Of a stretch of DNA of 64,000 nucleotides, positions 1 to 64,000 are shown one piece after another (position 1 is the stretch's first letter; each line of letters opens with the position of its first letter). The stretch is from Pollutibacter soli (lineage in GTDB: Bacteria; Bacteroidota; Bacteroidia; Chitinophagales; Chitinophagaceae). A program made the translations under genes and the position numbers. The notes beneath the pieces were generated by a model. That model ran no database searches. It was not told the origin of the DNA and was given only the letters and a program-made list of their open reading frames with translations. The stretch covers positions 124,001 through 188,000 of the forward strand of contig JARJHS010000009.1 in the NCBI GenBank assembly GCA_029269725.1, written 5' to 3'.

Positions 1-2134
1 TGAAAACTTTTGTCGTACTGGCTCCCAGCACTTTTCTTATTCCCATTTCTTTTGTACGTTGTTCAGCTGTGAACATTGCCAGACCAAGAAGTCCGAGACA
101 GGAAATAAATATAGCGAGGAACGCAAATGCGTTGGAAAGACGTCCGATAATCTCTTCACTTTTATATAGTTTCTTATACTCCTGGTCTGAGAAATCATAC
201 GTGAACGGAAACTGCGGATTTAGTTCCTTAGAAATGCTTTCAAGGCTTGTCAGGGCCTGTTTTGTTTTGCCTGGCTCGGTGCGAACGAGAATCCAGCCCC
301 AATTGATTTCTTCGCCGAGGCGAATAACTAAAGGCCTGATAGGTTCATGCAAAGAAGTAAAATGAAAATCTTTCAACACTCCAACGATCGTTCCTTTCTT
401 CTGCCAGAACGTGAGCCATTTTCCAACAGGCTGATCATACTTAATAATTTTTGCTGCGGCTTCATTGATAATATACCCAACGGAATCTGTTGCAAAATCT
501 GCAGAAAAATCACGACCATCAATCATTTTCAGTTTCATCGCTTTTACAAAATCGTAGCCTGTTGCAGCCTGTACAAACTGGTGCATCGCATTGGGATCTT
601 TTCCTTCCCATTGTACACCGCCGGTGCCGTTATTGATGCTTGTTGGATTTTGCGTAATGCGTGTCACCATCTGAATTCCCGGTGATGCCAGTGCTTTTGT
701 CTTGAAGGTTTTATACTTCGCCGCCAGATCACCTTCTACAGGGATATAGATCAGGTTTTCACGATCATAGCCAAGGTTGATATTCTGAACATAGTTGATT
801 TGCATGCTGACTACAATGGTTCCGATGATCAAAAGAATGGAAAGCATAAACTGGAAAACAACCAGTCCCTTTCTGAACCATGTAGCACCCGAACTGAATT
901 TCAATGTGCCTTTTAAAACACGTATAGGTTCAAAATTCGAGAGGAACAATGCAGGATAACTACCGGAAACCAGTCCGGTTATTGCTGTTAGCACAATCAA
1001 TATTATCCAGAAACCCGGTTGTGAATACGGCAATGAAATCTCTTTGCCTGTCACATTATTGAATGCAGGTAACAGCAGCAGTACAATTCCTAACGCAAGT
1101 ATAACGCTAAATGCAGTGATCAGTAAAGCCTCGCCCATGAATTGCCTGATCAACAACGCCCGAAAAGCACCGGCAACTTTTCTGATCCCGATTTCTTTTG
1201 CACGTTTCACAGAGCGCGCTGTTGTCAGGTTCATGAAATTGATACACGCGATCAGCAGGATGAAAATGGCTACAATACTGAACATTCGCACATATTCTAT
1301 ACGACCACCAACAATTTTTCCATCTTTGAAAGTTCCATGCAGATAAGTTTGTGCAACAGGTTGCATACCGAGTTCGATGTAAAAATTCTTGTTCATGTCG
1401 GTGTTCAATCCCTCAAGAAATTTTGTGAGTTTGAGCTCAACTTTTTCCGGATCAGCATCTTTCCTGATCTTAAAATAGGTTGCCGGGCCATTGTTGCCCC
1501 ATTCTTTTGCCCATTCGTTCTGAAGAAGAAATTCCTCCCAGGTAAGAAGAAAATCAAATTTTGAAGAACTGATATCGGGGACATCCGCAAAGACGGCAGA
1601 AACTTTCAGGTCTTTCCTGTTTTCATAACGCAGGGTTTTTCCCATCGCTTCATCTGCAGATCCGAAAAAGTCTTTTGCCATTTTTTCGGAAATGACAATA
1701 TTGAGCGGATCGTTCAACGCGGAATTTTTATCGCCTTTGATGAGGGGATAGTTGAACATCTTAAAGAAATCCTTTCCCGCTGAGTTGCCTTTCTCTTTCA
1801 GTATCTTATCGCCAACCTGGAAAGTATTCGTATTCTCCCAGGCAAATGCACTGGCCATTTCAATCTCCGGGATTTTCTTTTTCAGTTCTTCAGCAAGTTG
1901 GCCTGGAGTATAATATCCCGCATCAATCTGTCCGTCATGATATTGACGCTCATAAATAACAAAAAGCTGATCGCTGTCGGAATGAAAAGCATCAATTTTC
2001 ATTTCATGCTTTACCCAAAGCAGGATCAGTAAACTACAGGCTATGCCCAGCGCAAGTCCGGTAATATTTAAAAAGGAAAAAGCTTTGTTTTTCCAGATTT
2101 GTCTGATGGCGGTTTTGAAATAATTCCGGAACAT
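1..2134 (-). CDS. P1: duplicated MacB/FtsX-type ABC permease, 3' end cut by window edge
   Basis: An open frame runs from an ATG at 2134 (MFRNYFKTAIRQIWKNKAFS) off the left edge; about 711 residues are visible. TM1 is near residues 20-42. The first periplasmic domain carries the family words DFFKMFNYPLIKG and GVLKDFH-type motifs. The first FtsX loop reads ACINFMNLTTARSVKRAKEI with GIRKVAGA, and the second loop, near the truncation, reads EQRTKEMGIRKVLGAS. The final two membrane segments are missing only because the window ends. It most resembles P8 by eye (shared GGRIEYV before TM2, and the same early periplasmic words). It is the last visible gene of the P2-P1 run, 110 nt after P2. Family membership is certain; the transported substrate is unknown. 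Confidence 0.93.
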   Translation of the reverse strand, partial: MFRNYFKTAIRQIWKNKAFSFLNITGLALGIACSLLILLWVKHEMKIDAFHSDSDQLFVIYERQYHDGQIDAGYYTPGQLAEELKKKIPEIEMASAFAWENTNTFQVGDKILKEKGNSAGKDFFKMFNYPLIKGDKNSALNDPLNIVISEKMAKDFFGSADEAMGKTLRYENRKDLKVSAVFADVPDISSSKFDFLLTWEEFLLQNEWAKEWGNNGPATYFKIRKDADPEKVELKLTKFLEGLNTDMNKNFYIELGMQPVAQTYLHGTFKDGKIVGGRIEYVRMFSIVAIFILLIACINFMNLTTARSVKRAKEIGIRKVAGAFRALLIRQFMGEALLITAFSVILALGIVLLLLPAFNNVTGKEISLPYSQPGFWIILIVLTAITGLVSGSYPALFLSNFEPIRVLKGTLKFSSGATWFRKGLVVFQFMLSILLIIGTIVVSMQINYVQNINLGYDRENLIYIPVEGDLAAKYKTFKTKALASPGIQMVTRITQNPTSINNGTGGVQWEGKDPNAMHQFVQAATGYDFVKAMKLKMIDGRDFSADFATDSVGYIINEAAAKIIKYDQPVGKWLTFWQKKGTIVGVLKDFHFTSLHEPIRPLVIRLGEEINWGWILVRTEPGKTKQALTSLESISKELNPQFPFTYDFSDQEYKKLYKSEEIIGRLSNAFAFLAIFISCLGLLGLAMFTAEQRTKEMGIRKVLGASTTKVF

Positions 2135-2244
2135 GCAGTTGAATTTTGAATGAGATCACCTCATTAAAGTCTGATTCCTTTTAAAAATGTTGCATCATAG
2201 ACAGCAGACGTCAGATAGTACAGCCGGCTGTTTACGTTGAACGT

Positions 2245-4608
2245 TCATTCCGACCTCAAACTTTCCACCGGCTTAATCCATGCCGCCCGGATTGCCTGGA
2301 TGCCAATCGTAATTCCCGCCACAATCAGCACCGTACCCCCTGCAATTACAAACAGCCATCCGTTAATCGAATACCGGTAGGCGTATTGGTTCAGCCATTC
2401 ATTCATATAATACCAGGCCGGGAAAGAAGCTATTAATATTGCAATCAACACCAGCGCAAGAAACTGTTTTGAAATCAAAGAAACGATATGACCTTCTGAT
2501 GCACCTAATGCTTTCCTGATGCCGATCTCTTTTACTTTTCGTTCAATCGTAAATGTTGTTAATCCCAGCAATCCCAGGCAGGAAATAAATATGGCAAAAA
2601 ATGCAAACCAGTTCACCAGCATACTCACTTTTGTTTCCGTACGATACAAGCGTTCGTATTCTTTATCCTGGAATCCATAATCCAGTGTATATCCCGGTGC
2701 AAAACCGGTATATACTTTTTCAAGTCCTTTAATTGTTTCGGCGGTATTTTTCCCATCTGTACGAACATAGAAAACCCAGGTCCAATCGGGTCTGCATTCT
2801 ATGATCATTGGTCCCACAGGAGTATGTAATGATTCAAAATGAAAATCTTTGGCAACGCCAACAATCTTTCCTTTTCCGCTGTACAATTCAATTTCCTGGC
2901 CTACGGGATCTTTTAATCTCATCCTTTTCACCGCTTCTTCATTCAGTATAAACGCTGCCGTGTCTGTTGAATAGGATCTTGAAAAGCTACGTCCTTCCTT
3001 CATCTCGATGCCCATCGTTTTGATGATATCCTGATCCGCAGCAAGAAAATTGAAAAAGATTTCTTCTCCATCATTTTTACCCTGCCAGCTCACTTTTGTT
3101 CCTCTGTTATTAGCTCCGGTGAAAGTCATCGACGCTCTTGAAACACTTACAACACCAGGGACTTTCATAAATTCCTGGTAAGCAGTTTCTCCTTTTTCAG
3201 TGGGAATATTATTTGGAAACCAGATCAGGTGTTCACGATTTATGCCCAGGTTTTTATTCTGGATATAATCAATCTGTTTGCTCACTACCAATGTTCCGAT
3301 AATCAGCAATACTGAAATAGTAAACTGCGCAACAACAAGTGATTTCCTTATCCAGGCGGTATGGCTATCATTGGTTAGCTTGAAAGCTTTCAATACTTTA
3401 ACAGGTCTGAATGCAGACAACACCCAGGCAGGATAACTGCCGGCCAGAATTCCAGTGATGGTTACGATGGCTATGTAAACAGATATCTGCGGGATATTTC
3501 CAAAAGGTATTTTCAGTTCTGTACGCAGAAATGTATTTAATGGCGGCAATGCAAGTTGCACAAGAAACAATGCAAATATTCCCGCGATAAATGCAATCAA
3601 TATGGATTCAGACAAGAACTGCGTTATCAATGATCGTCTGCCCGCACCCGTTACCTTACGAACGCCAACTTCTTTTGCTCTTTGCGTTGCCCTGGCAGTT
3701 GAGAGATTCATGAAATTAATGCAGGCAAGCAATAGAATGAAAATCGCGATGATAAAGAATAGCCGAACGTAAACGATACGCCCGCCGCCACCGTATTGCC
3801 CTTTCTTGAAATCAAAACGGAGATACCAGTCGTCCAGTTTCCACAACCATAAACTCGCATGTGGTTGCTGATCTGTATATCGTTGAGTAATGAGTTTCAC
3901 CTGGCTGCTGACTCCAGCCATGTCAACCCCAGGTCTTAATTTGACAAATGTTTTAATGTTGTTGATCGTCCAGTTTTCCATTCCGCCCATCGCAAAATCA
4001 ACATAGTCCTGGAACGGCATCAGGTAATCAAACTTTATTGTTGAATTGTTGGGCACCTCTTTAAATACGCCAATAACCTTGCAGGAGTAATTTTTTTCAA
4101 CAGTCAATTGTTTTCCGAGCGGATCCTGATCGCCGAAATATTTTTTTGCCAGTTTTTCTGAGAGTAAAATAGTATGCGGCTCTTTTAATGCATTTTCCTT
4201 ATCGCCTATAATCAGCGGAAATGAAAACATTTTCAGGAAATCATTATCAACAAAAAGGCCGTATTCAACAAAACCTTTATTATCCAGCGAAAGCAATCTT
4301 GTATCACCCCAGGAAACTCTTGCGGCATATTCGATTCCAGCGATATCTTTTTTAAGCGCTGGTGCGAGATTGGAGGGAACGGCGGGGTAAGTCTGGATTT
4401 CCTTGTCCGACATTTCCTGGTTGGTCATCACTTCTGCGATCCTGTCTTTTCCATCATGAAACCGATCAAAGCTCATTTCGTTTTTGATCCAGAGCATAAT
4501 AATCGTGAACACCGCCAGACCCATCGCCAGACCTGCAATGTTCAGAACTGAAAAGGTTTTATTCTTGAATAGAACCCTGAAAGCGACTTGCAGATAGTGC
4601 CTGATCAT
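2245..4608 (-). CDS. P2: duplicated MacB/FtsX-type ABC permease, head of run P2-P1
   Basis: 787 residues, start MIRHYLQVAF. Predicted membrane segments lie near 20-42, 282-302, 333-355, 375-397, 424-444, 668-690, 716-735 and 750-772, giving two four-helix modules with extracytoplasmic domains at about 45-280 and 446-667. Cytoplasmic loops: QRAKEVGVRKVTGAGRR and ERKVKEIGIRKALGAS. The C-terminus is KPVESLRSE. Before TM2 it has a Gly-rich GGGGRIVYVR stretch shared in part with P1 and P8. The gene is first in its run, and a palindrome plus a TGG-type promoter element lie upstream at 4647-4732. A lone ATPase elsewhere in the genome would be needed for function; none is present here. Confidence 0.95.
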   Translation of the reverse strand: MIRHYLQVAFRVLFKNKTFSVLNIAGLAMGLAVFTIIMLWIKNEMSFDRFHDGKDRIAEVMTNQEMSDKEIQTYPAVPSNLAPALKKDIAGIEYAARVSWGDTRLLSLDNKGFVEYGLFVDNDFLKMFSFPLIIGDKENALKEPHTILLSEKLAKKYFGDQDPLGKQLTVEKNYSCKVIGVFKEVPNNSTIKFDYLMPFQDYVDFAMGGMENWTINNIKTFVKLRPGVDMAGVSSQVKLITQRYTDQQPHASLWLWKLDDWYLRFDFKKGQYGGGGRIVYVRLFFIIAIFILLLACINFMNLSTARATQRAKEVGVRKVTGAGRRSLITQFLSESILIAFIAGIFALFLVQLALPPLNTFLRTELKIPFGNIPQISVYIAIVTITGILAGSYPAWVLSAFRPVKVLKAFKLTNDSHTAWIRKSLVVAQFTISVLLIIGTLVVSKQIDYIQNKNLGINREHLIWFPNNIPTEKGETAYQEFMKVPGVVSVSRASMTFTGANNRGTKVSWQGKNDGEEIFFNFLAADQDIIKTMGIEMKEGRSFSRSYSTDTAAFILNEEAVKRMRLKDPVGQEIELYSGKGKIVGVAKDFHFESLHTPVGPMIIECRPDWTWVFYVRTDGKNTAETIKGLEKVYTGFAPGYTLDYGFQDKEYERLYRTETKVSMLVNWFAFFAIFISCLGLLGLTTFTIERKVKEIGIRKALGASEGHIVSLISKQFLALVLIAILIASFPAWYYMNEWLNQYAYRYSINGWLFVIAGGTVLIVAGITIGIQAIRAAWIKPVESLRSE

Positions 4609-4646
4609 ACAACTGATTTTAATTTGGCTGAATACCCTGCCGGAAG

Positions 4647-4662
4647 TTCATGAACTGTACCA
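4647..4662 (-). promoter_or_regulatory. possible sigma-54 (-24/-12) promoter of P2
   Basis: On the minus strand this reads TGGTACAGTTCATGAA. It matches TGGYAC at -24 and has TGA where the consensus has TGC at -12. Taken alone it is weak. It is listed because the same kind of element sits at nearly the same distance from the same palindrome at two other run heads (21140-21155 and 49650-49665). It would start transcription roughly 25-30 nt before the P2 ATG. Confidence 0.4.
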
Positions 4663-4716
4663 ATTTCAGAAAGCCTTACCTGGCAAGGGTTTTGGTGAAG
4701 ATAGCGGGAAATGTTG

Positions 4717-4747
4717 TGTTCGGAAACGGACAGTTTTGTTCGGAACA
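4717..4747. promoter_or_regulatory. palindromic upstream site(s), TGTTCG-GAAA-CGGACA
   Basis: 4717-4732 is TGTTCGGAAACGGACA, a near-perfect copy of TGTCCG-N4-CGGACA with one mismatched pair. A shorter palindrome, TGTTCGGAACA, follows at 4737-4747. The centre of the first is about 76 bp upstream of the -12 position of the P2 promoter candidate. This is the spacing and symmetry expected for an NtrC-type enhancer-binding protein. The region is divergent with the AraC-type gene at 5088, so a role there is possible too. Confidence 0.55.
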
Positions 4748-4921
4748 GGTAGCACGCAGCGGGCAGCAGTGTGGTTGAGTAATCGCTGTAACCGAAAGTG
4801 AAAAAACTGAAAACTGAAACTGAAAACTTGCCAATCGGGCAAGCAGGCTGGCTGTTTCAACGAACAACTGGCTTTTCAAACTGTGCACATGAACTTTGAC
4901 CTGAAAATAATTTGCCTGGAA

Positions 4922-4937
4922 ACAACGCATGCGTTGT
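4922..4937. repeat. 16-bp perfect palindrome, possible decayed copy of the 36879 repeat
   Basis: ACAACGCATGCGTTGT is self-complementary and is followed by CTCTGC. The centre GCATGC and the flanking CTCT resemble the 38-bp palindrome at 36879-36916 (GGCATGCC, then TTGTCTCTAC). It looks like a shorter or decayed member of the same dispersed palindrome family. Confidence 0.45.
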
Positions 4938-5024
4938 CTCTGCTAAATGTTAATTTACCATCAAAAAATCTGAGGGAAACCATTAATGTATTCACTGCTA
5001 TTTATCAGCAACGCCAAAATTTCA

Positions 5025-5080
5025 AACTATGAACTAAGAACTATGAACTAAGAACTAAGAACTAAGAACTATTAACTATC
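5025..5080. repeat. heptanucleotide repeat array, AACTATG/AACTAAG, eight units
   Basis: Eight consecutive 7-mers: AACTATG, AACTAAG, AACTATG, three AACTAAG, AACTATT, AACTATC. It ends eight bases before the ATG of the AraC-type gene. The rest of the 4609-5087 gap holds the P2 regulatory sites and a palindrome, with no convincing gene. Confidence 0.85.
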
Positions 5081-5087
5081 TTTCCCT

Positions 5088-5882
5088 ATGCTCTTCCTCA
5101 CATATCCGCCTGCTGAGCAATTAAAAAAATGGGTTCGTTTTTACTGGTCGCTGGAAAGTGATGAGCCGTATACTCATTTCGGAATGGCAAGTGTTTGTCC
5201 TGAAATGGTATTTCATTATAAGGGCAGATTTAATGAAACGGATGCTCATGGAAATGTTTTCTCATCATTCACTGCAGGACTGCAGGCACAAAGCCGGAAT
5301 ACAAAAACATTTATAACGGATACTGCTTTTGGAATATTCGGTGTTTACTTTTTCCCGCATACGATTCCAATGCTTTTTGGCTTTTCCGCCTCTGATTTAA
5401 GCGATCGAATGGAAGATCTTGAAACATTAAGTGGCCGGCAGGGAATAGTTCTCGAAGAACGCATTGCTCTTGCAAATGATCATGCACAACGTGTGCACAT
5501 ATTGGATGAATACTTTTCCGCGGAATTAAACTCCTGCAAAAGCGTCTCTTTGCCTGTATTTGATGCAATACATGAACTGATTTCAAATAACGGAATGATG
5601 TCAGTGAAAGAATTGGCTGGAAATTATTACTTGTCTGAACGTCAGTTGGAAAGACAGTTTTTTCAATATGCGGGTTTTAGCCCGAAACTGTTTACACGTA
5701 TATTAAGATTTCATAACACCATGGGATATTACGGTGCAAAAGAAAAGTCCCTGACCGACATTGCGCTTGAATGCGGTTATTACGACCAGTCGCATTTTAT
5801 TCATGATTTCAAATCTTTTTCAGGCCAGCACCCGCGTCATTATTTCTCCGGAAAATCCCCTGCAACCAGCTGGCGCGACTAA
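5088..5882 (+). CDS. AraC/XylS-family transcriptional regulator
   Basis: 264 residues. The N-terminal half (PPAEQLKKWVRFYWSLE onward) resembles the DUF6597-type sensor domain common in Bacteroidota AraC proteins. The C-terminal 90 residues form the double helix-turn-helix: SVKELAGNYYLSERQLERQF is helix-turn-helix 1, and SLTDIALECGYYDQSHFIHD followed by FKSFSGQHPRHYF is helix-turn-helix 2 with the family signature. It probably activates or represses a nearby or distant operon in response to an unknown ligand. The VOC gene starts 74 nt after its stop on the same strand and is a likely partner or target. ATG start at 5088, directly after a heptad repeat array; no clear ribosome binding site. Confidence 0.92.
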   Translation: MLFLTYPPAEQLKKWVRFYWSLESDEPYTHFGMASVCPEMVFHYKGRFNETDAHGNVFSSFTAGLQAQSRNTKTFITDTAFGIFGVYFFPHTIPMLFGFSASDLSDRMEDLETLSGRQGIVLEERIALANDHAQRVHILDEYFSAELNSCKSVSLPVFDAIHELISNNGMMSVKELAGNYYLSERQLERQFFQYAGFSPKLFTRILRFHNTMGYYGAKEKSLTDIALECGYYDQSHFIHDFKSFSGQHPRHYFSGKSPATSWRD

Positions 5883-5956
5883 GTTGTCGGTTTTTTACAA
5901 TTTGCATATGTACGTTGATCTTAGTTTTGACTCATTACAAAATCAAAACGGTTATT

Positions 5957-6340
5957 ATGAATATTCCAAAGAATCACCAGACGGTAATGGTTTATCTCAT
6001 TCTTGATAATCCTGAACAGTTCATCAGTTTTACGAAGGAAGTTTTTAATGCAGAACTTACCCATAAGGGTATGCGGGAAGATGGAAGAATAATGCATGCA
6101 GAGATCAGCGTTGGTGAGAATACCATCATGTTTGCGCAGGTGTCCGATCAATGGAAATCAATGACAGCAGGGATTTTTGTGTATGTTCCATCGGCTGACA
6201 AGGCATTTGATATTGCAATTAAAAACGGCGCGACTGTCATTACAGAATTAACTGATCAGCCTTATGGACGTACATGCGGAGTGAAGGACACGAATGGAAA
6301 TGTTTGGTGGATGACAGAGGCTATAGTGCGTAGTAAGTAG
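5957..6340 (+). CDS. VOC-family (PhnB/glyoxalase-like) protein
   Basis: 127 residues from the ATG at 5957 (MNIPKNHQTVMVYLILDNPE); an upstream in-frame ATG at 5915 adds 14 residues unlike the family. Typical two beta-alpha-beta-beta-beta halves: VMVYLILDNPEQFISFTKEV in the first, IFVYVPSADKAFDIAIKNGA in the second, ending GVKDTNGNVWWMTE. This subfamily often lacks a proven enzyme activity, so the reaction is unknown. It is probably co-transcribed with the AraC-type gene. Confidence 0.85.
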   Translation: MNIPKNHQTVMVYLILDNPEQFISFTKEVFNAELTHKGMREDGRIMHAEISVGENTIMFAQVSDQWKSMTAGIFVYVPSADKAFDIAIKNGATVITELTDQPYGRTCGVKDTNGNVWWMTEAIVRSK

Positions 6341-6936
6341 GATGTTACGTTCTTTGGTTCATAGTTCATGGTTCATAATTTAACAGCCGACGGTTGAGAT
6401 TAGAGGTCGCAAAGCTGGGGCGGTGCGGGTGTTTTAGGCAACAGCCGCCGACGCATTGCGTGGCAGCAGGCTGAAGCAGTTAGCTCACAACATTTCCACC
6501 TGTTTACATAAGGTTATTTTAAGATTAACTTTTTCAATTATTCCAATGCTTAAAAAAATTGGTTAATGAAAACTATCTGTAACCCAGGTCAACAACACTG
6601 CTATAAGAAAATCTGATTGCTTCAGTCTGCTGCCCGCTGCCTGCCTCCCAACTAACAACCCATCACTACAAACTATCAACCCCTGTGGTATAATTACGCA
6701 CCTCACCAATGCAATCATATAATTTTCCCGCCTGTCAGTTCTAATAAGTATACAATTGCATTTTTCAACCATATTTTCCTGATCAAATTAAAACTCTGAA
6801 CTAAAATCATTATTTTGGCATTTCAGGATTGTCACCTGTTGTCTGTTTCTGTTTTGTGTTTCTATCTTTCCGATTGCTCCCATAGTTAATGCTAATCTGC
6901 TGAGTAGTTTTATTTAACCTGAATTACCTGATTATA
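6341..6936. other. 596-nt gap without a convincing gene
   Basis: Begins with heptad-like repeats (TTCATAG, TTCATGG, TTCATAA around 6358-6380), then AACAGCC and GC-rich CAGCCGCCGACGC stretches similar to other gaps in the window. The remainder is AT-rich. Small frames in it have no recognisable protein character. Confidence 0.6.
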
Positions 6937-7620
6937 ATGATCAATTACGACCTACTGCTGATCGTACATGTAATCTGTGGCGGTATTAGTCTGTTGCTGG
7001 GGCTCGGTGTGATGATACAACGGAAAGGAGGCAGGCTCCACAGACGTGTAGGCACTACTTATTATTACACTATGTTGTTGGCAGCTTTTTCTGCGCTACC
7101 GATGTCGTATATACGAAATAATTATTTTTTATTCACTTTAGCAGTTTTGACATTGTATATGGTGATTACCGGTCGCCGGTATATCCGCAAGAGGAAGAAT
7201 CAAAAGCCTACTCCATTTGATTGGCTGATGACCTTCATTATCGTATTGGCAGGACTCTCATTTATGTCATTTGGTATTTATAAGTTTTCGCAGAATAGTT
7301 TATTCGGTATAGTATATGTGAGTTTCGGATTTGCCGCATTGTTTTTTGCATGGCAGGATATCCGTAATTTTCTTAACAAATCACCGATCGGAAATTACTG
7401 GCTTACTACACATCTGCAAAGAATGATTGGTAGTTATATCGCTTCTGTGACGGCATTTCTTGTTGTAAATAATAATATCATTCCAGGGATAGTTGCATGG
7501 TTACTTCCTTCAGTAATTCTCGTCCCTCTGATTGTAAAATGGACCTGGCGTTATCGAATGAACAAGATGTATCGTAATCCGGATCCGGATGTACAGTATC
7601 GGAAGTTTTCGAATACCTGA
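6937..7620 (+). CDS. DUF2306-like integral membrane protein
   Basis: 227 residues with about seven predicted membrane helices. It opens MINYDLLLIVHVICGGISLL with GLGVMIQRKGGRLHRRVGTT, an arrangement of conserved His and Gly residues (HxxxG and LHRRxG) typical of DUF2306 proteins. A later THLQRMIGSYIAS motif with a conserved His sits in helix 6. Residues 65-85 hold a basic loop, RRYIRKRKN. Function is unknown; the conserved membrane-embedded His residues suggest metal or heme handling, which is inference only. Single gene, with no operon partner. Confidence 0.75.
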   Translation: MINYDLLLIVHVICGGISLLLGLGVMIQRKGGRLHRRVGTTYYYTMLLAAFSALPMSYIRNNYFLFTLAVLTLYMVITGRRYIRKRKNQKPTPFDWLMTFIIVLAGLSFMSFGIYKFSQNSLFGIVYVSFGFAALFFAWQDIRNFLNKSPIGNYWLTTHLQRMIGSYIASVTAFLVVNNNIIPGIVAWLLPSVILVPLIVKWTWRYRMNKMYRNPDPDVQYRKFSNT

Positions 7621-7919
7621 GGAGTTCATAGCCTGCCTGCCTACCGTCATTTGTCAGGCCTCCGCAATGATGGTGATTGTTCGGGTACTCTAATGCCAAC
7701 ACTTAATTTAATTCATCAAGGCTCATTAAAGTTGTCAACAATTACTCCGCGGCTTTGGGTCTATAAATGTATATGTTTCCTATTGCCTGTTGCCTTCTAT
7801 GAACCTGCCGCCGGCCGGCAGGCTATCAACTATCAACTATGAACTATTTTTTTTCAACACCCGGTGCATAACAAGTTCCCCTTATATTAAGATTAGGTTA
7901 TTACTTTGACTCAGAATTT
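7621..7919. other. gap with GC-rich imperfect hairpins and heptad repeats
   Basis: Contains CCTGCCTGCCTACCG near 7630, a hairpin CCTGCCG-N5-CGGCAGG at 7804-7822, and AACTATC/AACTATG/AACTATT heptads at about 7826-7850. No gene is supported. Confidence 0.6.
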
Positions 7920-8084
7920 GGTTGCCGGTGCCTTCGGTACTGCATTAAAAGGGAACCAGGTGTAAACCCCGGACTATCCCCGTAGCTGTAAGCTCCACCG
8001 TATTTGTTCAGACCACAAGCCACTGTCCCGATCTTATCGGCATGGGAAGGCATTGAACAGGGAGTAAGTCAGAAGACCTGCCAG
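7920..8084 (+). ncRNA. cobalamin (B12) riboswitch upstream of nrdBA
   Basis: The conserved core is visible in order: GGTGCC (7927), AAAAGGGAA (7947-7955), GGTGTAAACCCCGGACTATC through CCCGTAGCTGTAAG, the B12-box word AGCCACTG near 8018, GGGAAGGC (8044), and GAGTAAGTCAGAAGACCTGCC region at 8062-8082. The family normally represses when adenosylcobalamin is present. Here it precedes the oxygen-dependent, B12-independent reductase by about 120 nt. That suggests the cell also has a B12-dependent class II enzyme and uses this class I enzyme when B12 is scarce. Confidence 0.96.
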
Positions 8085-8205
8085 ATCAGAATGTATGTAA
8101 CAGCTTTCGGGTGAAAAGCAATGGTACTGATAGATACCGCCTCTTTTAAACTGGCTATTATCTTCAGCACTTTTCTTGTCTCCTGCCGGCTCTAAAATAA
8201 TAGCT

Positions 8206-9177
8206 ATGGATGCTTCAGAAGAAATTCTATTGAAAGAGAACAAAGACCGCTTTGTGATCCTGCCGATCAACTATCCAAAGATCTGGGAACAGTATAAACG
8301 TCACGAAGCAAGTTTCTGGACAGCAGAAGAAATTGATTTGAGTGGTGATCTGAAAGACTGGGAGAACCTGAATGACGGTGAGAGGCATTTCATCAGTCAT
8401 ATACTCGCATTCTTTGCAGCGAGCGATGGTATCGTGAATGAAAACCTTGCCGTGAATTTCATGAGTGAGGTGCAGCTGCCTGAAGCAAGGTGCTTTTACG
8501 GATTCCAGATCATGATGGAAAATATTCATAGTGAAACTTACGCTTTGCTGATCGATACCTATGTTAAAAATGAGGCTGAGAAATACAAACTCTTTCACGC
8601 AATCGATACTGTGCCTGCAGTAAAGAAAAAAGCAGAGTGGGCACTGCGCTGGATCACCGGTGGAAACTTTGCACAACGTCTCGTCGCATTCGCAGCTGTG
8701 GAAGGGATATTCTTCAGCGGAAGTTTCTGTTCGATCTTCTGGCTGAAAAAACGTGGTCTTATGCCAGGTTTAACATTCAGCAATGAACTGATCAGTCGTG
8801 ACGAAGGTTTACACTGTGAGTTTGCGTGTCTTTTATACAGCATGCTCAATAATAAGTTATCGGTGGAAGAAATCACTTCAATTATCACAGAAGCTGTAAC
8901 GATTGAAAAAGAATTCATCACAGAAGCATTACCTGTAGACCTTATCGGAATGAATGCAAAGCTGATGAAACAGTATATCGAATTTGTTGCAGACAGGTGG
9001 ATATCAGAATTGGGTTGCCCTAAGGTATATAATGCATCAAATCCCTTTGATTTTATGGAGATGATCTCACTGCAGGGTAAGACGAATTTCTTTGAGAAAA
9101 GGGTGGGTGATTACCAGAAGTCGGGCGTGATGTCTTCAAAAGAAACACAAACATTTTCACTGGAAGAAGATTTTTAA
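8206..9177 (+). CDS. nrdB: class Ia ribonucleotide reductase, beta (R2) subunit
   Basis: 323 residues from ATG 8206; a TTG 30 nt upstream is less likely. Diiron ligands by alignment from memory with mammalian R2: D74, E105, H108, E166, E200, H203. The radical tyrosine is Y112 (ENIHSETY). Stretches such as [33 protein letters not shown] and [17 protein letters not shown] are nearly identical to eukaryotic R2. The C-terminal FSLEEDF resembles the eukaryotic tail that docks on the large subunit. nrdA begins 17 nt downstream, so the two are an operon under the B12 riboswitch. Confidence 0.97.
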
Positions 9178-9194
9178 TTTTTTAAGATCAGATC

Positions 9195-11588
9195 ATGTAC
9201 GTCATTAAAAGAAACGGAAAAAAAGAATCAGTAAAGTTTGATAAGGTAACTGCACGCATCGAAAAATTATCCTACGGGTTAAATCCGATGGTCAATGTGA
9301 TTGATGTGGCAAAAAAAACGATTGAAGGGATTTATGAAGGCGTTCCGACGACTGAACTGGATAATCTTGCAGCGGAAACAGCGGCATCATTAACCATTAC
9401 GCATCCCGATTATGCCATTCTCGCATCACGTATCGCAGTAAGTAACCTGCATAAGAATACAGTAAAGAGTTTTTCGTCCACCATGCGTAATCTGTATGAG
9501 TATACAGATGAAGCGACAGGAAAAAAGCTACCATTGATTGCTGATGATGTAATGGCAATTATTGAAGAGAATGCTGATCTGCTCGACAGTACAATTATCT
9601 ATGACCGGGATTTTGGCTTTGATTATTTCGGATTTAAAACACTCGAGAAATCATATCTGCTTCGCATCAATGGCAGAATTGCTGAACGTCCGCAGCATAT
9701 GTACATGCGTGTGGCTGTCGGTATTCATAAAACGGATATGGACAGTGTGATAAAAACCTATCATCTGATGAGTGAGCGTTGGTTTACGCATGCAACACCA
9801 ACGCTGTTCAATGCAGCAACGCCAAAACCGCAGATGAGCTCCTGTTTTCTGCTGACGATGAAGGATGACAGCATCGATGGTATTTATGATACTTTAAAAC
9901 AAACTGCAAAAATTTCACAGAGTGCCGGCGGTATCGGCCTCGCAATTCATAATATCCGTGCAACCGGCAGTTATATCGGAGGTACCAACGGTACCAGCAA
10001 CGGGATCATTCCAATGCTGCGTGTATTTAATGATACTGCGAGATATGTCGACCAGGGTGGTGGGAAACGCAAGGGAGCGTTCGCTATTTATCTCGAACCA
10101 TGGCACGCAGATATATTTGAATTTCTTGATCTGCGCAAGAATCATGGTAAGGAAGAATTACGCGCAAGAGATTTGTTTTATGCGTTATGGATATCTGATC
10201 TCTTCATGAAACGCGTGGAGGCGAACGGAGAGTGGAGTTTGTTCTGTCCGAATGAAGCTCCTGGTTTGAGTGATTGCTGGGGCGAAGAATTTGAAAAGCT
10301 TTTTGAAAAGTATGAAACGGAAGGACGTGCAAGAAAAACAATCAAAGCGCAGGATCTGTGGTTTAAAATATTAGATGCACAGATCGAAACCGGAACGCCT
10401 TACCTGTTGTACAAAGACGCTGCGAACAGTAAGAGCAATCAGCAAAACTTAGGTACTATTAAGAGTAGTAACCTGTGTACCGAAATTCTTGAGTACACTT
10501 CTCCGGATGAGGTTGCTGTTTGTAATCTTGCCTCCATCGCGCTGCCTCGTTTTGTAAAGGATGGAGCATTCGATCATAATAAATTATTTGAAGTCACCTA
10601 CCAGGTTACAAAAAACCTGAACAAAGTGATCGATGAGAATTATTATCCTGTCGAAGAAGCGCGCAGATCAAACCTGAGACACCGGCCTGTCGGTTTGGGC
10701 GTTCAGGGGTTGGCTGATGTGTTCATCATGTTGCGTTTGCCTTTCGAAAGTGAGTTTGCAAAACTGCTGAATAAAAATATTTTTGAGACGATCTATTTCG
10801 CTGCAATGACTGCGAGTAAAGATCTCGCGAAAGTGGAAGGGACTTATGAAACATATGCCGGATCACCGGTTTCAAAAGGAATATTCCAATTTGATGCATG
10901 GGGGGTGACTCCATCTGACAGGTGGGATTGGGAAACTTTGAAAGCCGAGGTGAAGGAATTCGGCGTCAGAAATTCATTGCTGGTGGCTCCGATGCCAACG
11001 GCTTCAACATCACAGATTTTGGGAAACAATGAATGCTTTGAACCCTATACGTCAAACATATATACAAGAAGGGTATTGAGTGGTGAATTTATCATCGTAA
11101 ATAAACATTTGCTTAAAGACCTGGTAAACCTGGGACTGTGGAATAATACAATGAAGAACAAAATCATTGCAGCCAATGGTTCTATTCAGCAGATCATGGA
11201 AATTCCTGCCGACATTCGTGAACTCTACAAAACAGTTTGGGAAATCAAGCAGCGTAACCTGATCGATATGGCAGCTGATCGCGGAGCATATATCTGTCAG
11301 AGTCAGTCATTGAATTTGTTTGTTGATAATCCGACAACATCAAAACTGACATCGATGCATTTTTACGCATGGAAAAAAGGATTGAAAACAGGTATGTATT
11401 ATCTGCGTACAAAAGCTGCGGCACAGGCTGTTCAGTTTACCGTCGAGAAACAAGGTGAGGTGGCAACTGTTCCGGTTATCACGCAAACTCCTGATAACAT
11501 AAATAACTCTTCAGATCCCGTTGATCCTGCTTTCTCCGAAGGCGCCGTGTGTACGATGGAAGATGGGTGCATTAGTTGTGGATCCTGA
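9195..11588 (+). CDS. nrdA: class Ia ribonucleotide reductase, alpha (R1) subunit
   Basis: 797 residues. An N-terminal ATP-cone ([20 protein letters not shown]) spans residues 1 to about 90 and gives dATP/ATP activity control. The catalytic barrel shows SSCFLL (active-site cysteine), [15 protein letters not shown] with the NxCxE radical motif, and [15 protein letters not shown]. The redox tail is [12 protein letters not shown], with the CxxC pair that reduces the active site. Overall wording is very close to human RRM1, including [10 protein letters not shown] and GKLTSMHFY-type blocks. It converts ribonucleotides to deoxyribonucleotides with NrdB. Followed by a strong terminator. Confidence 0.97.
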
Positions 11589-11619
11589 CGTTGAACGTTA
11601 AACGTAGAACGTGAAACGT
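11586..11619. repeat. heptad repeats after nrdA
   Basis: Reads as 7-base steps GTTGAAC, GTTAAAC, GTAGAAC, GTGAAAC, GTAATAC, running straight from the nrdA stop into the terminator stem. Confidence 0.75.
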
Positions 11620-11665
11620 AATACCCTGCAGTTCAGGAGTCGGTCCGAATTGCAGGGTATTTTAT
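11620..11665 (+). terminator. rho-independent terminator of nrdBA
   Basis: Arm AATACCCTGCAGTT (11620-11633), 14-nt loop, arm AATTGCAGGGTATT (11648-11661), then TTTATTT. Only one G-U pair interrupts the 14-bp stem. Confidence 0.88.
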
Positions 11666-11751
11666 TTGTAAAGGTTTTTGTTAGTTATTGATTAAAATCC
11701 TGACTCAAATTGCGTTCTTATTGTTTCGTCAAACATATCCTTGACGCAGAG

Positions 11752-11786
11752 GTTAACGTTTAACGTTAAACGTTTTACGTTCAACG
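11752..11786. repeat. heptad repeats just 3' of P3
   Basis: GTTAACGTTTAACGTTAAAC followed by GTTTTACGTTCAACGTT, mostly in 7-base steps, ending at the P3 stop codon. Confidence 0.8.
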
Positions 11787-14171
11787 TTACTCGGAACGCA
11801 GGCTCCTCACCGGGTTAATCAGCGCTGCTTTAATGGCCTGGAAACTAACGCTGAGAAGAGTGATCACAACAGCAATCAGGGCGGCAAATCCAAAGATCCA
11901 CCAGCTGATGGTGATGCGATATGCAAATTCCTGCAGCCACTGGTGCGTTGCCCACCAGGCGACCGGGAATGCAATAAGTATGGCGACCAATGAAAGAACT
12001 AAAAAGTCTTTTGATAGCAATCTCACCAGGCTGAATACGGAAGCTCCCATCACCTTGCGAATTCCTATTTCTTTTATGCGTTGTTGTGCTGAATAAGTTG
12101 AAAGGCCGATCAGACCAAGACAAGCCAACAGTATCGCCAGGCCGGAAAATATTTTCAGTACATTTCCAAGTCGGGTTTCAGAGTCGTACATTTTCTGGTA
12201 ATCTTCATCCAGGAAACGATATTCAAAAGGACGATGTGGCGCAATGGTTTTCCATTTTGCCTGTATTGCACCAATGGTTTGTGAGATGTTGGCGCCGTCT
12301 GTTCTGACTAAGAGGCGGCGAGCCCAGTTGCCGGGGAAGAGTACCAACGGTCCGATCGGATTGTGCAATGATTTATAATGGAAGTTTTTAACTACCGCTT
12401 TTATTGTACCATGCCGGGCATCCATGTACAATGGCTTGTTGATGGCCTGTTCAGGAGTATATCCCAACATGGCTGCAGCTTTTTCATTCAGAATAAAATG
12501 ATATGTCGAACTGTCCATGTCTTCATAGTCGATATCCTTCATATCCTGCAATGTGAAATCTGAACCGGCAATAATCTCTAGATCGCTGGTTTTTATGAAA
12601 TCTTCGTCGACGGGATTAGCAGTTACAGCGATATTCTGGTTTTCCCCCATCTCAGGTAAACGCATGGAATATCCTCCCGCAATCTGCACCGGTGTTGATA
12701 CAGTCGCAGATACCGAACGTACACCCGTAACCGATTTCAATTCGGTCTTGATCGCCTGTGCATTTCCTACCATCTTATTGTCCATAGGAAGTACCAGCAC
12801 CTGGTCAAGTTTGTAACCCAGTTTTTTATCTTGAATAAACTTCAATTGATGACTGATGATCAGAGTTGCGGCAATAAGGAAAATGGTAATACTAAACTGA
12901 AAAACTACAAGTGATTTCCTGAGAAATACTCCGGAATTGGTATTCTTGAATTTTCCTTTCAGGACAAGTATAGGTTGAAAGCCGGAAAGGATCAGTGCTG
13001 GATAACTTCCGGCAAACAGGCTGATGGAAAAAACAAATAAGAGGCATACAACTAAAGTTGCTGGTGTAAAGATGGATGAAACAGAAAGAGTCTTACCGGA
13101 CAACTCATTAAATCCGGGCAGCGCGAACGCTACAATCACCACACCAATAATTAAAGCGATGATAGAAAGTGTCGTGGACTCAGCAATGAATTGCCAGAAT
13201 ATCTGGTTCTTCATCGCACCAACAGTTTTCCGGATGCCTACTTCCTTCGCTCTTTCGAGTGAACGCGCTGTTGCGAGATTGATATAGGTAAAGCACGCGA
13301 TTACGAGTATCAGCAACGCAACTGCAATGATGATATAGATATAAGTAATGCTGTTGTTGGGTTCGAACCCGTCATAAGTGGAATGAAGATGAATGGAGTT
13401 AAATGGTTCGAGGGAGAACGTGATATAACTTCCATTTTCCGGCGGCACTTCTGTTTTCATAAAAGTCTGGATTTTTTTCTCCATTGCTTTCATTTCAATG
13501 CCGGGTTTCAACATCAGAAATGTTGTATAGTTCGCGTTGAAATAGTTAGGATGAATGCCTAAACGCAGCGAAGAAAAAGAAGCTATAAAGTCATACTTAA
13601 TCTGAGAATTAGAAGGGCAGTCTTCAGTGATCCCGGTTACCTGGTAGGGTTTACTATCGATATCTACAAGTAATACTTTTCCAACCGGATCCACATCGCC
13701 GAAATATTTTTTCGCCATCGATTTCGTCAGTACAACTTTATCGGGAGCATCAAGGACTGTTGAAGGATCACCTTTCAAAAGCGGGAATGTGAAAATGTTG
13801 AAGAAGGTTGAGTCCGCAAAAACAAACCCTTCTTCCGTAAACACTTTATCGCCATTCTTTACAACACGGGTGGCGTCTGCAAAACGGATGGTGGATTCAA
13901 CTTCAGGGAACTTCTCCTGGAAAGTCGGGGCAACTTTTGTACTCGTAAAATTTCCTCTCACCGGTTCCTGCCCAAAACTGTATTCCATGATCAGCCTTCC
14001 AATCCGGTTTCCATTCTTCTGGAAATTATCATAGTTGAGTTCGTGCTGCACATATAACCCGATCAATAAACAACAGGCAAGACCTGCGCTCAGACCGATG
14101 ATATTGATCGCGGTGAAGAATTTATTCTTTCTCAGACTTCTTGCAGCAATGGTGAGAATGGATTTGAACAT
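11787..14171 (-). CDS. P3: duplicated MacB/FtsX-type ABC permease
   Basis: 794 residues from the ATG at 14171 (MFKSILTIAARSLRKNKFFT). An in-frame ATG at 14264 would add 31 residues unlike any paralogue, so I prefer the shorter form. TM1 lies near 21-41. The TM2 region reads LILVIACFTYINLATARS, replacing the usual CINFMNL with CFTYINL. Loops: ERAKEVGIRKTVGAMK and QRIKEIGIRKVMGAS. The C-terminus is NPVRSLRSE. It is last in the run lipoprotein-P5-P4-P3, 345 nt after P4, and ends head-on towards nrdA. Confidence 0.94.
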   Translation of the reverse strand: MFKSILTIAARSLRKNKFFTAINIIGLSAGLACCLLIGLYVQHELNYDNFQKNGNRIGRLIMEYSFGQEPVRGNFTSTKVAPTFQEKFPEVESTIRFADATRVVKNGDKVFTEEGFVFADSTFFNIFTFPLLKGDPSTVLDAPDKVVLTKSMAKKYFGDVDPVGKVLLVDIDSKPYQVTGITEDCPSNSQIKYDFIASFSSLRLGIHPNYFNANYTTFLMLKPGIEMKAMEKKIQTFMKTEVPPENGSYITFSLEPFNSIHLHSTYDGFEPNNSITYIYIIIAVALLILVIACFTYINLATARSLERAKEVGIRKTVGAMKNQIFWQFIAESTTLSIIALIIGVVIVAFALPGFNELSGKTLSVSSIFTPATLVVCLLFVFSISLFAGSYPALILSGFQPILVLKGKFKNTNSGVFLRKSLVVFQFSITIFLIAATLIISHQLKFIQDKKLGYKLDQVLVLPMDNKMVGNAQAIKTELKSVTGVRSVSATVSTPVQIAGGYSMRLPEMGENQNIAVTANPVDEDFIKTSDLEIIAGSDFTLQDMKDIDYEDMDSSTYHFILNEKAAAMLGYTPEQAINKPLYMDARHGTIKAVVKNFHYKSLHNPIGPLVLFPGNWARRLLVRTDGANISQTIGAIQAKWKTIAPHRPFEYRFLDEDYQKMYDSETRLGNVLKIFSGLAILLACLGLIGLSTYSAQQRIKEIGIRKVMGASVFSLVRLLSKDFLVLSLVAILIAFPVAWWATHQWLQEFAYRITISWWIFGFAALIAVVITLLSVSFQAIKAALINPVRSLRSE

Positions 14172-14516
14172 TTTTTTTGTATTTAGGCAAAAGGCAAAAG
14201 GCAAAAGTAAGGAGGCATAAGGAACAGCCCGGTTTCGCTTGTGTTGGAAGCATTTGCTGTGCATGTTACCTTCGTTTTTACAAATCCCTTGAGTTAAACA
14301 TTTCTAATTTATTTTTTGTAAAGACTGCACAATTTGCCTTGTGCCACAATTCTTTTAACCAGTTGATCCGGGTACAATACAGGCCGGAATAAAGTCAAAC
14401 AACAGAGGAACGGCCGAGATAACAACACACAGAGAAATACATAGGACAAGCGTATTTGTAGTTTCCCCTGTATTCTGTATTCTCTTCTGCCTTCTGCCTC
14501 CTTACTCCTGCCTCTA
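14172..14516. other. 345-nt gap between P4 and P3
   Basis: Contains AGGCAAA repeats beside the P3 start (14183-14205), GGAACAGCCCGG at about 14220, an imperfect GCACAA/TTGTGC inverted repeat at 14328-14345, and a pyrimidine-rich CTTCTGCCTCCTTACTCCTG stretch next to the P4 stop. No gene seen. Confidence 0.6.
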
Positions 14517-16940
14517 TCATTCGCTCCTCAAACTACTCACCGGATTTCTCCACGCCGCTTTTATAGCCTGGAAACTAATTGTTCCCAGGGCGATAAGGCC
14601 TGCAATTATTCCTGCAAGTACAAAAATCCACCACTGAAGGGACGTACGATACGCAAAATCCTGTAGCCAGTTATACATGAAATATCCGGCGACCGGGAAA
14701 GCGATAACCGCTGCTATAGCCACCAGTTTCAGGAAATCTTTTGAAAGCAATGTGACTATCGAAGAAGTGTTCGCTCCAAGTACTTTTCTTACACCAATTT
14801 CTTTTACACGCTGTGTGATAGAAAATGCTGAAAGTCCGAATAAGCCCAGGCATGCAATAAAAATCGCTATGCAGGCGAATATGGTAAATATTTTTCCTTG
14901 TCTTTGTTCTGCCTGGTAAAGATTATTATAATCGTCATTAACAAAATTGAACTGGTATGGAAACTCAGGTGTATACTGAATCCATTTTTTCTCAAGATGA
15001 GCAAGAGCGTCAGGTATATTACCGGTAAGCTTAACCGAAATATAATTATAGCCCGGCCCTGAAGATGCAGGTAACAATAAAATCATCGGAGCGATTTGTT
15101 GATGAAGGGATTCAAAATGGAAGTCCTCCATCACCCCGATTATCTTTCCACGGGTTACGCCGTAGGCAAAATTTTTTCCTATAGCGCTGTTATCATCTTT
15201 CCATCCCAACGCTCTTACAGATGCCTGATTAAGAATAAATGCACTCGTATCTGTACCAAACTCACGCGAGAAATTCCTGCCTGCCGCCATTTTTATTCCA
15301 TAGGTTGGAATGAAATCATAGTCAGCAGCAACATTTTTTAATACCGCAGTAACAGGTACAAGCGAATCTCCAACTATTGCCGATGAGCCTTGTGAATCCA
15401 GCAACCTTCCGGTTGGAATTCTTGACGATCTTCCTGCGTTTTTTATTGCCGGATTCTGCAACAGATCATTTCTGAATGCGTCATAAGTAGTACCCATGGA
15501 ATTTGGATATACCAATGTCACCACCTGGTCCTTATCATAACCAAGTTTTGTTTTCTGCAGAAATTTTAACTGTTGAGCAACAACCAGCGTGGTAATAATG
15601 AGAATAATTGAAATTGAAAATTGTGAAACCACCAGCGCCTTTCTCAAGGAGATATTGCTGCCATCTGTTTTAAACAAGCCTTTCAGGGTTTTCACGGGTT
15701 GGAACGATGAAAGAAAGAGTGCAGGGTAAATCCCCGAAATAATTCCGATAATAAACGGTGCAATTATTAAGCCTGTGATGACTCTGCTATTCAATAAAAC
15801 GCTCCTATCAATTTCCTGGCCCAATAGTTTTCCCATTGATGGTAAAAGAAAGTATACCGCCACCATCGATAATATGATTGCAAGCCATACCATCATTACA
15901 GATTCGGTAAGAAATTGCCCGATCAATGTTTTCTTTCCAGCGCCCACAACTTTACGAATGCCAATTTCTCTCGCACGTAGTGCCGATCTCGCTGTAGACA
16001 AATTCATGTAGTTGATACATGCGATGAGTAATATAAACAATGCTACGGCAGAGAAAATGTATACACGATTGATATCTCCATTGACTTCCGCTTCATAGTC
16101 TGTATGTGAACGCAAATGAATATCAGTAAGTTTCTGAAGCTTTAATTTGGTGAATTTTGAAGGCTTGTTGGTTCCGTACTGATTAACCATCTGTTTATCA
16201 AGGAAAGCAGGGAAACGGGCCTCCATCGTCTCCGGTTTGTAATTTACCGGAAGTTGTATGTAAGTGAAGAATGAATTGTTTCCCCAATTGGTGCGAAGTG
16301 CTTCTTCTCCATAAACATTATCATCTTTCAAAGTATTGAATGAAACAAGCGTTCCCGGATGCAGGTGTGTGTTTGAAGGAAGCGGCTCATAGATGCCCGC
16401 GATCTTTGCATCAAATTGATTGTTCACCCTTACAATCTTATTCATCGGATCTTCATCACCAAAATATTTTCTTGCCGTTTCACTTGTCATCATGATGGCG
16501 AAAGGTTCAGCAAGTGCTGTTTTAGGATTTCCTTTCAACACTTTTACGTTGAACATTTCTGTGAAATTCGAATCGGCGAAATACACATCGTGTTCGGTGA
16601 TCAGTTTTTCTCCGTATTTGAAAACGATATCGCCTGTACTCAGGAGGCGCGTCATTTTTTCAATCTCCGGAAAATCAGATGGCAGGTAATGACCGAATGG
16701 CGGTGATACGGTGGCGAGGTTCAGTGATTGTATTCCTTCGGAATTATTAAAACTCCTCGTCACACGATAGATCCTGTCAGCATTTTCCGGTTTTCGATCA
16801 TAGCTCAGTTCGAAAAGAATATATGCCAGTATCAACAGGCAACAGGTAACACCAGCCGTCAATCCAAACAGATTAATAAACGATATCGCCGGATACTTTA
16901 CCAGGTTGCGCCATGCCAGCTTGAGGTAGTTGATGAGCAT
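14517..16940 (-). CDS. P4: duplicated MacB/FtsX-type ABC permease
   Basis: 807 residues, start MLINYLKLAWRNLVKYPAIS. TM1 is near 17-40, with an unusual TAGVTCCLLILAY core. The TM2 region reads ACINYMNLSTARS. Loops: LRAREIGIRKVVGAGKK and QRVKEIGVRKVLGAN. First extracytoplasmic domain: KYFGDEDPMNK and PLPSNTHLHPGTL. Second: GVMEDFHFESLHQQI. Ends NPVSSLRSE. It lies 178 nt downstream of P5 and 345 nt upstream of P3. The ATG at 16940 follows a GTTTAACGTGATACG stretch, part of the heptad repeats. Confidence 0.95.
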   Translation of the reverse strand: MLINYLKLAWRNLVKYPAISFINLFGLTAGVTCCLLILAYILFELSYDRKPENADRIYRVTRSFNNSEGIQSLNLATVSPPFGHYLPSDFPEIEKMTRLLSTGDIVFKYGEKLITEHDVYFADSNFTEMFNVKVLKGNPKTALAEPFAIMMTSETARKYFGDEDPMNKIVRVNNQFDAKIAGIYEPLPSNTHLHPGTLVSFNTLKDDNVYGEEALRTNWGNNSFFTYIQLPVNYKPETMEARFPAFLDKQMVNQYGTNKPSKFTKLKLQKLTDIHLRSHTDYEAEVNGDINRVYIFSAVALFILLIACINYMNLSTARSALRAREIGIRKVVGAGKKTLIGQFLTESVMMVWLAIILSMVAVYFLLPSMGKLLGQEIDRSVLLNSRVITGLIIAPFIIGIISGIYPALFLSSFQPVKTLKGLFKTDGSNISLRKALVVSQFSISIILIITTLVVAQQLKFLQKTKLGYDKDQVVTLVYPNSMGTTYDAFRNDLLQNPAIKNAGRSSRIPTGRLLDSQGSSAIVGDSLVPVTAVLKNVAADYDFIPTYGIKMAAGRNFSREFGTDTSAFILNQASVRALGWKDDNSAIGKNFAYGVTRGKIIGVMEDFHFESLHQQIAPMILLLPASSGPGYNYISVKLTGNIPDALAHLEKKWIQYTPEFPYQFNFVNDDYNNLYQAEQRQGKIFTIFACIAIFIACLGLFGLSAFSITQRVKEIGVRKVLGANTSSIVTLLSKDFLKLVAIAAVIAFPVAGYFMYNWLQDFAYRTSLQWWIFVLAGIIAGLIALGTISFQAIKAAWRNPVSSLRSE

Positions 16941-16949
16941 CTTTAAAAG

Positions 16950-17118
16950 TTTAACGTGATACGTTCAATATTGAACGTAGGCCTATGATTACTTAAGGCG
17001 CTTGCTTAAATATGATACGCTTTATTCTTCGGATAGTTACAGATTTTAATTACAAATGAATTATTTGAGTTTAGTGCTCTTACGTTCTACATTCTACGTT
17101 CAACGTTTAACGTTAAAC
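16950..17118. repeat. heptad-type repeats at both ends of the P5-P4 gap
   Basis: 16950-16980 has GTTTAACGTGATACGTTCAA and TTGAACG. 17082-17117 has ACGTTCTACATTCTACGTTC and AACGTTTAACGTTAAAC up to the P5 stop. Between them is ordinary AT-rich sequence. Confidence 0.7.
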
Positions 17119-19533
17119 CTACTCCGTGCGTAGCGTCTTTACCGGATTCGTCAACGCAGCTTTAATGGCCTGGAAACTAACGGTGATTATTGCAATCAAC
17201 AAAGCTGCCAGACCAGCCAAGGCAAATACAACCCAGGTGATCGGAATGCGATAAGCAAAGTCCTCCAGCCATTTTGAGATTGCCCACCACGCCAAAGGAA
17301 TCGCAATCAGATTTGAAATAATTACCAGTTTCAGGAAGTGACTGGACAACATCATCACCAGTTGATTTACGCTCGCGCCTAATACTTTCCTGATACCAAT
17401 CTCTTTTATTTTTCTTTCGGCAGCATATGAAGCGAGACCGAATAATCCAAGACAGGAAATAATAATCGCCAGTACAGCCAGGGCCGCCACCACGCGGCTT
17501 ACCTGACTGTCTGCACGATATAACTCTTCGAAATGATCGTCAAGGAATTTGTACTCGAAGGGAGTTTCCTTAATCAGGGACTTCCATGTTTTTTCAATTG
17601 CAGCAATCGATTCCTGCGCTTTTTGTCCGTTAATCTTAACTGACATTTCACCAAATCCCCAATCGGACTGATTGAAAATGCAAAGCGTCTCAATTTTATG
17701 ATGAAGAGAATTGAAATTGAAATCCTTAGCTACACCAATGATAGTTCCGGTAGAATCCATTCCGCCAAAGCCAAAATTTCTTCCGAGCAATACATCGTAT
17801 TCCGCTTTTGGGTTATCCTTCAGCAATTCTTTTGCAAGAGTTTCATTGATGATATAAGTCTTCGCATTATCTGCGGCATAATCGTTTGAGAAATTTCTGC
17901 CTGCAATAATGGGTATCTTATAGATCTCAAGATAATCAGGATCAACTACTACCTGCGATGAAGTAAGATCGCGAGCCGGACCACCCGGTCCATGAAATGT
18001 AACACCTGTCTGATGGAGATTATTCCCCAGCCTTTGTTGTGATGCTGTAACACCGGAAATCAGGCTGTTGTTCTGTAATTCTTTTTTCAGCTCACTGTAA
18101 TGACCGTTCGCGTTTCTGTCCAGCGGAATTACAGCGACCTGGTCCTTGGTAAAACCCGGGTCTTTTTGCTGCATGAAACGCAATTGTTTCACTGCAAAAA
18201 CAGTTGCAATAATTAAAAAGATCGCGCCGGTAAACTGACCTACAACAAGAATATTTCTTAATGTGGTTTTATTATTTCCTCCCTGAATACTACTCTTTAA
18301 AACTTTAATAGGCTGGAATGATGAAAGATAAGCAGCAGGGTAAAGACCTGAAATTACTCCTGCCAATACCGTTCCGGCAAGGATCGTAATAAGGAAAGAA
18401 GGGTCAGTTAAAAACGGAATTTCCAATGTGCGCTGACTCAGGTTATTCACCGCCGGTAAAAACAGGTAGGCCAGACCGATAGCCAGCACAAGTGAGATCA
18501 GTGCAAGCAACACCGACTCGCCTATAAATTGCAGAGAGAGTTGCAAACGTTCTGCACCAATAGTTTTGCGTATTCCTACTTCTTTTGCTCTTTCTGCTGA
18601 ACGTGCAGTAGAGAGATTCATGAAATTAATACAGGCAATCACCAGGATCACGAGTGCAATCACTGAGAAAATATAAGTGTATCGTTTATCGAATTTCTGA
18701 AAATTGTTATAGTCGTGTGTAATATTGGTAGATCCTGAATGAACTTCACTCAGCGGCTGAAGGAAAAGTTCATAGAATTTCCAGTTGTCATTCCGGGCCA
18801 TGTATTTTTTCAGGTACGCCGGAAATTTCGATTCAAGTGACTTGATGTTGGTATTAGGTGCTAACTCAAGATAAGTGTTGAGCCAGTTTCCACCCCAGTT
18901 CTCCATATTTCTGGGGCCCGCGATGGTGCTGAAGGTAACCAGCGCATCAAACTGCAAATGTGAATTGGCCGGAATCTTATCGATTATGCCAGTAACAGTA
19001 AGGGTTACAGTATCGCCGCCGAATCGCTGGAATGTTTTTCCTACAGGATTGTCAACACCGAAGATCTTTTTGGCAGATTCTCTTGTAAGTAACGCACTAT
19101 TTTTTGTTTCCAGTGCAGTGGAGCGATTACCCTCAAGCAACTTGAAATCGAAAATCTGTAAGAAAGTTGAATCGACATAAGCCAGTTTGGGGATATAGAT
19201 TTTTTTGCCGCTGTATTCAACCGCTACTTTGTCATTCGCTCGAAAACGGGTGAAGTTTAGTATTTCCGGAAAATCGTTTTTTAAAGTCGGACCCATTGGG
19301 TACATAGATAGCGCCACATTCTGCGGAGCCACCATGCCTTCAAATTTCTGAACTTCATCCAGGCGATAGATGTTTTTGGTATGTATCGCATCAAACCCTT
19401 TTTCATATTTGACAAAGAGCATGATCATGATACATGCGGCCATACCAATCGCCAGTCCGGCGATATTGATTGCTGAAAAAACTTTGTTCTTTCTGATGTT
19501 TCGCCAGGCAGTCCGGAAATAGTTTTTAAACAT
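17119..19533 (-). CDS. P5: duplicated MacB/FtsX-type ABC permease
   Basis: 804 residues from ATG 19533 (MFKNYFRTAWRNIRKNKVFS); the longer frame to 19590 adds 19 non-conserved residues. TM1 is at about 21-42. First domain: KIFGVDNPVGK and IDKIPANSHLQFDALV. TM2 region: ACINFMNLSTARS. Loops: ERAKEVGIRKTIGAER and RKIKEIGIRKVLGAS. The second domain has GVAKDFNFNSLH, with Asn in place of the usual His after DF. Ends NPVKTLRTE. It follows the SDYDK-repeat lipoprotein by 240 nt and probably shares its promoter. Confidence 0.95.
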   Translation of the reverse strand: MFKNYFRTAWRNIRKNKVFSAINIAGLAIGMAACIMIMLFVKYEKGFDAIHTKNIYRLDEVQKFEGMVAPQNVALSMYPMGPTLKNDFPEILNFTRFRANDKVAVEYSGKKIYIPKLAYVDSTFLQIFDFKLLEGNRSTALETKNSALLTRESAKKIFGVDNPVGKTFQRFGGDTVTLTVTGIIDKIPANSHLQFDALVTFSTIAGPRNMENWGGNWLNTYLELAPNTNIKSLESKFPAYLKKYMARNDNWKFYELFLQPLSEVHSGSTNITHDYNNFQKFDKRYTYIFSVIALVILVIACINFMNLSTARSAERAKEVGIRKTIGAERLQLSLQFIGESVLLALISLVLAIGLAYLFLPAVNNLSQRTLEIPFLTDPSFLITILAGTVLAGVISGLYPAAYLSSFQPIKVLKSSIQGGNNKTTLRNILVVGQFTGAIFLIIATVFAVKQLRFMQQKDPGFTKDQVAVIPLDRNANGHYSELKKELQNNSLISGVTASQQRLGNNLHQTGVTFHGPGGPARDLTSSQVVVDPDYLEIYKIPIIAGRNFSNDYAADNAKTYIINETLAKELLKDNPKAEYDVLLGRNFGFGGMDSTGTIIGVAKDFNFNSLHHKIETLCIFNQSDWGFGEMSVKINGQKAQESIAAIEKTWKSLIKETPFEYKFLDDHFEELYRADSQVSRVVAALAVLAIIISCLGLFGLASYAAERKIKEIGIRKVLGASVNQLVMMLSSHFLKLVIISNLIAIPLAWWAISKWLEDFAYRIPITWVVFALAGLAALLIAIITVSFQAIKAALTNPVKTLRTE

Positions 19534-19773
19534 CTTGTTGTTTTTATGAATGGGCAGAGGGCAAAAGGCAATAGCCAGTATTAGAGTCAAAGGTCAAGAG
19601 TGGTTTAACCTACTCCTGGCCAATTACTAATCTTTTTCCTGAATCATATTACCTGTTGTGCCGTTTTTATACTAAATTTTAAAATTTCAACTTACATAGA
19701 ATCACTTCAACCTTTATTCATTTTTCCTGCACACTCATGAGCTAACGTTCAACTTTAAACGTTAAACTTTCAA

Positions 19774-20994
19774 CTATTTCCAGTCCACCGCCTTCATCAC
19801 ATTCGAATACTCATGTTCTGATGTCAGCGTTTTTGCTGCTGTACCATAAGCAGATCTCACGTTATCTGTTTGCGACATTTTCGGAGCGACCTTTACCAGC
19901 ACATTTGCTTTCTCGTATTCAGAAGAAATTTTGCTTATAGAATTTATGATAGCGATCCACTGGTCCTCGCCTGCGAAATTCTGATCGAGAAGATCTTTAT
20001 ATACATTCGCTTTGTCATAGTCTGATTGCACAGATTCAATGGCAGGGATTAAATCTGAAAGAATTTCTCCGGAGTTCTCCGTGCGCTGAATCATTTCTTT
20101 CAGCACGCCGGACTTATCATAATCAGATTGGATAGTTTTGATAACCTTCAATGTTGCTTTTGCTTCCCCGGCAGAAAGCTTTCTTTGCTGAATCCCCTCT
20201 TTGATCGCATTGGATTTGTCGTAATCAGAGTTTACGTTTTCCACCATACTTATAACATAGACAAATTGTTCCGTGTTAAGTTGCTGACGGAGTATGGACT
20301 TAAGCACATTGGATTTGTCATAATCGGAATTGATACTCTTTAGTGCTACCAGGTACGCCTGCAATGTTTCGCTATCGGTATAAAATACCTTTGCATTTTT
20401 TTCCAATAGTTGCGATTTGTCGTAATCCGACCCGATGAGCGTACTGATCTGCTGAGCAGCAATCAGCAACTCATTTTTTGTCATGGTATTTTTAGAAAAA
20501 AGATATTCGAGATAAAGACGTCTGATATAATCGGACTGCAACTCTTTCACGTCTTCCAGCACACGCTGACTTCCCCCTTGCGCGTAACTTCGTTGTACAC
20601 GGCCTTGCGCATCTATTCCCTGGTTGATCATGATTTTAACTGCACTGGCCAGGAATTGCTTTCCGTTTTCGTCAAGTTCAGTCATTACACTGCCGCTGTT
20701 CACTTTGTAAACCATGCCACCATCTCTTGGCTCAATCACCAGTTTTTCCCCGTCACGGGTATATCTTACATATCCGCCATCAGAAATAAATGCGATGGCT
20801 TTATCATCATCGGTAAACCTGACATCTCCTTTGCATTCAATTTTAATAGATCCGGATTCATCATTAATCCTGATGGTCGTCTTTTTATTGCCGTCGTCGC
20901 TGAATACATGTCTGCCGAAAGAATTGTTGTTGCGGCAGGATTGAGTCAATAAAATAGCAGTAAAGAATACCACGGGCATTAGTACTTGTTTCAT
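19774..20994 (-). CDS. lipoprotein with eight 34-residue SDYDK repeats
   Basis: 406 residues. The signal peptide ends with the lipobox LLTQSC (Cys20), so a membrane-anchored lipoprotein is expected. Residues 35-150 form a beta-rich domain (TIRINDESGSIKIECKGDVR onward). After that, SDY-type motifs recur at residues 154, 189, 223, 256, 290, 324, 358 and 392, a near-constant 34-residue spacing; most read SDYDKSNVLK or similar, the last two SEYEKANVL and SEHEYSNVM. This implies a helical-hairpin solenoid of TPR/HEAT size. Similar SDYEK repeats occur in some Bacteroidota proteins linked to M56-type sensors (from memory). It is first in the run leading to P5-P4-P3 and has a sigma-54-like promoter and palindrome upstream. 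Function unknown; a periplasmic partner of the permeases is inferred. Confidence 0.85.
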   Translation of the reverse strand: MKQVLMPVVFFTAILLTQSCRNNNSFGRHVFSDDGNKKTTIRINDESGSIKIECKGDVRFTDDDKAIAFISDGGYVRYTRDGEKLVIEPRDGGMVYKVNSGSVMTELDENGKQFLASAVKIMINQGIDAQGRVQRSYAQGGSQRVLEDVKELQSDYIRRLYLEYLFSKNTMTKNELLIAAQQISTLIGSDYDKSQLLEKNAKVFYTDSETLQAYLVALKSINSDYDKSNVLKSILRQQLNTEQFVYVISMVENVNSDYDKSNAIKEGIQQRKLSAGEAKATLKVIKTIQSDYDKSGVLKEMIQRTENSGEILSDLIPAIESVQSDYDKANVYKDLLDQNFAGEDQWIAIINSISKISSEYEKANVLVKVAPKMSQTDNVRSAYGTAAKTLTSEHEYSNVMKAVDWK

Positions 20995-21139
20995 CTTGTT
21001 TATTTTTCCTGTTTGAAAAAAAGTTACAGATGTTCGTTTCCCGTGGCGTTAGGGACACAATATCTGTAATTTTTTCTACTCTTTTTTATTTTTTACCTAT
21101 CCAAAGAAGTGAAATATTATAAATCGACAGGTTTTTGGC

Positions 21140-21155
21140 CTCAAGCCTTGTGCCA
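21140..21155 (-). promoter_or_regulatory. sigma-54-like promoter of the lipoprotein-P5-P4-P3 run
   Basis: The minus strand reads TGGCACAAGGCTTGAG. The -24 block TGGCAC is perfect, and the -12 block is TTGA instead of TTGC. It lies about 145 nt before the lipoprotein ATG. A TGTCCG-N4-CGGACG palindrome is centred 73 bp upstream, matching the 74-bp spacing at P14. Confidence 0.6.
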
Positions 21156-21206
21156 TGAATGGAACCGTTGCCTGGCAAGGGTTCCAGCGATTCGCTAAAT
21201 TAAAGG

Positions 21207-21222
21207 TGTCCGAAAACGGACG
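21207..21222. promoter_or_regulatory. palindromic upstream activator-type site
   Basis: TGTCCGAAAACGGACG, with core arms TGTCCG and CGGACG. A half site CGGACA follows at 21229-21234. Same motif as at 49716-49735 and 4717-4732. Confidence 0.65.
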
Positions 21223-21243
21223 CATAAGCGGACAGTGCTCAGT

Positions 21244-21282
21244 CATCACACCTGCCAGGTCTTAGACCTGGCAGGTGTGATG
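21244..21282. repeat. 39-nt perfect hairpin with 18-bp arms
   Basis: Arms CATCACACCTGCCAGGTC (21244-21261) and GACCTGGCAGGTGTGATG (21265-21282) are exact reverse complements around a TTA loop. It could fold on either strand. It has a relative at 21411-21437 and appears to be a dispersed palindromic repeat. Confidence 0.9.
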
Positions 21283-21410
21283 AAGGTTTCCGGCATCCGG
21301 ATCAGCATTAAGTGATTTGCTGACAGTTTGTTACAAGCTTTTGAACCTTGTAACCGATTTTGTAAGGTGTAGAAATATATCCAGGTGAAAGAGGTGGACT
21401 TTGAAGATGG

Positions 21411-21437
21411 ACCTGGCAGGTCTTAGACCTGCCAGGT
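21411..21437. repeat. 27-nt hairpin, variant of the 21244 repeat
   Basis: Arms ACCTGGCAGGTC and GACCTGCCAGGT around TTA. Compared with the 21244 copy, one base pair is swapped in both arms, so pairing is kept. It lies 4 nt beyond the YceI stop and may act as a 3' end, although no T-run follows. The rest of the 20995-21441 gap is the regulatory region of the lipoprotein. Confidence 0.85.
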
Positions 21438-21441
21438 GTTT

Positions 21442-22020
21442 TCATTGCACCGCCTTTATAAACACATTCAACGTCACCTGGTCGTGAACCATTTCGTCTC
21501 CGATGCCTTTGAATGCCACGCCCCATTGCTGACGATTAAAACGAATATCTGCGCGGCCGATAAATAAATTATCATTCCGCTTTTCTGTTTTTATTTCAAC
21601 GTCGATGGGTTTTGTTGTGTTTTTGATTGTGAGGTCTCCCGTGGCTATTAATACATTTTCGACGTCGGGTGAGGGCTTCACAGCTGTAATTACAAATTTC
21701 GCGGTAGGGTAGCGACCGACGTCAAAGAAATCCGGATCTTTTAAATGATTTTCAAGTCGACGTTTAGGCACCGGCTCATGATCAGGAATATCGGTGCATT
21801 CGATGCTGTTCATATCAATCACAAAAAATCCGCCATCTAACTGCTGATCTTTCATATGGATTTTCCCCTCGCTTATCCTGACTACGCCCTGGTGTTTGCC
21901 CCACACTTTTGTACCCGTCCATACTATTAGGGAATCATCAATTGAAACAGTCAGTTCTTTTGTTTCTGCGAGCAAGAGCTCTGCAGTAAATGCGAGCAGG
22001 AAGAAGGAAATAATTTTCAT
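21442..22020 (-). CDS. YceI-family periplasmic lipid-binding-type protein
   Basis: 192 residues from ATG 22020 (MKIISFFLLAFTAELLLAET); the longer frame to 22071 has no signal-like start. The signal peptide is residues 1 to about 19. The body shows YceI features: VWTGTKVWGKHQGVVRISEG, DGGFFVIDMNSIECTDI, HLKDPDFFDVGRYPTAKFVI, TGDLTIKNTTKPIDVEI, and a C-terminal DQVTLNVFIKA strand. The family forms a lipocalin-like barrel that binds isoprenoid-type ligands. It lies 177 nt downstream of the dioxygenase-like gene on the same strand and may be co-transcribed. Confidence 0.92.
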   Translation of the reverse strand: MKIISFFLLAFTAELLLAETKELTVSIDDSLIVWTGTKVWGKHQGVVRISEGKIHMKDQQLDGGFFVIDMNSIECTDIPDHEPVPKRRLENHLKDPDFFDVGRYPTAKFVITAVKPSPDVENVLIATGDLTIKNTTKPIDVEIKTEKRNDNLFIGRADIRFNRQQWGVAFKGIGDEMVHDQVTLNVFIKAVQ

Positions 22021-22197
22021 CGTGATCAGTTTTGCTTTTAATACCACTGGTATATCAAGTCTGTCGCACATTGCCGGTTTTCACCCACATGTTTCGGTTA
22101 AAAATTTTCCGGCGATCTATTGACCAGAAAGCTCGTCTTTCGCCATGTCGTTTTATTCGCTCTGCTTTTACCCAAAGGCAGGAATTTATTTTAGTAA

Positions 22198-22824
22198 TTA
22201 GTATCCAGGTACATTTTTACCAAGTACGATATCCCTTGTTCCAATCCATACACCCTTATCATTTTTTGAAAGCTTTATAATTCCGCTGCCACCACGATTG
22301 CGTGATTGCGATCTGTCTTCCTTAGAGAGCAATGGATCATCTTCAAATACATATTCATCAATCCAGTAGTAGCCTTTTCCTGGCTCGTCAATGATTGGAT
22401 GAATGTGCTGTGGATTTTTGCTGTTGGGGTATGAAGCAGGTCGGATAGTATTCAATTCATAGTGTCCATTGGCGTCAGTCTTTACCCAGCCGCGCAAATG
22501 GCCATGTCGTTTTGCATATTTCTGATCTGGTGCCGGGGTATATTCTCCTGTATTGTCTGTCTGATATACATAAAGAATAACTCCCGGTGCAGGGGTTTTC
22601 CCATCATTCTTAAAAATAGTTCCTGTGATGATCATCCGTTGCCCGGGTTCTTTCGGACCTGCTATATTGGCGGTGGCGCCGATGTGTGGAGGCATGCCAT
22701 CAAACATCATTTCACATCCTTCGCAGCCTCCAAGCAATCTGCGGTCCCCGGCAGATGTTTGTGAGCAGGCAGCCAGGATCATGCTTGCCAAACTGAACAG
22801 CAGCAGTGAATATTTCTTTTTCAT
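22198..22824 (-). CDS. intradiol ring-cleavage dioxygenase-like lipoprotein
   Basis: 208 residues. Signal peptide with lipobox LAAC (Cys20). An additional GGCEGCE motif puts Cys34 and Cys37 close together. The catechol dioxygenase core is visible: GVILYVYQTDNTGEYTP, HLRGWVKTDANGHYELNTIR, PASYP and PQHIHP. Candidate non-heme iron(III) ligands are Y95, Y132, H140 and H142, with R128 near the substrate site. Extracytoplasmic members of this superfamily are common in Bacteroidota, but their substrate is usually unknown. First gene of a two-gene minus-strand run with YceI. Confidence 0.88.
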   Translation of the reverse strand: MKKKYSLLLFSLASMILAACSQTSAGDRRLLGGCEGCEMMFDGMPPHIGATANIAGPKEPGQRMIITGTIFKNDGKTPAPGVILYVYQTDNTGEYTPAPDQKYAKRHGHLRGWVKTDANGHYELNTIRPASYPNSKNPQHIHPIIDEPGKGYYWIDEYVFEDDPLLSKEDRSQSRNRGGSGIIKLSKNDKGVWIGTRDIVLGKNVPGY

Positions 22825-22959
22825 TCTGATTGTTTTTCTTCAATAAAATTCGCGTCGCCGAATGTTAAAATGACCGCGATCTGACGTCGGGTATTTTTTT
22901 CTTGATGAACTGCGAGTACAGCGTTTTTATGCAGGCCGGAAAGGACTTACTTTTAACCT

Positions 22960-23979
22960 GTGAATAAGTTATTCAAATACAGGATTGATCATGTTGCCTT
23001 CTGGGTGTTCACGATTATTTTTCACGCCTATACAAAACTGGATATACTTCAACAGGCAGGCCTGTCGCAATTTATATCGGAGGTGGTATTAAGGAATGTT
23101 TTGCTGGCAGCAGTAATATATTTCACGCTTCAGATGGTCATTCCGGGAATTGTCAGTGAGAAAAAAGTTTCGCGATCGGTGTTGATATTAGGCGTTGCCA
23201 TCGCAGTGTATGTAATTATAAAAGATGTTCATGATATCTACCTGGATAATGAGATATTAAAGAAGGCGGATCCTCCCGGTTTACTCCGTCGCTCCTGGTA
23301 CAACTTTTCAATCGTCATTTTCTATTTGTCCTTTGCTTCTGCAATGCATTTTACAAAGCAATGGTATCTGCAACGCGAACATATCCGGCAGATAGAACTT
23401 GAAAAGCTCAATACTGAACTGGAGTACCTGAAAGCACAGATCAATCCACATTTTCTTTTTAATTCCCTCAATACAGTTTTCTTCCAGATCGATAAACAGA
23501 ATAGCGCTGCAAGAGAAACACTTTCTCGTTTTTCGGATATGCTGCGATACCAATTGTATGAATGCAATGGCAATGAGATTGATGCAAAAAAAGAAATTGA
23601 TTACCTGAGGAATTACGTCGAATTGCAAAAGCTGAGAACGGGGGATAATTATTCAATTGAATTTAAAAACAATGGCGGGCCTGATAATTTCAAATTACCT
23701 CCGATGTTGTTATTGCCATTTGTGGAAAATGCTTTTAAACATGTTTCTCATTTTAATGATAAACAGAACAGTATTTCTATTGAACTGACACGACTCAATG
23801 GCACGTTTCATATGCGGGTTCAGAATACAACAGATCCAAAAACTCATTCAGAGAATGGTGGTATCGGATTGAAAAATGTGCGGCGCCGGCTGGAACTACT
23901 GTACGAAAGTAATTACGCGCTCGACATAAATGACAGGGGAGAACTGTTTGAAGTAAATCTGAATCTGAAAGTTCATTAA
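22960..23979 (+). CDS. LytS/YehU-type sensor histidine kinase
   Basis: 339 residues, GTG start (MNKLFKYRIDHVAFWVFTII). Four membrane helices lie at about 12-28, 42-62, 72-90 and 115-130, with no extracytoplasmic domain of note. A coiled coil (REHIRQIELEKLNTELEYLK) leads to the His_kinase motif INPHFLFNSLN, with phospho-acceptor His164. The ATP-binding N-box is LPFVENAFKH, and a Gly-rich NGGIGLKNVRRRL follows. The response regulator starts 9 nt downstream. The stimulus is unknown. Confidence 0.94.
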   Translation: MNKLFKYRIDHVAFWVFTIIFHAYTKLDILQQAGLSQFISEVVLRNVLLAAVIYFTLQMVIPGIVSEKKVSRSVLILGVAIAVYVIIKDVHDIYLDNEILKKADPPGLLRRSWYNFSIVIFYLSFASAMHFTKQWYLQREHIRQIELEKLNTELEYLKAQINPHFLFNSLNTVFFQIDKQNSAARETLSRFSDMLRYQLYECNGNEIDAKKEIDYLRNYVELQKLRTGDNYSIEFKNNGGPDNFKLPPMLLLPFVENAFKHVSHFNDKQNSISIELTRLNGTFHMRVQNTTDPKTHSENGGIGLKNVRRRLELLYESNYALDINDRGELFEVNLNLKVH

Positions 23980-23988
23980 TGAATTTAT

Positions 23989-24708
23989 ATGAAAATGAAA
24001 TGCCTAATCGTGGATGATGAGCCTATGGCCCGTAAGGGCCTTGAGGAATATGTGCAGGAGGTCGATTTTCTTCAGCTTGCCGGAAGCTGCGAAAATGCAG
24101 TAAAAGCTGCGGGCTGGTTAAAAGAAAATGATATCGACCTTATCCTGCTTGATATTCAGATGCCAAAGATCACGGGGATTGAGTTTCTTAAAACTTTAAA
24201 AAATCCGCCGATGATTATATTTACGACAGCCTATTCCGAATATGCGCTCGAGGGATATGCTTTGGATATTATCGACTATCTGGTAAAACCTATTCCACTG
24301 GAGAGATTTTTAAAAGCAGTACAAAAAGCCCGCGATTATTTTTTACTGAAACAAAAAGCTGATGCATCAGCCGTTTCCGGCACAGGATATTTTTTCATCA
24401 AGTGTGAAAATAAATTTGAGAAAGTAAATTATACCGATGTACTGTATGTCGAGGCGATGCAGAATTATTGCATGATACATACGATCAACGGAAGAATGAT
24501 TACCTATATCACGTTCAGCGGACTTGAAAGTCAGTTACCTCCTGATCTTTTTTTGAAAGTACATAAGTCATTTCTTGTTTCAATTGATAAAGTGAAATCT
24601 CTCGATGGAAATGAAATTCATATCGGCAATACACAGGTGCCTATCAGTCGTAGTCTGAAGGATGAAGTAATGAGCAGGATTATGAGAAATAATTTGTTGA
24701 AGAGATGA
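23989..24708 (+). CDS. LytTR-family response regulator
   Basis: 239 residues. The receiver domain spans residues 1 to about 120 with acidic D9/D10, phospho-acceptor D55 (LILLDIQMP), a T80/A81 switch region and K100 (LVKP). The LytTR DNA-binding domain spans about 135-235: YTDVLYVEAMQNYCMIHTIN, LPPDLFLKVHKSFLVSIDKV, GNTQVPISRSLKDEV. It pairs with the upstream kinase. The AACGTAT repeat array begins about ten bases after its stop. Target genes are unknown; the neighbouring permease runs and the YceI pair are candidates only by position. Confidence 0.95.
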   Translation: MKMKCLIVDDEPMARKGLEEYVQEVDFLQLAGSCENAVKAAGWLKENDIDLILLDIQMPKITGIEFLKTLKNPPMIIFTTAYSEYALEGYALDIIDYLVKPIPLERFLKAVQKARDYFLLKQKADASAVSGTGYFFIKCENKFEKVNYTDVLYVEAMQNYCMIHTINGRMITYITFSGLESQLPPDLFLKVHKSFLVSIDKVKSLDGNEIHIGNTQVPISRSLKDEVMSRIMRNNLLKR

Positions 24709-24717
24709 ACAAAGGAG

Positions 24718-24805
24718 AACGTATAACGTAAAACGTATAACGTATAACGTATAACGTATAACGTATAACGTATAACGTAAAACGTTTAACGTAAAACGTT
24801 TAACG
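24718..24805. repeat. heptanucleotide repeat array, AACGTAT type, twelve units
   Basis: Twelve consecutive 7-mers, mostly AACGTAT with AACGTAA and AACGTTT variants, then a partial AACG. It lies in the convergent gap between the LytTR gene and P6, just before GCCGGCTGTTTCC (24827-24839). Confidence 0.95.
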
Positions 24806-24856
24806 CCGCAGTTGTCGAAACTAAAAGCCGGCTGTTTCCTGCTTACTATTTACTAC

Positions 24857-27235
24857 TTACTCCGACCGCAGACTGGTTGCCGGTTTCGCCAGTGCGGCCT
24901 TAACGGTATGCGTAATCACTGTCAGCAAAGTGATCAGCAATACAGCAATTGCCGCAAAAATAAAAGTGGAAACATGCAGGCCCGTATTGTACGGAAATAT
25001 CTTTAGCCACTTGCTCATGAAATACCAGGCAACGGGGAAAGCAATGATGCAGGAGATCCCTACAAGAGCAACAAAATTTCTTGTAATAAGGTTGACCAGT
25101 TGCGGTGTGCCTGCTCCCATCACTTTCCTTATGCTGATTTCTTTTTGTCGCTGCTGCGTTGTAAATGCGATCAACCCTAGTAAACCAAGACAGGTTACAG
25201 CAATTGTTAGTATTGAAAAGATGGTAAAGATCTTTCCGCGCTTTTTATCTGCTGCATATTGTGAGTCGAAATCCTGATCGAGAAATGTATATTGAAAAGG
25301 CAGATCAGGAAACATGGATTTCCATGAGTTCTCCATGGATTTCAAAGTACCTGTAATATCGCCTGGTTCCAGCTTTGCCTGGATATTTGAATTATCATTC
25401 CGGTAGGCAAGAATCAACGGTGCAATCGGATTGTACAATGATTTCTGATGGAAATCTTTTACAACACCTACTACTTCCAGATAGGCTCCACTGGTGTCGC
25501 CCGGGAACTTAACCCGTTTTCCTAACGGCTCATCCCAACCGAATTCTTTTGCCATACTTTCGTTTACGATTATTCCATGAAGCGTGTCTGATAAACCTGT
25601 AAAATTCCGGCCTTTGGCGATTTTTATTGCGAGCGTGTTGAGGTAGTTCTCATCTATATTATAAACATCTACACCTTTATCCACAAAACCATTTTTTGAT
25701 TCTACTGAAAACAATTGAAAATTGATATTTCCTCCGGGGATCGTATTGGCCGTACTCACGGATCTTACTTTGGAATTTTTTCGAAGCTCATCGGTAAATG
25801 CATGGATCTTGCTGTTGGCATTGTTGCCATCAATATTCATTGAGATCACCTGTTCCTGGTTGAAGCCAAGGTCTTTGCTTCGCAGATATTTCAATTGTCC
25901 GTACACCACCCATGTACAGATCAGCATAATGATGGAAATAGAAAACTGGATGACTACCAGGACGCGACGAAGATTTACATTACTTGAACTCTTTGATAAA
26001 TTTCCTTTTAATATGGCAAGAGGATTAAAGCCCGAGAGATACAACGCTGGGTAACTTCCGCCCAGAAATCCTACAAAGAGGATGATGCCGAGCATCAGCG
26101 CAAGGGTGGAGGGTTCAAACAACGACTTTAACGAAATAAATTTACCTGCGATGTTGTTAAACGATGGCAGAAGCAAAGCCACAAAGCCAATACTCAGTAC
26201 CAATGCAATAGACGCTGTCACTGTAGATTCCACAAGGAATTGCGCAATCAGCTGAGAACGTTTAGATCCGGAAACTTTTCTTATTCCGATTTCTTTTGCT
26301 CTTCGTGCAGATCTTGCTGTTGTCAGGTTCATGTAGTTAATACAGGCGATGATCAGCATGAATAATGCGACAGCGGAGAAAATATAGATGTAAGATATAC
26401 TTCCTAATTCTTCAGGTTCACCCTGAAAATCCGAATGCAGGTGAATATCCCTGATGGGTTGTACTCCGTATTTAATATCGATATTGTATTGTTTGAAAAT
26501 CGAAGCCATGTATTTGTCGTACATGGGTGCCAGTTTTTTCTCGAACGCAACCGCGCTGGTATTGGGTTTCAGCAGCACATAATTGTAAAATCCGAAACTG
26601 CCCCAGTTATTTGCAAAATCTTTAGGAAGCGTGTTGCGTGAGATGAGAATATTGTAAAGTATATGTGAGCTTTTTGGGATGTCTTCCATCACTGCAGTTA
26701 CTTTGTACACTTCGTTATTGCTGTTCTGCAATGTCTTTCCAACGGCTTTTGTATTTTTTCCAAAGAACTTTTCAGCAACAGATTTTGTAAGTACCAGTGA
26801 ATTCGGTTCTGTAAGGGCTGTTTTTGCATTTCCTTCGATGATGTGATGAGTGAAAACATTGAAGAAGTTGCTATCAGTAAAATAGACTTTGTCATCATAA
26901 ATTTTATTGTCACCATTTTTAAACATGGTGCGGCCGCTGTTGACCATACGGACGGCATCTTCAACTTCGGGATAGTCCAGTTTGAGTGTCGGGCCTAGAG
27001 GAAACTGCGTATTTGCCCATTTCATTTTGTTGGTGGGCTCACTGATGTAAGCAACAATACGATTAATGCGATCGGATTTCAGGTGATGACGATCAAAACT
27101 CAATTCATCAAGCACATAAAAAATCAGGAACAGGCTGAAAGTAATTCCGATGGTCAGGCCAAGAATATTGAGAAAGCTGTATCCCCGGTCTTTTTTGAGG
27201 TTGCGAAGTGCTACGACGATCAGATTTTTAAGCAT
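24857..27235 (-). CDS. P6: duplicated MacB/FtsX-type ABC permease, last of the P14-P6 run
   Basis: 792 residues, start MLKNLIVVALRNLKKDRGYS. TM1 has the core GLTIGITFSLFLIFYVLDEL. First domain: KFFGKNTKAVGK, an extended version of the usual DPxGK, and MEDIPKSSHILYNILI. TM2 region: ACINYMNLTTARS. Loops: RRAKEIGIRKVSGSKR and QRQKEISIRKVMGAG, the latter with Ser instead of Gly in KEIG. Second domain: GVVKDFHQKSLYNPI. Ends KPATSLRSE. In transcription order it lies downstream of the IS3 element and P7. Confidence 0.95.
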   Translation of the reverse strand: MLKNLIVVALRNLKKDRGYSFLNILGLTIGITFSLFLIFYVLDELSFDRHHLKSDRINRIVAYISEPTNKMKWANTQFPLGPTLKLDYPEVEDAVRMVNSGRTMFKNGDNKIYDDKVYFTDSNFFNVFTHHIIEGNAKTALTEPNSLVLTKSVAEKFFGKNTKAVGKTLQNSNNEVYKVTAVMEDIPKSSHILYNILISRNTLPKDFANNWGSFGFYNYVLLKPNTSAVAFEKKLAPMYDKYMASIFKQYNIDIKYGVQPIRDIHLHSDFQGEPEELGSISYIYIFSAVALFMLIIACINYMNLTTARSARRAKEIGIRKVSGSKRSQLIAQFLVESTVTASIALVLSIGFVALLLPSFNNIAGKFISLKSLFEPSTLALMLGIILFVGFLGGSYPALYLSGFNPLAILKGNLSKSSSNVNLRRVLVVIQFSISIIMLICTWVVYGQLKYLRSKDLGFNQEQVISMNIDGNNANSKIHAFTDELRKNSKVRSVSTANTIPGGNINFQLFSVESKNGFVDKGVDVYNIDENYLNTLAIKIAKGRNFTGLSDTLHGIIVNESMAKEFGWDEPLGKRVKFPGDTSGAYLEVVGVVKDFHQKSLYNPIAPLILAYRNDNSNIQAKLEPGDITGTLKSMENSWKSMFPDLPFQYTFLDQDFDSQYAADKKRGKIFTIFSILTIAVTCLGLLGLIAFTTQQRQKEISIRKVMGAGTPQLVNLITRNFVALVGISCIIAFPVAWYFMSKWLKIFPYNTGLHVSTFIFAAIAVLLITLLTVITHTVKAALAKPATSLRSE

Positions 27236-27553
27236 AAAGTTGAGGTTGAATGGAGTTCCGCTATCGAATCTTTACCGAACCAACATCGGCCTGTTCAATT
27301 TCGTGTTTTCTACAGGGAAACAGGATACCGTTCATAAATAAAAAAGGCAGTGGGATGCCTGTTCGGTATTCTGTTTTTCATGAAAATCAAACCACAAAGG
27401 AGCCACCGGGTAAACAGCCCACGGCGAAATACATGAGAATTTTCAAAGCAATCTCCAGAATTAGTATACATCTTTTTTCCCTGTATTCTGTATCCTGGCT
27501 GTTTCCCATCGCCCCCTGCAATATTGTGTGAGCCTGCTCACTGTTGCCTTTAG
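27236..27553. other. 318-nt gap between P7 and P6
   Basis: Contains GGCTGTTTCCC at 27497-27507 and a degenerate GTTCGG/CTGTTC region near 27290-27365. No convincing gene; small frames are not protein-like. Confidence 0.55.
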
Positions 27554-29926
27554 CTATTCCGTCCTCAGGCTCTTTGCCGGTCTCGCCATCGCTGCTTTCA
27601 ATGATTCAAAACTCACCGTCAGCCACGCGATCAGCAATGAAGTAACCGAAGCAGCAACGAACGCTTTCCAATTGGGATTTACCCGGTATGCAAACCCCTT
27701 GAGCCAGCTGTTCATTGCAATCCATGCGAGCGGAACCGCGATGAGCATCGCAAGAAAAATTAATCTTGTAAATCCTGTAGAAAGCAGGTAGATGACATTG
27801 TATATCGATGCCCCTAACACTTTTCTTACACCGATTTCTTTTGTACGCTGTTCGGCCATGAATGCAGAAAGGCCATACAACCCCAGACAGGATATGAATA
27901 TGGCCAGTGTTGCAAACACATTAAACAAACTGCCCATCTGCTGTTCACCACTGTATTGCCTGTTCAGATCCTGGTCGATGAAACCATACGAAAAAGGATA
28001 TTGAGGATTGATCTGGGTCGTGATTTTTTCGAGTGCTTTTAGCGTTGCTTCCGTTTTGCCGGGATGTGTCCGTATGACAACGGTACCACCCCAACTGTTA
28101 AAGCCGATAAGCAAAGGTTCAATAACATTTTGTACGGGCTTATAATGAAAATCTTTTACCACTCCGATTACCGTACCCGTGTGATCCCAAAGTTTGACAG
28201 ATTTTCCAACAGCATTTGCCGTTGTCATTCCCATCTTTTTCACCGCAGTTTCATTGAGAACAAGATTAAAAGTATCAGCAGAAAATTCTTTTGAAAAGCC
28301 ACGGCCATTCAACAACTTCATACCGAATACATCGAAAAAGCCAGGGTCTACATGCATCGTTGGAAATATCGTTTTGTCGTTCGGATTTTTTCCTTCCCAT
28401 TCAACGGAGAGTGTACCGCTGGAGAGATTAGCAGGCAGGTTATTCGTTACAGCAAAATTGCTGGTCAAAGGATTACTCGTAAGCGCTGCTTTGAATGCCT
28501 GTTGTTTCGACCATATCTCACCGCTCATAGGAACATACACCAGGTTCGATTTATCAAATCCCAGGTTCATGTTTTTTATGTAGTTGAGCTGGCGGTAAAC
28601 GATCATCGTACCTGCAAGCAATACGATTGATACTACAAATTGCACGACGACCAGGCTGTTACGGAAGACCAGGTTTCCACCCATTTTTTTCATATTGGAT
28701 TTCAACACCATTGCCGGTTGAAATCCCGAAAGGAAAAAAGCTGGATAACTTCCTGCGATCAGCCCGGTGAGTATAGCAATGCCAACCAGGCTTAGGATCA
28801 TTTTTGTGTCAAATAAATTAACAGCAAGCTTTTTACCTGCGAGATTATTGAATGCCGGCATCAGCAGAAATACAAGGCCGATGGCAATCAGTAATGCAAC
28901 AAAGGTGATCAACATAGATTCACCCAGGAATTGTGAAATCAATTGCCGACGACGGGCTCCGACCACTTTTCTCAATCCGACTTCCTTCGCACGTCGCGCA
29001 GAACGTGCTGTTGACAAATTCATGAAATTGATACATGCTACGATGATGATGAAAATGGCAACGATGAAGAAAATATTTACATATTGAATATTCCCATGAC
29101 CGGATAGATCAGCCTGGAATTTTGAATGAAGGTGAATATCTGTCAATGGCTGCAACTGAAATTCGGCAGGGATGTCTTTGGCTGGAATATGCTCCTGGTA
29201 GAGTCTGGTCATTCTTCCATTGAAATCCGCAATCCCCGCTTTATCTGATTTAAAACTTTTATCCATCTGGAGATATGCGAAAAAATCGAAATTATCCCAG
29301 GTCTTTTCTCTCAGATCCCTGTTGGTCTGCGCAATGGCAGACATGGGCATGATGAAATCAAACTGCAGATGAGAATTTGCTGGTATGTCTTTCAGAATAC
29401 CGGTAATCAACACATTTTCTTTTGCATTTTTCAGCAGCACTTTTCCCAATGCATCTTCTCCTCCAAAATATTTTTTCGCCATTGATTCTGAAATCAGAAT
29501 GGCATCCGGCCTGTTCAGTGCAGTTTTGGGATCCCCTTTCACCAGATGATAAGTGAATACCTGGAGGAGTGTCGAATCGGCATAGAAAACCCTTTTCTCT
29601 TCGAATCTTCTGTCGCCAACTTTGAATACATCCGTACTTGGATTTGTGAGTCGAACGAAATTTTTTACACCGGGTAATTTTTCCAATATTTCCGGCGCCA
29701 TCGGTGCAGGATTGATGGCAACTTTAAAGTCGCCGGCATTTGCAACTACCCGATAAATTTCTTTACGGTTTATATTGAATTTGTCGTAACTGGTTTCATT
29801 CTGCACCCAAATCAGGATGAAGATGCTGCATGCCATTCCAATAGCAAGACCAGCAATATTGATGAATGAAAATGCCTTGTGCCGCACGATATTTTTTATC
29901 GCAACCTTGATGTAGTTTTTGAACAT
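27554..29926 (-). CDS. P7: duplicated MacB/FtsX-type ABC permease
   Basis: 790 residues, start MFKNYIKVAIKNIVRHKAFS. TM1 core GLAIGMACSIFILIWVQNE. First domain: KYFGGEDALGK and LKDIPANSHLQFDFIMP. TM2 region: ACINFMNLSTARS. Loops: RRAKEVGLRKVVGARRR, unusually basic, and QRTKEIGVRKVLGAS. Second domain: GVVKDFHYKPVQNVI, where the common SLH is replaced by PVQ. Ends RPAKSLRTE. The IS3 element sits between P8 and this gene, about 97 nt before its ATG, and could disturb read-through transcription from P8. Confidence 0.95.
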   Translation of the reverse strand: MFKNYIKVAIKNIVRHKAFSFINIAGLAIGMACSIFILIWVQNETSYDKFNINRKEIYRVVANAGDFKVAINPAPMAPEILEKLPGVKNFVRLTNPSTDVFKVGDRRFEEKRVFYADSTLLQVFTYHLVKGDPKTALNRPDAILISESMAKKYFGGEDALGKVLLKNAKENVLITGILKDIPANSHLQFDFIMPMSAIAQTNRDLREKTWDNFDFFAYLQMDKSFKSDKAGIADFNGRMTRLYQEHIPAKDIPAEFQLQPLTDIHLHSKFQADLSGHGNIQYVNIFFIVAIFIIIVACINFMNLSTARSARRAKEVGLRKVVGARRRQLISQFLGESMLITFVALLIAIGLVFLLMPAFNNLAGKKLAVNLFDTKMILSLVGIAILTGLIAGSYPAFFLSGFQPAMVLKSNMKKMGGNLVFRNSLVVVQFVVSIVLLAGTMIVYRQLNYIKNMNLGFDKSNLVYVPMSGEIWSKQQAFKAALTSNPLTSNFAVTNNLPANLSSGTLSVEWEGKNPNDKTIFPTMHVDPGFFDVFGMKLLNGRGFSKEFSADTFNLVLNETAVKKMGMTTANAVGKSVKLWDHTGTVIGVVKDFHYKPVQNVIEPLLIGFNSWGGTVVIRTHPGKTEATLKALEKITTQINPQYPFSYGFIDQDLNRQYSGEQQMGSLFNVFATLAIFISCLGLYGLSAFMAEQRTKEIGVRKVLGASIYNVIYLLSTGFTRLIFLAMLIAVPLAWIAMNSWLKGFAYRVNPNWKAFVAASVTSLLIAWLTVSFESLKAAMARPAKSLRTE

Positions 29927-30076
29927 TAGATTCAGTTGTGAATCTGTGGGACGGCTTGCCTGCGGGAAAAGTTACAGGAAGTTTATAGTTTTGAGTTGAT
30001 AGTTTATAGGAGGCAACAGACTGTGTCCTGTCCTGAAATAGGTTGACAGATTTTCAAACTAAAAATCTGTCAGAAA

Positions 30077-30472
30077 ATGAGATTCAGATCAAGAACAGTT
30101 ATCCGGTATAGTATTAGCTTTAAGCAAAAAGTGGTGAATGAAATAGAGCAAGAGGGATTAAGCATAGGTGCGGCAGCGAGGCGGTATGGCATTGGTGGAG
30201 GCAGTACGATACAGAAATGGTTACAGGATTTTGGCAAGAATCAATTATTAAATAAAGTTATACGCGTGGAAACGAGAGGAGAAAAAGACCGTCTTAGAGA
30301 GTTGGAAGAAGAGAACAGGAAATTAAAAATTGCATTGGCGGAAAAGACAATGCAAAAAGATGTTCTGGAAACTATAATCGATCTGGTGAATGAACATTAC
30401 CAGACGGATGTAAAAAAAAATTTAGGACAGAAGGCATCGAAAGGATCAGGGAGAAAAAAGCCTGGCCGGTAA
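30077..30472 (+). CDS. IS3-family transposase OrfA
   Basis: 131 residues. The helix-turn-helix resembles the IS3 OrfA (HTH_8-like) domain: SFKQKVVNEIEQEGLSIGAA followed by ARRYGIGGGSTIQKWLQDFG. A leucine-zipper-like helix follows (RLRELEEENRKLKIALAEKT). The A9 run at 30412-30420 near its 3' end is the likely -1 frameshift site into orfB; the frame otherwise ends at 30472. Confidence 0.92.
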   Translation: MRFRSRTVIRYSISFKQKVVNEIEQEGLSIGAAARRYGIGGGSTIQKWLQDFGKNQLLNKVIRVETRGEKDRLRELEEENRKLKIALAEKTMQKDVLETIIDLVNEHYQTDVKKNLGQKASKGSGRKKPGR

Positions 30473-31281
30473 AGGAACTGAGCTATTTTTTAGGATACAG
30501 TCCTCAGGCTTACTATAAGTCAGTAAAGGTGGAGATGCGGGTGGACCAAAGAGACAAACAGATCCTTTATCATATCCACAGGATACGCAGCAAAATGCCC
30601 AGGATTGGTGGTAAGAAGCTTTACCGGCTGATGTACAAGGATGTTCAGAAGATGGATCGTCCGCTGGGACGTGACAAGTTCTTTGATATTTTAAGGAAGC
30701 ATAATCTGTTGGTTAAACGAAGAAAACGATATGAAAAAACGACCAACAGTTACCACCGTTTCCATACGTACAAAAACAAACTTAAAACAAGGGTACTAAC
30801 GGGTCCTGATCAGGCCTACGTGAGCGATATTACCTACATCAGGACAGGATTAAAATTTGTCTATTTGTTTTTGATTACGGATGCGTATTCACGCAAGATT
30901 GTAGGCTGGGATTTGTCAGCCCACCTGGGCATTGAGGGTGGAATAAAATCGCTGACGATGGCTCTCAGACAAAGCAAAGGAAAACGGGGTATTATTCATC
31001 ATTCTGATCGTGGCATACAATACTGCTGCAAGGAATATGTAAGGCTGATGAAGAAGTATCACATGGAAATCAGCATGACGGAAGAAAACCACTGTTATGA
31101 AAATGCGATAGCAGAGCGGATAAACGGCATACTGAAAGATGAATTTCTTTTAGGAGAAAACTGGAGCGATATTGGACAGGCGAAAAAAGTGGTGCGGGAA
31201 GCAATAGACACCTACAACAGCCTTCGTCCCCACATGTCACTGGAATTTTGCACACCGAATGAAATACATCGAGCGGCGTAA
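30394..31281 (+). CDS. IS3-family transposase OrfB (made as OrfAB by -1 frameshift)
   Basis: This frame is open from 30394; its first ATG is at 30529 (250 residues). Slipping -1 on A9 (30412-30420) joins orfA to ...KKKFRTEGIERIREKKAW and gives a fusion of about 401 residues. The integrase core is intact: counting from the 30529 ATG, D100 (AYVSDITY), D160 (HHSDRGIQY) and E196 (ENAIAERING), with the D35E spacing. An HTH_21-like segment precedes it (RIGGKKLYRLMYKDVQKM). No stop interrupts it, so the element may be active. Confidence 0.92.
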   Translation, partial: TLPDGCKKKFRTEGIERIREKKAWPVKELSYFLGYSPQAYYKSVKVEMRVDQRDKQILYHIHRIRSKMPRIGGKKLYRLMYKDVQKMDRPLGRDKFFDILRKHNLLVKRRKRYEKTTNSYHRFHTYKNKLKTRVLTGPDQAYVSDITYIRTGLKFVYLFLITDAYSRKIVGWDLSAHLGIEGGIKSLTMALRQSKGKRGIIHHSDRGIQYCCKEYVRLMKKYHMEISMTEENHCYENAIAERINGILKDEFLLGENWSDIGQAKKVVREAIDTYNSLRPHMSLEFCTPNEIHRAA

Positions 31282-31408
31282 ACCCCAGTAAAATCAATTG
31301 TTTTAAACGATATCCACAAAAACAATGTGGATTGTAAAAAGAAAAAAAGAAGCAAAAAAAGAAAAAGGTAATAGTAGTAATAGTGTCAACTTTTTTTAGG
31401 ACGTGACA

Positions 31409-31641
31409 CTGCAGGCAGCAGATCGGTGCAATCAATTATTTTAAAAAGTTGTCGGTTTTTAAATCACAACCATTCAAAATTTAAGCTTCTTAAATTTTAA
31501 TCGTTTTGCATAAGTAGTTTGCCGATTAAAATTAAATGTGGCCTGCTGCCTAAACATCGGCTTATCAAATAAGCAGCAAGTTGTTATCCTCAGCCTCCGG
31601 CTGTTCCCAACTTGCCTGCCTGTCGCAAAGCAGGCTACTTA
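31409..31641. other. gap 3' of P8 with repeat remnants
   Basis: After the target duplicate it reads CAGGCAGCAGATC. Nearer P8 it has CCGGCTGTTCC (31597-31607) and CTTGCCTGCCTGTCG...AGCAGGC, an imperfect GC-rich hairpin, then CTTACTACTCACTCC at the stop. No gene. Confidence 0.55.
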
Positions 31642-34008
31642 CTACTCACTCCTCAGACTCTTCACCGGGTTCGCTCTCGCCGACTTAACTGCCTGGTACA
31701 CGATTGTCAGCAACGCAATTCCTAAGGCAGATAATCCTGCCCATAGAAATATCCCCGGTGAAACCGGTTCATGATAAGAATAATTTTCCAACCATTTATT
31801 CATCAGCAACCAAGCAATAGGTGCCGCAATTAAAATAGCTATCCCGATTAATTTTAGGAAACTGCCTGATAACAAAGTGATGATATTTGAAATTCCGGCG
31901 CCGAGAACTTTGCGGATGCCGATTTCTTTTGTTTTTTGTTCGGCAGTAAAAATCACGAGGCCTAATAACCCAAGACAGGAAATCGAAATAGCGAGAGCAG
32001 CAAAATACATAGACAGTTTTTTTGCAACTTCTTCATTAACGTAAAGTTCCCTGTATTCTTCATCAGCGAACTGATGCGCAAACGGAAATGCCGGATTGAT
32101 TTGTTTGTGTAATTTTTCGAGGCTTGTAATTACTGAAGCGGTTTTCGCAGCTTCATGACGAATTAATGCATAGCCCCAGTGTTGTTCTTTGTCAAGACGA
32201 ATAATGAGTGGGGTGATAGGAACATGAAGTGAATTGAAGTGAAAATTTTTAACCACTCCGATGATCGGTCCTTTCGTACCCCAGAATGTAATTTCCTTCC
32301 CTACCGGATCCGAATACCCGATAGTCTTGAGCGCGGCTTCATTAATGATATAGGAATTGCTGTCTGCGAACTCGTGAGAGAAATCCCTGCCCGCTATCAA
32401 TTCTGCCTGCATTGTTTTTATAAAATCGTAATCAATTGCTACCTGTGTGAAATTGGGCCGGCTATCAGGTGACTTCCCTTCCCACTCAACACTTCCTGTG
32501 GTATTACCGATCAGAAAAGGTCGTTGAGAACTAAAGCTGACCGAACTGACTCCGGGAATTCGCCCGGCCTGCTGTTTAAACAGCTCAAAGTTATCAGCCA
32601 GAGTACCGGTTGTTGCTATGAACAACAGATTATTTTTCTCATAGCCGAGGTGTTTGTTCTGTATATAACTAACCTGTTTCGAAACAACCATCATGCTTAC
32701 AATAAACACCACTGACAAAGCAAACTGAAACACCACCAACCCCTTGCGAAAAGCTGCGGAGGAATCGCCGGATTTGATTTTGTTCTTCAAAACAGCTATT
32801 GGCTTAAATGATGAAAGTAATAATGCCGGATAGCTGCCAGCAATTATAGCAGTGATAACGGTGAGTGCAAACATCCCCAGCCAGAAATTGCCCGACAATA
32901 GTGGAGATACGATGGTTTTTCCGGTAACTGAATTAAACTGCGGAAGTAAAATCTGGATAAGTACAACAGCCAATGTGATGGATATCGATGCCATTACAAA
33001 TGCTTCGAAAAGAAACTGGAATACAAGCGAACGTTTTGCTGCACCAACCACTTTTCTTACGCCGATTTCTTTCGCTCTTTTTACTGAACGTGCTGTGCTC
33101 AGGTTCATAAAATTGATGCAGGCAATTAATAAGATAAAAATGGCCACCAGTTGAAAAATCTGCACATATTCAATCCGTCCGCCTGATACATACCCATTTT
33201 TAAAATTACTGTGCAGGTATTGATCACCGTAAGGTTGAATATCCAATTCCAGTCGGTCTAGATCAGAATATTGTTTATCATAATTTTTTATGAAATGCTG
33301 AAGCCTTTTTTTGAATGCAAGGGCATCAGTATTCGGTTTTAGTTTCAAAAAAGTTGTTGGTCCACTGTTGTGCCAGTCTTCGATCCAGCTGTTTCTTTCT
33401 TTAAACAGATTCCAGTTGATGACGTATTCAAATTTTGATGACACGTTGTTTCCAGGGTTCTCAAAAACTGCGGTTACTTTCAAATCCCGATAGTTTTCAA
33501 AGCGAAATGTTTGATTCATGGCTTTTTCAGGGCTTCCGAAAAATTGCTCTGCCATCTTTCTTGATATAGCGATACTGACCGGGGAATTGATAGCTGTTTC
33601 TTTAGTGCCAAGGATCAGGGGATAGCTGAACATAGAAAAAAAATCTTTCCCTGCAAAATTGCCTGGAATTTTCATCAGCTTATCGCCTGCAGCGAATGTG
33701 TGCCATGAGTTCCATGCATAACTACTGGCGTACTCTATTTCAGGAAATTTTTTCGGTAGTTCTTCGCCCAGCATTCCGGGTGTATCGTAACTTCCGGTAA
33801 GTTCGTTGCCGGAATACTCACGACTGGTCACTACATAAAGCAGATCAATGTCTTTATGAAATGAATCGACGGCATATTCATCGCGCACCCAGAGTGAAAT
33901 GAATATGCTGCAGGTAAGGCCCAGGGCTAAACCGAAAATATTGATGAAGGAGAATATTTTGTTTTTCGAAATATTTCTCCAGGCAATATTGAGATAGTTT
34001 TTGAGCAT
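31642..34008 (-). CDS. P8: duplicated MacB/FtsX-type ABC permease
   Basis: 788 residues, start MLKNYLNIAWRNISKNKIFS. TM1 core GLALGLTCSIFISLWVRDEY. First domain: FFSMFSYPLILG and QFFGSPEKAMNQ, lacking the usual GK at that point. GGRIEYVQIFQLVAIFILL leads into ACINFMNLSTARS. Loops: KRAKEIGVRKVVGAAKR and QKTKEIGIRKVLGAG. Second domain: GVVKNFHFNSLHVPI, with KN for KD. Ends NPVKSLRSE. Closest to P1 by eye. The leader before its ATG contains AACTGACAACC, as at P10 and P12. Confidence 0.95.
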   Translation of the reverse strand: MLKNYLNIAWRNISKNKIFSFINIFGLALGLTCSIFISLWVRDEYAVDSFHKDIDLLYVVTSREYSGNELTGSYDTPGMLGEELPKKFPEIEYASSYAWNSWHTFAAGDKLMKIPGNFAGKDFFSMFSYPLILGTKETAINSPVSIAISRKMAEQFFGSPEKAMNQTFRFENYRDLKVTAVFENPGNNVSSKFEYVINWNLFKERNSWIEDWHNSGPTTFLKLKPNTDALAFKKRLQHFIKNYDKQYSDLDRLELDIQPYGDQYLHSNFKNGYVSGGRIEYVQIFQLVAIFILLIACINFMNLSTARSVKRAKEIGVRKVVGAAKRSLVFQFLFEAFVMASISITLAVVLIQILLPQFNSVTGKTIVSPLLSGNFWLGMFALTVITAIIAGSYPALLLSSFKPIAVLKNKIKSGDSSAAFRKGLVVFQFALSVVFIVSMMVVSKQVSYIQNKHLGYEKNNLLFIATTGTLADNFELFKQQAGRIPGVSSVSFSSQRPFLIGNTTGSVEWEGKSPDSRPNFTQVAIDYDFIKTMQAELIAGRDFSHEFADSNSYIINEAALKTIGYSDPVGKEITFWGTKGPIIGVVKNFHFNSLHVPITPLIIRLDKEQHWGYALIRHEAAKTASVITSLEKLHKQINPAFPFAHQFADEEYRELYVNEEVAKKLSMYFAALAISISCLGLLGLVIFTAEQKTKEIGIRKVLGAGISNIITLLSGSFLKLIGIAILIAAPIAWLLMNKWLENYSYHEPVSPGIFLWAGLSALGIALLTIVYQAVKSARANPVKSLRSE

Positions 34009-34298
34009 GGTTGTCAGTTATTAGTTGTTAGTTGAACAGCCAGTTTTTAGTTTATATGTGTTTGTTCATAGGAGGCAGCGGGCAGCAGGCAGGAGATCTG
34101 TGCGATAATCATCTGCAAAATGGCGTCAGGTTTTATTTTTAACTAACTTCATTTTTAAACCGCCACTTTGCTGATTTTCGGCATTTGGCTTCAGATGTTT
34201 GGTGATTAAAATTATCTGTTCCCTGCTGCTTCAAACAAAAAACAGAATCAGACAACAGAAAAAGTTTTCCAATCTCAGTGGCTGGCTGTTCCTACTTA

Positions 34299-36737
34299 CT
34301 ACTCACTTCTCAAACTTTTCACCGGATTCACCATTCCCGCCCTGATCGCCTGGAAACCGACAGTAAATAATGCTACAACAAATGCCAGCATTCCTGCAAG
34401 AATAAATATCCACCAGGAGATATTAATCCGGTATGCAAAATTCTGCAGCCACTGATTCATATAATACCATGCGATCGGAGTTGCAATAATTAATGCAATC
34501 AATACGAGTAAAAGAAAATCTTTTGATAGCAAACGTACAATGCCTGTTAATGAAGCGCCCATCACTTTACGGATACCGATTTCTTTTGTTCTGTTGATAG
34601 CGGAGAGCGCCGCAAGTCCGAATAATCCAAGACACGCAAGGAACACGCAAATACTTCCTGCCCAGCCAATGATCCTGCTCCAGGTTTTTTCTGCATTATA
34701 AAAATTATTCAGACTCTCATCCAGGAACCGGTATTTGAATGGAAGATCGGCAACAATATTTCTCCAGGCTTTGTCCATTGCTGCAAGCGCCGGCGTTGGA
34801 TTTCCGGGTTTCAATCTTACAAAAAATTTAAATGGTGCATAGTCATGAAACTGGTGAAACAATTGCGGCATCAGTTTTTCTTTCATCGGCCGGAAATGAA
34901 AATCTTTTACGACGCCAATTACAACAGGTGTCAGATTTTCCGCGTATCCTGTGAGTTGCTGACCGATAGCAGTTTCATTTGTCCAGCCAAAATCACGGGC
35001 CATGGTTTCATTTATAATTACTGATTTCAATGTGTCGTCAGCAAAATCGGAACTGAAATTTCTTCCGCTGGCCATCTGCATTCCCATGACAGGTATGTAT
35101 CCGGTGTCGATAAAATATTCAAAAACTTCTTTTGGTTTTCCATTGTATTCAAAGCCCTGGCGGCTCCAGCCTGTTCCTTCGCCAAGGCCGAGTTCTGCGC
35201 CAGCTATTCCTTCGATATCTGCACGGGATGCAAGTGCCTGTTTCAACAAAGGGAATATTTCCTTTGATTTGGTTTCACTTGCATCGATTATCACCACATT
35301 TTCTTTATTGAATCCCGGATTCTTTTCACTCATGTAATTTGTTTGAAGAAGAATGATGATGGTGCTGATGATTAAGCCTATCGATAATGCAAACTGAAAT
35401 GTCACAAGCGATTTTGTAAAAATATTTGAACCGTTCACGCGGATCTTGCTTTTCAAAACCTCAACTGGTCGGAAACCGGATAATATCAAAGCCGGATAAC
35501 TGCCGGCCAGCAATCCAACCAACAAAATTAATCCCGCAAACATCCAGATCATTTCAGGATATAGTTCAAGTGAGAAGGTCAGTTTTCGTCCGGACAATTC
35601 ATTGAAATAAGGAAGCATTAATCTTGCGAAAATCAATCCGAGTACTGCGGAAAGAATGCTAAGCAGGATCGATTCTGCAAGAAACTGGAACATGAGTTGG
35701 CTTCTTTCACCGCCAATTACTTTTCTCACACCTACTTCTTTCGCACGACGGGCGGAATGACCGATGGCCAAAGTTGTAAAATTGATACAAGCAATCAGAA
35801 GAATCCCTGCAGCTATACTCAGCAAAATCCAGATCGTGTTTGGATTGATGCTTTCCACTGTGCCACTGTAAACTGATGTATCTGTATGTCCTGTTTTCAG
35901 AGATTGAAGTGCATATCTCACGGGCGGCTCATTACCTTCCCATTTATTGCCGCGTTCTTTCAATGCTTTAATCTCATCAGGATAATATTTTGAGCGAAAC
36001 ACAATCAATCTTGAAACATCATTAGCGAGTCCACTGCCTTCTTTCAGTTGTATATAAGTCTGATATGCAGATCGGCGCCAGTTGTTTACTCCACGTTTGC
36101 CACCCGCCGTTGTTTCCCAGTATTCAAAATTTCCCATCATCGCAAACTGGATAGATGAATTCGCAGGAATATCTTCAGCGACGGCGGTGACAGTAAATGG
36201 CGTGAAGGTTTCTCCGATTTTAATTTCGATCGACCTTCCCAATACATTATCACTCCCGAAAAATTGCATTGCCTGGTCTCTTGTGATAACGATATCCTGC
36301 AAATTTTTCAATGCTGTTTGTCGCGAGCCATATTTCAAAGGAAAATCGAACATGGTGAAAAACTGCGGATCGGCAAACTGAACAATCGCTCTGGTGACCT
36401 TACCATCTGCTTTTACAAAACTTTCGCCCCAGCCGGTTTGCAGTCTGGTGAAATTTACTACATCTGGTAAATCCTGTTTCATTGCCGGTCCTAAGGGTGA
36501 TGGGAGATAGGAGTCGCCTTCCGGAGCTTCGCCGTTCATGGCGGTTGTCCATCTGTACACTCTAAAGATCTGATCGGCATTCTTATGGAAGCGATCGAAG
36601 TTAAATTCATTTACAGCATATAAAAGAAATAGTGCAAAGCAGGCTAACCCCAACGACAAGCCGAGAATATTGATCAGGGATAAGCCTTTTTGACGGGCGA
36701 GATTTCTGAGGGCTATTTTGAAGTAGTGGCGGAGCAT
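34299..36737 (-). CDS. P9: duplicated MacB/FtsX-type ABC permease, divergent TM2 motif
   Basis: 812 residues, start MLRHYFKIALRNLARQKGLS. TM1 core GLSLGLACFALFLLYAVNEF. First domain: QFFGSDNVLGR and AEDIPANSSIQFAMMG. The TM2 end reads ACINFTTLAIGHSA where most paralogues have CINFMNLSTARS; P10 is similar. Loops: RRAKEVGVRKVIGGER and NRTKEIGIRKVMGAS. Second domain: GVVKDFHFRPMKEKL. Ends NPVKSLRSE. Gap to P8 is 290 nt; P10 lies 221 nt upstream. Confidence 0.95.
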   Translation of the reverse strand: MLRHYFKIALRNLARQKGLSLINILGLSLGLACFALFLLYAVNEFNFDRFHKNADQIFRVYRWTTAMNGEAPEGDSYLPSPLGPAMKQDLPDVVNFTRLQTGWGESFVKADGKVTRAIVQFADPQFFTMFDFPLKYGSRQTALKNLQDIVITRDQAMQFFGSDNVLGRSIEIKIGETFTPFTVTAVAEDIPANSSIQFAMMGNFEYWETTAGGKRGVNNWRRSAYQTYIQLKEGSGLANDVSRLIVFRSKYYPDEIKALKERGNKWEGNEPPVRYALQSLKTGHTDTSVYSGTVESINPNTIWILLSIAAGILLIACINFTTLAIGHSARRAKEVGVRKVIGGERSQLMFQFLAESILLSILSAVLGLIFARLMLPYFNELSGRKLTFSLELYPEMIWMFAGLILLVGLLAGSYPALILSGFRPVEVLKSKIRVNGSNIFTKSLVTFQFALSIGLIISTIIILLQTNYMSEKNPGFNKENVVIIDASETKSKEIFPLLKQALASRADIEGIAGAELGLGEGTGWSRQGFEYNGKPKEVFEYFIDTGYIPVMGMQMASGRNFSSDFADDTLKSVIINETMARDFGWTNETAIGQQLTGYAENLTPVVIGVVKDFHFRPMKEKLMPQLFHQFHDYAPFKFFVRLKPGNPTPALAAMDKAWRNIVADLPFKYRFLDESLNNFYNAEKTWSRIIGWAGSICVFLACLGLFGLAALSAINRTKEIGIRKVMGASLTGIVRLLSKDFLLLVLIALIIATPIAWYYMNQWLQNFAYRINISWWIFILAGMLAFVVALFTVGFQAIRAGMVNPVKSLRSE

Positions 36738-36775
36738 GGTGGGAGTTTAAAGTGGAAAGTTAAAAATTGAAAGAA

Positions 36776-36806
36776 GTTCATAGTTCATAGTTCATAGTTC
36801 TTAGTT
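36776..36806. repeat. heptad repeats, TTCATAG type
   Basis: On the minus strand the units read AACTAAG, AACTATG, AACTATG, AACTATG, the same words as the array at 5025-5080. They are followed on the plus strand by GGAACAGCCG. Confidence 0.85.
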
Positions 36807-36878
36807 GGAACAGCCGAAGAAAGTTCACCGTACACGGTTCATTGTGACAGTGGGTTCAGAATTGGAAGAGTCGGCTGT

Positions 36879-36916
36879 TTTTTGTAGAGACAAGGCATGC
36901 CTTGTCTCTACAAAAA
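36879..36916. repeat. 38-bp perfect palindrome, TTGTAGAGACAAGG core
   Basis: Nineteen-base arms meet at GGCATGCC with no loop; the arms contain GTAGAGACAAGG and CCTTGTCTCTAC. TAGAGAC palindromes of this sort are known as dispersed repeats in other bacteria, including cyanobacteria (recalled, not searched). It sits in the P10-P9 gap, immediately before GCCGGCTGTTCC at 36941. Confidence 0.92.
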
Positions 36917-36958
36917 CAGTAAATATTATGAGTCGCAGACGCCGGCTGTTCCTCCTGC

Positions 36959-39373
36959 CTATTCAGTCCTCAGGCTCTTCACCGGATTCGCCAGCGCTGC
37001 CCTGATCGCCTGCATACAAACTGTAATCAATGTAATCAGCATCACCACTATTGCCGCTACAACAAAAACCCACCACTGGATATTCACCCGGTATGCAAAA
37101 TCCTTCAGCCAATCCTTCATAAACCACCAGGCCAGCGGCGAAGCAATAACAGCGGCTATGCATGTCAGCCTGATAAAATCTTTCGCCAGTAATGCCACAA
37201 GAGTTGAAACCTTTGCACCGAGTACTTTTCTTATGCCAATCTCCTTTGTACGTTGAATTACCGTCAGTGTTGCCAGCCCAAACAATCCCATACACGCAAT
37301 GAAAATGGAAAGCAATGAAGCAACACGCACAATATCACTTGTCCGTTTTTCAGTTGCATAAAGAGTAGCAATCTTGTCATCAAGAAATGCGTAGTCAAAA
37401 TCCTGGTTAGGGGCCAGCTCTTTCCAGGTTTTTTCGATGATAGAAATATTTCCTGCAATGTTGCCAGGTTTCATACGAATTGTAATCCGCGGCTGTGTAG
37501 AATATTGTACGGATATATTTTCTGTTCTTCTGAATACGGTATCCGGCAGAATCGTCAATAATAATGGAGCAACAGTCGAATGCAGTGATTGAAAGTTGAA
37601 ATCCTTCACTACACCAATAATCTGTTGTTCAAATTTTCCAGGCAGTTTCCTGCCGATGGGGTTTTCAATTTTAAATTCTTTAAGGAATGCTTCGTTTACT
37701 ACCGCTGCAGAAGTGACATCTGAAGGATTGTCTTTTGAAAACAACCGGCCCTCCTTCACTTTTATATCCATCAGCTGCATCCATTGTGCATCAACAGCGT
37801 TGAATTGAAAATTGTGATAAACCTTGCTGTCATCTGTAAACCCGAGTCCGATCCAGCCTGGTTCCGCCATACTGTACATGGACACCGCTGCATCTTTTAT
37901 TTCCGGATGTTTCAGCAACTCATTACGAAAACGTTCACCGAACTGCATCCCTTCACCACGTTGCATATGCGTTTGTACGACAACCAGTTGCTCTTTATCA
38001 TAACCAAGATTTTTGTTTTTCAGAAAACTCATTTGTTCACCTATAATCATAGCCGAAACTATCATTACGATGGAAGCTACAAATTGACCGGTGACTAGAC
38101 TTTGCCGCAGCCAGTTGGTATTGGTGTTCAGTTTGAGTTTCCCTTTTAATACCTCAACTGGCCGGAATGAAGAAAGAATAAAAGATGGATACATTCCTGC
38201 AATCAATGCTACGATCCCGATAAGAAGAAAACAGAATCCGACAAAACTAAAGTCAGGACTTAAAGAAAGATTTCTGTTGGTCAGGCTATTAAATGGTTTT
38301 ATAAATAATGCTGCCAGCAGAATCCCAACAGCAACAGAAATGCAGGTGAGCAAAAATGCTTCACCCCAGAACTGTCGTATGAGTTGTTTTTTTTCAGCAC
38401 CCAGTACTTTCCGAACCCCCACTTCCATCGCGCGGGTTGCAGACCTTCCGATCGATAATGTTATAAAATTGATACAGGCGATCAGTAAGATCAGTATTCC
38501 GATTGTTCCAAGGATGTAAGAGTATTTCGGATTGCTGATGGGTTCGTTCCCGGCAGGCAGGGATGAATTGAGATGGATATCGGTGATGGGCTGAAGGTGT
38601 ATGAGAAAAGCTCCTTCTTTATAATCTTCACCCAGCACCTGTTTCAGCATCTCTGGAAATTTCTTTTCAAGAGCAGCTGGCTGCGTTCCTTTTTTCAGCT
38701 GTACATACGTTTCGTTGTATACGTTAAACCAGCTGTTGAAAAGGCCGGGACGAAAAATGAATTTTGCATTGGAGTAGGGGATCAGCATCTTGTATTTGAT
38801 GCTTGATTCTTCCGGTGCTGGTTTTGCAATTCCACTTACGGTAAAGATTGTCTTTTCGTCGCCCACCTGCATTTCGAAAGTCTTTCCTACCGCATCAGAA
38901 CTGCCAAAGTATTTTTTTGCAAGTTGTTCCGTAAGAATTGCAGTATTATTTAACGGAAATGGATTTTCACGGTTTCCTGAAACGAGTTTGAAATCGAACA
39001 TCCGGAAGAAACCGGAATCGACCATCAGCACATCTTCACTGAATGAGTTGTTGTTTAGTTTGATCACAGGATTCATCGCATAAACGCGACAGCTGTTTTC
39101 CACTTCAGGATAATTGGCCTGCAAAGCTGCGCCCATTGGAAGTGGTGTAACAGTATTAATGAAATCCTGTCCTTCATATTTTTCATGTTGCCACGCGCGA
39201 TATACCTGATCTGATTTGCTGTGAAATTTGTCGTAGGTAAATTCACTTTTTACAAACAGCATGATCAGGATACAGGCGGCGATGCCCACTGCAAGGCCGG
39301 TGATGTTGATTGCAGTGTAGGTTTTGTAGCGGAATAAGTAGCGAAGGGCGACTTTGAGATAATTGCGTATCAT
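36959..39373 (-). CDS. P10: duplicated MacB/FtsX-type ABC permease, divergent TM2 motif
   Basis: 804 residues, start MIRNYLKVALRYLFRYKTYT. TM1 core GLAVGIAACILIMLFVKSEF. First domain: KYFGSSDAVGK and AKPAPEESSIKYKMLI, where most paralogues have DIPANSHLQFD. TM2 end: ACINFITLSIGRSA, grouping it with P9. Loops: TRAMEVGVRKVLGAEKK, with Met for Lys in RAKE, and QRTKEIGIRKVLGAK. Second domain: GVVKDFNFQSLHSTV. Ends NPVKSLRTE. The leader GACAACTC before the ATG resembles that of P12. Confidence 0.95.
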   Translation of the reverse strand: MIRNYLKVALRYLFRYKTYTAINITGLAVGIAACILIMLFVKSEFTYDKFHSKSDQVYRAWQHEKYEGQDFINTVTPLPMGAALQANYPEVENSCRVYAMNPVIKLNNNSFSEDVLMVDSGFFRMFDFKLVSGNRENPFPLNNTAILTEQLAKKYFGSSDAVGKTFEMQVGDEKTIFTVSGIAKPAPEESSIKYKMLIPYSNAKFIFRPGLFNSWFNVYNETYVQLKKGTQPAALEKKFPEMLKQVLGEDYKEGAFLIHLQPITDIHLNSSLPAGNEPISNPKYSYILGTIGILILLIACINFITLSIGRSATRAMEVGVRKVLGAEKKQLIRQFWGEAFLLTCISVAVGILLAALFIKPFNSLTNRNLSLSPDFSFVGFCFLLIGIVALIAGMYPSFILSSFRPVEVLKGKLKLNTNTNWLRQSLVTGQFVASIVMIVSAMIIGEQMSFLKNKNLGYDKEQLVVVQTHMQRGEGMQFGERFRNELLKHPEIKDAAVSMYSMAEPGWIGLGFTDDSKVYHNFQFNAVDAQWMQLMDIKVKEGRLFSKDNPSDVTSAAVVNEAFLKEFKIENPIGRKLPGKFEQQIIGVVKDFNFQSLHSTVAPLLLTILPDTVFRRTENISVQYSTQPRITIRMKPGNIAGNISIIEKTWKELAPNQDFDYAFLDDKIATLYATEKRTSDIVRVASLLSIFIACMGLFGLATLTVIQRTKEIGIRKVLGAKVSTLVALLAKDFIRLTCIAAVIASPLAWWFMKDWLKDFAYRVNIQWWVFVVAAIVVMLITLITVCMQAIRAALANPVKSLRTE

Positions 39374-39394
39374 GAGTTGTCAGTTAGTTTATAG

Positions 39395-39431
39395 CCTGCC
39401 TGCCCTGCCTACCGGACAGGCGGCAGGCAGG
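39395..39431. repeat. GC-rich inverted repeat in the P11-P10 gap
   Basis: Outer arms CCTGCCTGCC (39395-39404) and GGCAGGCAGG (39422-39431) are perfectly complementary; the interior, CTGCCTACCGGACAGGC, can partly pair as well. Similar CCTGCC/GGCAGG hairpins lie at 7804-7822 and near 7630 and 31610. Confidence 0.8.
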
Positions 39432-39517
39432 TTCTTTGTTCATAGTTCTTAGTTTGATCAGCCGGTTCACGGTTTCTACTTCCTCTAGGTCTTGCGTTCA
39501 ACGTTAAACGTTCAGCC

Positions 39518-41974
39518 TTATTCCGTTCGCAGACTCTTCACCGGATTCGCCATCGCGGCCTTAATCGCCTGGAAGCTGATCGTAAACAGCGCAACAAAAA
39601 CTGCAGCAATTGCTGCCACAATGAAAATCGAGATACTGAGATGTGTACGGTATTCGAAATTGTTCAGCCAGCTGCTCATCATCCACCAGGCCACAGGAAA
39701 AGCGATCAGTGTAGCGATCAGTACCAGCTTCAGAAAATCTGCTGACAGCATCGTTACTATATTTCCAACATTTGCACCCAGGACTTTCCTCACACTGATT
39801 TCGCGTGTGCGCTGCTGTGTGGCATAGGCAGCAAGACCCAGCAGTCCAATGCAAGCGATGAAAATGGCCAGCAATGAGAACACCGTGAAAATCTTCTGCA
39901 TGATCTGTTCTGAACGATACTGCTTCGCCAGGGTCTGATCTAGAAAATCATAAGAGAAAGGCCTGTCTTTAACGAACTGCTGCCATGTTTTTTCCACCTG
40001 CGCAATCGACCTTGAAAAATCTGCTGCTTTAATTTTCACTGCTATTACCGGTGAGGCCTGACCGAAGCGAATGGCATTATTAAAGATGAGCGGATTGATT
40101 TTTTGATGCAGCGACTGGTAGTGAAAATCCTTGATTACACCGATGATGGTGTATTCAATTTTGCTGCCGTCGGGTCTGTTCAGGAAATCTTCCGGTGTAG
40201 TAACCTTTGTGCCTACAGGATTTGTTAAGCCGAGATCGTGTACCGCTTTTTCATTCAATACAACTGCGAAACTGTCGGTGGTAAAAGAAGGATTGAAAAA
40301 TCGACCTTCTTTTAATTCAAGTCCAAGCAGAGAAGCATAATCTTCATCAGTGAAACTAGCGCGACCCGTTACTGTTTTGTCGGTTCCTGGTACATCATAA
40401 CTGATTCCAAAATAGTTCTGCTGGCCGGGAAGAGAAGTAGTTCTCGTAGCATTTTCAACACCGGAAATTCTCTTTAAAGAAGTTTTGAATGCATTGGTTT
40501 GATCACCAAGCGAACCGGTGTTGTTGATGACAACAATATGATCTTTCTGGAAGCCGAGCTGATCGCCCATCACGTATTTCATCTGCCTGTTTACAACGAT
40601 GGTGCAAACGATCAATACAACAGAGATTGCAAACTGGAAAACAACTAATCCGTTACGTAGCCAACGTCCCTGCAGGTTGGATCGAAACCTGCCTTTAAGA
40701 ACCATGATCGGTTTAAATGAAGAAAGAATGAATGCAGGATAGATGCCTGCAATAATTCCGATCAATATTGAAGATACAATGATCAATGACAATTGTGATG
40801 GCTCAAGAAAATACCGGATGGTCAGTTCCTTTCCTGAAAGTTGATTGAACAGCGGAAGAAGTGCTGCAATGAGAAAAATTGAAACTAAGATACTGATCAG
40901 GCTTATCACCACAGATTCCAGCAGAAACTGTGCGATGAGGTATTTTCGTTCGGAACCAAATGTTTTTCTTAGTCCGACTTCTCTTGCTCTTTCCACTGAT
41001 CTCGCCGTCGACAAATTGATGAAGTTAATACATGCCAGGGCAAGAATAAATACGGCGATGATACTGAAAATGGTAACTCCTTTCCGACTACCATTGACTC
41101 CAAGTTCACTTTCCAGGTCTGAATCGAGATGGATTGAATACAATGGTTGCAGATAATAGTAATATCCGTTTCCTGCTTTCTCGAACTGTTCAAGGCTCAT
41201 TCCAAATCCCTTCTCCACTCCTCCAGCCACATATTTTTTTACGATAGATGGAAATCCTGCTTCCAGTTTTTTCGGAGATGCATCAGGATTCAACAAAAAA
41301 TACGTTGCAGCGGCAAAATTGATATAGTTGTCTTCACGAAGGAAAGGCTGGGCCGTAGAAGACAACAGCATATTAAAACGGAAGTGGTTATTTGCCGGCC
41401 AGTCTGCACAAACCGCTGTGATTTGAAAGACATTATCTTCAGGTGCATCTGTCAGAAATGTTTTTCCGATAGCGTCAGCAGGGGATCCAAACAATCTTTC
41501 AGCAGTAGATTTATTCAATACCACCGAATGTGGTTTATCAAGCGGAGTTTTTACATCGCCGGCGATGATATCAGAACTGAATACTTGGAAGAAGTTTGAG
41601 TCAGCCATGACCACACTCTTTTCTTCCCACGTTTTATCACCGATTTTTATATAGAAGCCACCATCATCTCCGGTGAAATCAAAAACACGAACCATTTCTT
41701 TCACTTCCGGAAATTCAGACTTTACAGCTTTTCCGATGGAAGGAGGAATTATTGCATAGGAGTTGGTTCGCCCCGGGTATTTCCGATCGAGAACCATTCT
41801 ATAGATATGATCTCCTCTTTTATGATAAGTATCAAAGTTGAGTTCGCTTTTTACGAAAAGCACTATCAGCAGACATACCGCCATTCCCGATGCAAGACCA
41901 AGAATATTGATCAGCGTAAATCCTTTTTTTCTTGAAAGGTTTCTGAATGCGATTTTGAGATAGTTTTTGATCAT
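39518..41974 (-). CDS. P11: duplicated MacB/FtsX-type ABC permease
   Basis: 818 residues, start MIKNYLKIAFRNLSRKKGFT. TM1 core GLASGMAVCLLIVLFVKSEL. First domain: RLFGSPADAIGK and CADWPANNHFRFNMLL. TM2 region: LALACINFINLSTARS. Loops: ERAREVGLRKTFGSER and QRTREISVRKVLGAN, another KEIG-to-REIS variant like P6. Second domain: GVIKDFHYQSLHQKI. Ends NPVKSLRTE. The gap to P12 upstream is only 69 nt and consists wholly of heptads. Confidence 0.95.
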   Translation of the reverse strand: MIKNYLKIAFRNLSRKKGFTLINILGLASGMAVCLLIVLFVKSELNFDTYHKRGDHIYRMVLDRKYPGRTNSYAIIPPSIGKAVKSEFPEVKEMVRVFDFTGDDGGFYIKIGDKTWEEKSVVMADSNFFQVFSSDIIAGDVKTPLDKPHSVVLNKSTAERLFGSPADAIGKTFLTDAPEDNVFQITAVCADWPANNHFRFNMLLSSTAQPFLREDNYINFAAATYFLLNPDASPKKLEAGFPSIVKKYVAGGVEKGFGMSLEQFEKAGNGYYYYLQPLYSIHLDSDLESELGVNGSRKGVTIFSIIAVFILALACINFINLSTARSVERAREVGLRKTFGSERKYLIAQFLLESVVISLISILVSIFLIAALLPLFNQLSGKELTIRYFLEPSQLSLIIVSSILIGIIAGIYPAFILSSFKPIMVLKGRFRSNLQGRWLRNGLVVFQFAISVVLIVCTIVVNRQMKYVMGDQLGFQKDHIVVINNTGSLGDQTNAFKTSLKRISGVENATRTTSLPGQQNYFGISYDVPGTDKTVTGRASFTDEDYASLLGLELKEGRFFNPSFTTDSFAVVLNEKAVHDLGLTNPVGTKVTTPEDFLNRPDGSKIEYTIIGVIKDFHYQSLHQKINPLIFNNAIRFGQASPVIAVKIKAADFSRSIAQVEKTWQQFVKDRPFSYDFLDQTLAKQYRSEQIMQKIFTVFSLLAIFIACIGLLGLAAYATQQRTREISVRKVLGANVGNIVTMLSADFLKLVLIATLIAFPVAWWMMSSWLNNFEYRTHLSISIFIVAAIAAVFVALFTISFQAIKAAMANPVKSLRTE

Positions 41975-42043
41975 AGTTTTCTGTTAGTTGATCGTTGATC
42001 GTTCATCGTTGTTCGTTCAACGTTCAACGGTTAACGTTGAACG
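41975..42043. repeat. whole P12-P11 gap is a heptad array (about ten units)
   Basis: The 69 bases can be cut into 7-mers without loss of register: AGTTTTC, TGTTAGT, TGATCGT, TGATCGT, TCATCGT, TGTTCGT, TCAACGT, TCAACGG, TTAACGT, TGAACGT. The array runs from the P11 ATG to the P12 stop codon. Copies near the P12 stop are the most regular. Confidence 0.9.
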
Positions 42044-44440
42044 TTACTCCGTCCGGAGTGATTTCACAGGGTTTGCCAGTGCAGCCTTTATCGCCTGGAA
42101 GGAAACTGTCAAAAGTGTAATAACCATCGAGCCGACAGCAGCAACGACAAATACCCACCATGAAATACCTACACGATAATCGTATTTCAGGAGCCAGCCA
42201 TGCAAATAGTAATACGCAAGCGGCGCTGCGATTACGCAGGAGATGCCCACGAGTATCACAAAATCTTTCGACAACAATGCTGATAAATTAAATACGGATG
42301 CGCCCACTATTTTCCTTATACCAATTTCTTTAGTGCGCTGTTCCGCCACAAAGGAAGCCAGACCAAAAAGGCCCAGACAACTGATGATGATTGCAAGAAC
42401 TGTAAAGAAGGCAGCCAGCTTACCGATGCGAACCTCATCAGAGAATTTTTTTCCATACTCCAGGTCAGCAAAACGATAATCGAATGGTGCAGCAGGGATT
42501 ACCTGTTTGAATACTTTTTCAGTTATGGCAAGAGATTCCGATGTGCTTTTTTGTGGATTTAGCTTCAGATTAATAACACTTACATTATTATTGGTCAGGA
42601 TATACACTGCCTGTTTAACCGGCTCATAAGGTGAGCTCATTACCATATCTTTCACAACACCAACAATCGTAAAAACATCCGCATCCGGACCATTTCCCCA
42701 TCGCACTATTTTACCTACAGGATCTTTGATGTTCATAAATTTTACTGCTGCTTCGTTGATCAATAGTGAAGCACTGTCACCCTTGAACTCCCGGGAAAAA
42801 TCACGCCCTTCCTTAACTTCAAAACCTACTGTTTTGCCATATTCGGCAGTTACCCAGATAGTGGCAAAGTCGGCGGTGAGATCAGGGTCTTTCCCTTCCC
42901 AGTTAAAACCTCCGTTGTTACTCCAGACATTCGTAACCGGACTGGACGATTCCGCCATTTCAACGATGGCATTCTGCTTTTTAAGTTCGGTCCTCAGTAT
43001 ATCATATTTACCGTAGAAGTCCGGTGTTTGCATATATATCGTTACAAGATTATTTCTGTCATAACCTACAGGGCGATTTTTAGTATGCTGAATCTGCTGA
43101 TAAACTATAATTGTACTGATGATGAGTGCAACCGATACTGAAAACTGGGTAACCACCAGTACTTTTCTTGGTAGGGCTGCAAGTTTCCCTGCCTTGAATG
43201 TTCCTTTGAGAACTTTGACGGGTTGAAAAGAGGAAAGATAGAATGCGGGATAACTACCGGCAATTATTCCTGTAATAAATGAGAAACCCAGGCCTGCTAA
43301 CCAGAACCATTTGTTATCCCATAATATTTTCATTTGTTTGTCCGCCACCTGGTTAAACCATGGCAATGCGAGTTGTGTCAGTAAAACAGAAAAGACGAAA
43401 GCGATAAAGGCAACCATCAGGGATTCGCAAAGAAACTGACCGATCAGTTGTGTACGGAATGAACCTACCGTTTTCCGGATACCTACTTCTTTCGCCCTTT
43501 TTTCAGAACGCGCAGTGCTCAGGTTCATAAAGTTGATGCATGCCAGTAGTAAAACAAACACGCCAATAATTGCAAACATCCATACGTACTCAATTTGCCC
43601 ACCCGTTTGTATGCCTTCTTTCCAGGCAGACCGCAGGTGCCACTCCTTCATCGGATGCAGGAAAATGGTTGCTTTGAATTTTTTATCTTCCTCATCTACT
43701 TTGTTCAGCTTTGATTTTTCGATGCTCCTGTTGACGGCTGCAAAATTTGTGTTGTCATTAATCTGGGCAAAACACTGGAATGAATTATTGTCCCATTGTG
43801 TTGCGGCGCGGGACAGCCAGTCTTCGGAGGTTTTATATAAGTCCCAGGGTGCAATAAATTTGAGTTCACGAAAAGTTGTACTGTAGGGTAGATCTTCAAA
43901 TACACCTGTAACTTTTACATTGAGCTTGTTATCTATCTTCATGGATTGATTCAACGGATCCGCGTCTCCAAAAAATGCTTTAGCTGTACTTTCTGAAATT
44001 AAGATGTTGTTAGGTTCGGAAAGACCGTTCCGACTGCCTTTCAACATTTTTAAAGAAAGGATGAAGGGACCATCTTTATCTATGTAGATTCCGTTTTTGT
44101 ACAAATGTTTGTCATCCTTGCTGAGCATATGATCACCCTGCCAGGAAGCCATTGCGATATACTTAAAATTATTGCCATAGCTGTTTCGCAATTCTTCGCC
44201 CATAGGAAATGGCAACGCCTGCTGCGTATAAATATGGCCATTGGAAGTTTGTTGCTGATATACCTGGGCTACGTGCTCAGCGTTAGAATGATACCGGTCA
44301 AAGGTTATTTCGTCCCATATCCATAAGCCTATCAATGTAGCTACCGCCATACCAATAGCCAGTCCACCAATGTTAATCATGGAGGATTTTCTGTTCTTTA
44401 ATAAATTACGCCAGGCGATTTTAAGATAGTTTTTGATCAT
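42044..44440 (-). CDS. P12: duplicated MacB/FtsX-type ABC permease
   Basis: 798 residues, start MIKNYLKIAWRNLLKNRKSS. TM1 core GLAIGMAVATLIGLWIWDEI. First domain: AFFGDADPLNQ and FEDLPYSTTFRELKFI, with a GGQIEYVWMFAIIGVF lead into TM2. Loops: KRAKEVGIRKTVGSFR and QRTKEIGIRKIVGAS. Second domain: GVVKDMVMSSPYEPV, replacing KDFHFxSLH; P17 has the same change (GVCKDLVMQSVYEPV). Ends NPVKSLRTE. Clearly a sister of P17. Confidence 0.95.
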   Translation of the reverse strand: MIKNYLKIAWRNLLKNRKSSMINIGGLAIGMAVATLIGLWIWDEITFDRYHSNAEHVAQVYQQQTSNGHIYTQQALPFPMGEELRNSYGNNFKYIAMASWQGDHMLSKDDKHLYKNGIYIDKDGPFILSLKMLKGSRNGLSEPNNILISESTAKAFFGDADPLNQSMKIDNKLNVKVTGVFEDLPYSTTFRELKFIAPWDLYKTSEDWLSRAATQWDNNSFQCFAQINDNTNFAAVNRSIEKSKLNKVDEEDKKFKATIFLHPMKEWHLRSAWKEGIQTGGQIEYVWMFAIIGVFVLLLACINFMNLSTARSEKRAKEVGIRKTVGSFRTQLIGQFLCESLMVAFIAFVFSVLLTQLALPWFNQVADKQMKILWDNKWFWLAGLGFSFITGIIAGSYPAFYLSSFQPVKVLKGTFKAGKLAALPRKVLVVTQFSVSVALIISTIIVYQQIQHTKNRPVGYDRNNLVTIYMQTPDFYGKYDILRTELKKQNAIVEMAESSSPVTNVWSNNGGFNWEGKDPDLTADFATIWVTAEYGKTVGFEVKEGRDFSREFKGDSASLLINEAAVKFMNIKDPVGKIVRWGNGPDADVFTIVGVVKDMVMSSPYEPVKQAVYILTNNNVSVINLKLNPQKSTSESLAITEKVFKQVIPAAPFDYRFADLEYGKKFSDEVRIGKLAAFFTVLAIIISCLGLFGLASFVAEQRTKEIGIRKIVGASVFNLSALLSKDFVILVGISCVIAAPLAYYYLHGWLLKYDYRVGISWWVFVVAAVGSMVITLLTVSFQAIKAALANPVKSLRTE

Positions 44441-44509
44441 AGTTGTCAGTTAGTTGATCGTTCAACGTTTAACGTTTAACGTTGAACGTTGAACCTTGAA
44501 CGTTGAACG
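44441..44509. repeat. whole P13-P12 gap is a heptad array (about ten units)
   Basis: Again 69 bases: AGTTGTC, AGTTAGT, TGATCGT, TCAACGT, TTAACGT, TTAACGT, TGAACGT, TGAACCT, TGAACGT, TGAACGT, then T. It has the same length and register as the P12-P11 gap, and the first three units are closely related to it. Confidence 0.92.
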
Positions 44510-46903
44510 TTACTCCGTCCGCAAACTCTTCACCGGGTTCGCCGAAGCTGCCCTGAGCGAACGATAGCCTACGGTAACTGTTGCAATCACTATAGTTACT
44601 CCTATGGCCATCAGGAATATCCCTGGCCCTATATGAGTACGATATGTAAATTCTTTCAGGTAATTGTTCATTACCCACCAGGCTAACGGCGCAGCCACAA
44701 CGAAAGCAACCAGGAGCAAACGGGCGAACTCTTTTCCAAAGATCCAGAGGATATTACCCATTCCTGCACCGAGAACTTTGCGTACACCAATTTCTTTGGT
44801 TTTCCGGACGGCCATGAAGGATACAAGCCCATACAATCCAAGGCAACCGATAACAATGGCTATCAGGGAAAATGCGCGGATGAGATTATACATCACGGTG
44901 TCCATGCGATAGAATCTTTCTATTCTTTCATCAAGGAATTCCCTTGAAAAGAGATAATCGGGATATGCACTGTTCCACAATTTTTCTATTGCTGCAAGGG
45001 ATGACTGCATAGAATTCGCATTCAGTTTTACAGCGAGATTGCTGTAGCTGTCATTATTCGGCATGATACAGATCGCTGCGATCTCACTGCGGAAGGAATA
45101 ATTGTAAAAGTCTTTTACCACACCTACGATGGGTGCTTTTATGTTATCCCCATTCACTGCAATCATTTTTCCCAATACCTGGTCAGGATCGGTGATGTTG
45201 AGTTTTTTTACAAACGTTTCGTTAACTAAAAATTCTTTTGTTGTATCTGAAGGGAAGAAGTTACGACCGGCAACAAGCGGAATATCAAAGGTGGAAAGAT
45301 ATTTATCGTCTGCCTGCTTCATATTGATAGACCAGTGTTCGGTTTCAGCTCGATTATCGTAACGAACTCCCGTGTTGCTATTGGAACCGGAAGCTGGTGC
45401 CTGGTAGCATAGTGTTGTTTTTTCTACACCCGGGATTTTTGCAATTTCATTTTTTAACGTCTGCTTGGTAATGAAATTATTTCCCGGCATGGGCAACATC
45501 ACAATCGCATCCTTGCTGAATCCCAGGTCCGTTGATTTTGAATAATTCATCTGCGCAGCTATGACTATGGTACCGATAATCAGCAATTGAGAGATGGCAA
45601 ATTGTGTTACTACCAGCACGCGGCGCAGTGAAAATCCGCCGATACTTTTTTGCGATAGCTTGCTTTTCAGTGCAGTGATCGGAGCAAATCTTGCGAGAAC
45701 AAGTCCAGGATAGGAGCCGGATAAAAAAATGATAAATAATGTAGTCAATAAAAGGAACAGCGGAACCTTATAGCTGCTGAAAAATTCCAGGCTCATATTG
45801 GACTCCAGTAATGTGTTCAATGGTGGCAGTCCAAGTTTTGCAACGCCATAGGCGATGAATACAGCAATCATACTGATGATGGCGGTTTCTGTAATGAATT
45901 GCCAGAATAGTTGTGATTTCATACTTCCCAGAACTTTGCGTACGCCGATTTCTTTTGCACGATTCAATGCCTGGGCAGTAGCGAGGTTAATAAAGTTCAC
46001 ACATGCAGTGATGATCAGGAAAATACCGATGATGGAGAGTGCCCAGAGATAATTTTTATCGGCGGCGCCATCCAGGTCCTGGTTGAAATGAATATCCGCA
46101 AGGGGCTGTACAACAAAATTCCATTCCTTCTGATCTCTGCCTTCATAATTTTTGTTAACGATCAGTTTTAATCCTTTATCTACCTGCGCTTTGTTGATAT
46201 TTGGTTTCAGTTTGGTATAGGCCTGTGACCCGCTGTATACACCGCCCCAGCTGCTATCGCTGGCGAGCCACCTGTTTTCATCTTTCAGGTTATCATAGGA
46301 AAGATATATCTCCTGCCGACGATCAGAATTGCCAGGAATATTTTTGAGAATTCCCTTGATGGTGAAATTGGTATTGTTATTCACCTTGATGACTTTCCCG
46401 ATCGGATCTTCGGTTCCGTAATATTTCTTCGCGATGTTCTCTGTAATCAGCGCTTCGTTTGGATTGCTAAGCAGCCTGGCTTTATCGGATCTTAAAACAG
46501 GGTAGTTGAATATTTCGAAGTATTCCGGCTCCGTATAAACAACACCATCTTCTTCAATGAATTTCCGGTTCTGTGGATCGTTCTGTAATGAAACAAGCCT
46601 GTTGCGATAATGAACAACGCGCGCTGTTTTTTCTGCAAAATCAAATTCGTTACGAAATGCTTTGCCCAGCGGCTGTGGTACAGCAGGAGAATAGTTCGTT
46701 GTTTCCCCAGTCCATTTAGAAGTTAAACGATAGATGCGATCACTGTCATTGTGAAACTGATCGAAGTTGAGATGAAAACTGACGATAGTAAATATCAAAA
46801 TACTACAGGCAAGACCCATGGCCAATCCGATAACATTGATTGTCGTATACGATTTGTGCTTCCTGAGGTTTCTCCACGCTACTTTGAAATAGTTCCTGAT
46901 CAT
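44510..46903 (-). CDS. P13: duplicated MacB/FtsX-type ABC permease
   Basis: 797 residues, start MIRNYFKVAWRNLRKHKSYT. TM1 core GLAMGLACSILIFTIVSFHL. First domain: KYYGTEDPIGK and LKNIPGNSDRRQEIYL. TM2 region: ACVNFINLATAQA, with STAR changed to ATAQ. Loops: NRAKEIGVRKVLGSMK and RKTKEIGVRKVLGAG. Second domain: GVVKDFYNYSFRSEI, which lacks the common FHFxSLH. Ends NPVKSLRTE. The leader has CTTATAACCTAC about 25 nt before the ATG, shared with P15 and P16. Confidence 0.95.
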   Translation of the reverse strand: MIRNYFKVAWRNLRKHKSYTTINVIGLAMGLACSILIFTIVSFHLNFDQFHNDSDRIYRLTSKWTGETTNYSPAVPQPLGKAFRNEFDFAEKTARVVHYRNRLVSLQNDPQNRKFIEEDGVVYTEPEYFEIFNYPVLRSDKARLLSNPNEALITENIAKKYYGTEDPIGKVIKVNNNTNFTIKGILKNIPGNSDRRQEIYLSYDNLKDENRWLASDSSWGGVYSGSQAYTKLKPNINKAQVDKGLKLIVNKNYEGRDQKEWNFVVQPLADIHFNQDLDGAADKNYLWALSIIGIFLIITACVNFINLATAQALNRAKEIGVRKVLGSMKSQLFWQFITETAIISMIAVFIAYGVAKLGLPPLNTLLESNMSLEFFSSYKVPLFLLLTTLFIIFLSGSYPGLVLARFAPITALKSKLSQKSIGGFSLRRVLVVTQFAISQLLIIGTIVIAAQMNYSKSTDLGFSKDAIVMLPMPGNNFITKQTLKNEIAKIPGVEKTTLCYQAPASGSNSNTGVRYDNRAETEHWSINMKQADDKYLSTFDIPLVAGRNFFPSDTTKEFLVNETFVKKLNITDPDQVLGKMIAVNGDNIKAPIVGVVKDFYNYSFRSEIAAICIMPNNDSYSNLAVKLNANSMQSSLAAIEKLWNSAYPDYLFSREFLDERIERFYRMDTVMYNLIRAFSLIAIVIGCLGLYGLVSFMAVRKTKEIGVRKVLGAGMGNILWIFGKEFARLLLVAFVVAAPLAWWVMNNYLKEFTYRTHIGPGIFLMAIGVTIVIATVTVGYRSLRAASANPVKSLRTE

Positions 46904-47221
46904 GATAAGTAATATGTTGTAGGTTATAAGTGTTAAGTTAAACGTTTGCGTCTAGTGCTTAACGTTAGGATTCGTTAGTTTGTGAATTATTTACAATATG
47001 TTTTATAGTTCATTGCTTGTTGTTTGGGACAGCCGGTTCACCGTTGTTCGTTCATTGTTTTTCGTTGTTCGTTTGGAGCTGCAGCTTTTTTATTTTTTTA
47101 TGTATGTAAGAATTGATCCTGCCTTCCTGAATTATCCGCAGTTCACTATTATGTTTGATACTTAAAACAATCTGTTGCCTGGCTGTTCCCTTTTGCCTGT
47201 TGCCTACTTACTATTGCCTGA
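46904..47221. other. 318-nt gap between P14 and P13
   Basis: Heptad-like GTTAAGTTAAACG near 46935, TTAACGTTAGG near 46958, CCGTTGTTCGTTCATTG with TTGTTCG units at 47041-47075, and GGCTGTTCCC at 47181-47190 close to the P14 stop. No gene seen. Confidence 0.6.
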
Positions 47222-49603
47222 TTATTCAGCCCGCAACGAATTCACGGGATTCGCATTCGCCGCCCTGATACAATGCCATGCAATCGTTGCTGCTGCAACA
47301 AGCAACGTAGCAATTGCAGAAATAGCAAATACACTCCATTGCACATCCGTTTGATATTTGAACGACTCCAGCCATTTATGAGTGGCATACCATGCGATGG
47401 GCCAGGATACAAGATTCCCGATCAGTACCAGGATGAAAAAATCTTTTGACAGCAATTTTACCAATCGTGCATTGCCAGCTCCAATCACTTTCCTGATCCC
47501 GATTTCTTTGGTTCGTGTTTCCGTTGAATGTGCAGCGAGTCCGAAAAGTCCAAGGCAGGATATGAAAATGGCGAGTCCTGCAAAAATTTTCATAACCTCA
47601 CTGATCTGGTCTTCCTTCTTATATAATCCTGAAATTTTTTCATCCAGAAACCCATAACGGAAAAGTGTACCCGGGGCGAGTGCATTGATTTTTTGCTGAA
47701 TGAAGGGTATCGCTGCTGCGGTCTGGCCAGCCGCAATTTTGATCATGAGATTATCGCCCCAAGTAGGTCTGTATTCCAGCACCAGTGGCTCGATCTGATT
47801 ATGTAACGATTGAAAATGAAAATCTTTTATTACGCCCACTACAGTTCCCTGCAGATTCATAGTCTGGTTATTGATGCGCGATCCGATCGGATTTTTTAAA
47901 CCCATCAATGCAGCTGCTTTTTCATTGATGATAAAACTGGCTGAATCATTATAGTCTTTAGAAAAATTGCGACCTGCCGCGAGCTTAACCTTCATTACAT
48001 CAAGGTAATTTTCATCTATTCTGAACACACGTACGGAAGGAAAATTATCACCCACAACAGAATCCACCGGTACTACACTTTCCACACTGAGATCATCGCC
48101 GATCAGGTTGGAAGATTGGCCGATGGCTAATATTCCCGGTCCGGAAAGCAATTCTTTTTTTACAGTTTCCGGCTGCTTTACCAGTTTATTTTTCAGTTCA
48201 CCGTAGGATTTTACCACGAGTACCTGGTCTTTGTCAAAGCCCAATTGTTTATTGTGAAAGAGGGTCAGCTGCTGATAGATCACAACTGTGCTTATGATCA
48301 GAAATGCCGCCATCGTAAACTGAAAAACGACAAGACTTTTCCTTACGTATCCTGCGCCGGAGCCGGGTAATCTCAATCCTTTGAGTGATGATGACGGATC
48401 AAATTTTGTTACGAAGAGTGCAGGAAAAATACCCGAAATAAGACCTGTACCCAGGATGATCAAAAAGAAGATCAGCATATTTCCTGGCTGGAAAACATCA
48501 GTAGCCGGTACTTGTTTACCGGTTAAACTGTTGTACACTGGCAATGTGGCCTGGTAAATTACTATGGCCAATAGTCCGGCGATAAGAGTCAGTAATAGTG
48601 CTTCCCCGAGAAACTGAACGATCAATTGCTTTTTCTGTGCGCCGAGTATTTTACGAACTGCAACTTCACGAAGTCTTTTCATTGATTGTGTTGTGAAAAG
48701 ATTAATAAAGTTGACACAGGCAATCAACAGAATTAATATTTCAACAGCGATAAGAATATAGATGTACACATCACTGCTGTTGGGTCCCATTTCCTGGATG
48801 AGGTTTGATTTCAGGTGGATATCTGTCAGCGCCTGAAATTTATTACTGGCTGCTTCTGCTGCAAGTCCGGTAGTATCTGCGTTTCCACCGCGATAAATTT
48901 TCCAGAATTCGTTGAATTTTGCTCTCGCCTGGTTGACGCCGGATTCATTTTTGAATTTTACATAGGTCCAGCCAAACATCCAACCGCGATTATTCAACCA
49001 GTTGGGTGGGACAAATGAATTGAATGTCGTCATCGAAAGCAGGTAGTCGAACTTCAAATGACTGTTGGCTGGAATATCTTCAATAACAGCGCGAACAAAT
49101 TTTTTATCTTCTGCATTGACGATGATTTCTTTCCCGATCGGATCTTCTTTGCCAAACAGTTTTTCGGCCATATTTCTGCCAAGCACTACGCTATTCATTT
49201 CACTCAGTGCTTTGACCGGATCGCCAACGACCGGTTTTAATCCAAACACTGCGATTACAGACGAATCGGCCCAGTAACCTTTCGCTTCCATTTTTTTTTC
49301 AGGACCGACATTTACTACAGGTGATCCCGCATCAGCAAGGCGGGCAGTAGATGCTATTTCCGGAAAAAACTTTTGCATCTCGCCCGCAAGCGGTGGGTTC
49401 GATTTGGACCATTCGGTGGTCACCATACGAAAGATCCGCTCGTGTCCGGGAACGAATTTTTCATAACTCATTTCTTCTTTGATGTGCATGGACAATAGCA
49501 GCCCGCAAGCGATCCCGAGGGCAAGTCCGGTCAGGTTGAGAATACTGTACGTTTTCTGTCGGAATATGCTTCGTAATGCCGTCCGGAAGAAGTTTTTGAG
49601 CAT
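47222..49603 (-). CDS. P14: duplicated MacB/FtsX-type ABC permease, head of the nine-gene run P14-P6
   Basis: 793 residues, start MLKNFFRTALRSIFRQKTYS. TM1 core GLALGIACGLLLSMHIKEEM. First domain: KLFGKEDPIGK and IEDIPANSHLKFDYLL. TM2 region: ACVNFINLFTTQS, the most altered of this block. Loops: KRLREVAVRKILGAQKK, with REVA for KEVG, and TRTKEIGIRKVIGAG. Second domain: GVIKDFHFQSLHNQI. Ends NPVNSLRAE. It is first in the longest run, preceded by a good -24/-12 promoter (49650-49665) and two palindromic sites. Confidence 0.95.
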   Translation of the reverse strand: MLKNFFRTALRSIFRQKTYSILNLTGLALGIACGLLLSMHIKEEMSYEKFVPGHERIFRMVTTEWSKSNPPLAGEMQKFFPEIASTARLADAGSPVVNVGPEKKMEAKGYWADSSVIAVFGLKPVVGDPVKALSEMNSVVLGRNMAEKLFGKEDPIGKEIIVNAEDKKFVRAVIEDIPANSHLKFDYLLSMTTFNSFVPPNWLNNRGWMFGWTYVKFKNESGVNQARAKFNEFWKIYRGGNADTTGLAAEAASNKFQALTDIHLKSNLIQEMGPNSSDVYIYILIAVEILILLIACVNFINLFTTQSMKRLREVAVRKILGAQKKQLIVQFLGEALLLTLIAGLLAIVIYQATLPVYNSLTGKQVPATDVFQPGNMLIFFLIILGTGLISGIFPALFVTKFDPSSSLKGLRLPGSGAGYVRKSLVVFQFTMAAFLIISTVVIYQQLTLFHNKQLGFDKDQVLVVKSYGELKNKLVKQPETVKKELLSGPGILAIGQSSNLIGDDLSVESVVPVDSVVGDNFPSVRVFRIDENYLDVMKVKLAAGRNFSKDYNDSASFIINEKAAALMGLKNPIGSRINNQTMNLQGTVVGVIKDFHFQSLHNQIEPLVLEYRPTWGDNLMIKIAAGQTAAAIPFIQQKINALAPGTLFRYGFLDEKISGLYKKEDQISEVMKIFAGLAIFISCLGLFGLAAHSTETRTKEIGIRKVIGAGNARLVKLLSKDFFILVLIGNLVSWPIAWYATHKWLESFKYQTDVQWSVFAISAIATLLVAAATIAWHCIRAANANPVNSLRAE

Positions 49604-49649
49604 AGCAGCCTGGTTTTGTCGAAATGGCGAAATATGGTCCGAAAGATTG

Positions 49650-49665
49650 AGCGGAAACAGTGCCA
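49650..49665 (-). promoter_or_regulatory. sigma-54 promoter (-24/-12) of P14
   Basis: The minus strand reads TGGCACTGTTTCCGCT. GG and GC are exactly ten bases apart as required, and the -24 block TGGCAC is perfect. The -12 block is CCGC rather than TTGC. Transcription would begin near 49639, giving a leader of about 36 nt before the P14 ATG. Two palindromic sites lie 74 and 95 bp upstream of the GC. Confidence 0.7.
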
Positions 49666-49715
49666 GACTTAGAATTCAATACCAGAGCGGGTTTCGGGAG
49701 TTGTGACCTGTTCGT

Positions 49716-49735
49716 ACTGTCCGAAAACGGACAGT
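49716..49735. promoter_or_regulatory. palindromic upstream activator-type site, perfect
   Basis: ACTGTCCGAAAACGGACAGT, 8-bp perfect arms around AAAA. Centre 74 bp upstream of the -12 GC of the P14 promoter. Best copy of the motif in the window. Confidence 0.7.
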
Positions 49736-49738
49736 CAG

Positions 49739-49753
49739 TGTCCGATTACGGCA
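49739..49753. promoter_or_regulatory. second, imperfect copy of the palindromic site
   Basis: TGTCCGATTACGGCA. Its centre lies 21 bp from the first site, close to two helical turns, so two protein dimers could sit on the same face of the DNA. Confidence 0.55.
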
Positions 49754-49929
49754 AGTTTCGTAGATGCGTGGAAATTTTATGAAACCTGCGCGAATCGTGT
49801 AAAAAACCGATGGCTGCCTGTTTTGATAGATTCGGTGACACACCTGGAATCTTTTCGCTCATGGCACTAACCCTTTCTTACCCTTAAATTGCTAAACTCA
49901 TTTAATTGACATCAAAACTGAAATTTCGA

Positions 49930-50292
49930 ATGGGAATAATGTTTATTCTTAGGATGCCTGTTGCTTGCGAACTTCCTCCGAACGCGAAAATTCACGACTG
50001 CATAAAATCTATAATTCTTCATGCGATTTCCGAAGATTTTTCAATTTCATGTGGATCTTTTGAAAAGTTCACTGGCTCATTTATAACGACTGTTACGATT
50101 TCTGATATCACCAGCGCAGAGAAATTTGAAAGAATGCTGAGTCAATGTGATCGGAATAATAATTCAGATGAAAATATTGACCCTGGAACTAAATTGACAA
50201 TCCATTTTAATGGTGATGCAAAGACGGAAATTTGTTTTGACAGGTTCAACAGAATTTTCGAGGAAGGAAAGAGGGTATTCAACTTCGCCTGA
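49930..50292 (+). CDS. small hypothetical protein
   Basis: 120 residues from ATG 49930 (MGIMFILRMPVACELPPNAK); the frame is also open from a TTG at 49906. No membrane helix or signal peptide is evident and I recognise no family. The composition (mixed acidic and hydrophobic, six cysteines, C-terminal RFNRIFEEGKRVFNFA) is protein-like rather than a shadow frame. It is alone between divergent P14 and the CotH-type gene. Could be a real accessory gene or chance. Confidence 0.45.
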   Translation: MGIMFILRMPVACELPPNAKIHDCIKSIILHAISEDFSISCGSFEKFTGSFITTVTISDITSAEKFERMLSQCDRNNNSDENIDPGTKLTIHFNGDAKTEICFDRFNRIFEEGKRVFNFA

Positions 50293-50410
50293 ACTTTGTC
50301 GTTATATCAGACATCTGGTTGATAAAAATATAGAATAATAAGTTGTATCTGTTTCCCTGTATATCTTTTACGCTAATACTTTCCTGGAAAATTAATTGGA
50401 CACCAGTCGC

Positions 50411-50442
50411 AAAAAAATTGTTTCACTGTATACAATTTTTTT
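50411..50442. terminator. A/T-rich hairpin, possible terminator
   Basis: AAAAAAATTGT (50411-50421), ten-base loop, ACAATTTTTTT (50432-50442): 11-bp perfect arms with a terminal T-run. It could end transcription of the small gene ending at 50292. The rest of the 50293-50702 gap is AT-rich and empty of recognisable genes. Confidence 0.4.
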
Positions 50443-50702
50443 GCCGGATCCCTTACCTGTTGAAATTCAGCATCACACTGTGGAATCTTATTTACAGTTT
50501 CAGACAAAAATGTAGTTTCGGATTTATTTTTTTAACAACTCGTTTTGTTTATTATAAAATCTTATAACTTCATCATAACGCCTATTCATACATCCTTTTA
50601 AGTACACCGTTTTTCCGCTTACTTCTTTTAATTGTCCGACCTGTACGTTTGACGGTATTGGTTTTTATTTCTTGTATTTTATCAAAACTAAACGCTTGAT
50701 GT

Positions 50703-53700
50703 ATGAATGCACTAAAGCCATTGCTATCCTGTTTATTTCTTATTTTTCTTCCTGCTATTTTATTTTCTCAGTCAATCGGTTTTTCTCACCAACGTGGATT
50801 TTATGATGCGCCATTTTCACTGACGATATCGGGCGACGCTGGTCAGCAGATCAGATACACCACTAACGGTACTGCGCCAACGATAAACACGGGAACAGTC
50901 TACTCGGGCCCGATCAGTATTACCACAACAACAGTACTCCGCGCCATTGCTGTATCCGGAGGATCGGCTTCTGCAGTCCAAACGCAATCCTATATCTTTC
51001 TGAACAGTGTAATTCATCAGCCTGCCAATATTGCCGGCTGGCCTAATAAGCCTTATGCTTTGGGAAGCGGAACCGCAACTGCCATTCATGATTATGAAAT
51101 GGACCCAGCCATTGCAGACAATCCGGCATACAGTGAAGATCTGATAAAGGGCCTGAAAGAAATTCCGACATTATCAATTGTTCTTGATAAGAACAGTTTT
51201 CAAACAATGTATGACGGTGACATTGAAGTACTGGCATCTGCAGAAATTATTTATGCCAACAGCCCGGGACTTAATGAGCAGTTTGAAGTAGGAATTGAAG
51301 CACATAGTCATCTGCGTTTAAAACGTTCTTTGCGTTTAACATTCGACAATGCTCCTGGTGGCGCAGGAGTTATCTCTAAAATTTTCAGGAATGCACCATT
51401 AAACAGTGCAACAGCCACGGATCAGTTCAATAAAGCCAAAGTAGTTTTACGCGCGGGCAATAACCGGTCATGGGCAAGGAACTGGAACCCCGACAGAACA
51501 GCGTACACACGGGATCAATGGTACCGGGATGCTCAGATCGCAATGACCGGCTACGGTTCCCACGGAACTTTTGTACATCTCTATGTTGACGGGTTGTATT
51601 GGGGACTTTATAATCCTTCGGAAAGGCCCGATGCCGGATTCCAGGCGAAATATTTCGGAGGAAATTTTGAAGATTGGTTGAGTTTCGACTCTGATGGGGT
51701 GCGGAGTGGTGATGCAACGCGTTTCAATTATCTGTCAGGTACGCTTGTAAATAAAGACATGTCCATTGCAGCTAACTACAATGAAATGCAGGGATACCTT
51801 GATGTAGAAAATTTTATCGACTACCTGATCCTTACCTGGTTTACCGGGATGACGGATTGGCCGCAGAATAATTTCCAGGGAGGTAACAGAAATGTTCCAT
51901 CACCTACTCCAAATAAATATTTCGCATGGGATTGCGAATGGTCATGGGATGTAACCAACGGAAGTAACAATGGCGCATGGGTTCATCCGGATTTCAGAAG
52001 CAATCAAACAACGGGAACAAGTCTCCTGGCGAAACTCTGGCATTCATTGAGAAAGAATCCTCAGTTCATGAGTCTGTTTGCTGACAGGGTATCCAAACAT
52101 TGTTTTAATAATGGAGCATTAACCGATGCTGCTTCTGTAAGCAGATGGACGACGCTGAATAATTTTATCAGCAATGCAATTATCGCTGAGTCTGCGAGGT
52201 GGGGCGATGCGCTGAATGATGGAGTCACCAGGACAAAAAATGATCATTGGACGCCTGAAGTGAACCGTGTGAAGACGCTTATGCAAGGTAATGTTCAGCG
52301 ATTTGTCAATGCATTGATTGCTGAAGGATATTTTTCACTATTACTTCCTCCGTCGTTCAGTCGCGAAGGCGGAGCTACCGCCACACCCACGACGTTGACT
52401 ATAACGAACCCAAATGCTGCCGGATCTATTTATTACACAAAAACCGGAAATGATCCGAAAAATGCAAACGGGTCAATTTCCTCAGATGCAGTTAAGTACT
52501 CCGGAGCAGTCAGTATTACAGGCGATTTTACTGTGATAAAAGCCAGGGTGTATGATGGCACCAACTGGTCATCGCTACATGAAGGCACGTATTTCTTCCC
52601 GCAGCTGAAAATAAATGAATTCCTCGCGAGCAATAGCGAGGGAATTGTTGACGAAAGCGGCGTACATGAAGATTGGATCGAGATTTACAACAAAGGAACG
52701 CAGCCAGTGAATATTGGTGGGATGTACATAACGGATCTTTTATCAAATCCGGTTTTGTACCAGATACCGAATACTGATCCTGCGAAAACTACTATTCCAC
52801 CGAAAGGTTATTTACTTCTTTGGGCAGATAATCAACCAACGGAAGGCGTTTTGCATGTTAATGTAAAACTCAGCGCCAGCGGTGAATCTATTGGTTTGGC
52901 GATGATGATCGATGGTACTCCCACATACATTGATCAACTAAGCTTTGGAGCGCAGAGTGCAGATGTTTCTACCGGATCATTTCCTGATGGCTCTACGACT
53001 GTCAGGACTTTCACTACACCAACACCGGGAGCTGCCAATCTTATCACACAGATCAGTGGCGTATATATCAATGAAGTTGCAGCACTCAATACAAACGGAA
53101 TTACTGATGAAAAAGGTGAACATGATCCCTGGATAGAAATATTTAATAAAAATGCATCCCCGGTAAATATTGGCGGACTGTACATCACAAATAATCTGTC
53201 GAACCAGCTTCTTTTCCAGATACCTTCAAATTCTCCGGCTTCTACGACAATACCGGCGAATGGTTACATTATTCTGTGGGCAGATAATCAACCGGCACAG
53301 GGTCCGTTACACATCGGGTTAACCTTAAATGCTACCGGTGGAAATATTGCATTAGTCAGCAACGATGGCGCCGCGCCATATGTAATAGATCAGCTGCAAT
53401 ATGGAAGCATTGCACCGAATACAAGTTTCGGAAGATATCCGGATGGTTCGACAAATCTAAAGTCGTTTGTAACACCTACACCAGCAAAATTCAATACAAT
53501 TCCGCTGGTCACCGGGTTGTACATAAATGAATATCTCGCAAGCAACAATGCGAGCAATACTGATGAGTTTGGCGAATTTGAAGATTGGATTGAAATCTAT
53601 AACTCGACAAGCAATGCAATTGATATTGGTGGATTATTCATCACCGATAATCTTTCAAATCCTGGAAAATGGCAGATACCAACAAACCGTCCGGATCTGA

Positions 53701-55820
53701 CCGTTATTCCGGCAGGTGGATTTAAGCTTTTATATGCTGATGAACAGCCATCGCAGGGCGCGTTGCATGTCAATATTAAACTTGGTGCGGGAGGTGAAGA
53801 TATCGGGCTGAGTCAGCTACAGGGCGGGGTTAGCTCCCTGATTAATGGTCTCACGTTTGGCGCTCAAACTTCAGACGTATCGGAAGGAAGAGTTCCTGAT
53901 GGAGGCAATACGATCCAGGCTTTCACTAAGATTACTCCCGGCGCCAGCAATGTTACGATTGCTAATCAAAAACCAATAGCGAATGCTGGTGTTGATCAAA
54001 CGATAACAAGTCCTGCAAGTAGCGTTAAATTAAATGGATCCGGTACCGATGATGGAAGTATAAAAACTTATACCTGGAGCCAGGCAAGTGGTCCAAACAC
54101 TGCGGTATTCTCCGGTAAAACAATTGCCGCTCCTACGGTGAGTGGACTTGTGGTTGGAGTATATGTGTTCAATCTGGTTGTAACAGATAACCTTGACCTG
54201 GCGAGCGTTGCAGATCAGGTGACCGTTACCGTTAAGGCTGCATCAACGGGTACGCCATTGTTCCGCATTAACGCAGGCGGACCTGCATATACATCTGCAG
54301 GCATCGCCTGGCAGGCTGATCAGTATTTCACCGGTGGTGATGTTTACAGCAGCACCGATCCGATAGCCGGAACTACCAACGACCAGTTGTATCAGACTGA
54401 GCGTTGGGGTAATGTCAGCTATGCGATACCGGTGCCGAATGGTAAGTACACATTAAGATTGCATTTCGCGGAGATTTTCTGGACCGAAGCTGGTAGTAGG
54501 GTATTCTCCGTAAATATCGAAAACGGACAGGCATCTATACCAAACCTGGATATATTCAGTAGTGCAGGTGGAGCAAATACAGCGCTGGCCATTGATCGGG
54601 CGATCAATGTAACAGATGGTGTACTCAATTTCAACCTGGTTGCCGGTATTGAGAATCCTAAGCTTTCAGGTATCGAAATTCTTACCTTGGGACCTGTTCC
54701 AAATGCACGGCCGGTTGCCAATGCAGGTGTCGATCAGAAAGTTTTCCTGCCTGCAAGCACTTCTAAATTGATTGGTTCCGGTACAGACGATGTTAGCATC
54801 AAAGGATACACATGGAGCCAGGTAAGCGGGCCAAACACAGCGACATTTAATAGTAAGACTATTGCTGACCCGACGGTTGGCGGCCTTATTCAGGGTACCT
54901 ATGTATTCAGCCTGGTGGTGACAGACAATCTTGGTCTGCCGAGTGCAGCTGACCGGGTGATTGTTACCGTCAGCAACCCTGCGCCGGTGGCGAATGCGGG
55001 CACAGATCAACAGATCATCGTTCCTGTAAGCACTACTAAGCTCAATGGATCAGGCACTGACAATGGAACTATTAAAACTTACAGCTGGACACAAGTCAGC
55101 GGACCAAATACGGCGGTGTTCAATAGTAAAATCATTGCCGCACCGACCGTAAGTGGTCTTGTGCAGGGCGCATATGTATTCAGTCTTATTGTTACCGATA
55201 ACCTGGATCAACCAAGTGTGGCTGATAGAGTAGTAGTGTCTGTTGTGAATCCGCGACCGCTGGCAAATGCTGGTGCTGATCAGACGATTACAGCTCCGGT
55301 AAGTACGGTACAGCTCAATGGGTCCGGAACAGACAATGGTAGTATAAGAAATTATCGCTGGCGCCAGGTATCCGGACCGAATACGGCGGTGTTCAGCAAT
55401 GCGACAGTACCCGCACCAACAGTCAGTGGACTTATACCGGGTTCATATGCATTCAGCCTTACCGTTGCAGATAACCTGAATGCGGCAAGTCTTCCTGATA
55501 CAATGACCGTTACCGTTAGTGCAGCGACGGGAGCCATGTCAAGAACCGCGGTGGGCCTGAGCGCGGATGGCTCCGTACCATGGGAAGTAAAAGTGTTGCC
55601 GAACCCAAGCACGCATTACTTCAATATCAACGTCAACAGTTCAGCCAAAGATCGACTATGGGTGGGTGCATATGATGGAGATGGTAAGTTGATTGAAAAA
55701 ATGGAAAGAGTAAATAATGGACAACAGTTAAGAATGGGTCAGAATTACCGGCCTGGTGTATATTATATTAAAGTGATACAGGGTGACAAGGTGAAAGTGC
55801 TCAAAGTGATAAAGCAATAA
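50703..55820 (+). CDS. giant CotH / lamin-tail / PKD / malectin surface protein with T9SS tail
   Basis: 1705 residues. Signal peptide 1-22 (ILFSQ). A chitobiase C-terminal-like domain (about 25-100, GFYDAPFSLTIS, IRYTTNGTAPT) is followed by a CotH-type region (about 153-545, with FVHLYVDGLYWGLYNPSERP and LDVENFIDYL). A second IYYTKTGNDPKN domain precedes 630. Three lamin-tail domains start near 636, 786 and 939 (INEFLASN, INEVAALN, INEYLASN, each with DWIEIYN or PWIEIFN). PKD-like domain 1 (about 1090) and a malectin-like domain (about 1186-1330, RINAGG to GIEIL) come next, then three more PKD-like repeats (about 1335, 1425, 1516, each VANAG or LANAG). Residues from about 1627 (VKVLPNPSTHYFNINVNSSA, ending KVLKVIKQ) form a type A T9SS sorting domain. 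A secreted or cell-surface carbohydrate-binding scaffold is likely. Confidence 0.93.
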   Translation: MNALKPLLSCLFLIFLPAILFSQSIGFSHQRGFYDAPFSLTISGDAGQQIRYTTNGTAPTINTGTVYSGPISITTTTVLRAIAVSGGSASAVQTQSYIFLNSVIHQPANIAGWPNKPYALGSGTATAIHDYEMDPAIADNPAYSEDLIKGLKEIPTLSIVLDKNSFQTMYDGDIEVLASAEIIYANSPGLNEQFEVGIEAHSHLRLKRSLRLTFDNAPGGAGVISKIFRNAPLNSATATDQFNKAKVVLRAGNNRSWARNWNPDRTAYTRDQWYRDAQIAMTGYGSHGTFVHLYVDGLYWGLYNPSERPDAGFQAKYFGGNFEDWLSFDSDGVRSGDATRFNYLSGTLVNKDMSIAANYNEMQGYLDVENFIDYLILTWFTGMTDWPQNNFQGGNRNVPSPTPNKYFAWDCEWSWDVTNGSNNGAWVHPDFRSNQTTGTSLLAKLWHSLRKNPQFMSLFADRVSKHCFNNGALTDAASVSRWTTLNNFISNAIIAESARWGDALNDGVTRTKNDHWTPEVNRVKTLMQGNVQRFVNALIAEGYFSLLLPPSFSREGGATATPTTLTITNPNAAGSIYYTKTGNDPKNANGSISSDAVKYSGAVSITGDFTVIKARVYDGTNWSSLHEGTYFFPQLKINEFLASNSEGIVDESGVHEDWIEIYNKGTQPVNIGGMYITDLLSNPVLYQIPNTDPAKTTIPPKGYLLLWADNQPTEGVLHVNVKLSASGESIGLAMMIDGTPTYIDQLSFGAQSADVSTGSFPDGSTTVRTFTTPTPGAANLITQISGVYINEVAALNTNGITDEKGEHDPWIEIFNKNASPVNIGGLYITNNLSNQLLFQIPSNSPASTTIPANGYIILWADNQPAQGPLHIGLTLNATGGNIALVSNDGAAPYVIDQLQYGSIAPNTSFGRYPDGSTNLKSFVTPTPAKFNTIPLVTGLYINEYLASNNASNTDEFGEFEDWIEIYNSTSNAIDIGGLFITDNLSNPGKWQIPTNRPDLTVIPAGGFKLLYADEQPSQGALHVNIKLGAGGEDIGLSQLQGGVSSLINGLTFGAQTSDVSEGRVPDGGNTIQAFTKITPGASNVTIANQKPIANAGVDQTITSPASSVKLNGSGTDDGSIKTYTWSQASGPNTAVFSGKTIAAPTVSGLVVGVYVFNLVVTDNLDLASVADQVTVTVKAASTGTPLFRINAGGPAYTSAGIAWQADQYFTGGDVYSSTDPIAGTTNDQLYQTERWGNVSYAIPVPNGKYTLRLHFAEIFWTEAGSRVFSVNIENGQASIPNLDIFSSAGGANTALAIDRAINVTDGVLNFNLVAGIENPKLSGIEILTLGPVPNARPVANAGVDQKVFLPASTSKLIGSGTDDVSIKGYTWSQVSGPNTATFNSKTIADPTVGGLIQGTYVFSLVVTDNLGLPSAADRVIVTVSNPAPVANAGTDQQIIVPVSTTKLNGSGTDNGTIKTYSWTQVSGPNTAVFNSKIIAAPTVSGLVQGAYVFSLIVTDNLDQPSVADRVVVSVVNPRPLANAGADQTITAPVSTVQLNGSGTDNGSIRNYRWRQVSGPNTAVFSNATVPAPTVSGLIPGSYAFSLTVADNLNAASLPDTMTVTVSAATGAMSRTAVGLSADGSVPWEVKVLPNPSTHYFNINVNSSAKDRLWVGAYDGDGKLIEKMERVNNGQQLRMGQNYRPGVYYIKVIQGDKVKVLKVIKQ

Positions 55821-55822
55821 TT

Positions 55823-55861
55823 AAAAAGAGGTGGCTAAGTTAACAGCCACCTCTTTTTTTA
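55823..55861 (+). terminator. rho-independent terminator of the CotH-type gene
   Basis: Arms AAAAAGAGGTGGCT (55823-55836) and AGCCACCTCTTTTT (55845-55858) pair perfectly around an 8-nt loop, followed by more T. Confidence 0.93.
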
Positions 55862-56068
55862 ATTCCAACACGGCAAAACGATGTCGCGGATGTTCTTTGC
55901 GAAAGATTATTTAGGGAACTGTTTTTAAAGGCAAAAACTTTTTAGCTGTGCAAAATACCTGGAATAGCGTTGTTTTGACATTGTTATCGGATAATTCTGA
56001 TGCTATTTTGTACTACAATAATTCATCGAATATCTTAGTTATCGTGGCTTAATAGTTTGTCAAACAGA

Positions 56069-56407
56069 ATGGAACTGACTAAGCAAGTCTGCTTGCTCGC
56101 AGATAAACTTCCGCCTTCAGAAAGATTTAATCTCAAAAATCAAATTTGTCGCGCAGCGAAATATGCGTTAAAGGCACAAATCCGAAGAGCTGCAATTTCT
56201 GTCATTTCAAATATTACAGAAGGATCTTCGCGAAAATCGGTCGCCGATCGAAAGAGATTTTATGAAATAGCAAGGTCGTCGGCCATCGAAATCGACGCAC
56301 AAATTGAAGCCGCAATTGCTTTGCAATACGTTCAATCCGAAATCACAGTTTCTGCAAAATCTGTTTTAACTGAAGTATTTAAGAGTTTGTCAAAACTTTC
56401 TTCATAA
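56069..56407 (+). CDS. four-helix bundle protein (23S rRNA IVP-like)
   Basis: 112 residues from ATG 56069 (MELTKQVCLLADKLPPSERF); the frame is open from a TTG 12 nt upstream. Family hallmarks: LPPSERFNLKNQICRAA, QIRRAAISVISNITEGSSRK and FYEIARSSAIEIDAQIEAA. The region FNLKNQICRAAKYALKAQIR carries two NQI/AQI-type words in a row, as if 16 residues were duplicated. Such genes are found inside rRNA intervening sequences or free in genomes; this one is free. Role unknown. Confidence 0.85.
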   Translation: MELTKQVCLLADKLPPSERFNLKNQICRAAKYALKAQIRRAAISVISNITEGSSRKSVADRKRFYEIARSSAIEIDAQIEAAIALQYVQSEITVSAKSVLTEVFKSLSKLSS

Positions 56408-56548
56408 CTGTTTCATTGGATTAATATTTGCAACCAGGTAATGCAGGTGAATATTTTTTAAAGCGCTGAGTTCCAGTTCAACTTTGACATTGAGGAACCA
56501 TAAACTCAATACTATCAACTCCTATTGCCTGATTACCATTGCCTGGAC

Positions 56549-59002
56549 TCACTCTGTTCGCAACGACTTCACCGGATTCGCATTCGCTGCGCGAACAGAC
56601 TGCACTACAATCGTAATCATCGCGATAGCTAACGCTGCAACCGCGCACAACGGAAATATCCACCAGTTGATTTCAGTTCTATAACTGAAATCCTGCAGCC
56701 AGCGACTCATAATATACCACGAAGCAGGAGTGGCAAGTGCAATCGCAATGACGATGAGTTTCACGAAATCTTTTGATAAAAGCACGAGAATATCTGCTAC
56801 AGATGCACCCAGGACTTTTCGTACACCAATCTCTTTCGTGCGTTTTACGGTGGCGAACAATACAAGTCCGAACAAACCAAGGCAAGCCACAAAAATGGCA
56901 ACACCCGCAAATATGTTGAACACTTTCCCAAACAACTGATCATTTTTATACTGCCAGTTGAACCGATCATTCAGGAAAAAATAATCGAAGTGATTGCCCG
57001 GAAACATGGCATCATATTTTGCTTTAATCGCCTCAATCGTACCTTGCAGATTTTGTGTTGTTTTCAGTTTGAGCGATATGTCATTATAAGTTCCGTAAGA
57101 AGGAATAAACACAGTTGCTTCCATCGGATAACGAAGAGACTTCTGATGCACATCTTCCAGAACTCCGATAACTGTCCAGCGTCGCGTGCCACGCAGAATG
57201 TCTTTTCCAATAGCAGCTTCAGGAGAAGAAAAGCCCAGCAGCTTCACTGCTGATCTGTTGATCAACGTGTTTTTCAATTTTCTGCCATCAGGATCATGAT
57301 CAGAAGGGTCAAAAGAACGACCTGCAATCACTTTCATTCCATACAGTGGGATAAAATCATGATCTGTCTGCATCACCCGAACAGTATATTTATTTGTAGA
57401 TGCTGAATCCGCCTGGCGAACATTAAAACTTCTGCCCAGTTCATTTCCGAAAATATTACCTGAAGTAGCTGCGGCTGCAACAGCGGGTATTTGTTTCAGT
57501 TCCTGTTTAAGTATGTCTACTTTGTTGATAAAAGAAGAATCATATCCCGTGAGCATCGGTGGCTTCACGATCATCACCTGGTTCATGTCAAAGCCGAGAT
57601 CTTTCTTGTTAAGAAAATTCAATTGCTTAGTGACAATAACAGCCCCAGCGATTAAAATCGCGGTTATGCAAAACTGTGAGATCACCAGAACTTTGCGGAG
57701 AAGTATGCCTTTGCTTCCTGAAGAGAATTGTCCTTTCAATACCTGGATCGGTTTAAAAGAAGATAATACAAATGCAGGATAGAAACCGGAAAGAAGCATA
57801 CCCGTCACGATCAGCGTGACTAATCCGATCAGCAGTGCATATCCCTTCATTCCCTTGGAGAAAATGTAGGCCATCGACAGTTGCTGTTCAAGTAATTGAT
57901 TGAAACCCGACTGCAACAGGTATACAAAAAGTACTGCCAGTCCCAGTGCAATCAAATTTACCATGATCGATTCAAAAAGAAACTGAGAAATAAGTTGTCT
58001 GCGAACACCACCAACTACTTTGCGTATGCCCACCTCACGGGCGCGTTCAGCCGAGCGAGCTGTTGCCAGGTTGATATAGTTTACCCAGCCAATTACAATA
58101 ATAAAGATGGCAATAGTCAGCAATCCCCATACTGCTGTGGCACTGCCTGTTCTCCCGATCTCATATTCAAAATCAGAATATAGGTGAGCATTTGAAAGCG
58201 GCTGCAAATAAAATTTTTCATCGCTACCGGAAATCTTATTACCCTGGAAATGTTTTTTGGAGAAAGCAGCCATACCTGCATTAATCTTTTTATAATCCGT
58301 ACCGGGCTTTAGCTGTACATAGTGCCAGAAATCCGATTGTGTGAAATCATAATCAGATTCTTTCCAGAAATGCATAAGGGTAGGGTAAGATACGATCATG
58401 GAAAATTCCAGGTGTGAGTTCTCCGGAACATCTTTTAATACCGCATCAACACGGTACGGCATGGAATCACGGTTAAGCACAATCGCTTTTCCGATAATAT
58501 CTTCGAAATTGTTCCTGGGGAGATCAAATATTTTTTTTGCCAGGGTTTCAGTGATAACAATGGTGAAAGGCTCTTTCAGCATGTCTTTTCTGCTCCCTGC
58601 GATGATCGGATAGTCAAACATCTGGAAGAAAATATTCTCTCCGAAAAACACATGATCATCCTCAATTCTTTTTGTACCGTTGCTCAGGATGGTTTCACCA
58701 ACGGTCGCCACTCTTGCATTCGCAATTACATCATCATAATCATCATTCATCGCTTTGCCCACGCCGGAATAAGTGATTGTTCCATGTTGAATCAGGTTGC
58801 CCTGCTGGTAACGATCATTTACCACACGATAAATATCTTTCGCATTTTGGTTGAACTGGTCGTAGCTCAGTTTGAAGCTGACGTACTGCAGAATCAGCAG
58901 GCATACCGTCATCCCGATGGCCAATCCGAAAATATTGATCAGGCTGAACATTTTGTGTTTCGCCAGGTTCCGAAATGCGATTTTGATGTAATTCGTGAAC
59001 AT
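56549..59002 (-). CDS. P15: duplicated MacB/FtsX-type ABC permease
   Basis: 817 residues, start MFTNYIKIAFRNLAKHKMFS. TM1 core GLAIGMTVCLLILQYVSFKL. First domain: KIFDLPRNNFEDIIGK, an expanded version of the KYFGxxDPxGK word, and LKDVPENSHLEFSMIV. TM2 region: VIGWVNYINLATARS, with GWVNY for ACINF. Loops: ERAREVGIRKVVGGVRR and KRTKEIGVRKVLGAS. Second domain: GVLEDVHQKSLRYPM. Ends NPVKSLRTE. Last in the P17-P16-P15 run. Confidence 0.95.
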   Translation of the reverse strand: MFTNYIKIAFRNLAKHKMFSLINIFGLAIGMTVCLLILQYVSFKLSYDQFNQNAKDIYRVVNDRYQQGNLIQHGTITYSGVGKAMNDDYDDVIANARVATVGETILSNGTKRIEDDHVFFGENIFFQMFDYPIIAGSRKDMLKEPFTIVITETLAKKIFDLPRNNFEDIIGKAIVLNRDSMPYRVDAVLKDVPENSHLEFSMIVSYPTLMHFWKESDYDFTQSDFWHYVQLKPGTDYKKINAGMAAFSKKHFQGNKISGSDEKFYLQPLSNAHLYSDFEYEIGRTGSATAVWGLLTIAIFIIVIGWVNYINLATARSAERAREVGIRKVVGGVRRQLISQFLFESIMVNLIALGLAVLFVYLLQSGFNQLLEQQLSMAYIFSKGMKGYALLIGLVTLIVTGMLLSGFYPAFVLSSFKPIQVLKGQFSSGSKGILLRKVLVISQFCITAILIAGAVIVTKQLNFLNKKDLGFDMNQVMIVKPPMLTGYDSSFINKVDILKQELKQIPAVAAAATSGNIFGNELGRSFNVRQADSASTNKYTVRVMQTDHDFIPLYGMKVIAGRSFDPSDHDPDGRKLKNTLINRSAVKLLGFSSPEAAIGKDILRGTRRWTVIGVLEDVHQKSLRYPMEATVFIPSYGTYNDISLKLKTTQNLQGTIEAIKAKYDAMFPGNHFDYFFLNDRFNWQYKNDQLFGKVFNIFAGVAIFVACLGLFGLVLFATVKRTKEIGVRKVLGASVADILVLLSKDFVKLIVIAIALATPASWYIMSRWLQDFSYRTEINWWIFPLCAVAALAIAMITIVVQSVRAANANPVKSLRTE

Positions 59003-59130
59003 ATGAGTGGTAGGTTATAAGTTAATGGTTCAAAGTTTAAGGTTAAACGTATAACGCAGAACGTTAAACGTAAACATCCTGATGTTCAAATTTCCAAATC
59101 GGTCACCGCATAATATCTGTTGCCTGCTGC
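59003..59130. repeat. P16-P15 gap with heptad repeats
   Basis: AGGTTATAAGTTAATGGTTC and AAAGTTTAAGGTTAAACG, then TATAACGCAGAACGTTAAACG to about 59070, in 7-base steps. On the minus strand AACTTATAACCTACCAC precedes the P15 ATG, nearly the same as before P16 and P13. Confidence 0.8.
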
Positions 59131-61599
59131 CTATTCCGTCCTCAAACTCTTTACAGGATTCATCATGGCAGCCCGGATAGACTGGAAGCTTACAGTAAGC
59201 AAAGCAATCGCGATTGCGGCGCATCCTGAAAAAACAAAAACCCACCATTCTATATCGACATGATACGCATACTCCTGTAACCAGCGATTGATTGCCCACC
59301 ACGCGACAGGAAAAGCAATTCCATTTGCAATGAGTACCAATTTCAGGAAATCTTTGGATAACAGAGAACTGACATTGAATACAGACGCGCCCAGCACTTT
59401 ACGCACACCAATTTCTTTTATCCTTTGTTCCGCAGAATAGGTTGCAAGTCCGAAGAGTCCTAAACAGGCAATGAAGATCGAAGCAAAAGCCATCCAGATC
59501 AGTAGTGTTTGGCGGCGCGCGTCTTCCGTATAAAACAATGCCAGCTGCTCATCCAGAAAATGATATTCAAACGGCTCTTCCTTGTCATTGCTTACCATGA
59601 TCGCTTTCAGTTTCTCAAGCGTACCCTGGATATCGCTTCCGTCGATGCGTACGGAATAATAATCGATTAACTGTAATGGATTGTGATTGTAGGTGAGTAC
59701 TAAAGGTTCGATCTTATCGCGCAGCGACTGAAAATGAAAATCCCTGACAATGCCCACTACAGTCGGCGTAAAGGGAACATTTTCGTTGTTCACGGGAGTG
59801 AATGTGCCTCCATACCTGTTGACTTCTGGAATCTCTACCGTCTGACCTGATGCAGTGGTAATCCCGAGCATTTTTGCAGCCGTTTCATTGATCAGGATGG
59901 AAGAGGAATCAGCGGGAGAACTGAAATTCCTTCCCTGTATCAATTGCACTTCAAACGTTTTCAGGAAGTCTTTATCGGCGCCGAACATGTAGGAAATCCC
60001 GGTCTGCTCTGTGTTCCCCTGTGTTCTTACCTTGATGGTCTGCAGTGTTTTCCATTCGCCGGGAACTCTGGAGGTTACAGACACATTTTTTACTGAAGGG
60101 ATAGCGGCCATGTCGGATTTGATGGCTTCAAAGTTGGATCTGGCTTTGCTCGTATTTACATCAATTACAACCAACAGATCTTTATTGAAACCAAGATGGG
60201 TATTGTTGAGGTAACGCACCTGTTGCACAAGAACAATTGTGCCGATGATCATTACGATAGAAATAGCGAATTGAAAAATCACCAGGCCTTTCCGTAGCGA
60301 CAAATCACCCTGGCTGCGCAGTTTTATGCCTTTGAGTAAAATTGCAGGCCTGAATCGCGATAACATCAGGGCGGGATAGCTTCCGGCCAACAATCCTGTA
60401 CCCAAAGCAAATAAAACAGCCAGTAGCCATATCCGGTAGTCGGTGTATACCCCGAGAGAGAGTGCCTTTCCGGTGAATTGATTGAAAGCAGGCAGCAAAA
60501 GATTGACAAGCCCAATAGAAAAGATAAATGCAATGAAGGTTACCAGCAGGGATTCCAGCAGGAATTGCCGGGTGAGATGATTGCGGAGGGCGCCGATTGA
60601 TTTGCGCACACCGATCTCTTTTAGCCGGCCGGATGCTCTTGCCGTTGTCAGATTCATATAGTTTATCCCGGCAATAATCAGTACAAAAAAAGCGACAAAT
60701 GCGAAGATCCTGATGTAATAAATACTCCCTTTGGCGATGGGAGAGACGTTTGAATTCCGCGCGCCATCAATGATATTTTCTGAATAGAGATGGATATCCT
60801 TCAGCGGCTGCAGTGTATAGGAGAAACTGGTACCTGCAGGGGCGGTAAAGTTTTTCCGGACGAATTCTGATAATTGTTTCGATACTGATGCAGGCTTCGC
60901 ATTGGGTTTTAAAAGTACGTATACAGAAAAATTATTGGACAACCAATCGCTTTCGGCAAGTTGTTTGAAAAAATCGCCATTAGTGAATGTCGCTTCTGAC
61001 ATCATACAGTTAAAATCCAGGCTTGAATTGCGGGGCATATTTTTGAATACCCCTGTAATTTTAAGCGGCGTTTCCAGGAAATTAAATGTCAATGATTTTC
61101 CCAGAAGATCACTTTTCCTGTTGAAGAGCCGCATGGCGAGATCTTCGTTGATGATAATTGAGTTCGGCTCTGTCAATGCACTAAGCCTGTTGCCTTCCAC
61201 GAAAGGGAAATCAAAAATTTCGAGGAAAGAATTATTAACTGCAGTAACCGTCTCCTGGAAATTGACTGGATTTTCAGGATTTACCAGATTAGCCCGACCC
61301 ATACGTATCATCCTGGCAGTATTCTCTACACCTGTCACCCGGGTCTTTGATTCTTCTGCAAGTTTGTATCCCGCACCAGCGGTGATGGTATTTTCGCCCT
61401 TTACCATTTTATCTTCGACTACACGATAAATCCTGTCAGCTTTACTATGCTGTTCATCAAATGTAAGTTCATCAAAAAGGTACAGGCCAACCAGTAAAAA
61501 ACAACTGGTTCCGAAGCAAAGCCCGGCAATATTCAACACACTGTATAATTTATTACGTTTCAGTGTACGCCATGCGATTTTGATGTAATTCGTGAACAT
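59131..61599 (-). CDS. P16: duplicated MacB/FtsX-type ABC permease
   Basis: 822 residues, start MFTNYIKIAWRTLKRNKLYS, whose opening is shared with P15. TM1 core GLCFGTSCFLLVGLYLFDEL. First domain: RLFNRKSDLLGK and FKNMPRNSSLDFNCMM. TM2 region: IIAGINYMNLTTARA, with GINY for CINF. Loops: GRLKEIGVRKSIGALR and QRIKEIGVRKVLGAS. The second domain is longer than usual (GTFTPVNNENVPFTPTVVGI insertion) before VRDFHFQSLRDKI. Ends NPVKSLRTE. Confidence 0.95.
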   Translation of the reverse strand: MFTNYIKIAWRTLKRNKLYSVLNIAGLCFGTSCFLLVGLYLFDELTFDEQHSKADRIYRVVEDKMVKGENTITAGAGYKLAEESKTRVTGVENTARMIRMGRANLVNPENPVNFQETVTAVNNSFLEIFDFPFVEGNRLSALTEPNSIIINEDLAMRLFNRKSDLLGKSLTFNFLETPLKITGVFKNMPRNSSLDFNCMMSEATFTNGDFFKQLAESDWLSNNFSVYVLLKPNAKPASVSKQLSEFVRKNFTAPAGTSFSYTLQPLKDIHLYSENIIDGARNSNVSPIAKGSIYYIRIFAFVAFFVLIIAGINYMNLTTARASGRLKEIGVRKSIGALRNHLTRQFLLESLLVTFIAFIFSIGLVNLLLPAFNQFTGKALSLGVYTDYRIWLLAVLFALGTGLLAGSYPALMLSRFRPAILLKGIKLRSQGDLSLRKGLVIFQFAISIVMIIGTIVLVQQVRYLNNTHLGFNKDLLVVIDVNTSKARSNFEAIKSDMAAIPSVKNVSVTSRVPGEWKTLQTIKVRTQGNTEQTGISYMFGADKDFLKTFEVQLIQGRNFSSPADSSSILINETAAKMLGITTASGQTVEIPEVNRYGGTFTPVNNENVPFTPTVVGIVRDFHFQSLRDKIEPLVLTYNHNPLQLIDYYSVRIDGSDIQGTLEKLKAIMVSNDKEEPFEYHFLDEQLALFYTEDARRQTLLIWMAFASIFIACLGLFGLATYSAEQRIKEIGVRKVLGASVFNVSSLLSKDFLKLVLIANGIAFPVAWWAINRWLQEYAYHVDIEWWVFVFSGCAAIAIALLTVSFQSIRAAMMNPVKSLRTE

Positions 61600-61816
61600 A
61601 GAGGTAGTAGGTTATAAGTTTTGAGTAATAAGTTAACGGTTCTATTTTTTAGGGTTGAACGTATAACGTATAACGTTAAACGTAAAAAGCCGGCCGTTCC
61701 CTATTGCCAATTGCCTTCTTACTATTGCCTTTCTTCCCTGTTCCTGTTTTCTGTTTCCGTTTCTGGTTAAGAGTTTCTAATCCATTAACTCTCCTGCCTC
61801 CTCACTCAAAGTAACC
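61600..61816. repeat. P17-P16 gap with heptad and pyrimidine-rich repeats
   Basis: AGGTTATAAGTTTTGAGTAA next to P16, TTGAACGTATAACGTATAAC and GTTAAACG near 61652-61685, GCCGGCCGTTCC (61689-61700), then a plus-strand pyrimidine-rich stretch with TTGCC, CTGTTCC and TTTCTG words (61700-61760). No gene. Confidence 0.75.
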
Positions 61817-64000
61817 TCACTCTACACGTAAGCTTTTAACTGGATTCATCAACGCTGCTTTTATCGAATGAAAACTAACAGTCAGTAGGGTAATCAGCAA
61901 TGCTGCCAGTCCGGTTGCCGGGAAAATCCACCAGGCAATCGTTGTTCGGTACTGATAATTCTGCAACCACTGATTCATGAAATACCAGGCAGTGGGTGTT
62001 GCGATCAGCAACGAAATGAATACAAGAATGACAAACTCTTTTGAAAGCATTTGCCAGACACTAAATACTGATGCGCCCAATACTTTCCTGATGCCAATTT
62101 CGCGTATTCTTTTTTCTGCCACAAATGAAGCCAGACCAAATAATCCTAACATCGAAATAAATATCGCCAAACCTGAAAAGAAGCCCGCCAGTTTGCCGAT
62201 CTTTTGTTCTTCACCGAATTTTTTTGCGAATTCCTCGTCAACAAACTGGTAGGTGAAGGGGTTTAAATTATCCAGTTGCTCGTACACTTTTTTAATTGCA
62301 GCAATTGCTTCTGACGCCTTTTGCTCCGGTTTTATTTTAATGTTGGCAAAGGAGACTCTTTTTTCGTTTGGCACGAAAATCATTGGCCTTACCGGTTCAT
62401 AAACAGATTGCATCACGAGATCTTTGCATACCCCTACAACTGTATAATCCTGCTCGTCGCCCCACCTGACAACAGTGCCAATTGGATTTTTTAAACCCAT
62501 ATATTTTACTGCAGTTTCATTCAAAACAAATGATAGGGAATCTGTGGCGAAGTCCTTTGAAAAGTCGCGGCCCTGTACAATCTGCCAGTTTACAGTTTTA
62601 CCAAAATCACGCGTTACACGAAGTGTATTAAACTCTTCCTGCATACCCGGATCTTTTCCCGGCCACGTAAATCCACTGTTGGTAACATAACTGCTGCTCA
62701 GCCGGGTGTCCGTTGCTGTCATCGATTCAATCATACCTGTTGCAAGCAATTCATTACGGAATATATCAAGTCGTTTGACCATGTCAGGAGATGGCATGCT
62801 AACGGCGACGATACCCCGCTGATCATATCCGATGGGTCTGTCTTTAGCAAATTCGATCTGTCTGAATACGACCATGGTTCCGATGATCAGAATTGCAGAG
62901 ACAGCAAATTGAGTTACCACCAGTATTTTCCTTGGCAAAGTAGCATATTGCCCAATGATCAGCTTTCCCTTTAAAACTTTCACCGGTTTAAATCCGGAGA
63001 GATAAAATGCAGGGTAGCTTCCAGCCAATAAGGCTGTAACCAACGCAAAACAAATGGTGCCTGTCCAGAACCATACTGAGTCCCATGGTAATGAAATTGT
63101 TTTCCCAGCAATATCATTGAACAGAGGGATCATCAGTTGTGACAATGCAATCGCTGCAACCAGCGAGAAAAAAGCAATGAGCATAGATTCCATATACAGC
63201 TGCCATACGAGCTGCCGACGGGAGGATCCGACGGTTTTGCGAATACCTACTTCCTTTGCTTTTTTCTCCGTTCTGGCTGTACTCAGATTCATGAAGTTGA
63301 TACAGGCGAGAAGTAAAACGAAAATTCCGATGATGCCGAACATCCATAAATATTGAATTCTTCCGCCCGTATTTACACCATTTTCAAAATTTTCATACAG
63401 GCGCCATTTGTCCATGGGGTGAAGAAACAGCACAGGATTATTTATTGCTCCGCCGCCTTCGGTGCCGCGTACCCGATTCATTTTCGCGTCTTTGATAGCC
63501 AGGGAAGTTTTCGCCATATCCTTACCATCAGCGAGCTGTACAAAAACTCCGAACCAACTATTTCCCCAACCGACACGGTTGTCGAGGTCTTCATTCTTTC
63601 TATACAATTCCCAGGGTGAGAAGAACTGCAGCTCTCCAAAACTCGAATTTTCATCAATATCCCGGTAAACGCCTGATACTTTTACATTCATTTTTGCATC
63701 GATCTGCAAAACCTGGTTGATGGGATCAGCATCACCATATATCGCTTTCGCAAGAGATGACGAAATGATAATCGAATTCATGTCTGTCAATCCATTTGCG
63801 GAGCCTTTGATCATTTTCAGACTAAGCATATCCGTTATAGAAGGTTCCATGAATACACCTTTTGGAGTCAGTTTCTTGTCTCCCGAAATTAGCAGGTGAT
63901 TACCCCAACCACCCTGCAATGAAATATTTTTGAATAGATGACCGTAACTGTTTCTTAATTCGGGACCCAGTTGCATAGCCTGCGTATTCCAGGTTCGTAT
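61817..64000 (-). CDS. P17: duplicated MacB/FtsX-type ABC permease, 5' end outside window
   Basis: 727 residues are visible. The frame is open to the window edge (TWNTQA precedes the first in-window Met), so TM1 and the start codon lie beyond 64000. First domain: AIYGDADPINQ and YRDIDENSSFGELQFF. GGRIQYLWMFGIIGIFVLL leads to ACINFMNLSTART. Loops: KKAKEVGIRKTVGSSRR and KRIREIGIRKVLGAS. Second domain: GVCKDLVMQSVYEPV, the same unusual word as P12. Ends NPVKSLRVE. Confidence 0.93.
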   Translation of the reverse strand: MRTWNTQAMQLGPELRNSYGHLFKNISLQGGWGNHLLISGDKKLTPKGVFMEPSITDMLSLKMIKGSANGLTDMNSIIISSSLAKAIYGDADPINQVLQIDAKMNVKVSGVYRDIDENSSFGELQFFSPWELYRKNEDLDNRVGWGNSWFGVFVQLADGKDMAKTSLAIKDAKMNRVRGTEGGGAINNPVLFLHPMDKWRLYENFENGVNTGGRIQYLWMFGIIGIFVLLLACINFMNLSTARTEKKAKEVGIRKTVGSSRRQLVWQLYMESMLIAFFSLVAAIALSQLMIPLFNDIAGKTISLPWDSVWFWTGTICFALVTALLAGSYPAFYLSGFKPVKVLKGKLIIGQYATLPRKILVVTQFAVSAILIIGTMVVFRQIEFAKDRPIGYDQRGIVAVSMPSPDMVKRLDIFRNELLATGMIESMTATDTRLSSSYVTNSGFTWPGKDPGMQEEFNTLRVTRDFGKTVNWQIVQGRDFSKDFATDSLSFVLNETAVKYMGLKNPIGTVVRWGDEQDYTVVGVCKDLVMQSVYEPVRPMIFVPNEKRVSFANIKIKPEQKASEAIAAIKKVYEQLDNLNPFTYQFVDEEFAKKFGEEQKIGKLAGFFSGLAIFISMLGLFGLASFVAEKRIREIGIRKVLGASVFSVWQMLSKEFVILVFISLLIATPTAWYFMNQWLQNYQYRTTIAWWIFPATGLAALLITLLTVSFHSIKAALMNPVKSLRVE

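Follow-up and report, generated by a model that had tools for sequence, protein, structure and literature searches.

Three gene runs of Pollutibacter soli that encode MacB-like permeases are each headed by a module combining a palindrome (TGTCCG-N4-CGGACA) with a -24/-12 block. Judged from sequence comparison, these modules are likely to be sigma-54-type promoters with enhancer sites for a single NtrC-family response regulator, P0001. They lie on a stretch of 64,000 nt (GCA_029269725.1, contig JARJHS010000009.1, positions 124,001 to 188,000, forward strand), here termed the window.

Modules of the window and the genes they lead

A first-pass annotation of the window had reported palindromes at 4717, 21207 and 49716; pattern searching confirmed the first two and placed the start of the third at 49718. 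When up to two mismatches were allowed across the window, one mismatch was found at 4717, one at 21207 and none at 49718, and a further copy absent from that annotation was identified at 49739 (two mismatches), 21 bp from 49718. A degenerate copy, read by eye, lies at 4738, also 21 bp from the palindrome of module 1, and the second copy of module 2 is a half-site only, at a spacing that differs from 21 bp. The -24/-12 blocks found by pattern search at 4647, 21140 and 49650, the distance of 73-76 bp from palindrome centre to -12 and the location of each module upstream of a minus-strand gene run (from the ORFs of the window) all agreed with what had been described. The same was true of the internal permease gaps, in which the module had not been seen by eye: contig C37 was examined over 144 kb, extending beyond the window, and as all other matches with up to two mismatches fell outside the window, none lies in these gaps. 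The features are as follows.

2245-4608, minus strand: P2, MacB_PCD/FtsX permease, lead gene downstream of module 1
4647-4662, minus strand: -24/-12 block of module 1, TGGTAC-N5-ATGA, 70 bp from the palindrome start
4670-4693, no strand: conserved spacer element of module 1, imperfect inverted repeat AAACCCTT..AAGGCTTT
4717-4732, minus strand: proximal putative activator site (palindrome) of module 1
4738-4753, minus strand: degenerate distal site of module 1, 21 bp from the proximal site (by eye; tandem spacing as in relatives)
11787-14264, minus strand: P3, permease with a MacB_PCD match
14517-16940, minus strand: P4, permease with a MacB_PCD match
17119-19590, minus strand: P5 permease, gene after the SDYDK lipoprotein
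19774-20994, minus strand: SDYDK-repeat lipoprotein, lead gene downstream of module 2
21140-21155, minus strand: -24/-12 block of module 2, TGGCAC-N5-TTGA
21161-21185, no strand: spacer element of module 2
21207-21222, minus strand: proximal putative activator site (palindrome) of module 2
24857-46903, minus strand: P13 to P6, eight more permease genes, with an IS-like pair between two of them
47222-49603, minus strand: P14 permease, lead gene downstream of module 3
49650-49665, minus strand: -24/-12 block of module 3, TGGCAC-N5-CCGC (rare form)
49681-49698, no strand: spacer element of module 3, degenerate
49718-49733, minus strand: proximal putative activator site of module 3, perfect palindrome
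49739-49754, minus strand: distal site of module 3, 21 bp from the proximal site (palindrome search)

The IS-like gene pair (30077-31281) is on the opposite strand within the P14-P6 run, which may therefore not be a single transcript. The genome of P. soli was found to contain 101 MacB_PCD matches, approximately two per permease gene, a strong expansion of MacB-like permeases. Beyond the window, two further modules of the same layout were identified on contig C37 (C37:119588 and C37:190828), with a permease-ATPase-TolC operon located at C37:114733-119334.

The spacer element is alike across these five modules of P. soli and is presumably no clean IHF site. An RNA or DNA hairpin was rejected as an explanation of this element: complementarity within sequences was slightly greater than that between sequences, a level reached by 6 of 200 max-permutations, but the relatedness of the sequences makes this weak evidence.

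Recurrence of the composite module

In the window, the palindrome exceeded chance only slightly, its four matches (up to two mismatches) being reached by 6 of 100 shuffles. Genome-wide pattern searching, proposed in the first-pass annotation as a check, found the palindrome alone to be at chance (10 places against 10 in a reversed control, one mismatch), for which reason it was rejected as a regulon marker; the composite did exceed chance. One search bearing on the palindromes of modules 1 and 2 had a control sum of about 28. The -24/-12 pattern alone was likewise at chance genome-wide (51 found, 58 expected). Among the seven one-mismatch palindromes outside the window, NGGYAY-N7-G was absent 66-72 bp downstream in both directions, and no matching promoter block was present within 120 bp of the two-mismatch palindromes at C2:136325, C35:21426 and C5:78920. 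What stands above chance is the combination of palindrome and promoter, and its recurrence in other genomes.

A search of 149 genomes with the palindrome only gave 28 places in relatives, one of them without a locus, leaving 27 loci. Though not part of the search, TGGYAY was found 67-69 bp downstream of the palindrome in ten of these; an eleventh has CGGCAT at this distance and another has TGGCAT at 88 bp. Judged by N-termini, 14 of the 27 palindromes precede the gene of a permease, an ATPase or the lipoprotein. Four loci from the same taxonomic order (L063-L066) were without the module in this search. In a congener, the apparent orthologues of P14 (L072) and of the lipoprotein (L057) both carry the module. 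These orthologues and the two additional modules on C37 support the earlier proposal that the permease runs form one regulon, and indicate that it is larger than three runs.

In addition, 394 Chitinophagaceae genomes were searched with a pattern that joined a portion of the palindrome to the -24 block and thus imposed the TGG. After identical sequences were collapsed, 99 places became 98 distinct sequences, one genome of a module-sharing pair being dropped as a result. The left palindrome arm, which had not been asked for, was present in 80 of the 98. Among these arm-bearing modules, a -12 G at the correct spacing (GG-N10-G), also unasked, was found in 79, a T two bases before it in 77, and a second half-site 20-22 bp further upstream (loose pattern) in 70. 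A MacB-like permease (64) or its ATPase (9) lies downstream in 73 of the 80, and one module precedes the lipoprotein. The 18 sequences without the left arm had TG at -12 in two cases and a permease or adaptor downstream in two. Modules were also identified before permeases in two other families, in one case with HlyD downstream; among the loci of that search, L118 (f59) lacks the -12 G.

These results bear on two simpler explanations. The shared blocks could be mere remnants of upstream DNA copied with duplicated permease genes, as the permeases are paralogous and the spacer element is alike in the five modules of P. soli. This is very improbable, given that the module also precedes the lipoprotein and the ATPase, neither of them a permease, and that in the consensus of the 80 modules only the sites, the A/T pattern of the spacer and the -24/-12 bases are prominent. 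Alternatively, the palindrome could be the operator of a local regulator, with TGGYAC coincidental: an AraC-type gene (5088-5882) adjoins module 1 and is divergent from P2, and a kinase/LytTR pair lies within the permease array (LytTR regulator at 23989-24708). In 20 module regions of relatives (up to 20 kb each), however, the AraC protein was resembled by no ORF and the LytTR regulator weakly by one (32% over 81 aa), and a local operator would account neither for the spacing of 67-70 bp nor for the G at -12 in 79 of the 80 modules; this reading is very unlikely.

P0001 as candidate activator

P0001, an NtrC-type response regulator of 452 aa (C2:9159-10514), combines a receiver domain with Sigma54_activat and a Fis-type HTH domain. 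Its gene is accompanied by that of a histidine kinase and is oriented divergently from genes for permeases, for a MacB-like ATPase and for an adaptor resembling HlyD/MacA. From gene orientation, contig C2 was guessed to directly follow C37. A partial rpoN ORF was found in the genome. The NtrC-type activator and sigma-54 layout suggested by the first-pass annotation is supported by comparative conservation, by the domains of the candidate activator, by the partial rpoN and by related sites of the same geometry beside the activator gene.

The loop of P0001 reads GAFTDA in place of the textbook GAFTGA. Among sequences of this regulator type, GA(F/Y)TDA was found in 71 of 74 evaluable loops and GSFTGA in three, 7 of 81 being left unevaluated. 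GAFTDA-type loops are listed among working regulators (PMC4641369), NorR G266D is described as still making open complexes (PMC2941729), and single changes in the GAFTGA motif, chiefly at F and T, are described as reducing or abolishing activity (PMC3162934).

The strict module was examined as the site beside the regulator gene and rejected, occurring at only 11 of 80 named loci; it was replaced by TGTATC-type sites. In 54 loci (of the 80 named and that of P. soli), the regulator has a HlyD-type gene upstream at no more than 1.5 kb, and in 47 of the 54, with loci lacking such sites scored as misses, TGTA(T/C)C sites are situated 68-70 or 90-92 bp before TGGCAY. The regulator neighbourhood was also seen at loci L135 and L145. 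Column counts were made on 44 of the 47, the rest being too short: G occupies the expected -12 base of the HlyD promoter in 1 of 44 and the base one nearer in 17 of 44, while the HlyD promoter of P. soli has the -12 G in neither position. In Pontibacter/Rufibacter, the palindrome and TGGCAYAAT precede the regulator gene, the latter motif being presumably readable as a housekeeping promoter as well.

Among the 57 genomes that have an arm-bearing module, 52 contained a P0001-like regulator, against 133 of 337 others (Fisher p ~5e-14), an association for which genome size may be a confounder. The module genomes number 57 instead of 58 following the collapse of duplicates, the duplicate now being counted among the 133. 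The regulator thus occurs without a strict module match in 133 genomes, and the module without a detected regulator in five.

The genome encodes 14 Sigma54_activat matches, ten of them strong, and the modules could be genuine sigma-54 enhancer promoters bound by another of these ten NtrC-type regulators. The site beside P0001 (TGTATC..CGNACA) does differ from the permease palindrome, and the HlyD promoter has a -12 arrangement of another kind. Both site types nevertheless share the half-site CGNACA, the 68/90 bp geometry and the 21-22 bp tandem spacing, the P0001 neighbourhood is conserved, and P0001-like regulators co-occur with the module (co-occurrence was computed for P0001 alone of the ten), rendering another regulator unlikely.

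For P0001, the observed sequence, geometry, conservation, gene context and co-occurrence suggest binding, phosphorylation, sigma-54 dependence and a signal along the following lines. Each module would comprise a sigma-54-type promoter and, upstream of it, either one enhancer site or two, all serving this one response regulator. A signal, perhaps envelope stress, would activate the kinase, and phosphorylated P0001 would bind upstream of the promoter, at distances of approximately 68 and 90 bp from the -24 box. The bound regulator would then form an ATPase ring that opens the RNA polymerase-sigma-54 complex at TGGCAY-N5-TTGA, jointly switching on the permease runs, the permease-ATPase-TolC operon of C37 and the SDYDK lipoprotein.

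The -12 element and comparison with known systems

Promoter calls ending in GA at -12 had been regarded as weaker in the first-pass annotation. This was incorrect, as relatives usually have TTGA (47 of 80 arm-bearing modules). The base after the -12 G is A in 50, G in 21, T in 5 and C in 4, the GC form being absent from 76 of the 80. The -12 word of P14 (CCGC) is the exception, and its apparent orthologue L072 has AGGG at the same place. Sigma-54 promoter searches built on GC would tend to miss such changed -12 elements.

It is tentatively possible that the -12 word of sigma-54 promoters changed from TTGC to TTGA in Chitinophagaceae, in this regulon and others. Across 21 genomes, TTGGCAYRNNNNTTGCA was found 3 times against 14 in the reversed control, and TTGGCAYRNNNNTTGAA 28 times against 18. 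In four genomes (L323, L324, L327 and L340), TTGAA sites that lack the palindrome are situated 25-48 bp ahead of the called starts of exported proteins of similar appearance by their N-termini. Against a family-wide change stand the small numbers, the location of 8 of the 28 TTGAA places inside long ORFs, and the fact that three of the 28 are permease-type modules with a palindrome. A bolder variant, in which the GAFTDA loop of the activator is matched to TTGA, is weaker still because the other nine regulators have GAFTGA (three), GSFTGA (four), GSYTGA (one) and GSFTSA (one).

A 2025 study (PMC12316311) predicted, for Bacteroidia, sigma-54 promoters before COG0577 genes (ABC antimicrobial-peptide/FtsX-like permeases), which resemble the modules described here in gene class, phylum and inferred sigma factor. 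For this group, the accessible text of that study names no activator or enhancer site and describes neither the geometry nor a TTGA form; it describes only GAFTGA regulators as having been kept, so that P0001 (GAFTDA) would be left out. P0001 resembles regulators of the NtrC/AtoC/ZraR type in its receiver, Sigma54_activat and Fis HTH domains, and their systems resemble the modules in having upstream, often tandem, sites and a -24/-12 promoter; the P0001 system differs in the GAFTDA loop and the nearly fixed 68/90 bp spacing. P0001 fell below the cut-off of every NCBIfam model among the matches listed (25 of 90).

Regarding the transporters, three permeases tested matched the ADOP duplicated permease model (TIGR03434) over nearly its full length (308-330 bits) without reaching its curated cut-off of 622 bits. 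Among curated models, components of the darobactin exporter DarBCD were listed first for the two ATPases (DarD) and for the adaptor (DarC) and second for the permeases (DarB), all below cut-off, the adaptor passing the general RND_mfp model only. No regulator of MacB-like permeases in these bacteria was named in the literature searched.

The modules represent a control block common to three transporter gene groups of P. soli; the block also precedes related transporter genes in dozens of relatives, and a single identifiable activator protein probably runs it. With a candidate activator, site and geometry named, the function of MacB-like permeases becomes testable, and the module set provides a clean case of drift of the -12 element in sigma-54 promoters.

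The putative promoter module on the permease contig

The module consists of a palindrome (TGTCCG-N4-CGGACA), a spacer element and a sigma-54-like -24/-12 block upstream of minus-strand runs of MacB-like permease genes. The three palindromes and three TGGYAC-N5 blocks described in the first-pass annotation are present in the window, with the third palindrome, before permease gene P14, lying at 49718 and not at 49716. Neither part is remarkable alone: with two mismatches allowed, the window has four palindrome matches, a count reached in 6 of 100 shuffles; one-mismatch palindromes in the whole genome numbered 10 against 10 for the reversed control; and the -24/-12 pattern was found 51 times, with 58 expected. 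An NGGYAY-N7-G block 66-72 bp downstream was absent at all seven genome palindromes outside the window.

A two-mismatch scan identified two more modules on the same contig beyond the window (contig positions 119588 and 190828). On the transcribed strand, all five share the order palindrome, spacer element and TGGYAY; the arms of the palindrome are separated by TTTY, and TGGYAY follows 67-70 bp from where the palindrome starts. The spacer element is similar to AAACCCTTGCCAGG, being degenerate in the modules at contig positions 173718 and 190828. REP-like inverted repeats (ACCTGCCAGGTCTTAGACCTGGCAGGT type) were observed at about 21248-21440 of the window, with a similar block upstream of the 190828 module. 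MacB_PCD matches identified the window as a section of a longer permease array. The window also contains the following (window positions):

8176-11588, plus strand: both subunits of ribonucleotide reductase, between permease runs
19774-20994, minus strand: lipoprotein with repeated SDYDK units, with no Pfam match above cut-off
22960-24708, plus strand: histidine kinase and LytTR response regulator pair, within the permease array
30077-31281, plus strand: IS-like gene pair (HTH_Tnp_1 and rve integrase), lying in the P14-P6 run with a permease on either side
50703-55820, plus strand: 1705-aa protein whose domains are CotH, LTD, malectin and PKD, and which carries a secretion-system sorting tail

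Situated on the strand opposite to the P14-P6 run, the IS-like pair may split its transcript.

Distribution of the module among relatives

Searched for the palindrome alone, 149 genomes yielded 28 places in relatives, with loci obtained for 27. Although distance formed no part of this search, TGGYAY was found at 67-69 bp in 10 of the 27 (an eleventh having CGGCAT) and at 88 bp in one. A permease, ATPase or SDYEK lipoprotein, as judged by N-termini, lies downstream in 14 of the 27, and in a congener the palindrome precedes apparent orthologues of the window's SDYDK lipoprotein (L057) and P14 (L072).

A composite pattern of half-palindrome and -24 block, limited to a distance of 66-71 bp and not requiring the left arm of the palindrome, matched 72 of 394 genomes of the family (Chitinophagaceae), with about 28 matches for the reversed control. 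All places were fetched, yielding 98 distinct sequences, 80 of them with the left arm. These arm-bearing modules possess G at the -12 position (79/80) and T two bases before it (77/80), and are followed by a permease (64), an ATPase (9), the lipoprotein (1) or something other or unidentifiable (6); using a loose pattern, at least one half-site of a second palindrome copy was found 20-22 bp further up in 70. Among the 18 sequences without the arm, TG at -12 occurred in two, as did a downstream permease or adaptor. In a class-wide sample, 18 of 296 genomes matched; arm-bearing modules were confined to P. soli and two other families. In one family they precede three permeases and an HlyD, in the other a single permease, there without the -12 G. 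A module-like promoter, with its palindrome 68 bp upstream, was also observed before a DUF2807 (head GIN domain) protein (L329, genome G476, 1500-2318), and thus targets beyond permeases may exist.

The -12 word and the candidate activator

The first-pass annotation had regarded GA at -12 as a weakness and the P14 promoter as the exact fit; in the family data both verdicts are reversed. In the 80 arm-bearing modules TTG is followed by A in 50, G in 21, T in 5 and C in 4, with TTGA (47) being the commonest tetramer. Across 21 genomes TTGGCAYRNNNNTTGCA was rarer than its reversed control (3 vs 14) and TTGGCAYRNNNNTTGAA commoner (28 vs 18), with 8 of the 28 TTGGCAYRNNNNTTGAA places within long ORFs and 3 with a palindrome. 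In four genomes (L323, L324, L327, L340) TTGGCAYRNNNNTTGAA stands, with no palindrome, 25-48 bp upstream of the called starts of exported proteins that look alike; these may be another sigma-54 target of the TTGA type.

Mapping of 20 module regions placed the modules within permease arrays, several of which end in ATPase1-TolC. In two regions (L135, L145) a set of HlyD-ATPase2-permeases is divergent from genes for a kinase and a regulator of the NtrC type, and an equivalent arrangement is found at the start of contig C2 of P. soli. The regulator there, P0001, combines a receiver domain with a sigma-54 activation domain and a Fis-type HTH; the best 80 relatives listed (66-79% identity) include Niastella, Mucilaginibacter, Pedobacter, Pontibacter and Rufibacter. 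The module and a P0001-like regulator go together across genomes, the latter being present in 52 of 57 genomes with the module versus 133 of 337 without.

An HlyD-type gene lies within 1.5 kb upstream of the regulator in 54 loci (53 of the 80 best listed, plus P. soli). A TGTA(T/C)C site precedes TGGCAY by 68-70 or 90-92 bp in 47 of these, 18 having sites at both distances. The -12 G of these promoters was at the expected base in 1 of 44 and one base nearer in 17 of 44, an irregular spacing that counts against P0001 as the module activator. In Pontibacter and Rufibacter loci (L213, L219, L220, L234, L238, L244, L247, L252) a TGTGCG-N4-CG(C/T)AC palindrome was observed upstream of the regulator, 69-70 bp before TGGCAYAAT, which may represent either sigma-54 autoregulation or a housekeeping promoter.

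GAFTGA is the text-book loop of sigma-54 activators. P0001 has GAFTDA instead, and GA(F/Y)TDA was found in 71 of 74 evaluable P0001-type sequences. The motif has been stressed as highly sensitive to change (PMC3162934); GAFTDA-type loops are nonetheless described among working regulators of Desulfovibrio (PMC4641369), and NorR with the same substitution still formed open complexes (PMC2941729).

Relation to known systems and proposed mechanism

A 2025 survey described COG0577 permeases of Bacteroidia as enriched for upstream sigma-54 promoters, and presented its result on this family as first evidence; as described there, regulators were filtered for GAFTGA, by which P0001 would drop out (PMC12316311). 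None of the papers listed by the literature searches names the regulator, its site or the TTGA form. On sequence grounds, the permease modules and P0001 are classed as a putative system working like an NtrC/sigma-54 regulon, differing from the text-book form in that GC at -12 and the GAFTGA loop, both tested here, were not what was found.

A looping enhancer is expected to show a looser site-promoter distance than the near-constant one of the modules. This distance was 66-71 bp in 80/80 arm-bearing modules, a range partly imposed by the 66-71 bp limit of the search, but 67-69 bp was also found in 10 of the 27 palindrome-only loci. Being tighter than such looping would predict, it suggests a phase-locked contact. 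The observations presented here concern sequence, spacing, gene context and co-occurrence; regulator binding, sigma-54 dependence and the signal are inferred. The kinase-regulator pair would sense a signal, perhaps envelope-related, upon which the regulator would bind a tandem pair of sites spaced by about two helical turns and, with the spacer element possibly bending the DNA between site and promoter, would open sigma-54 polymerase at TGGCAY-N5-TTGA.
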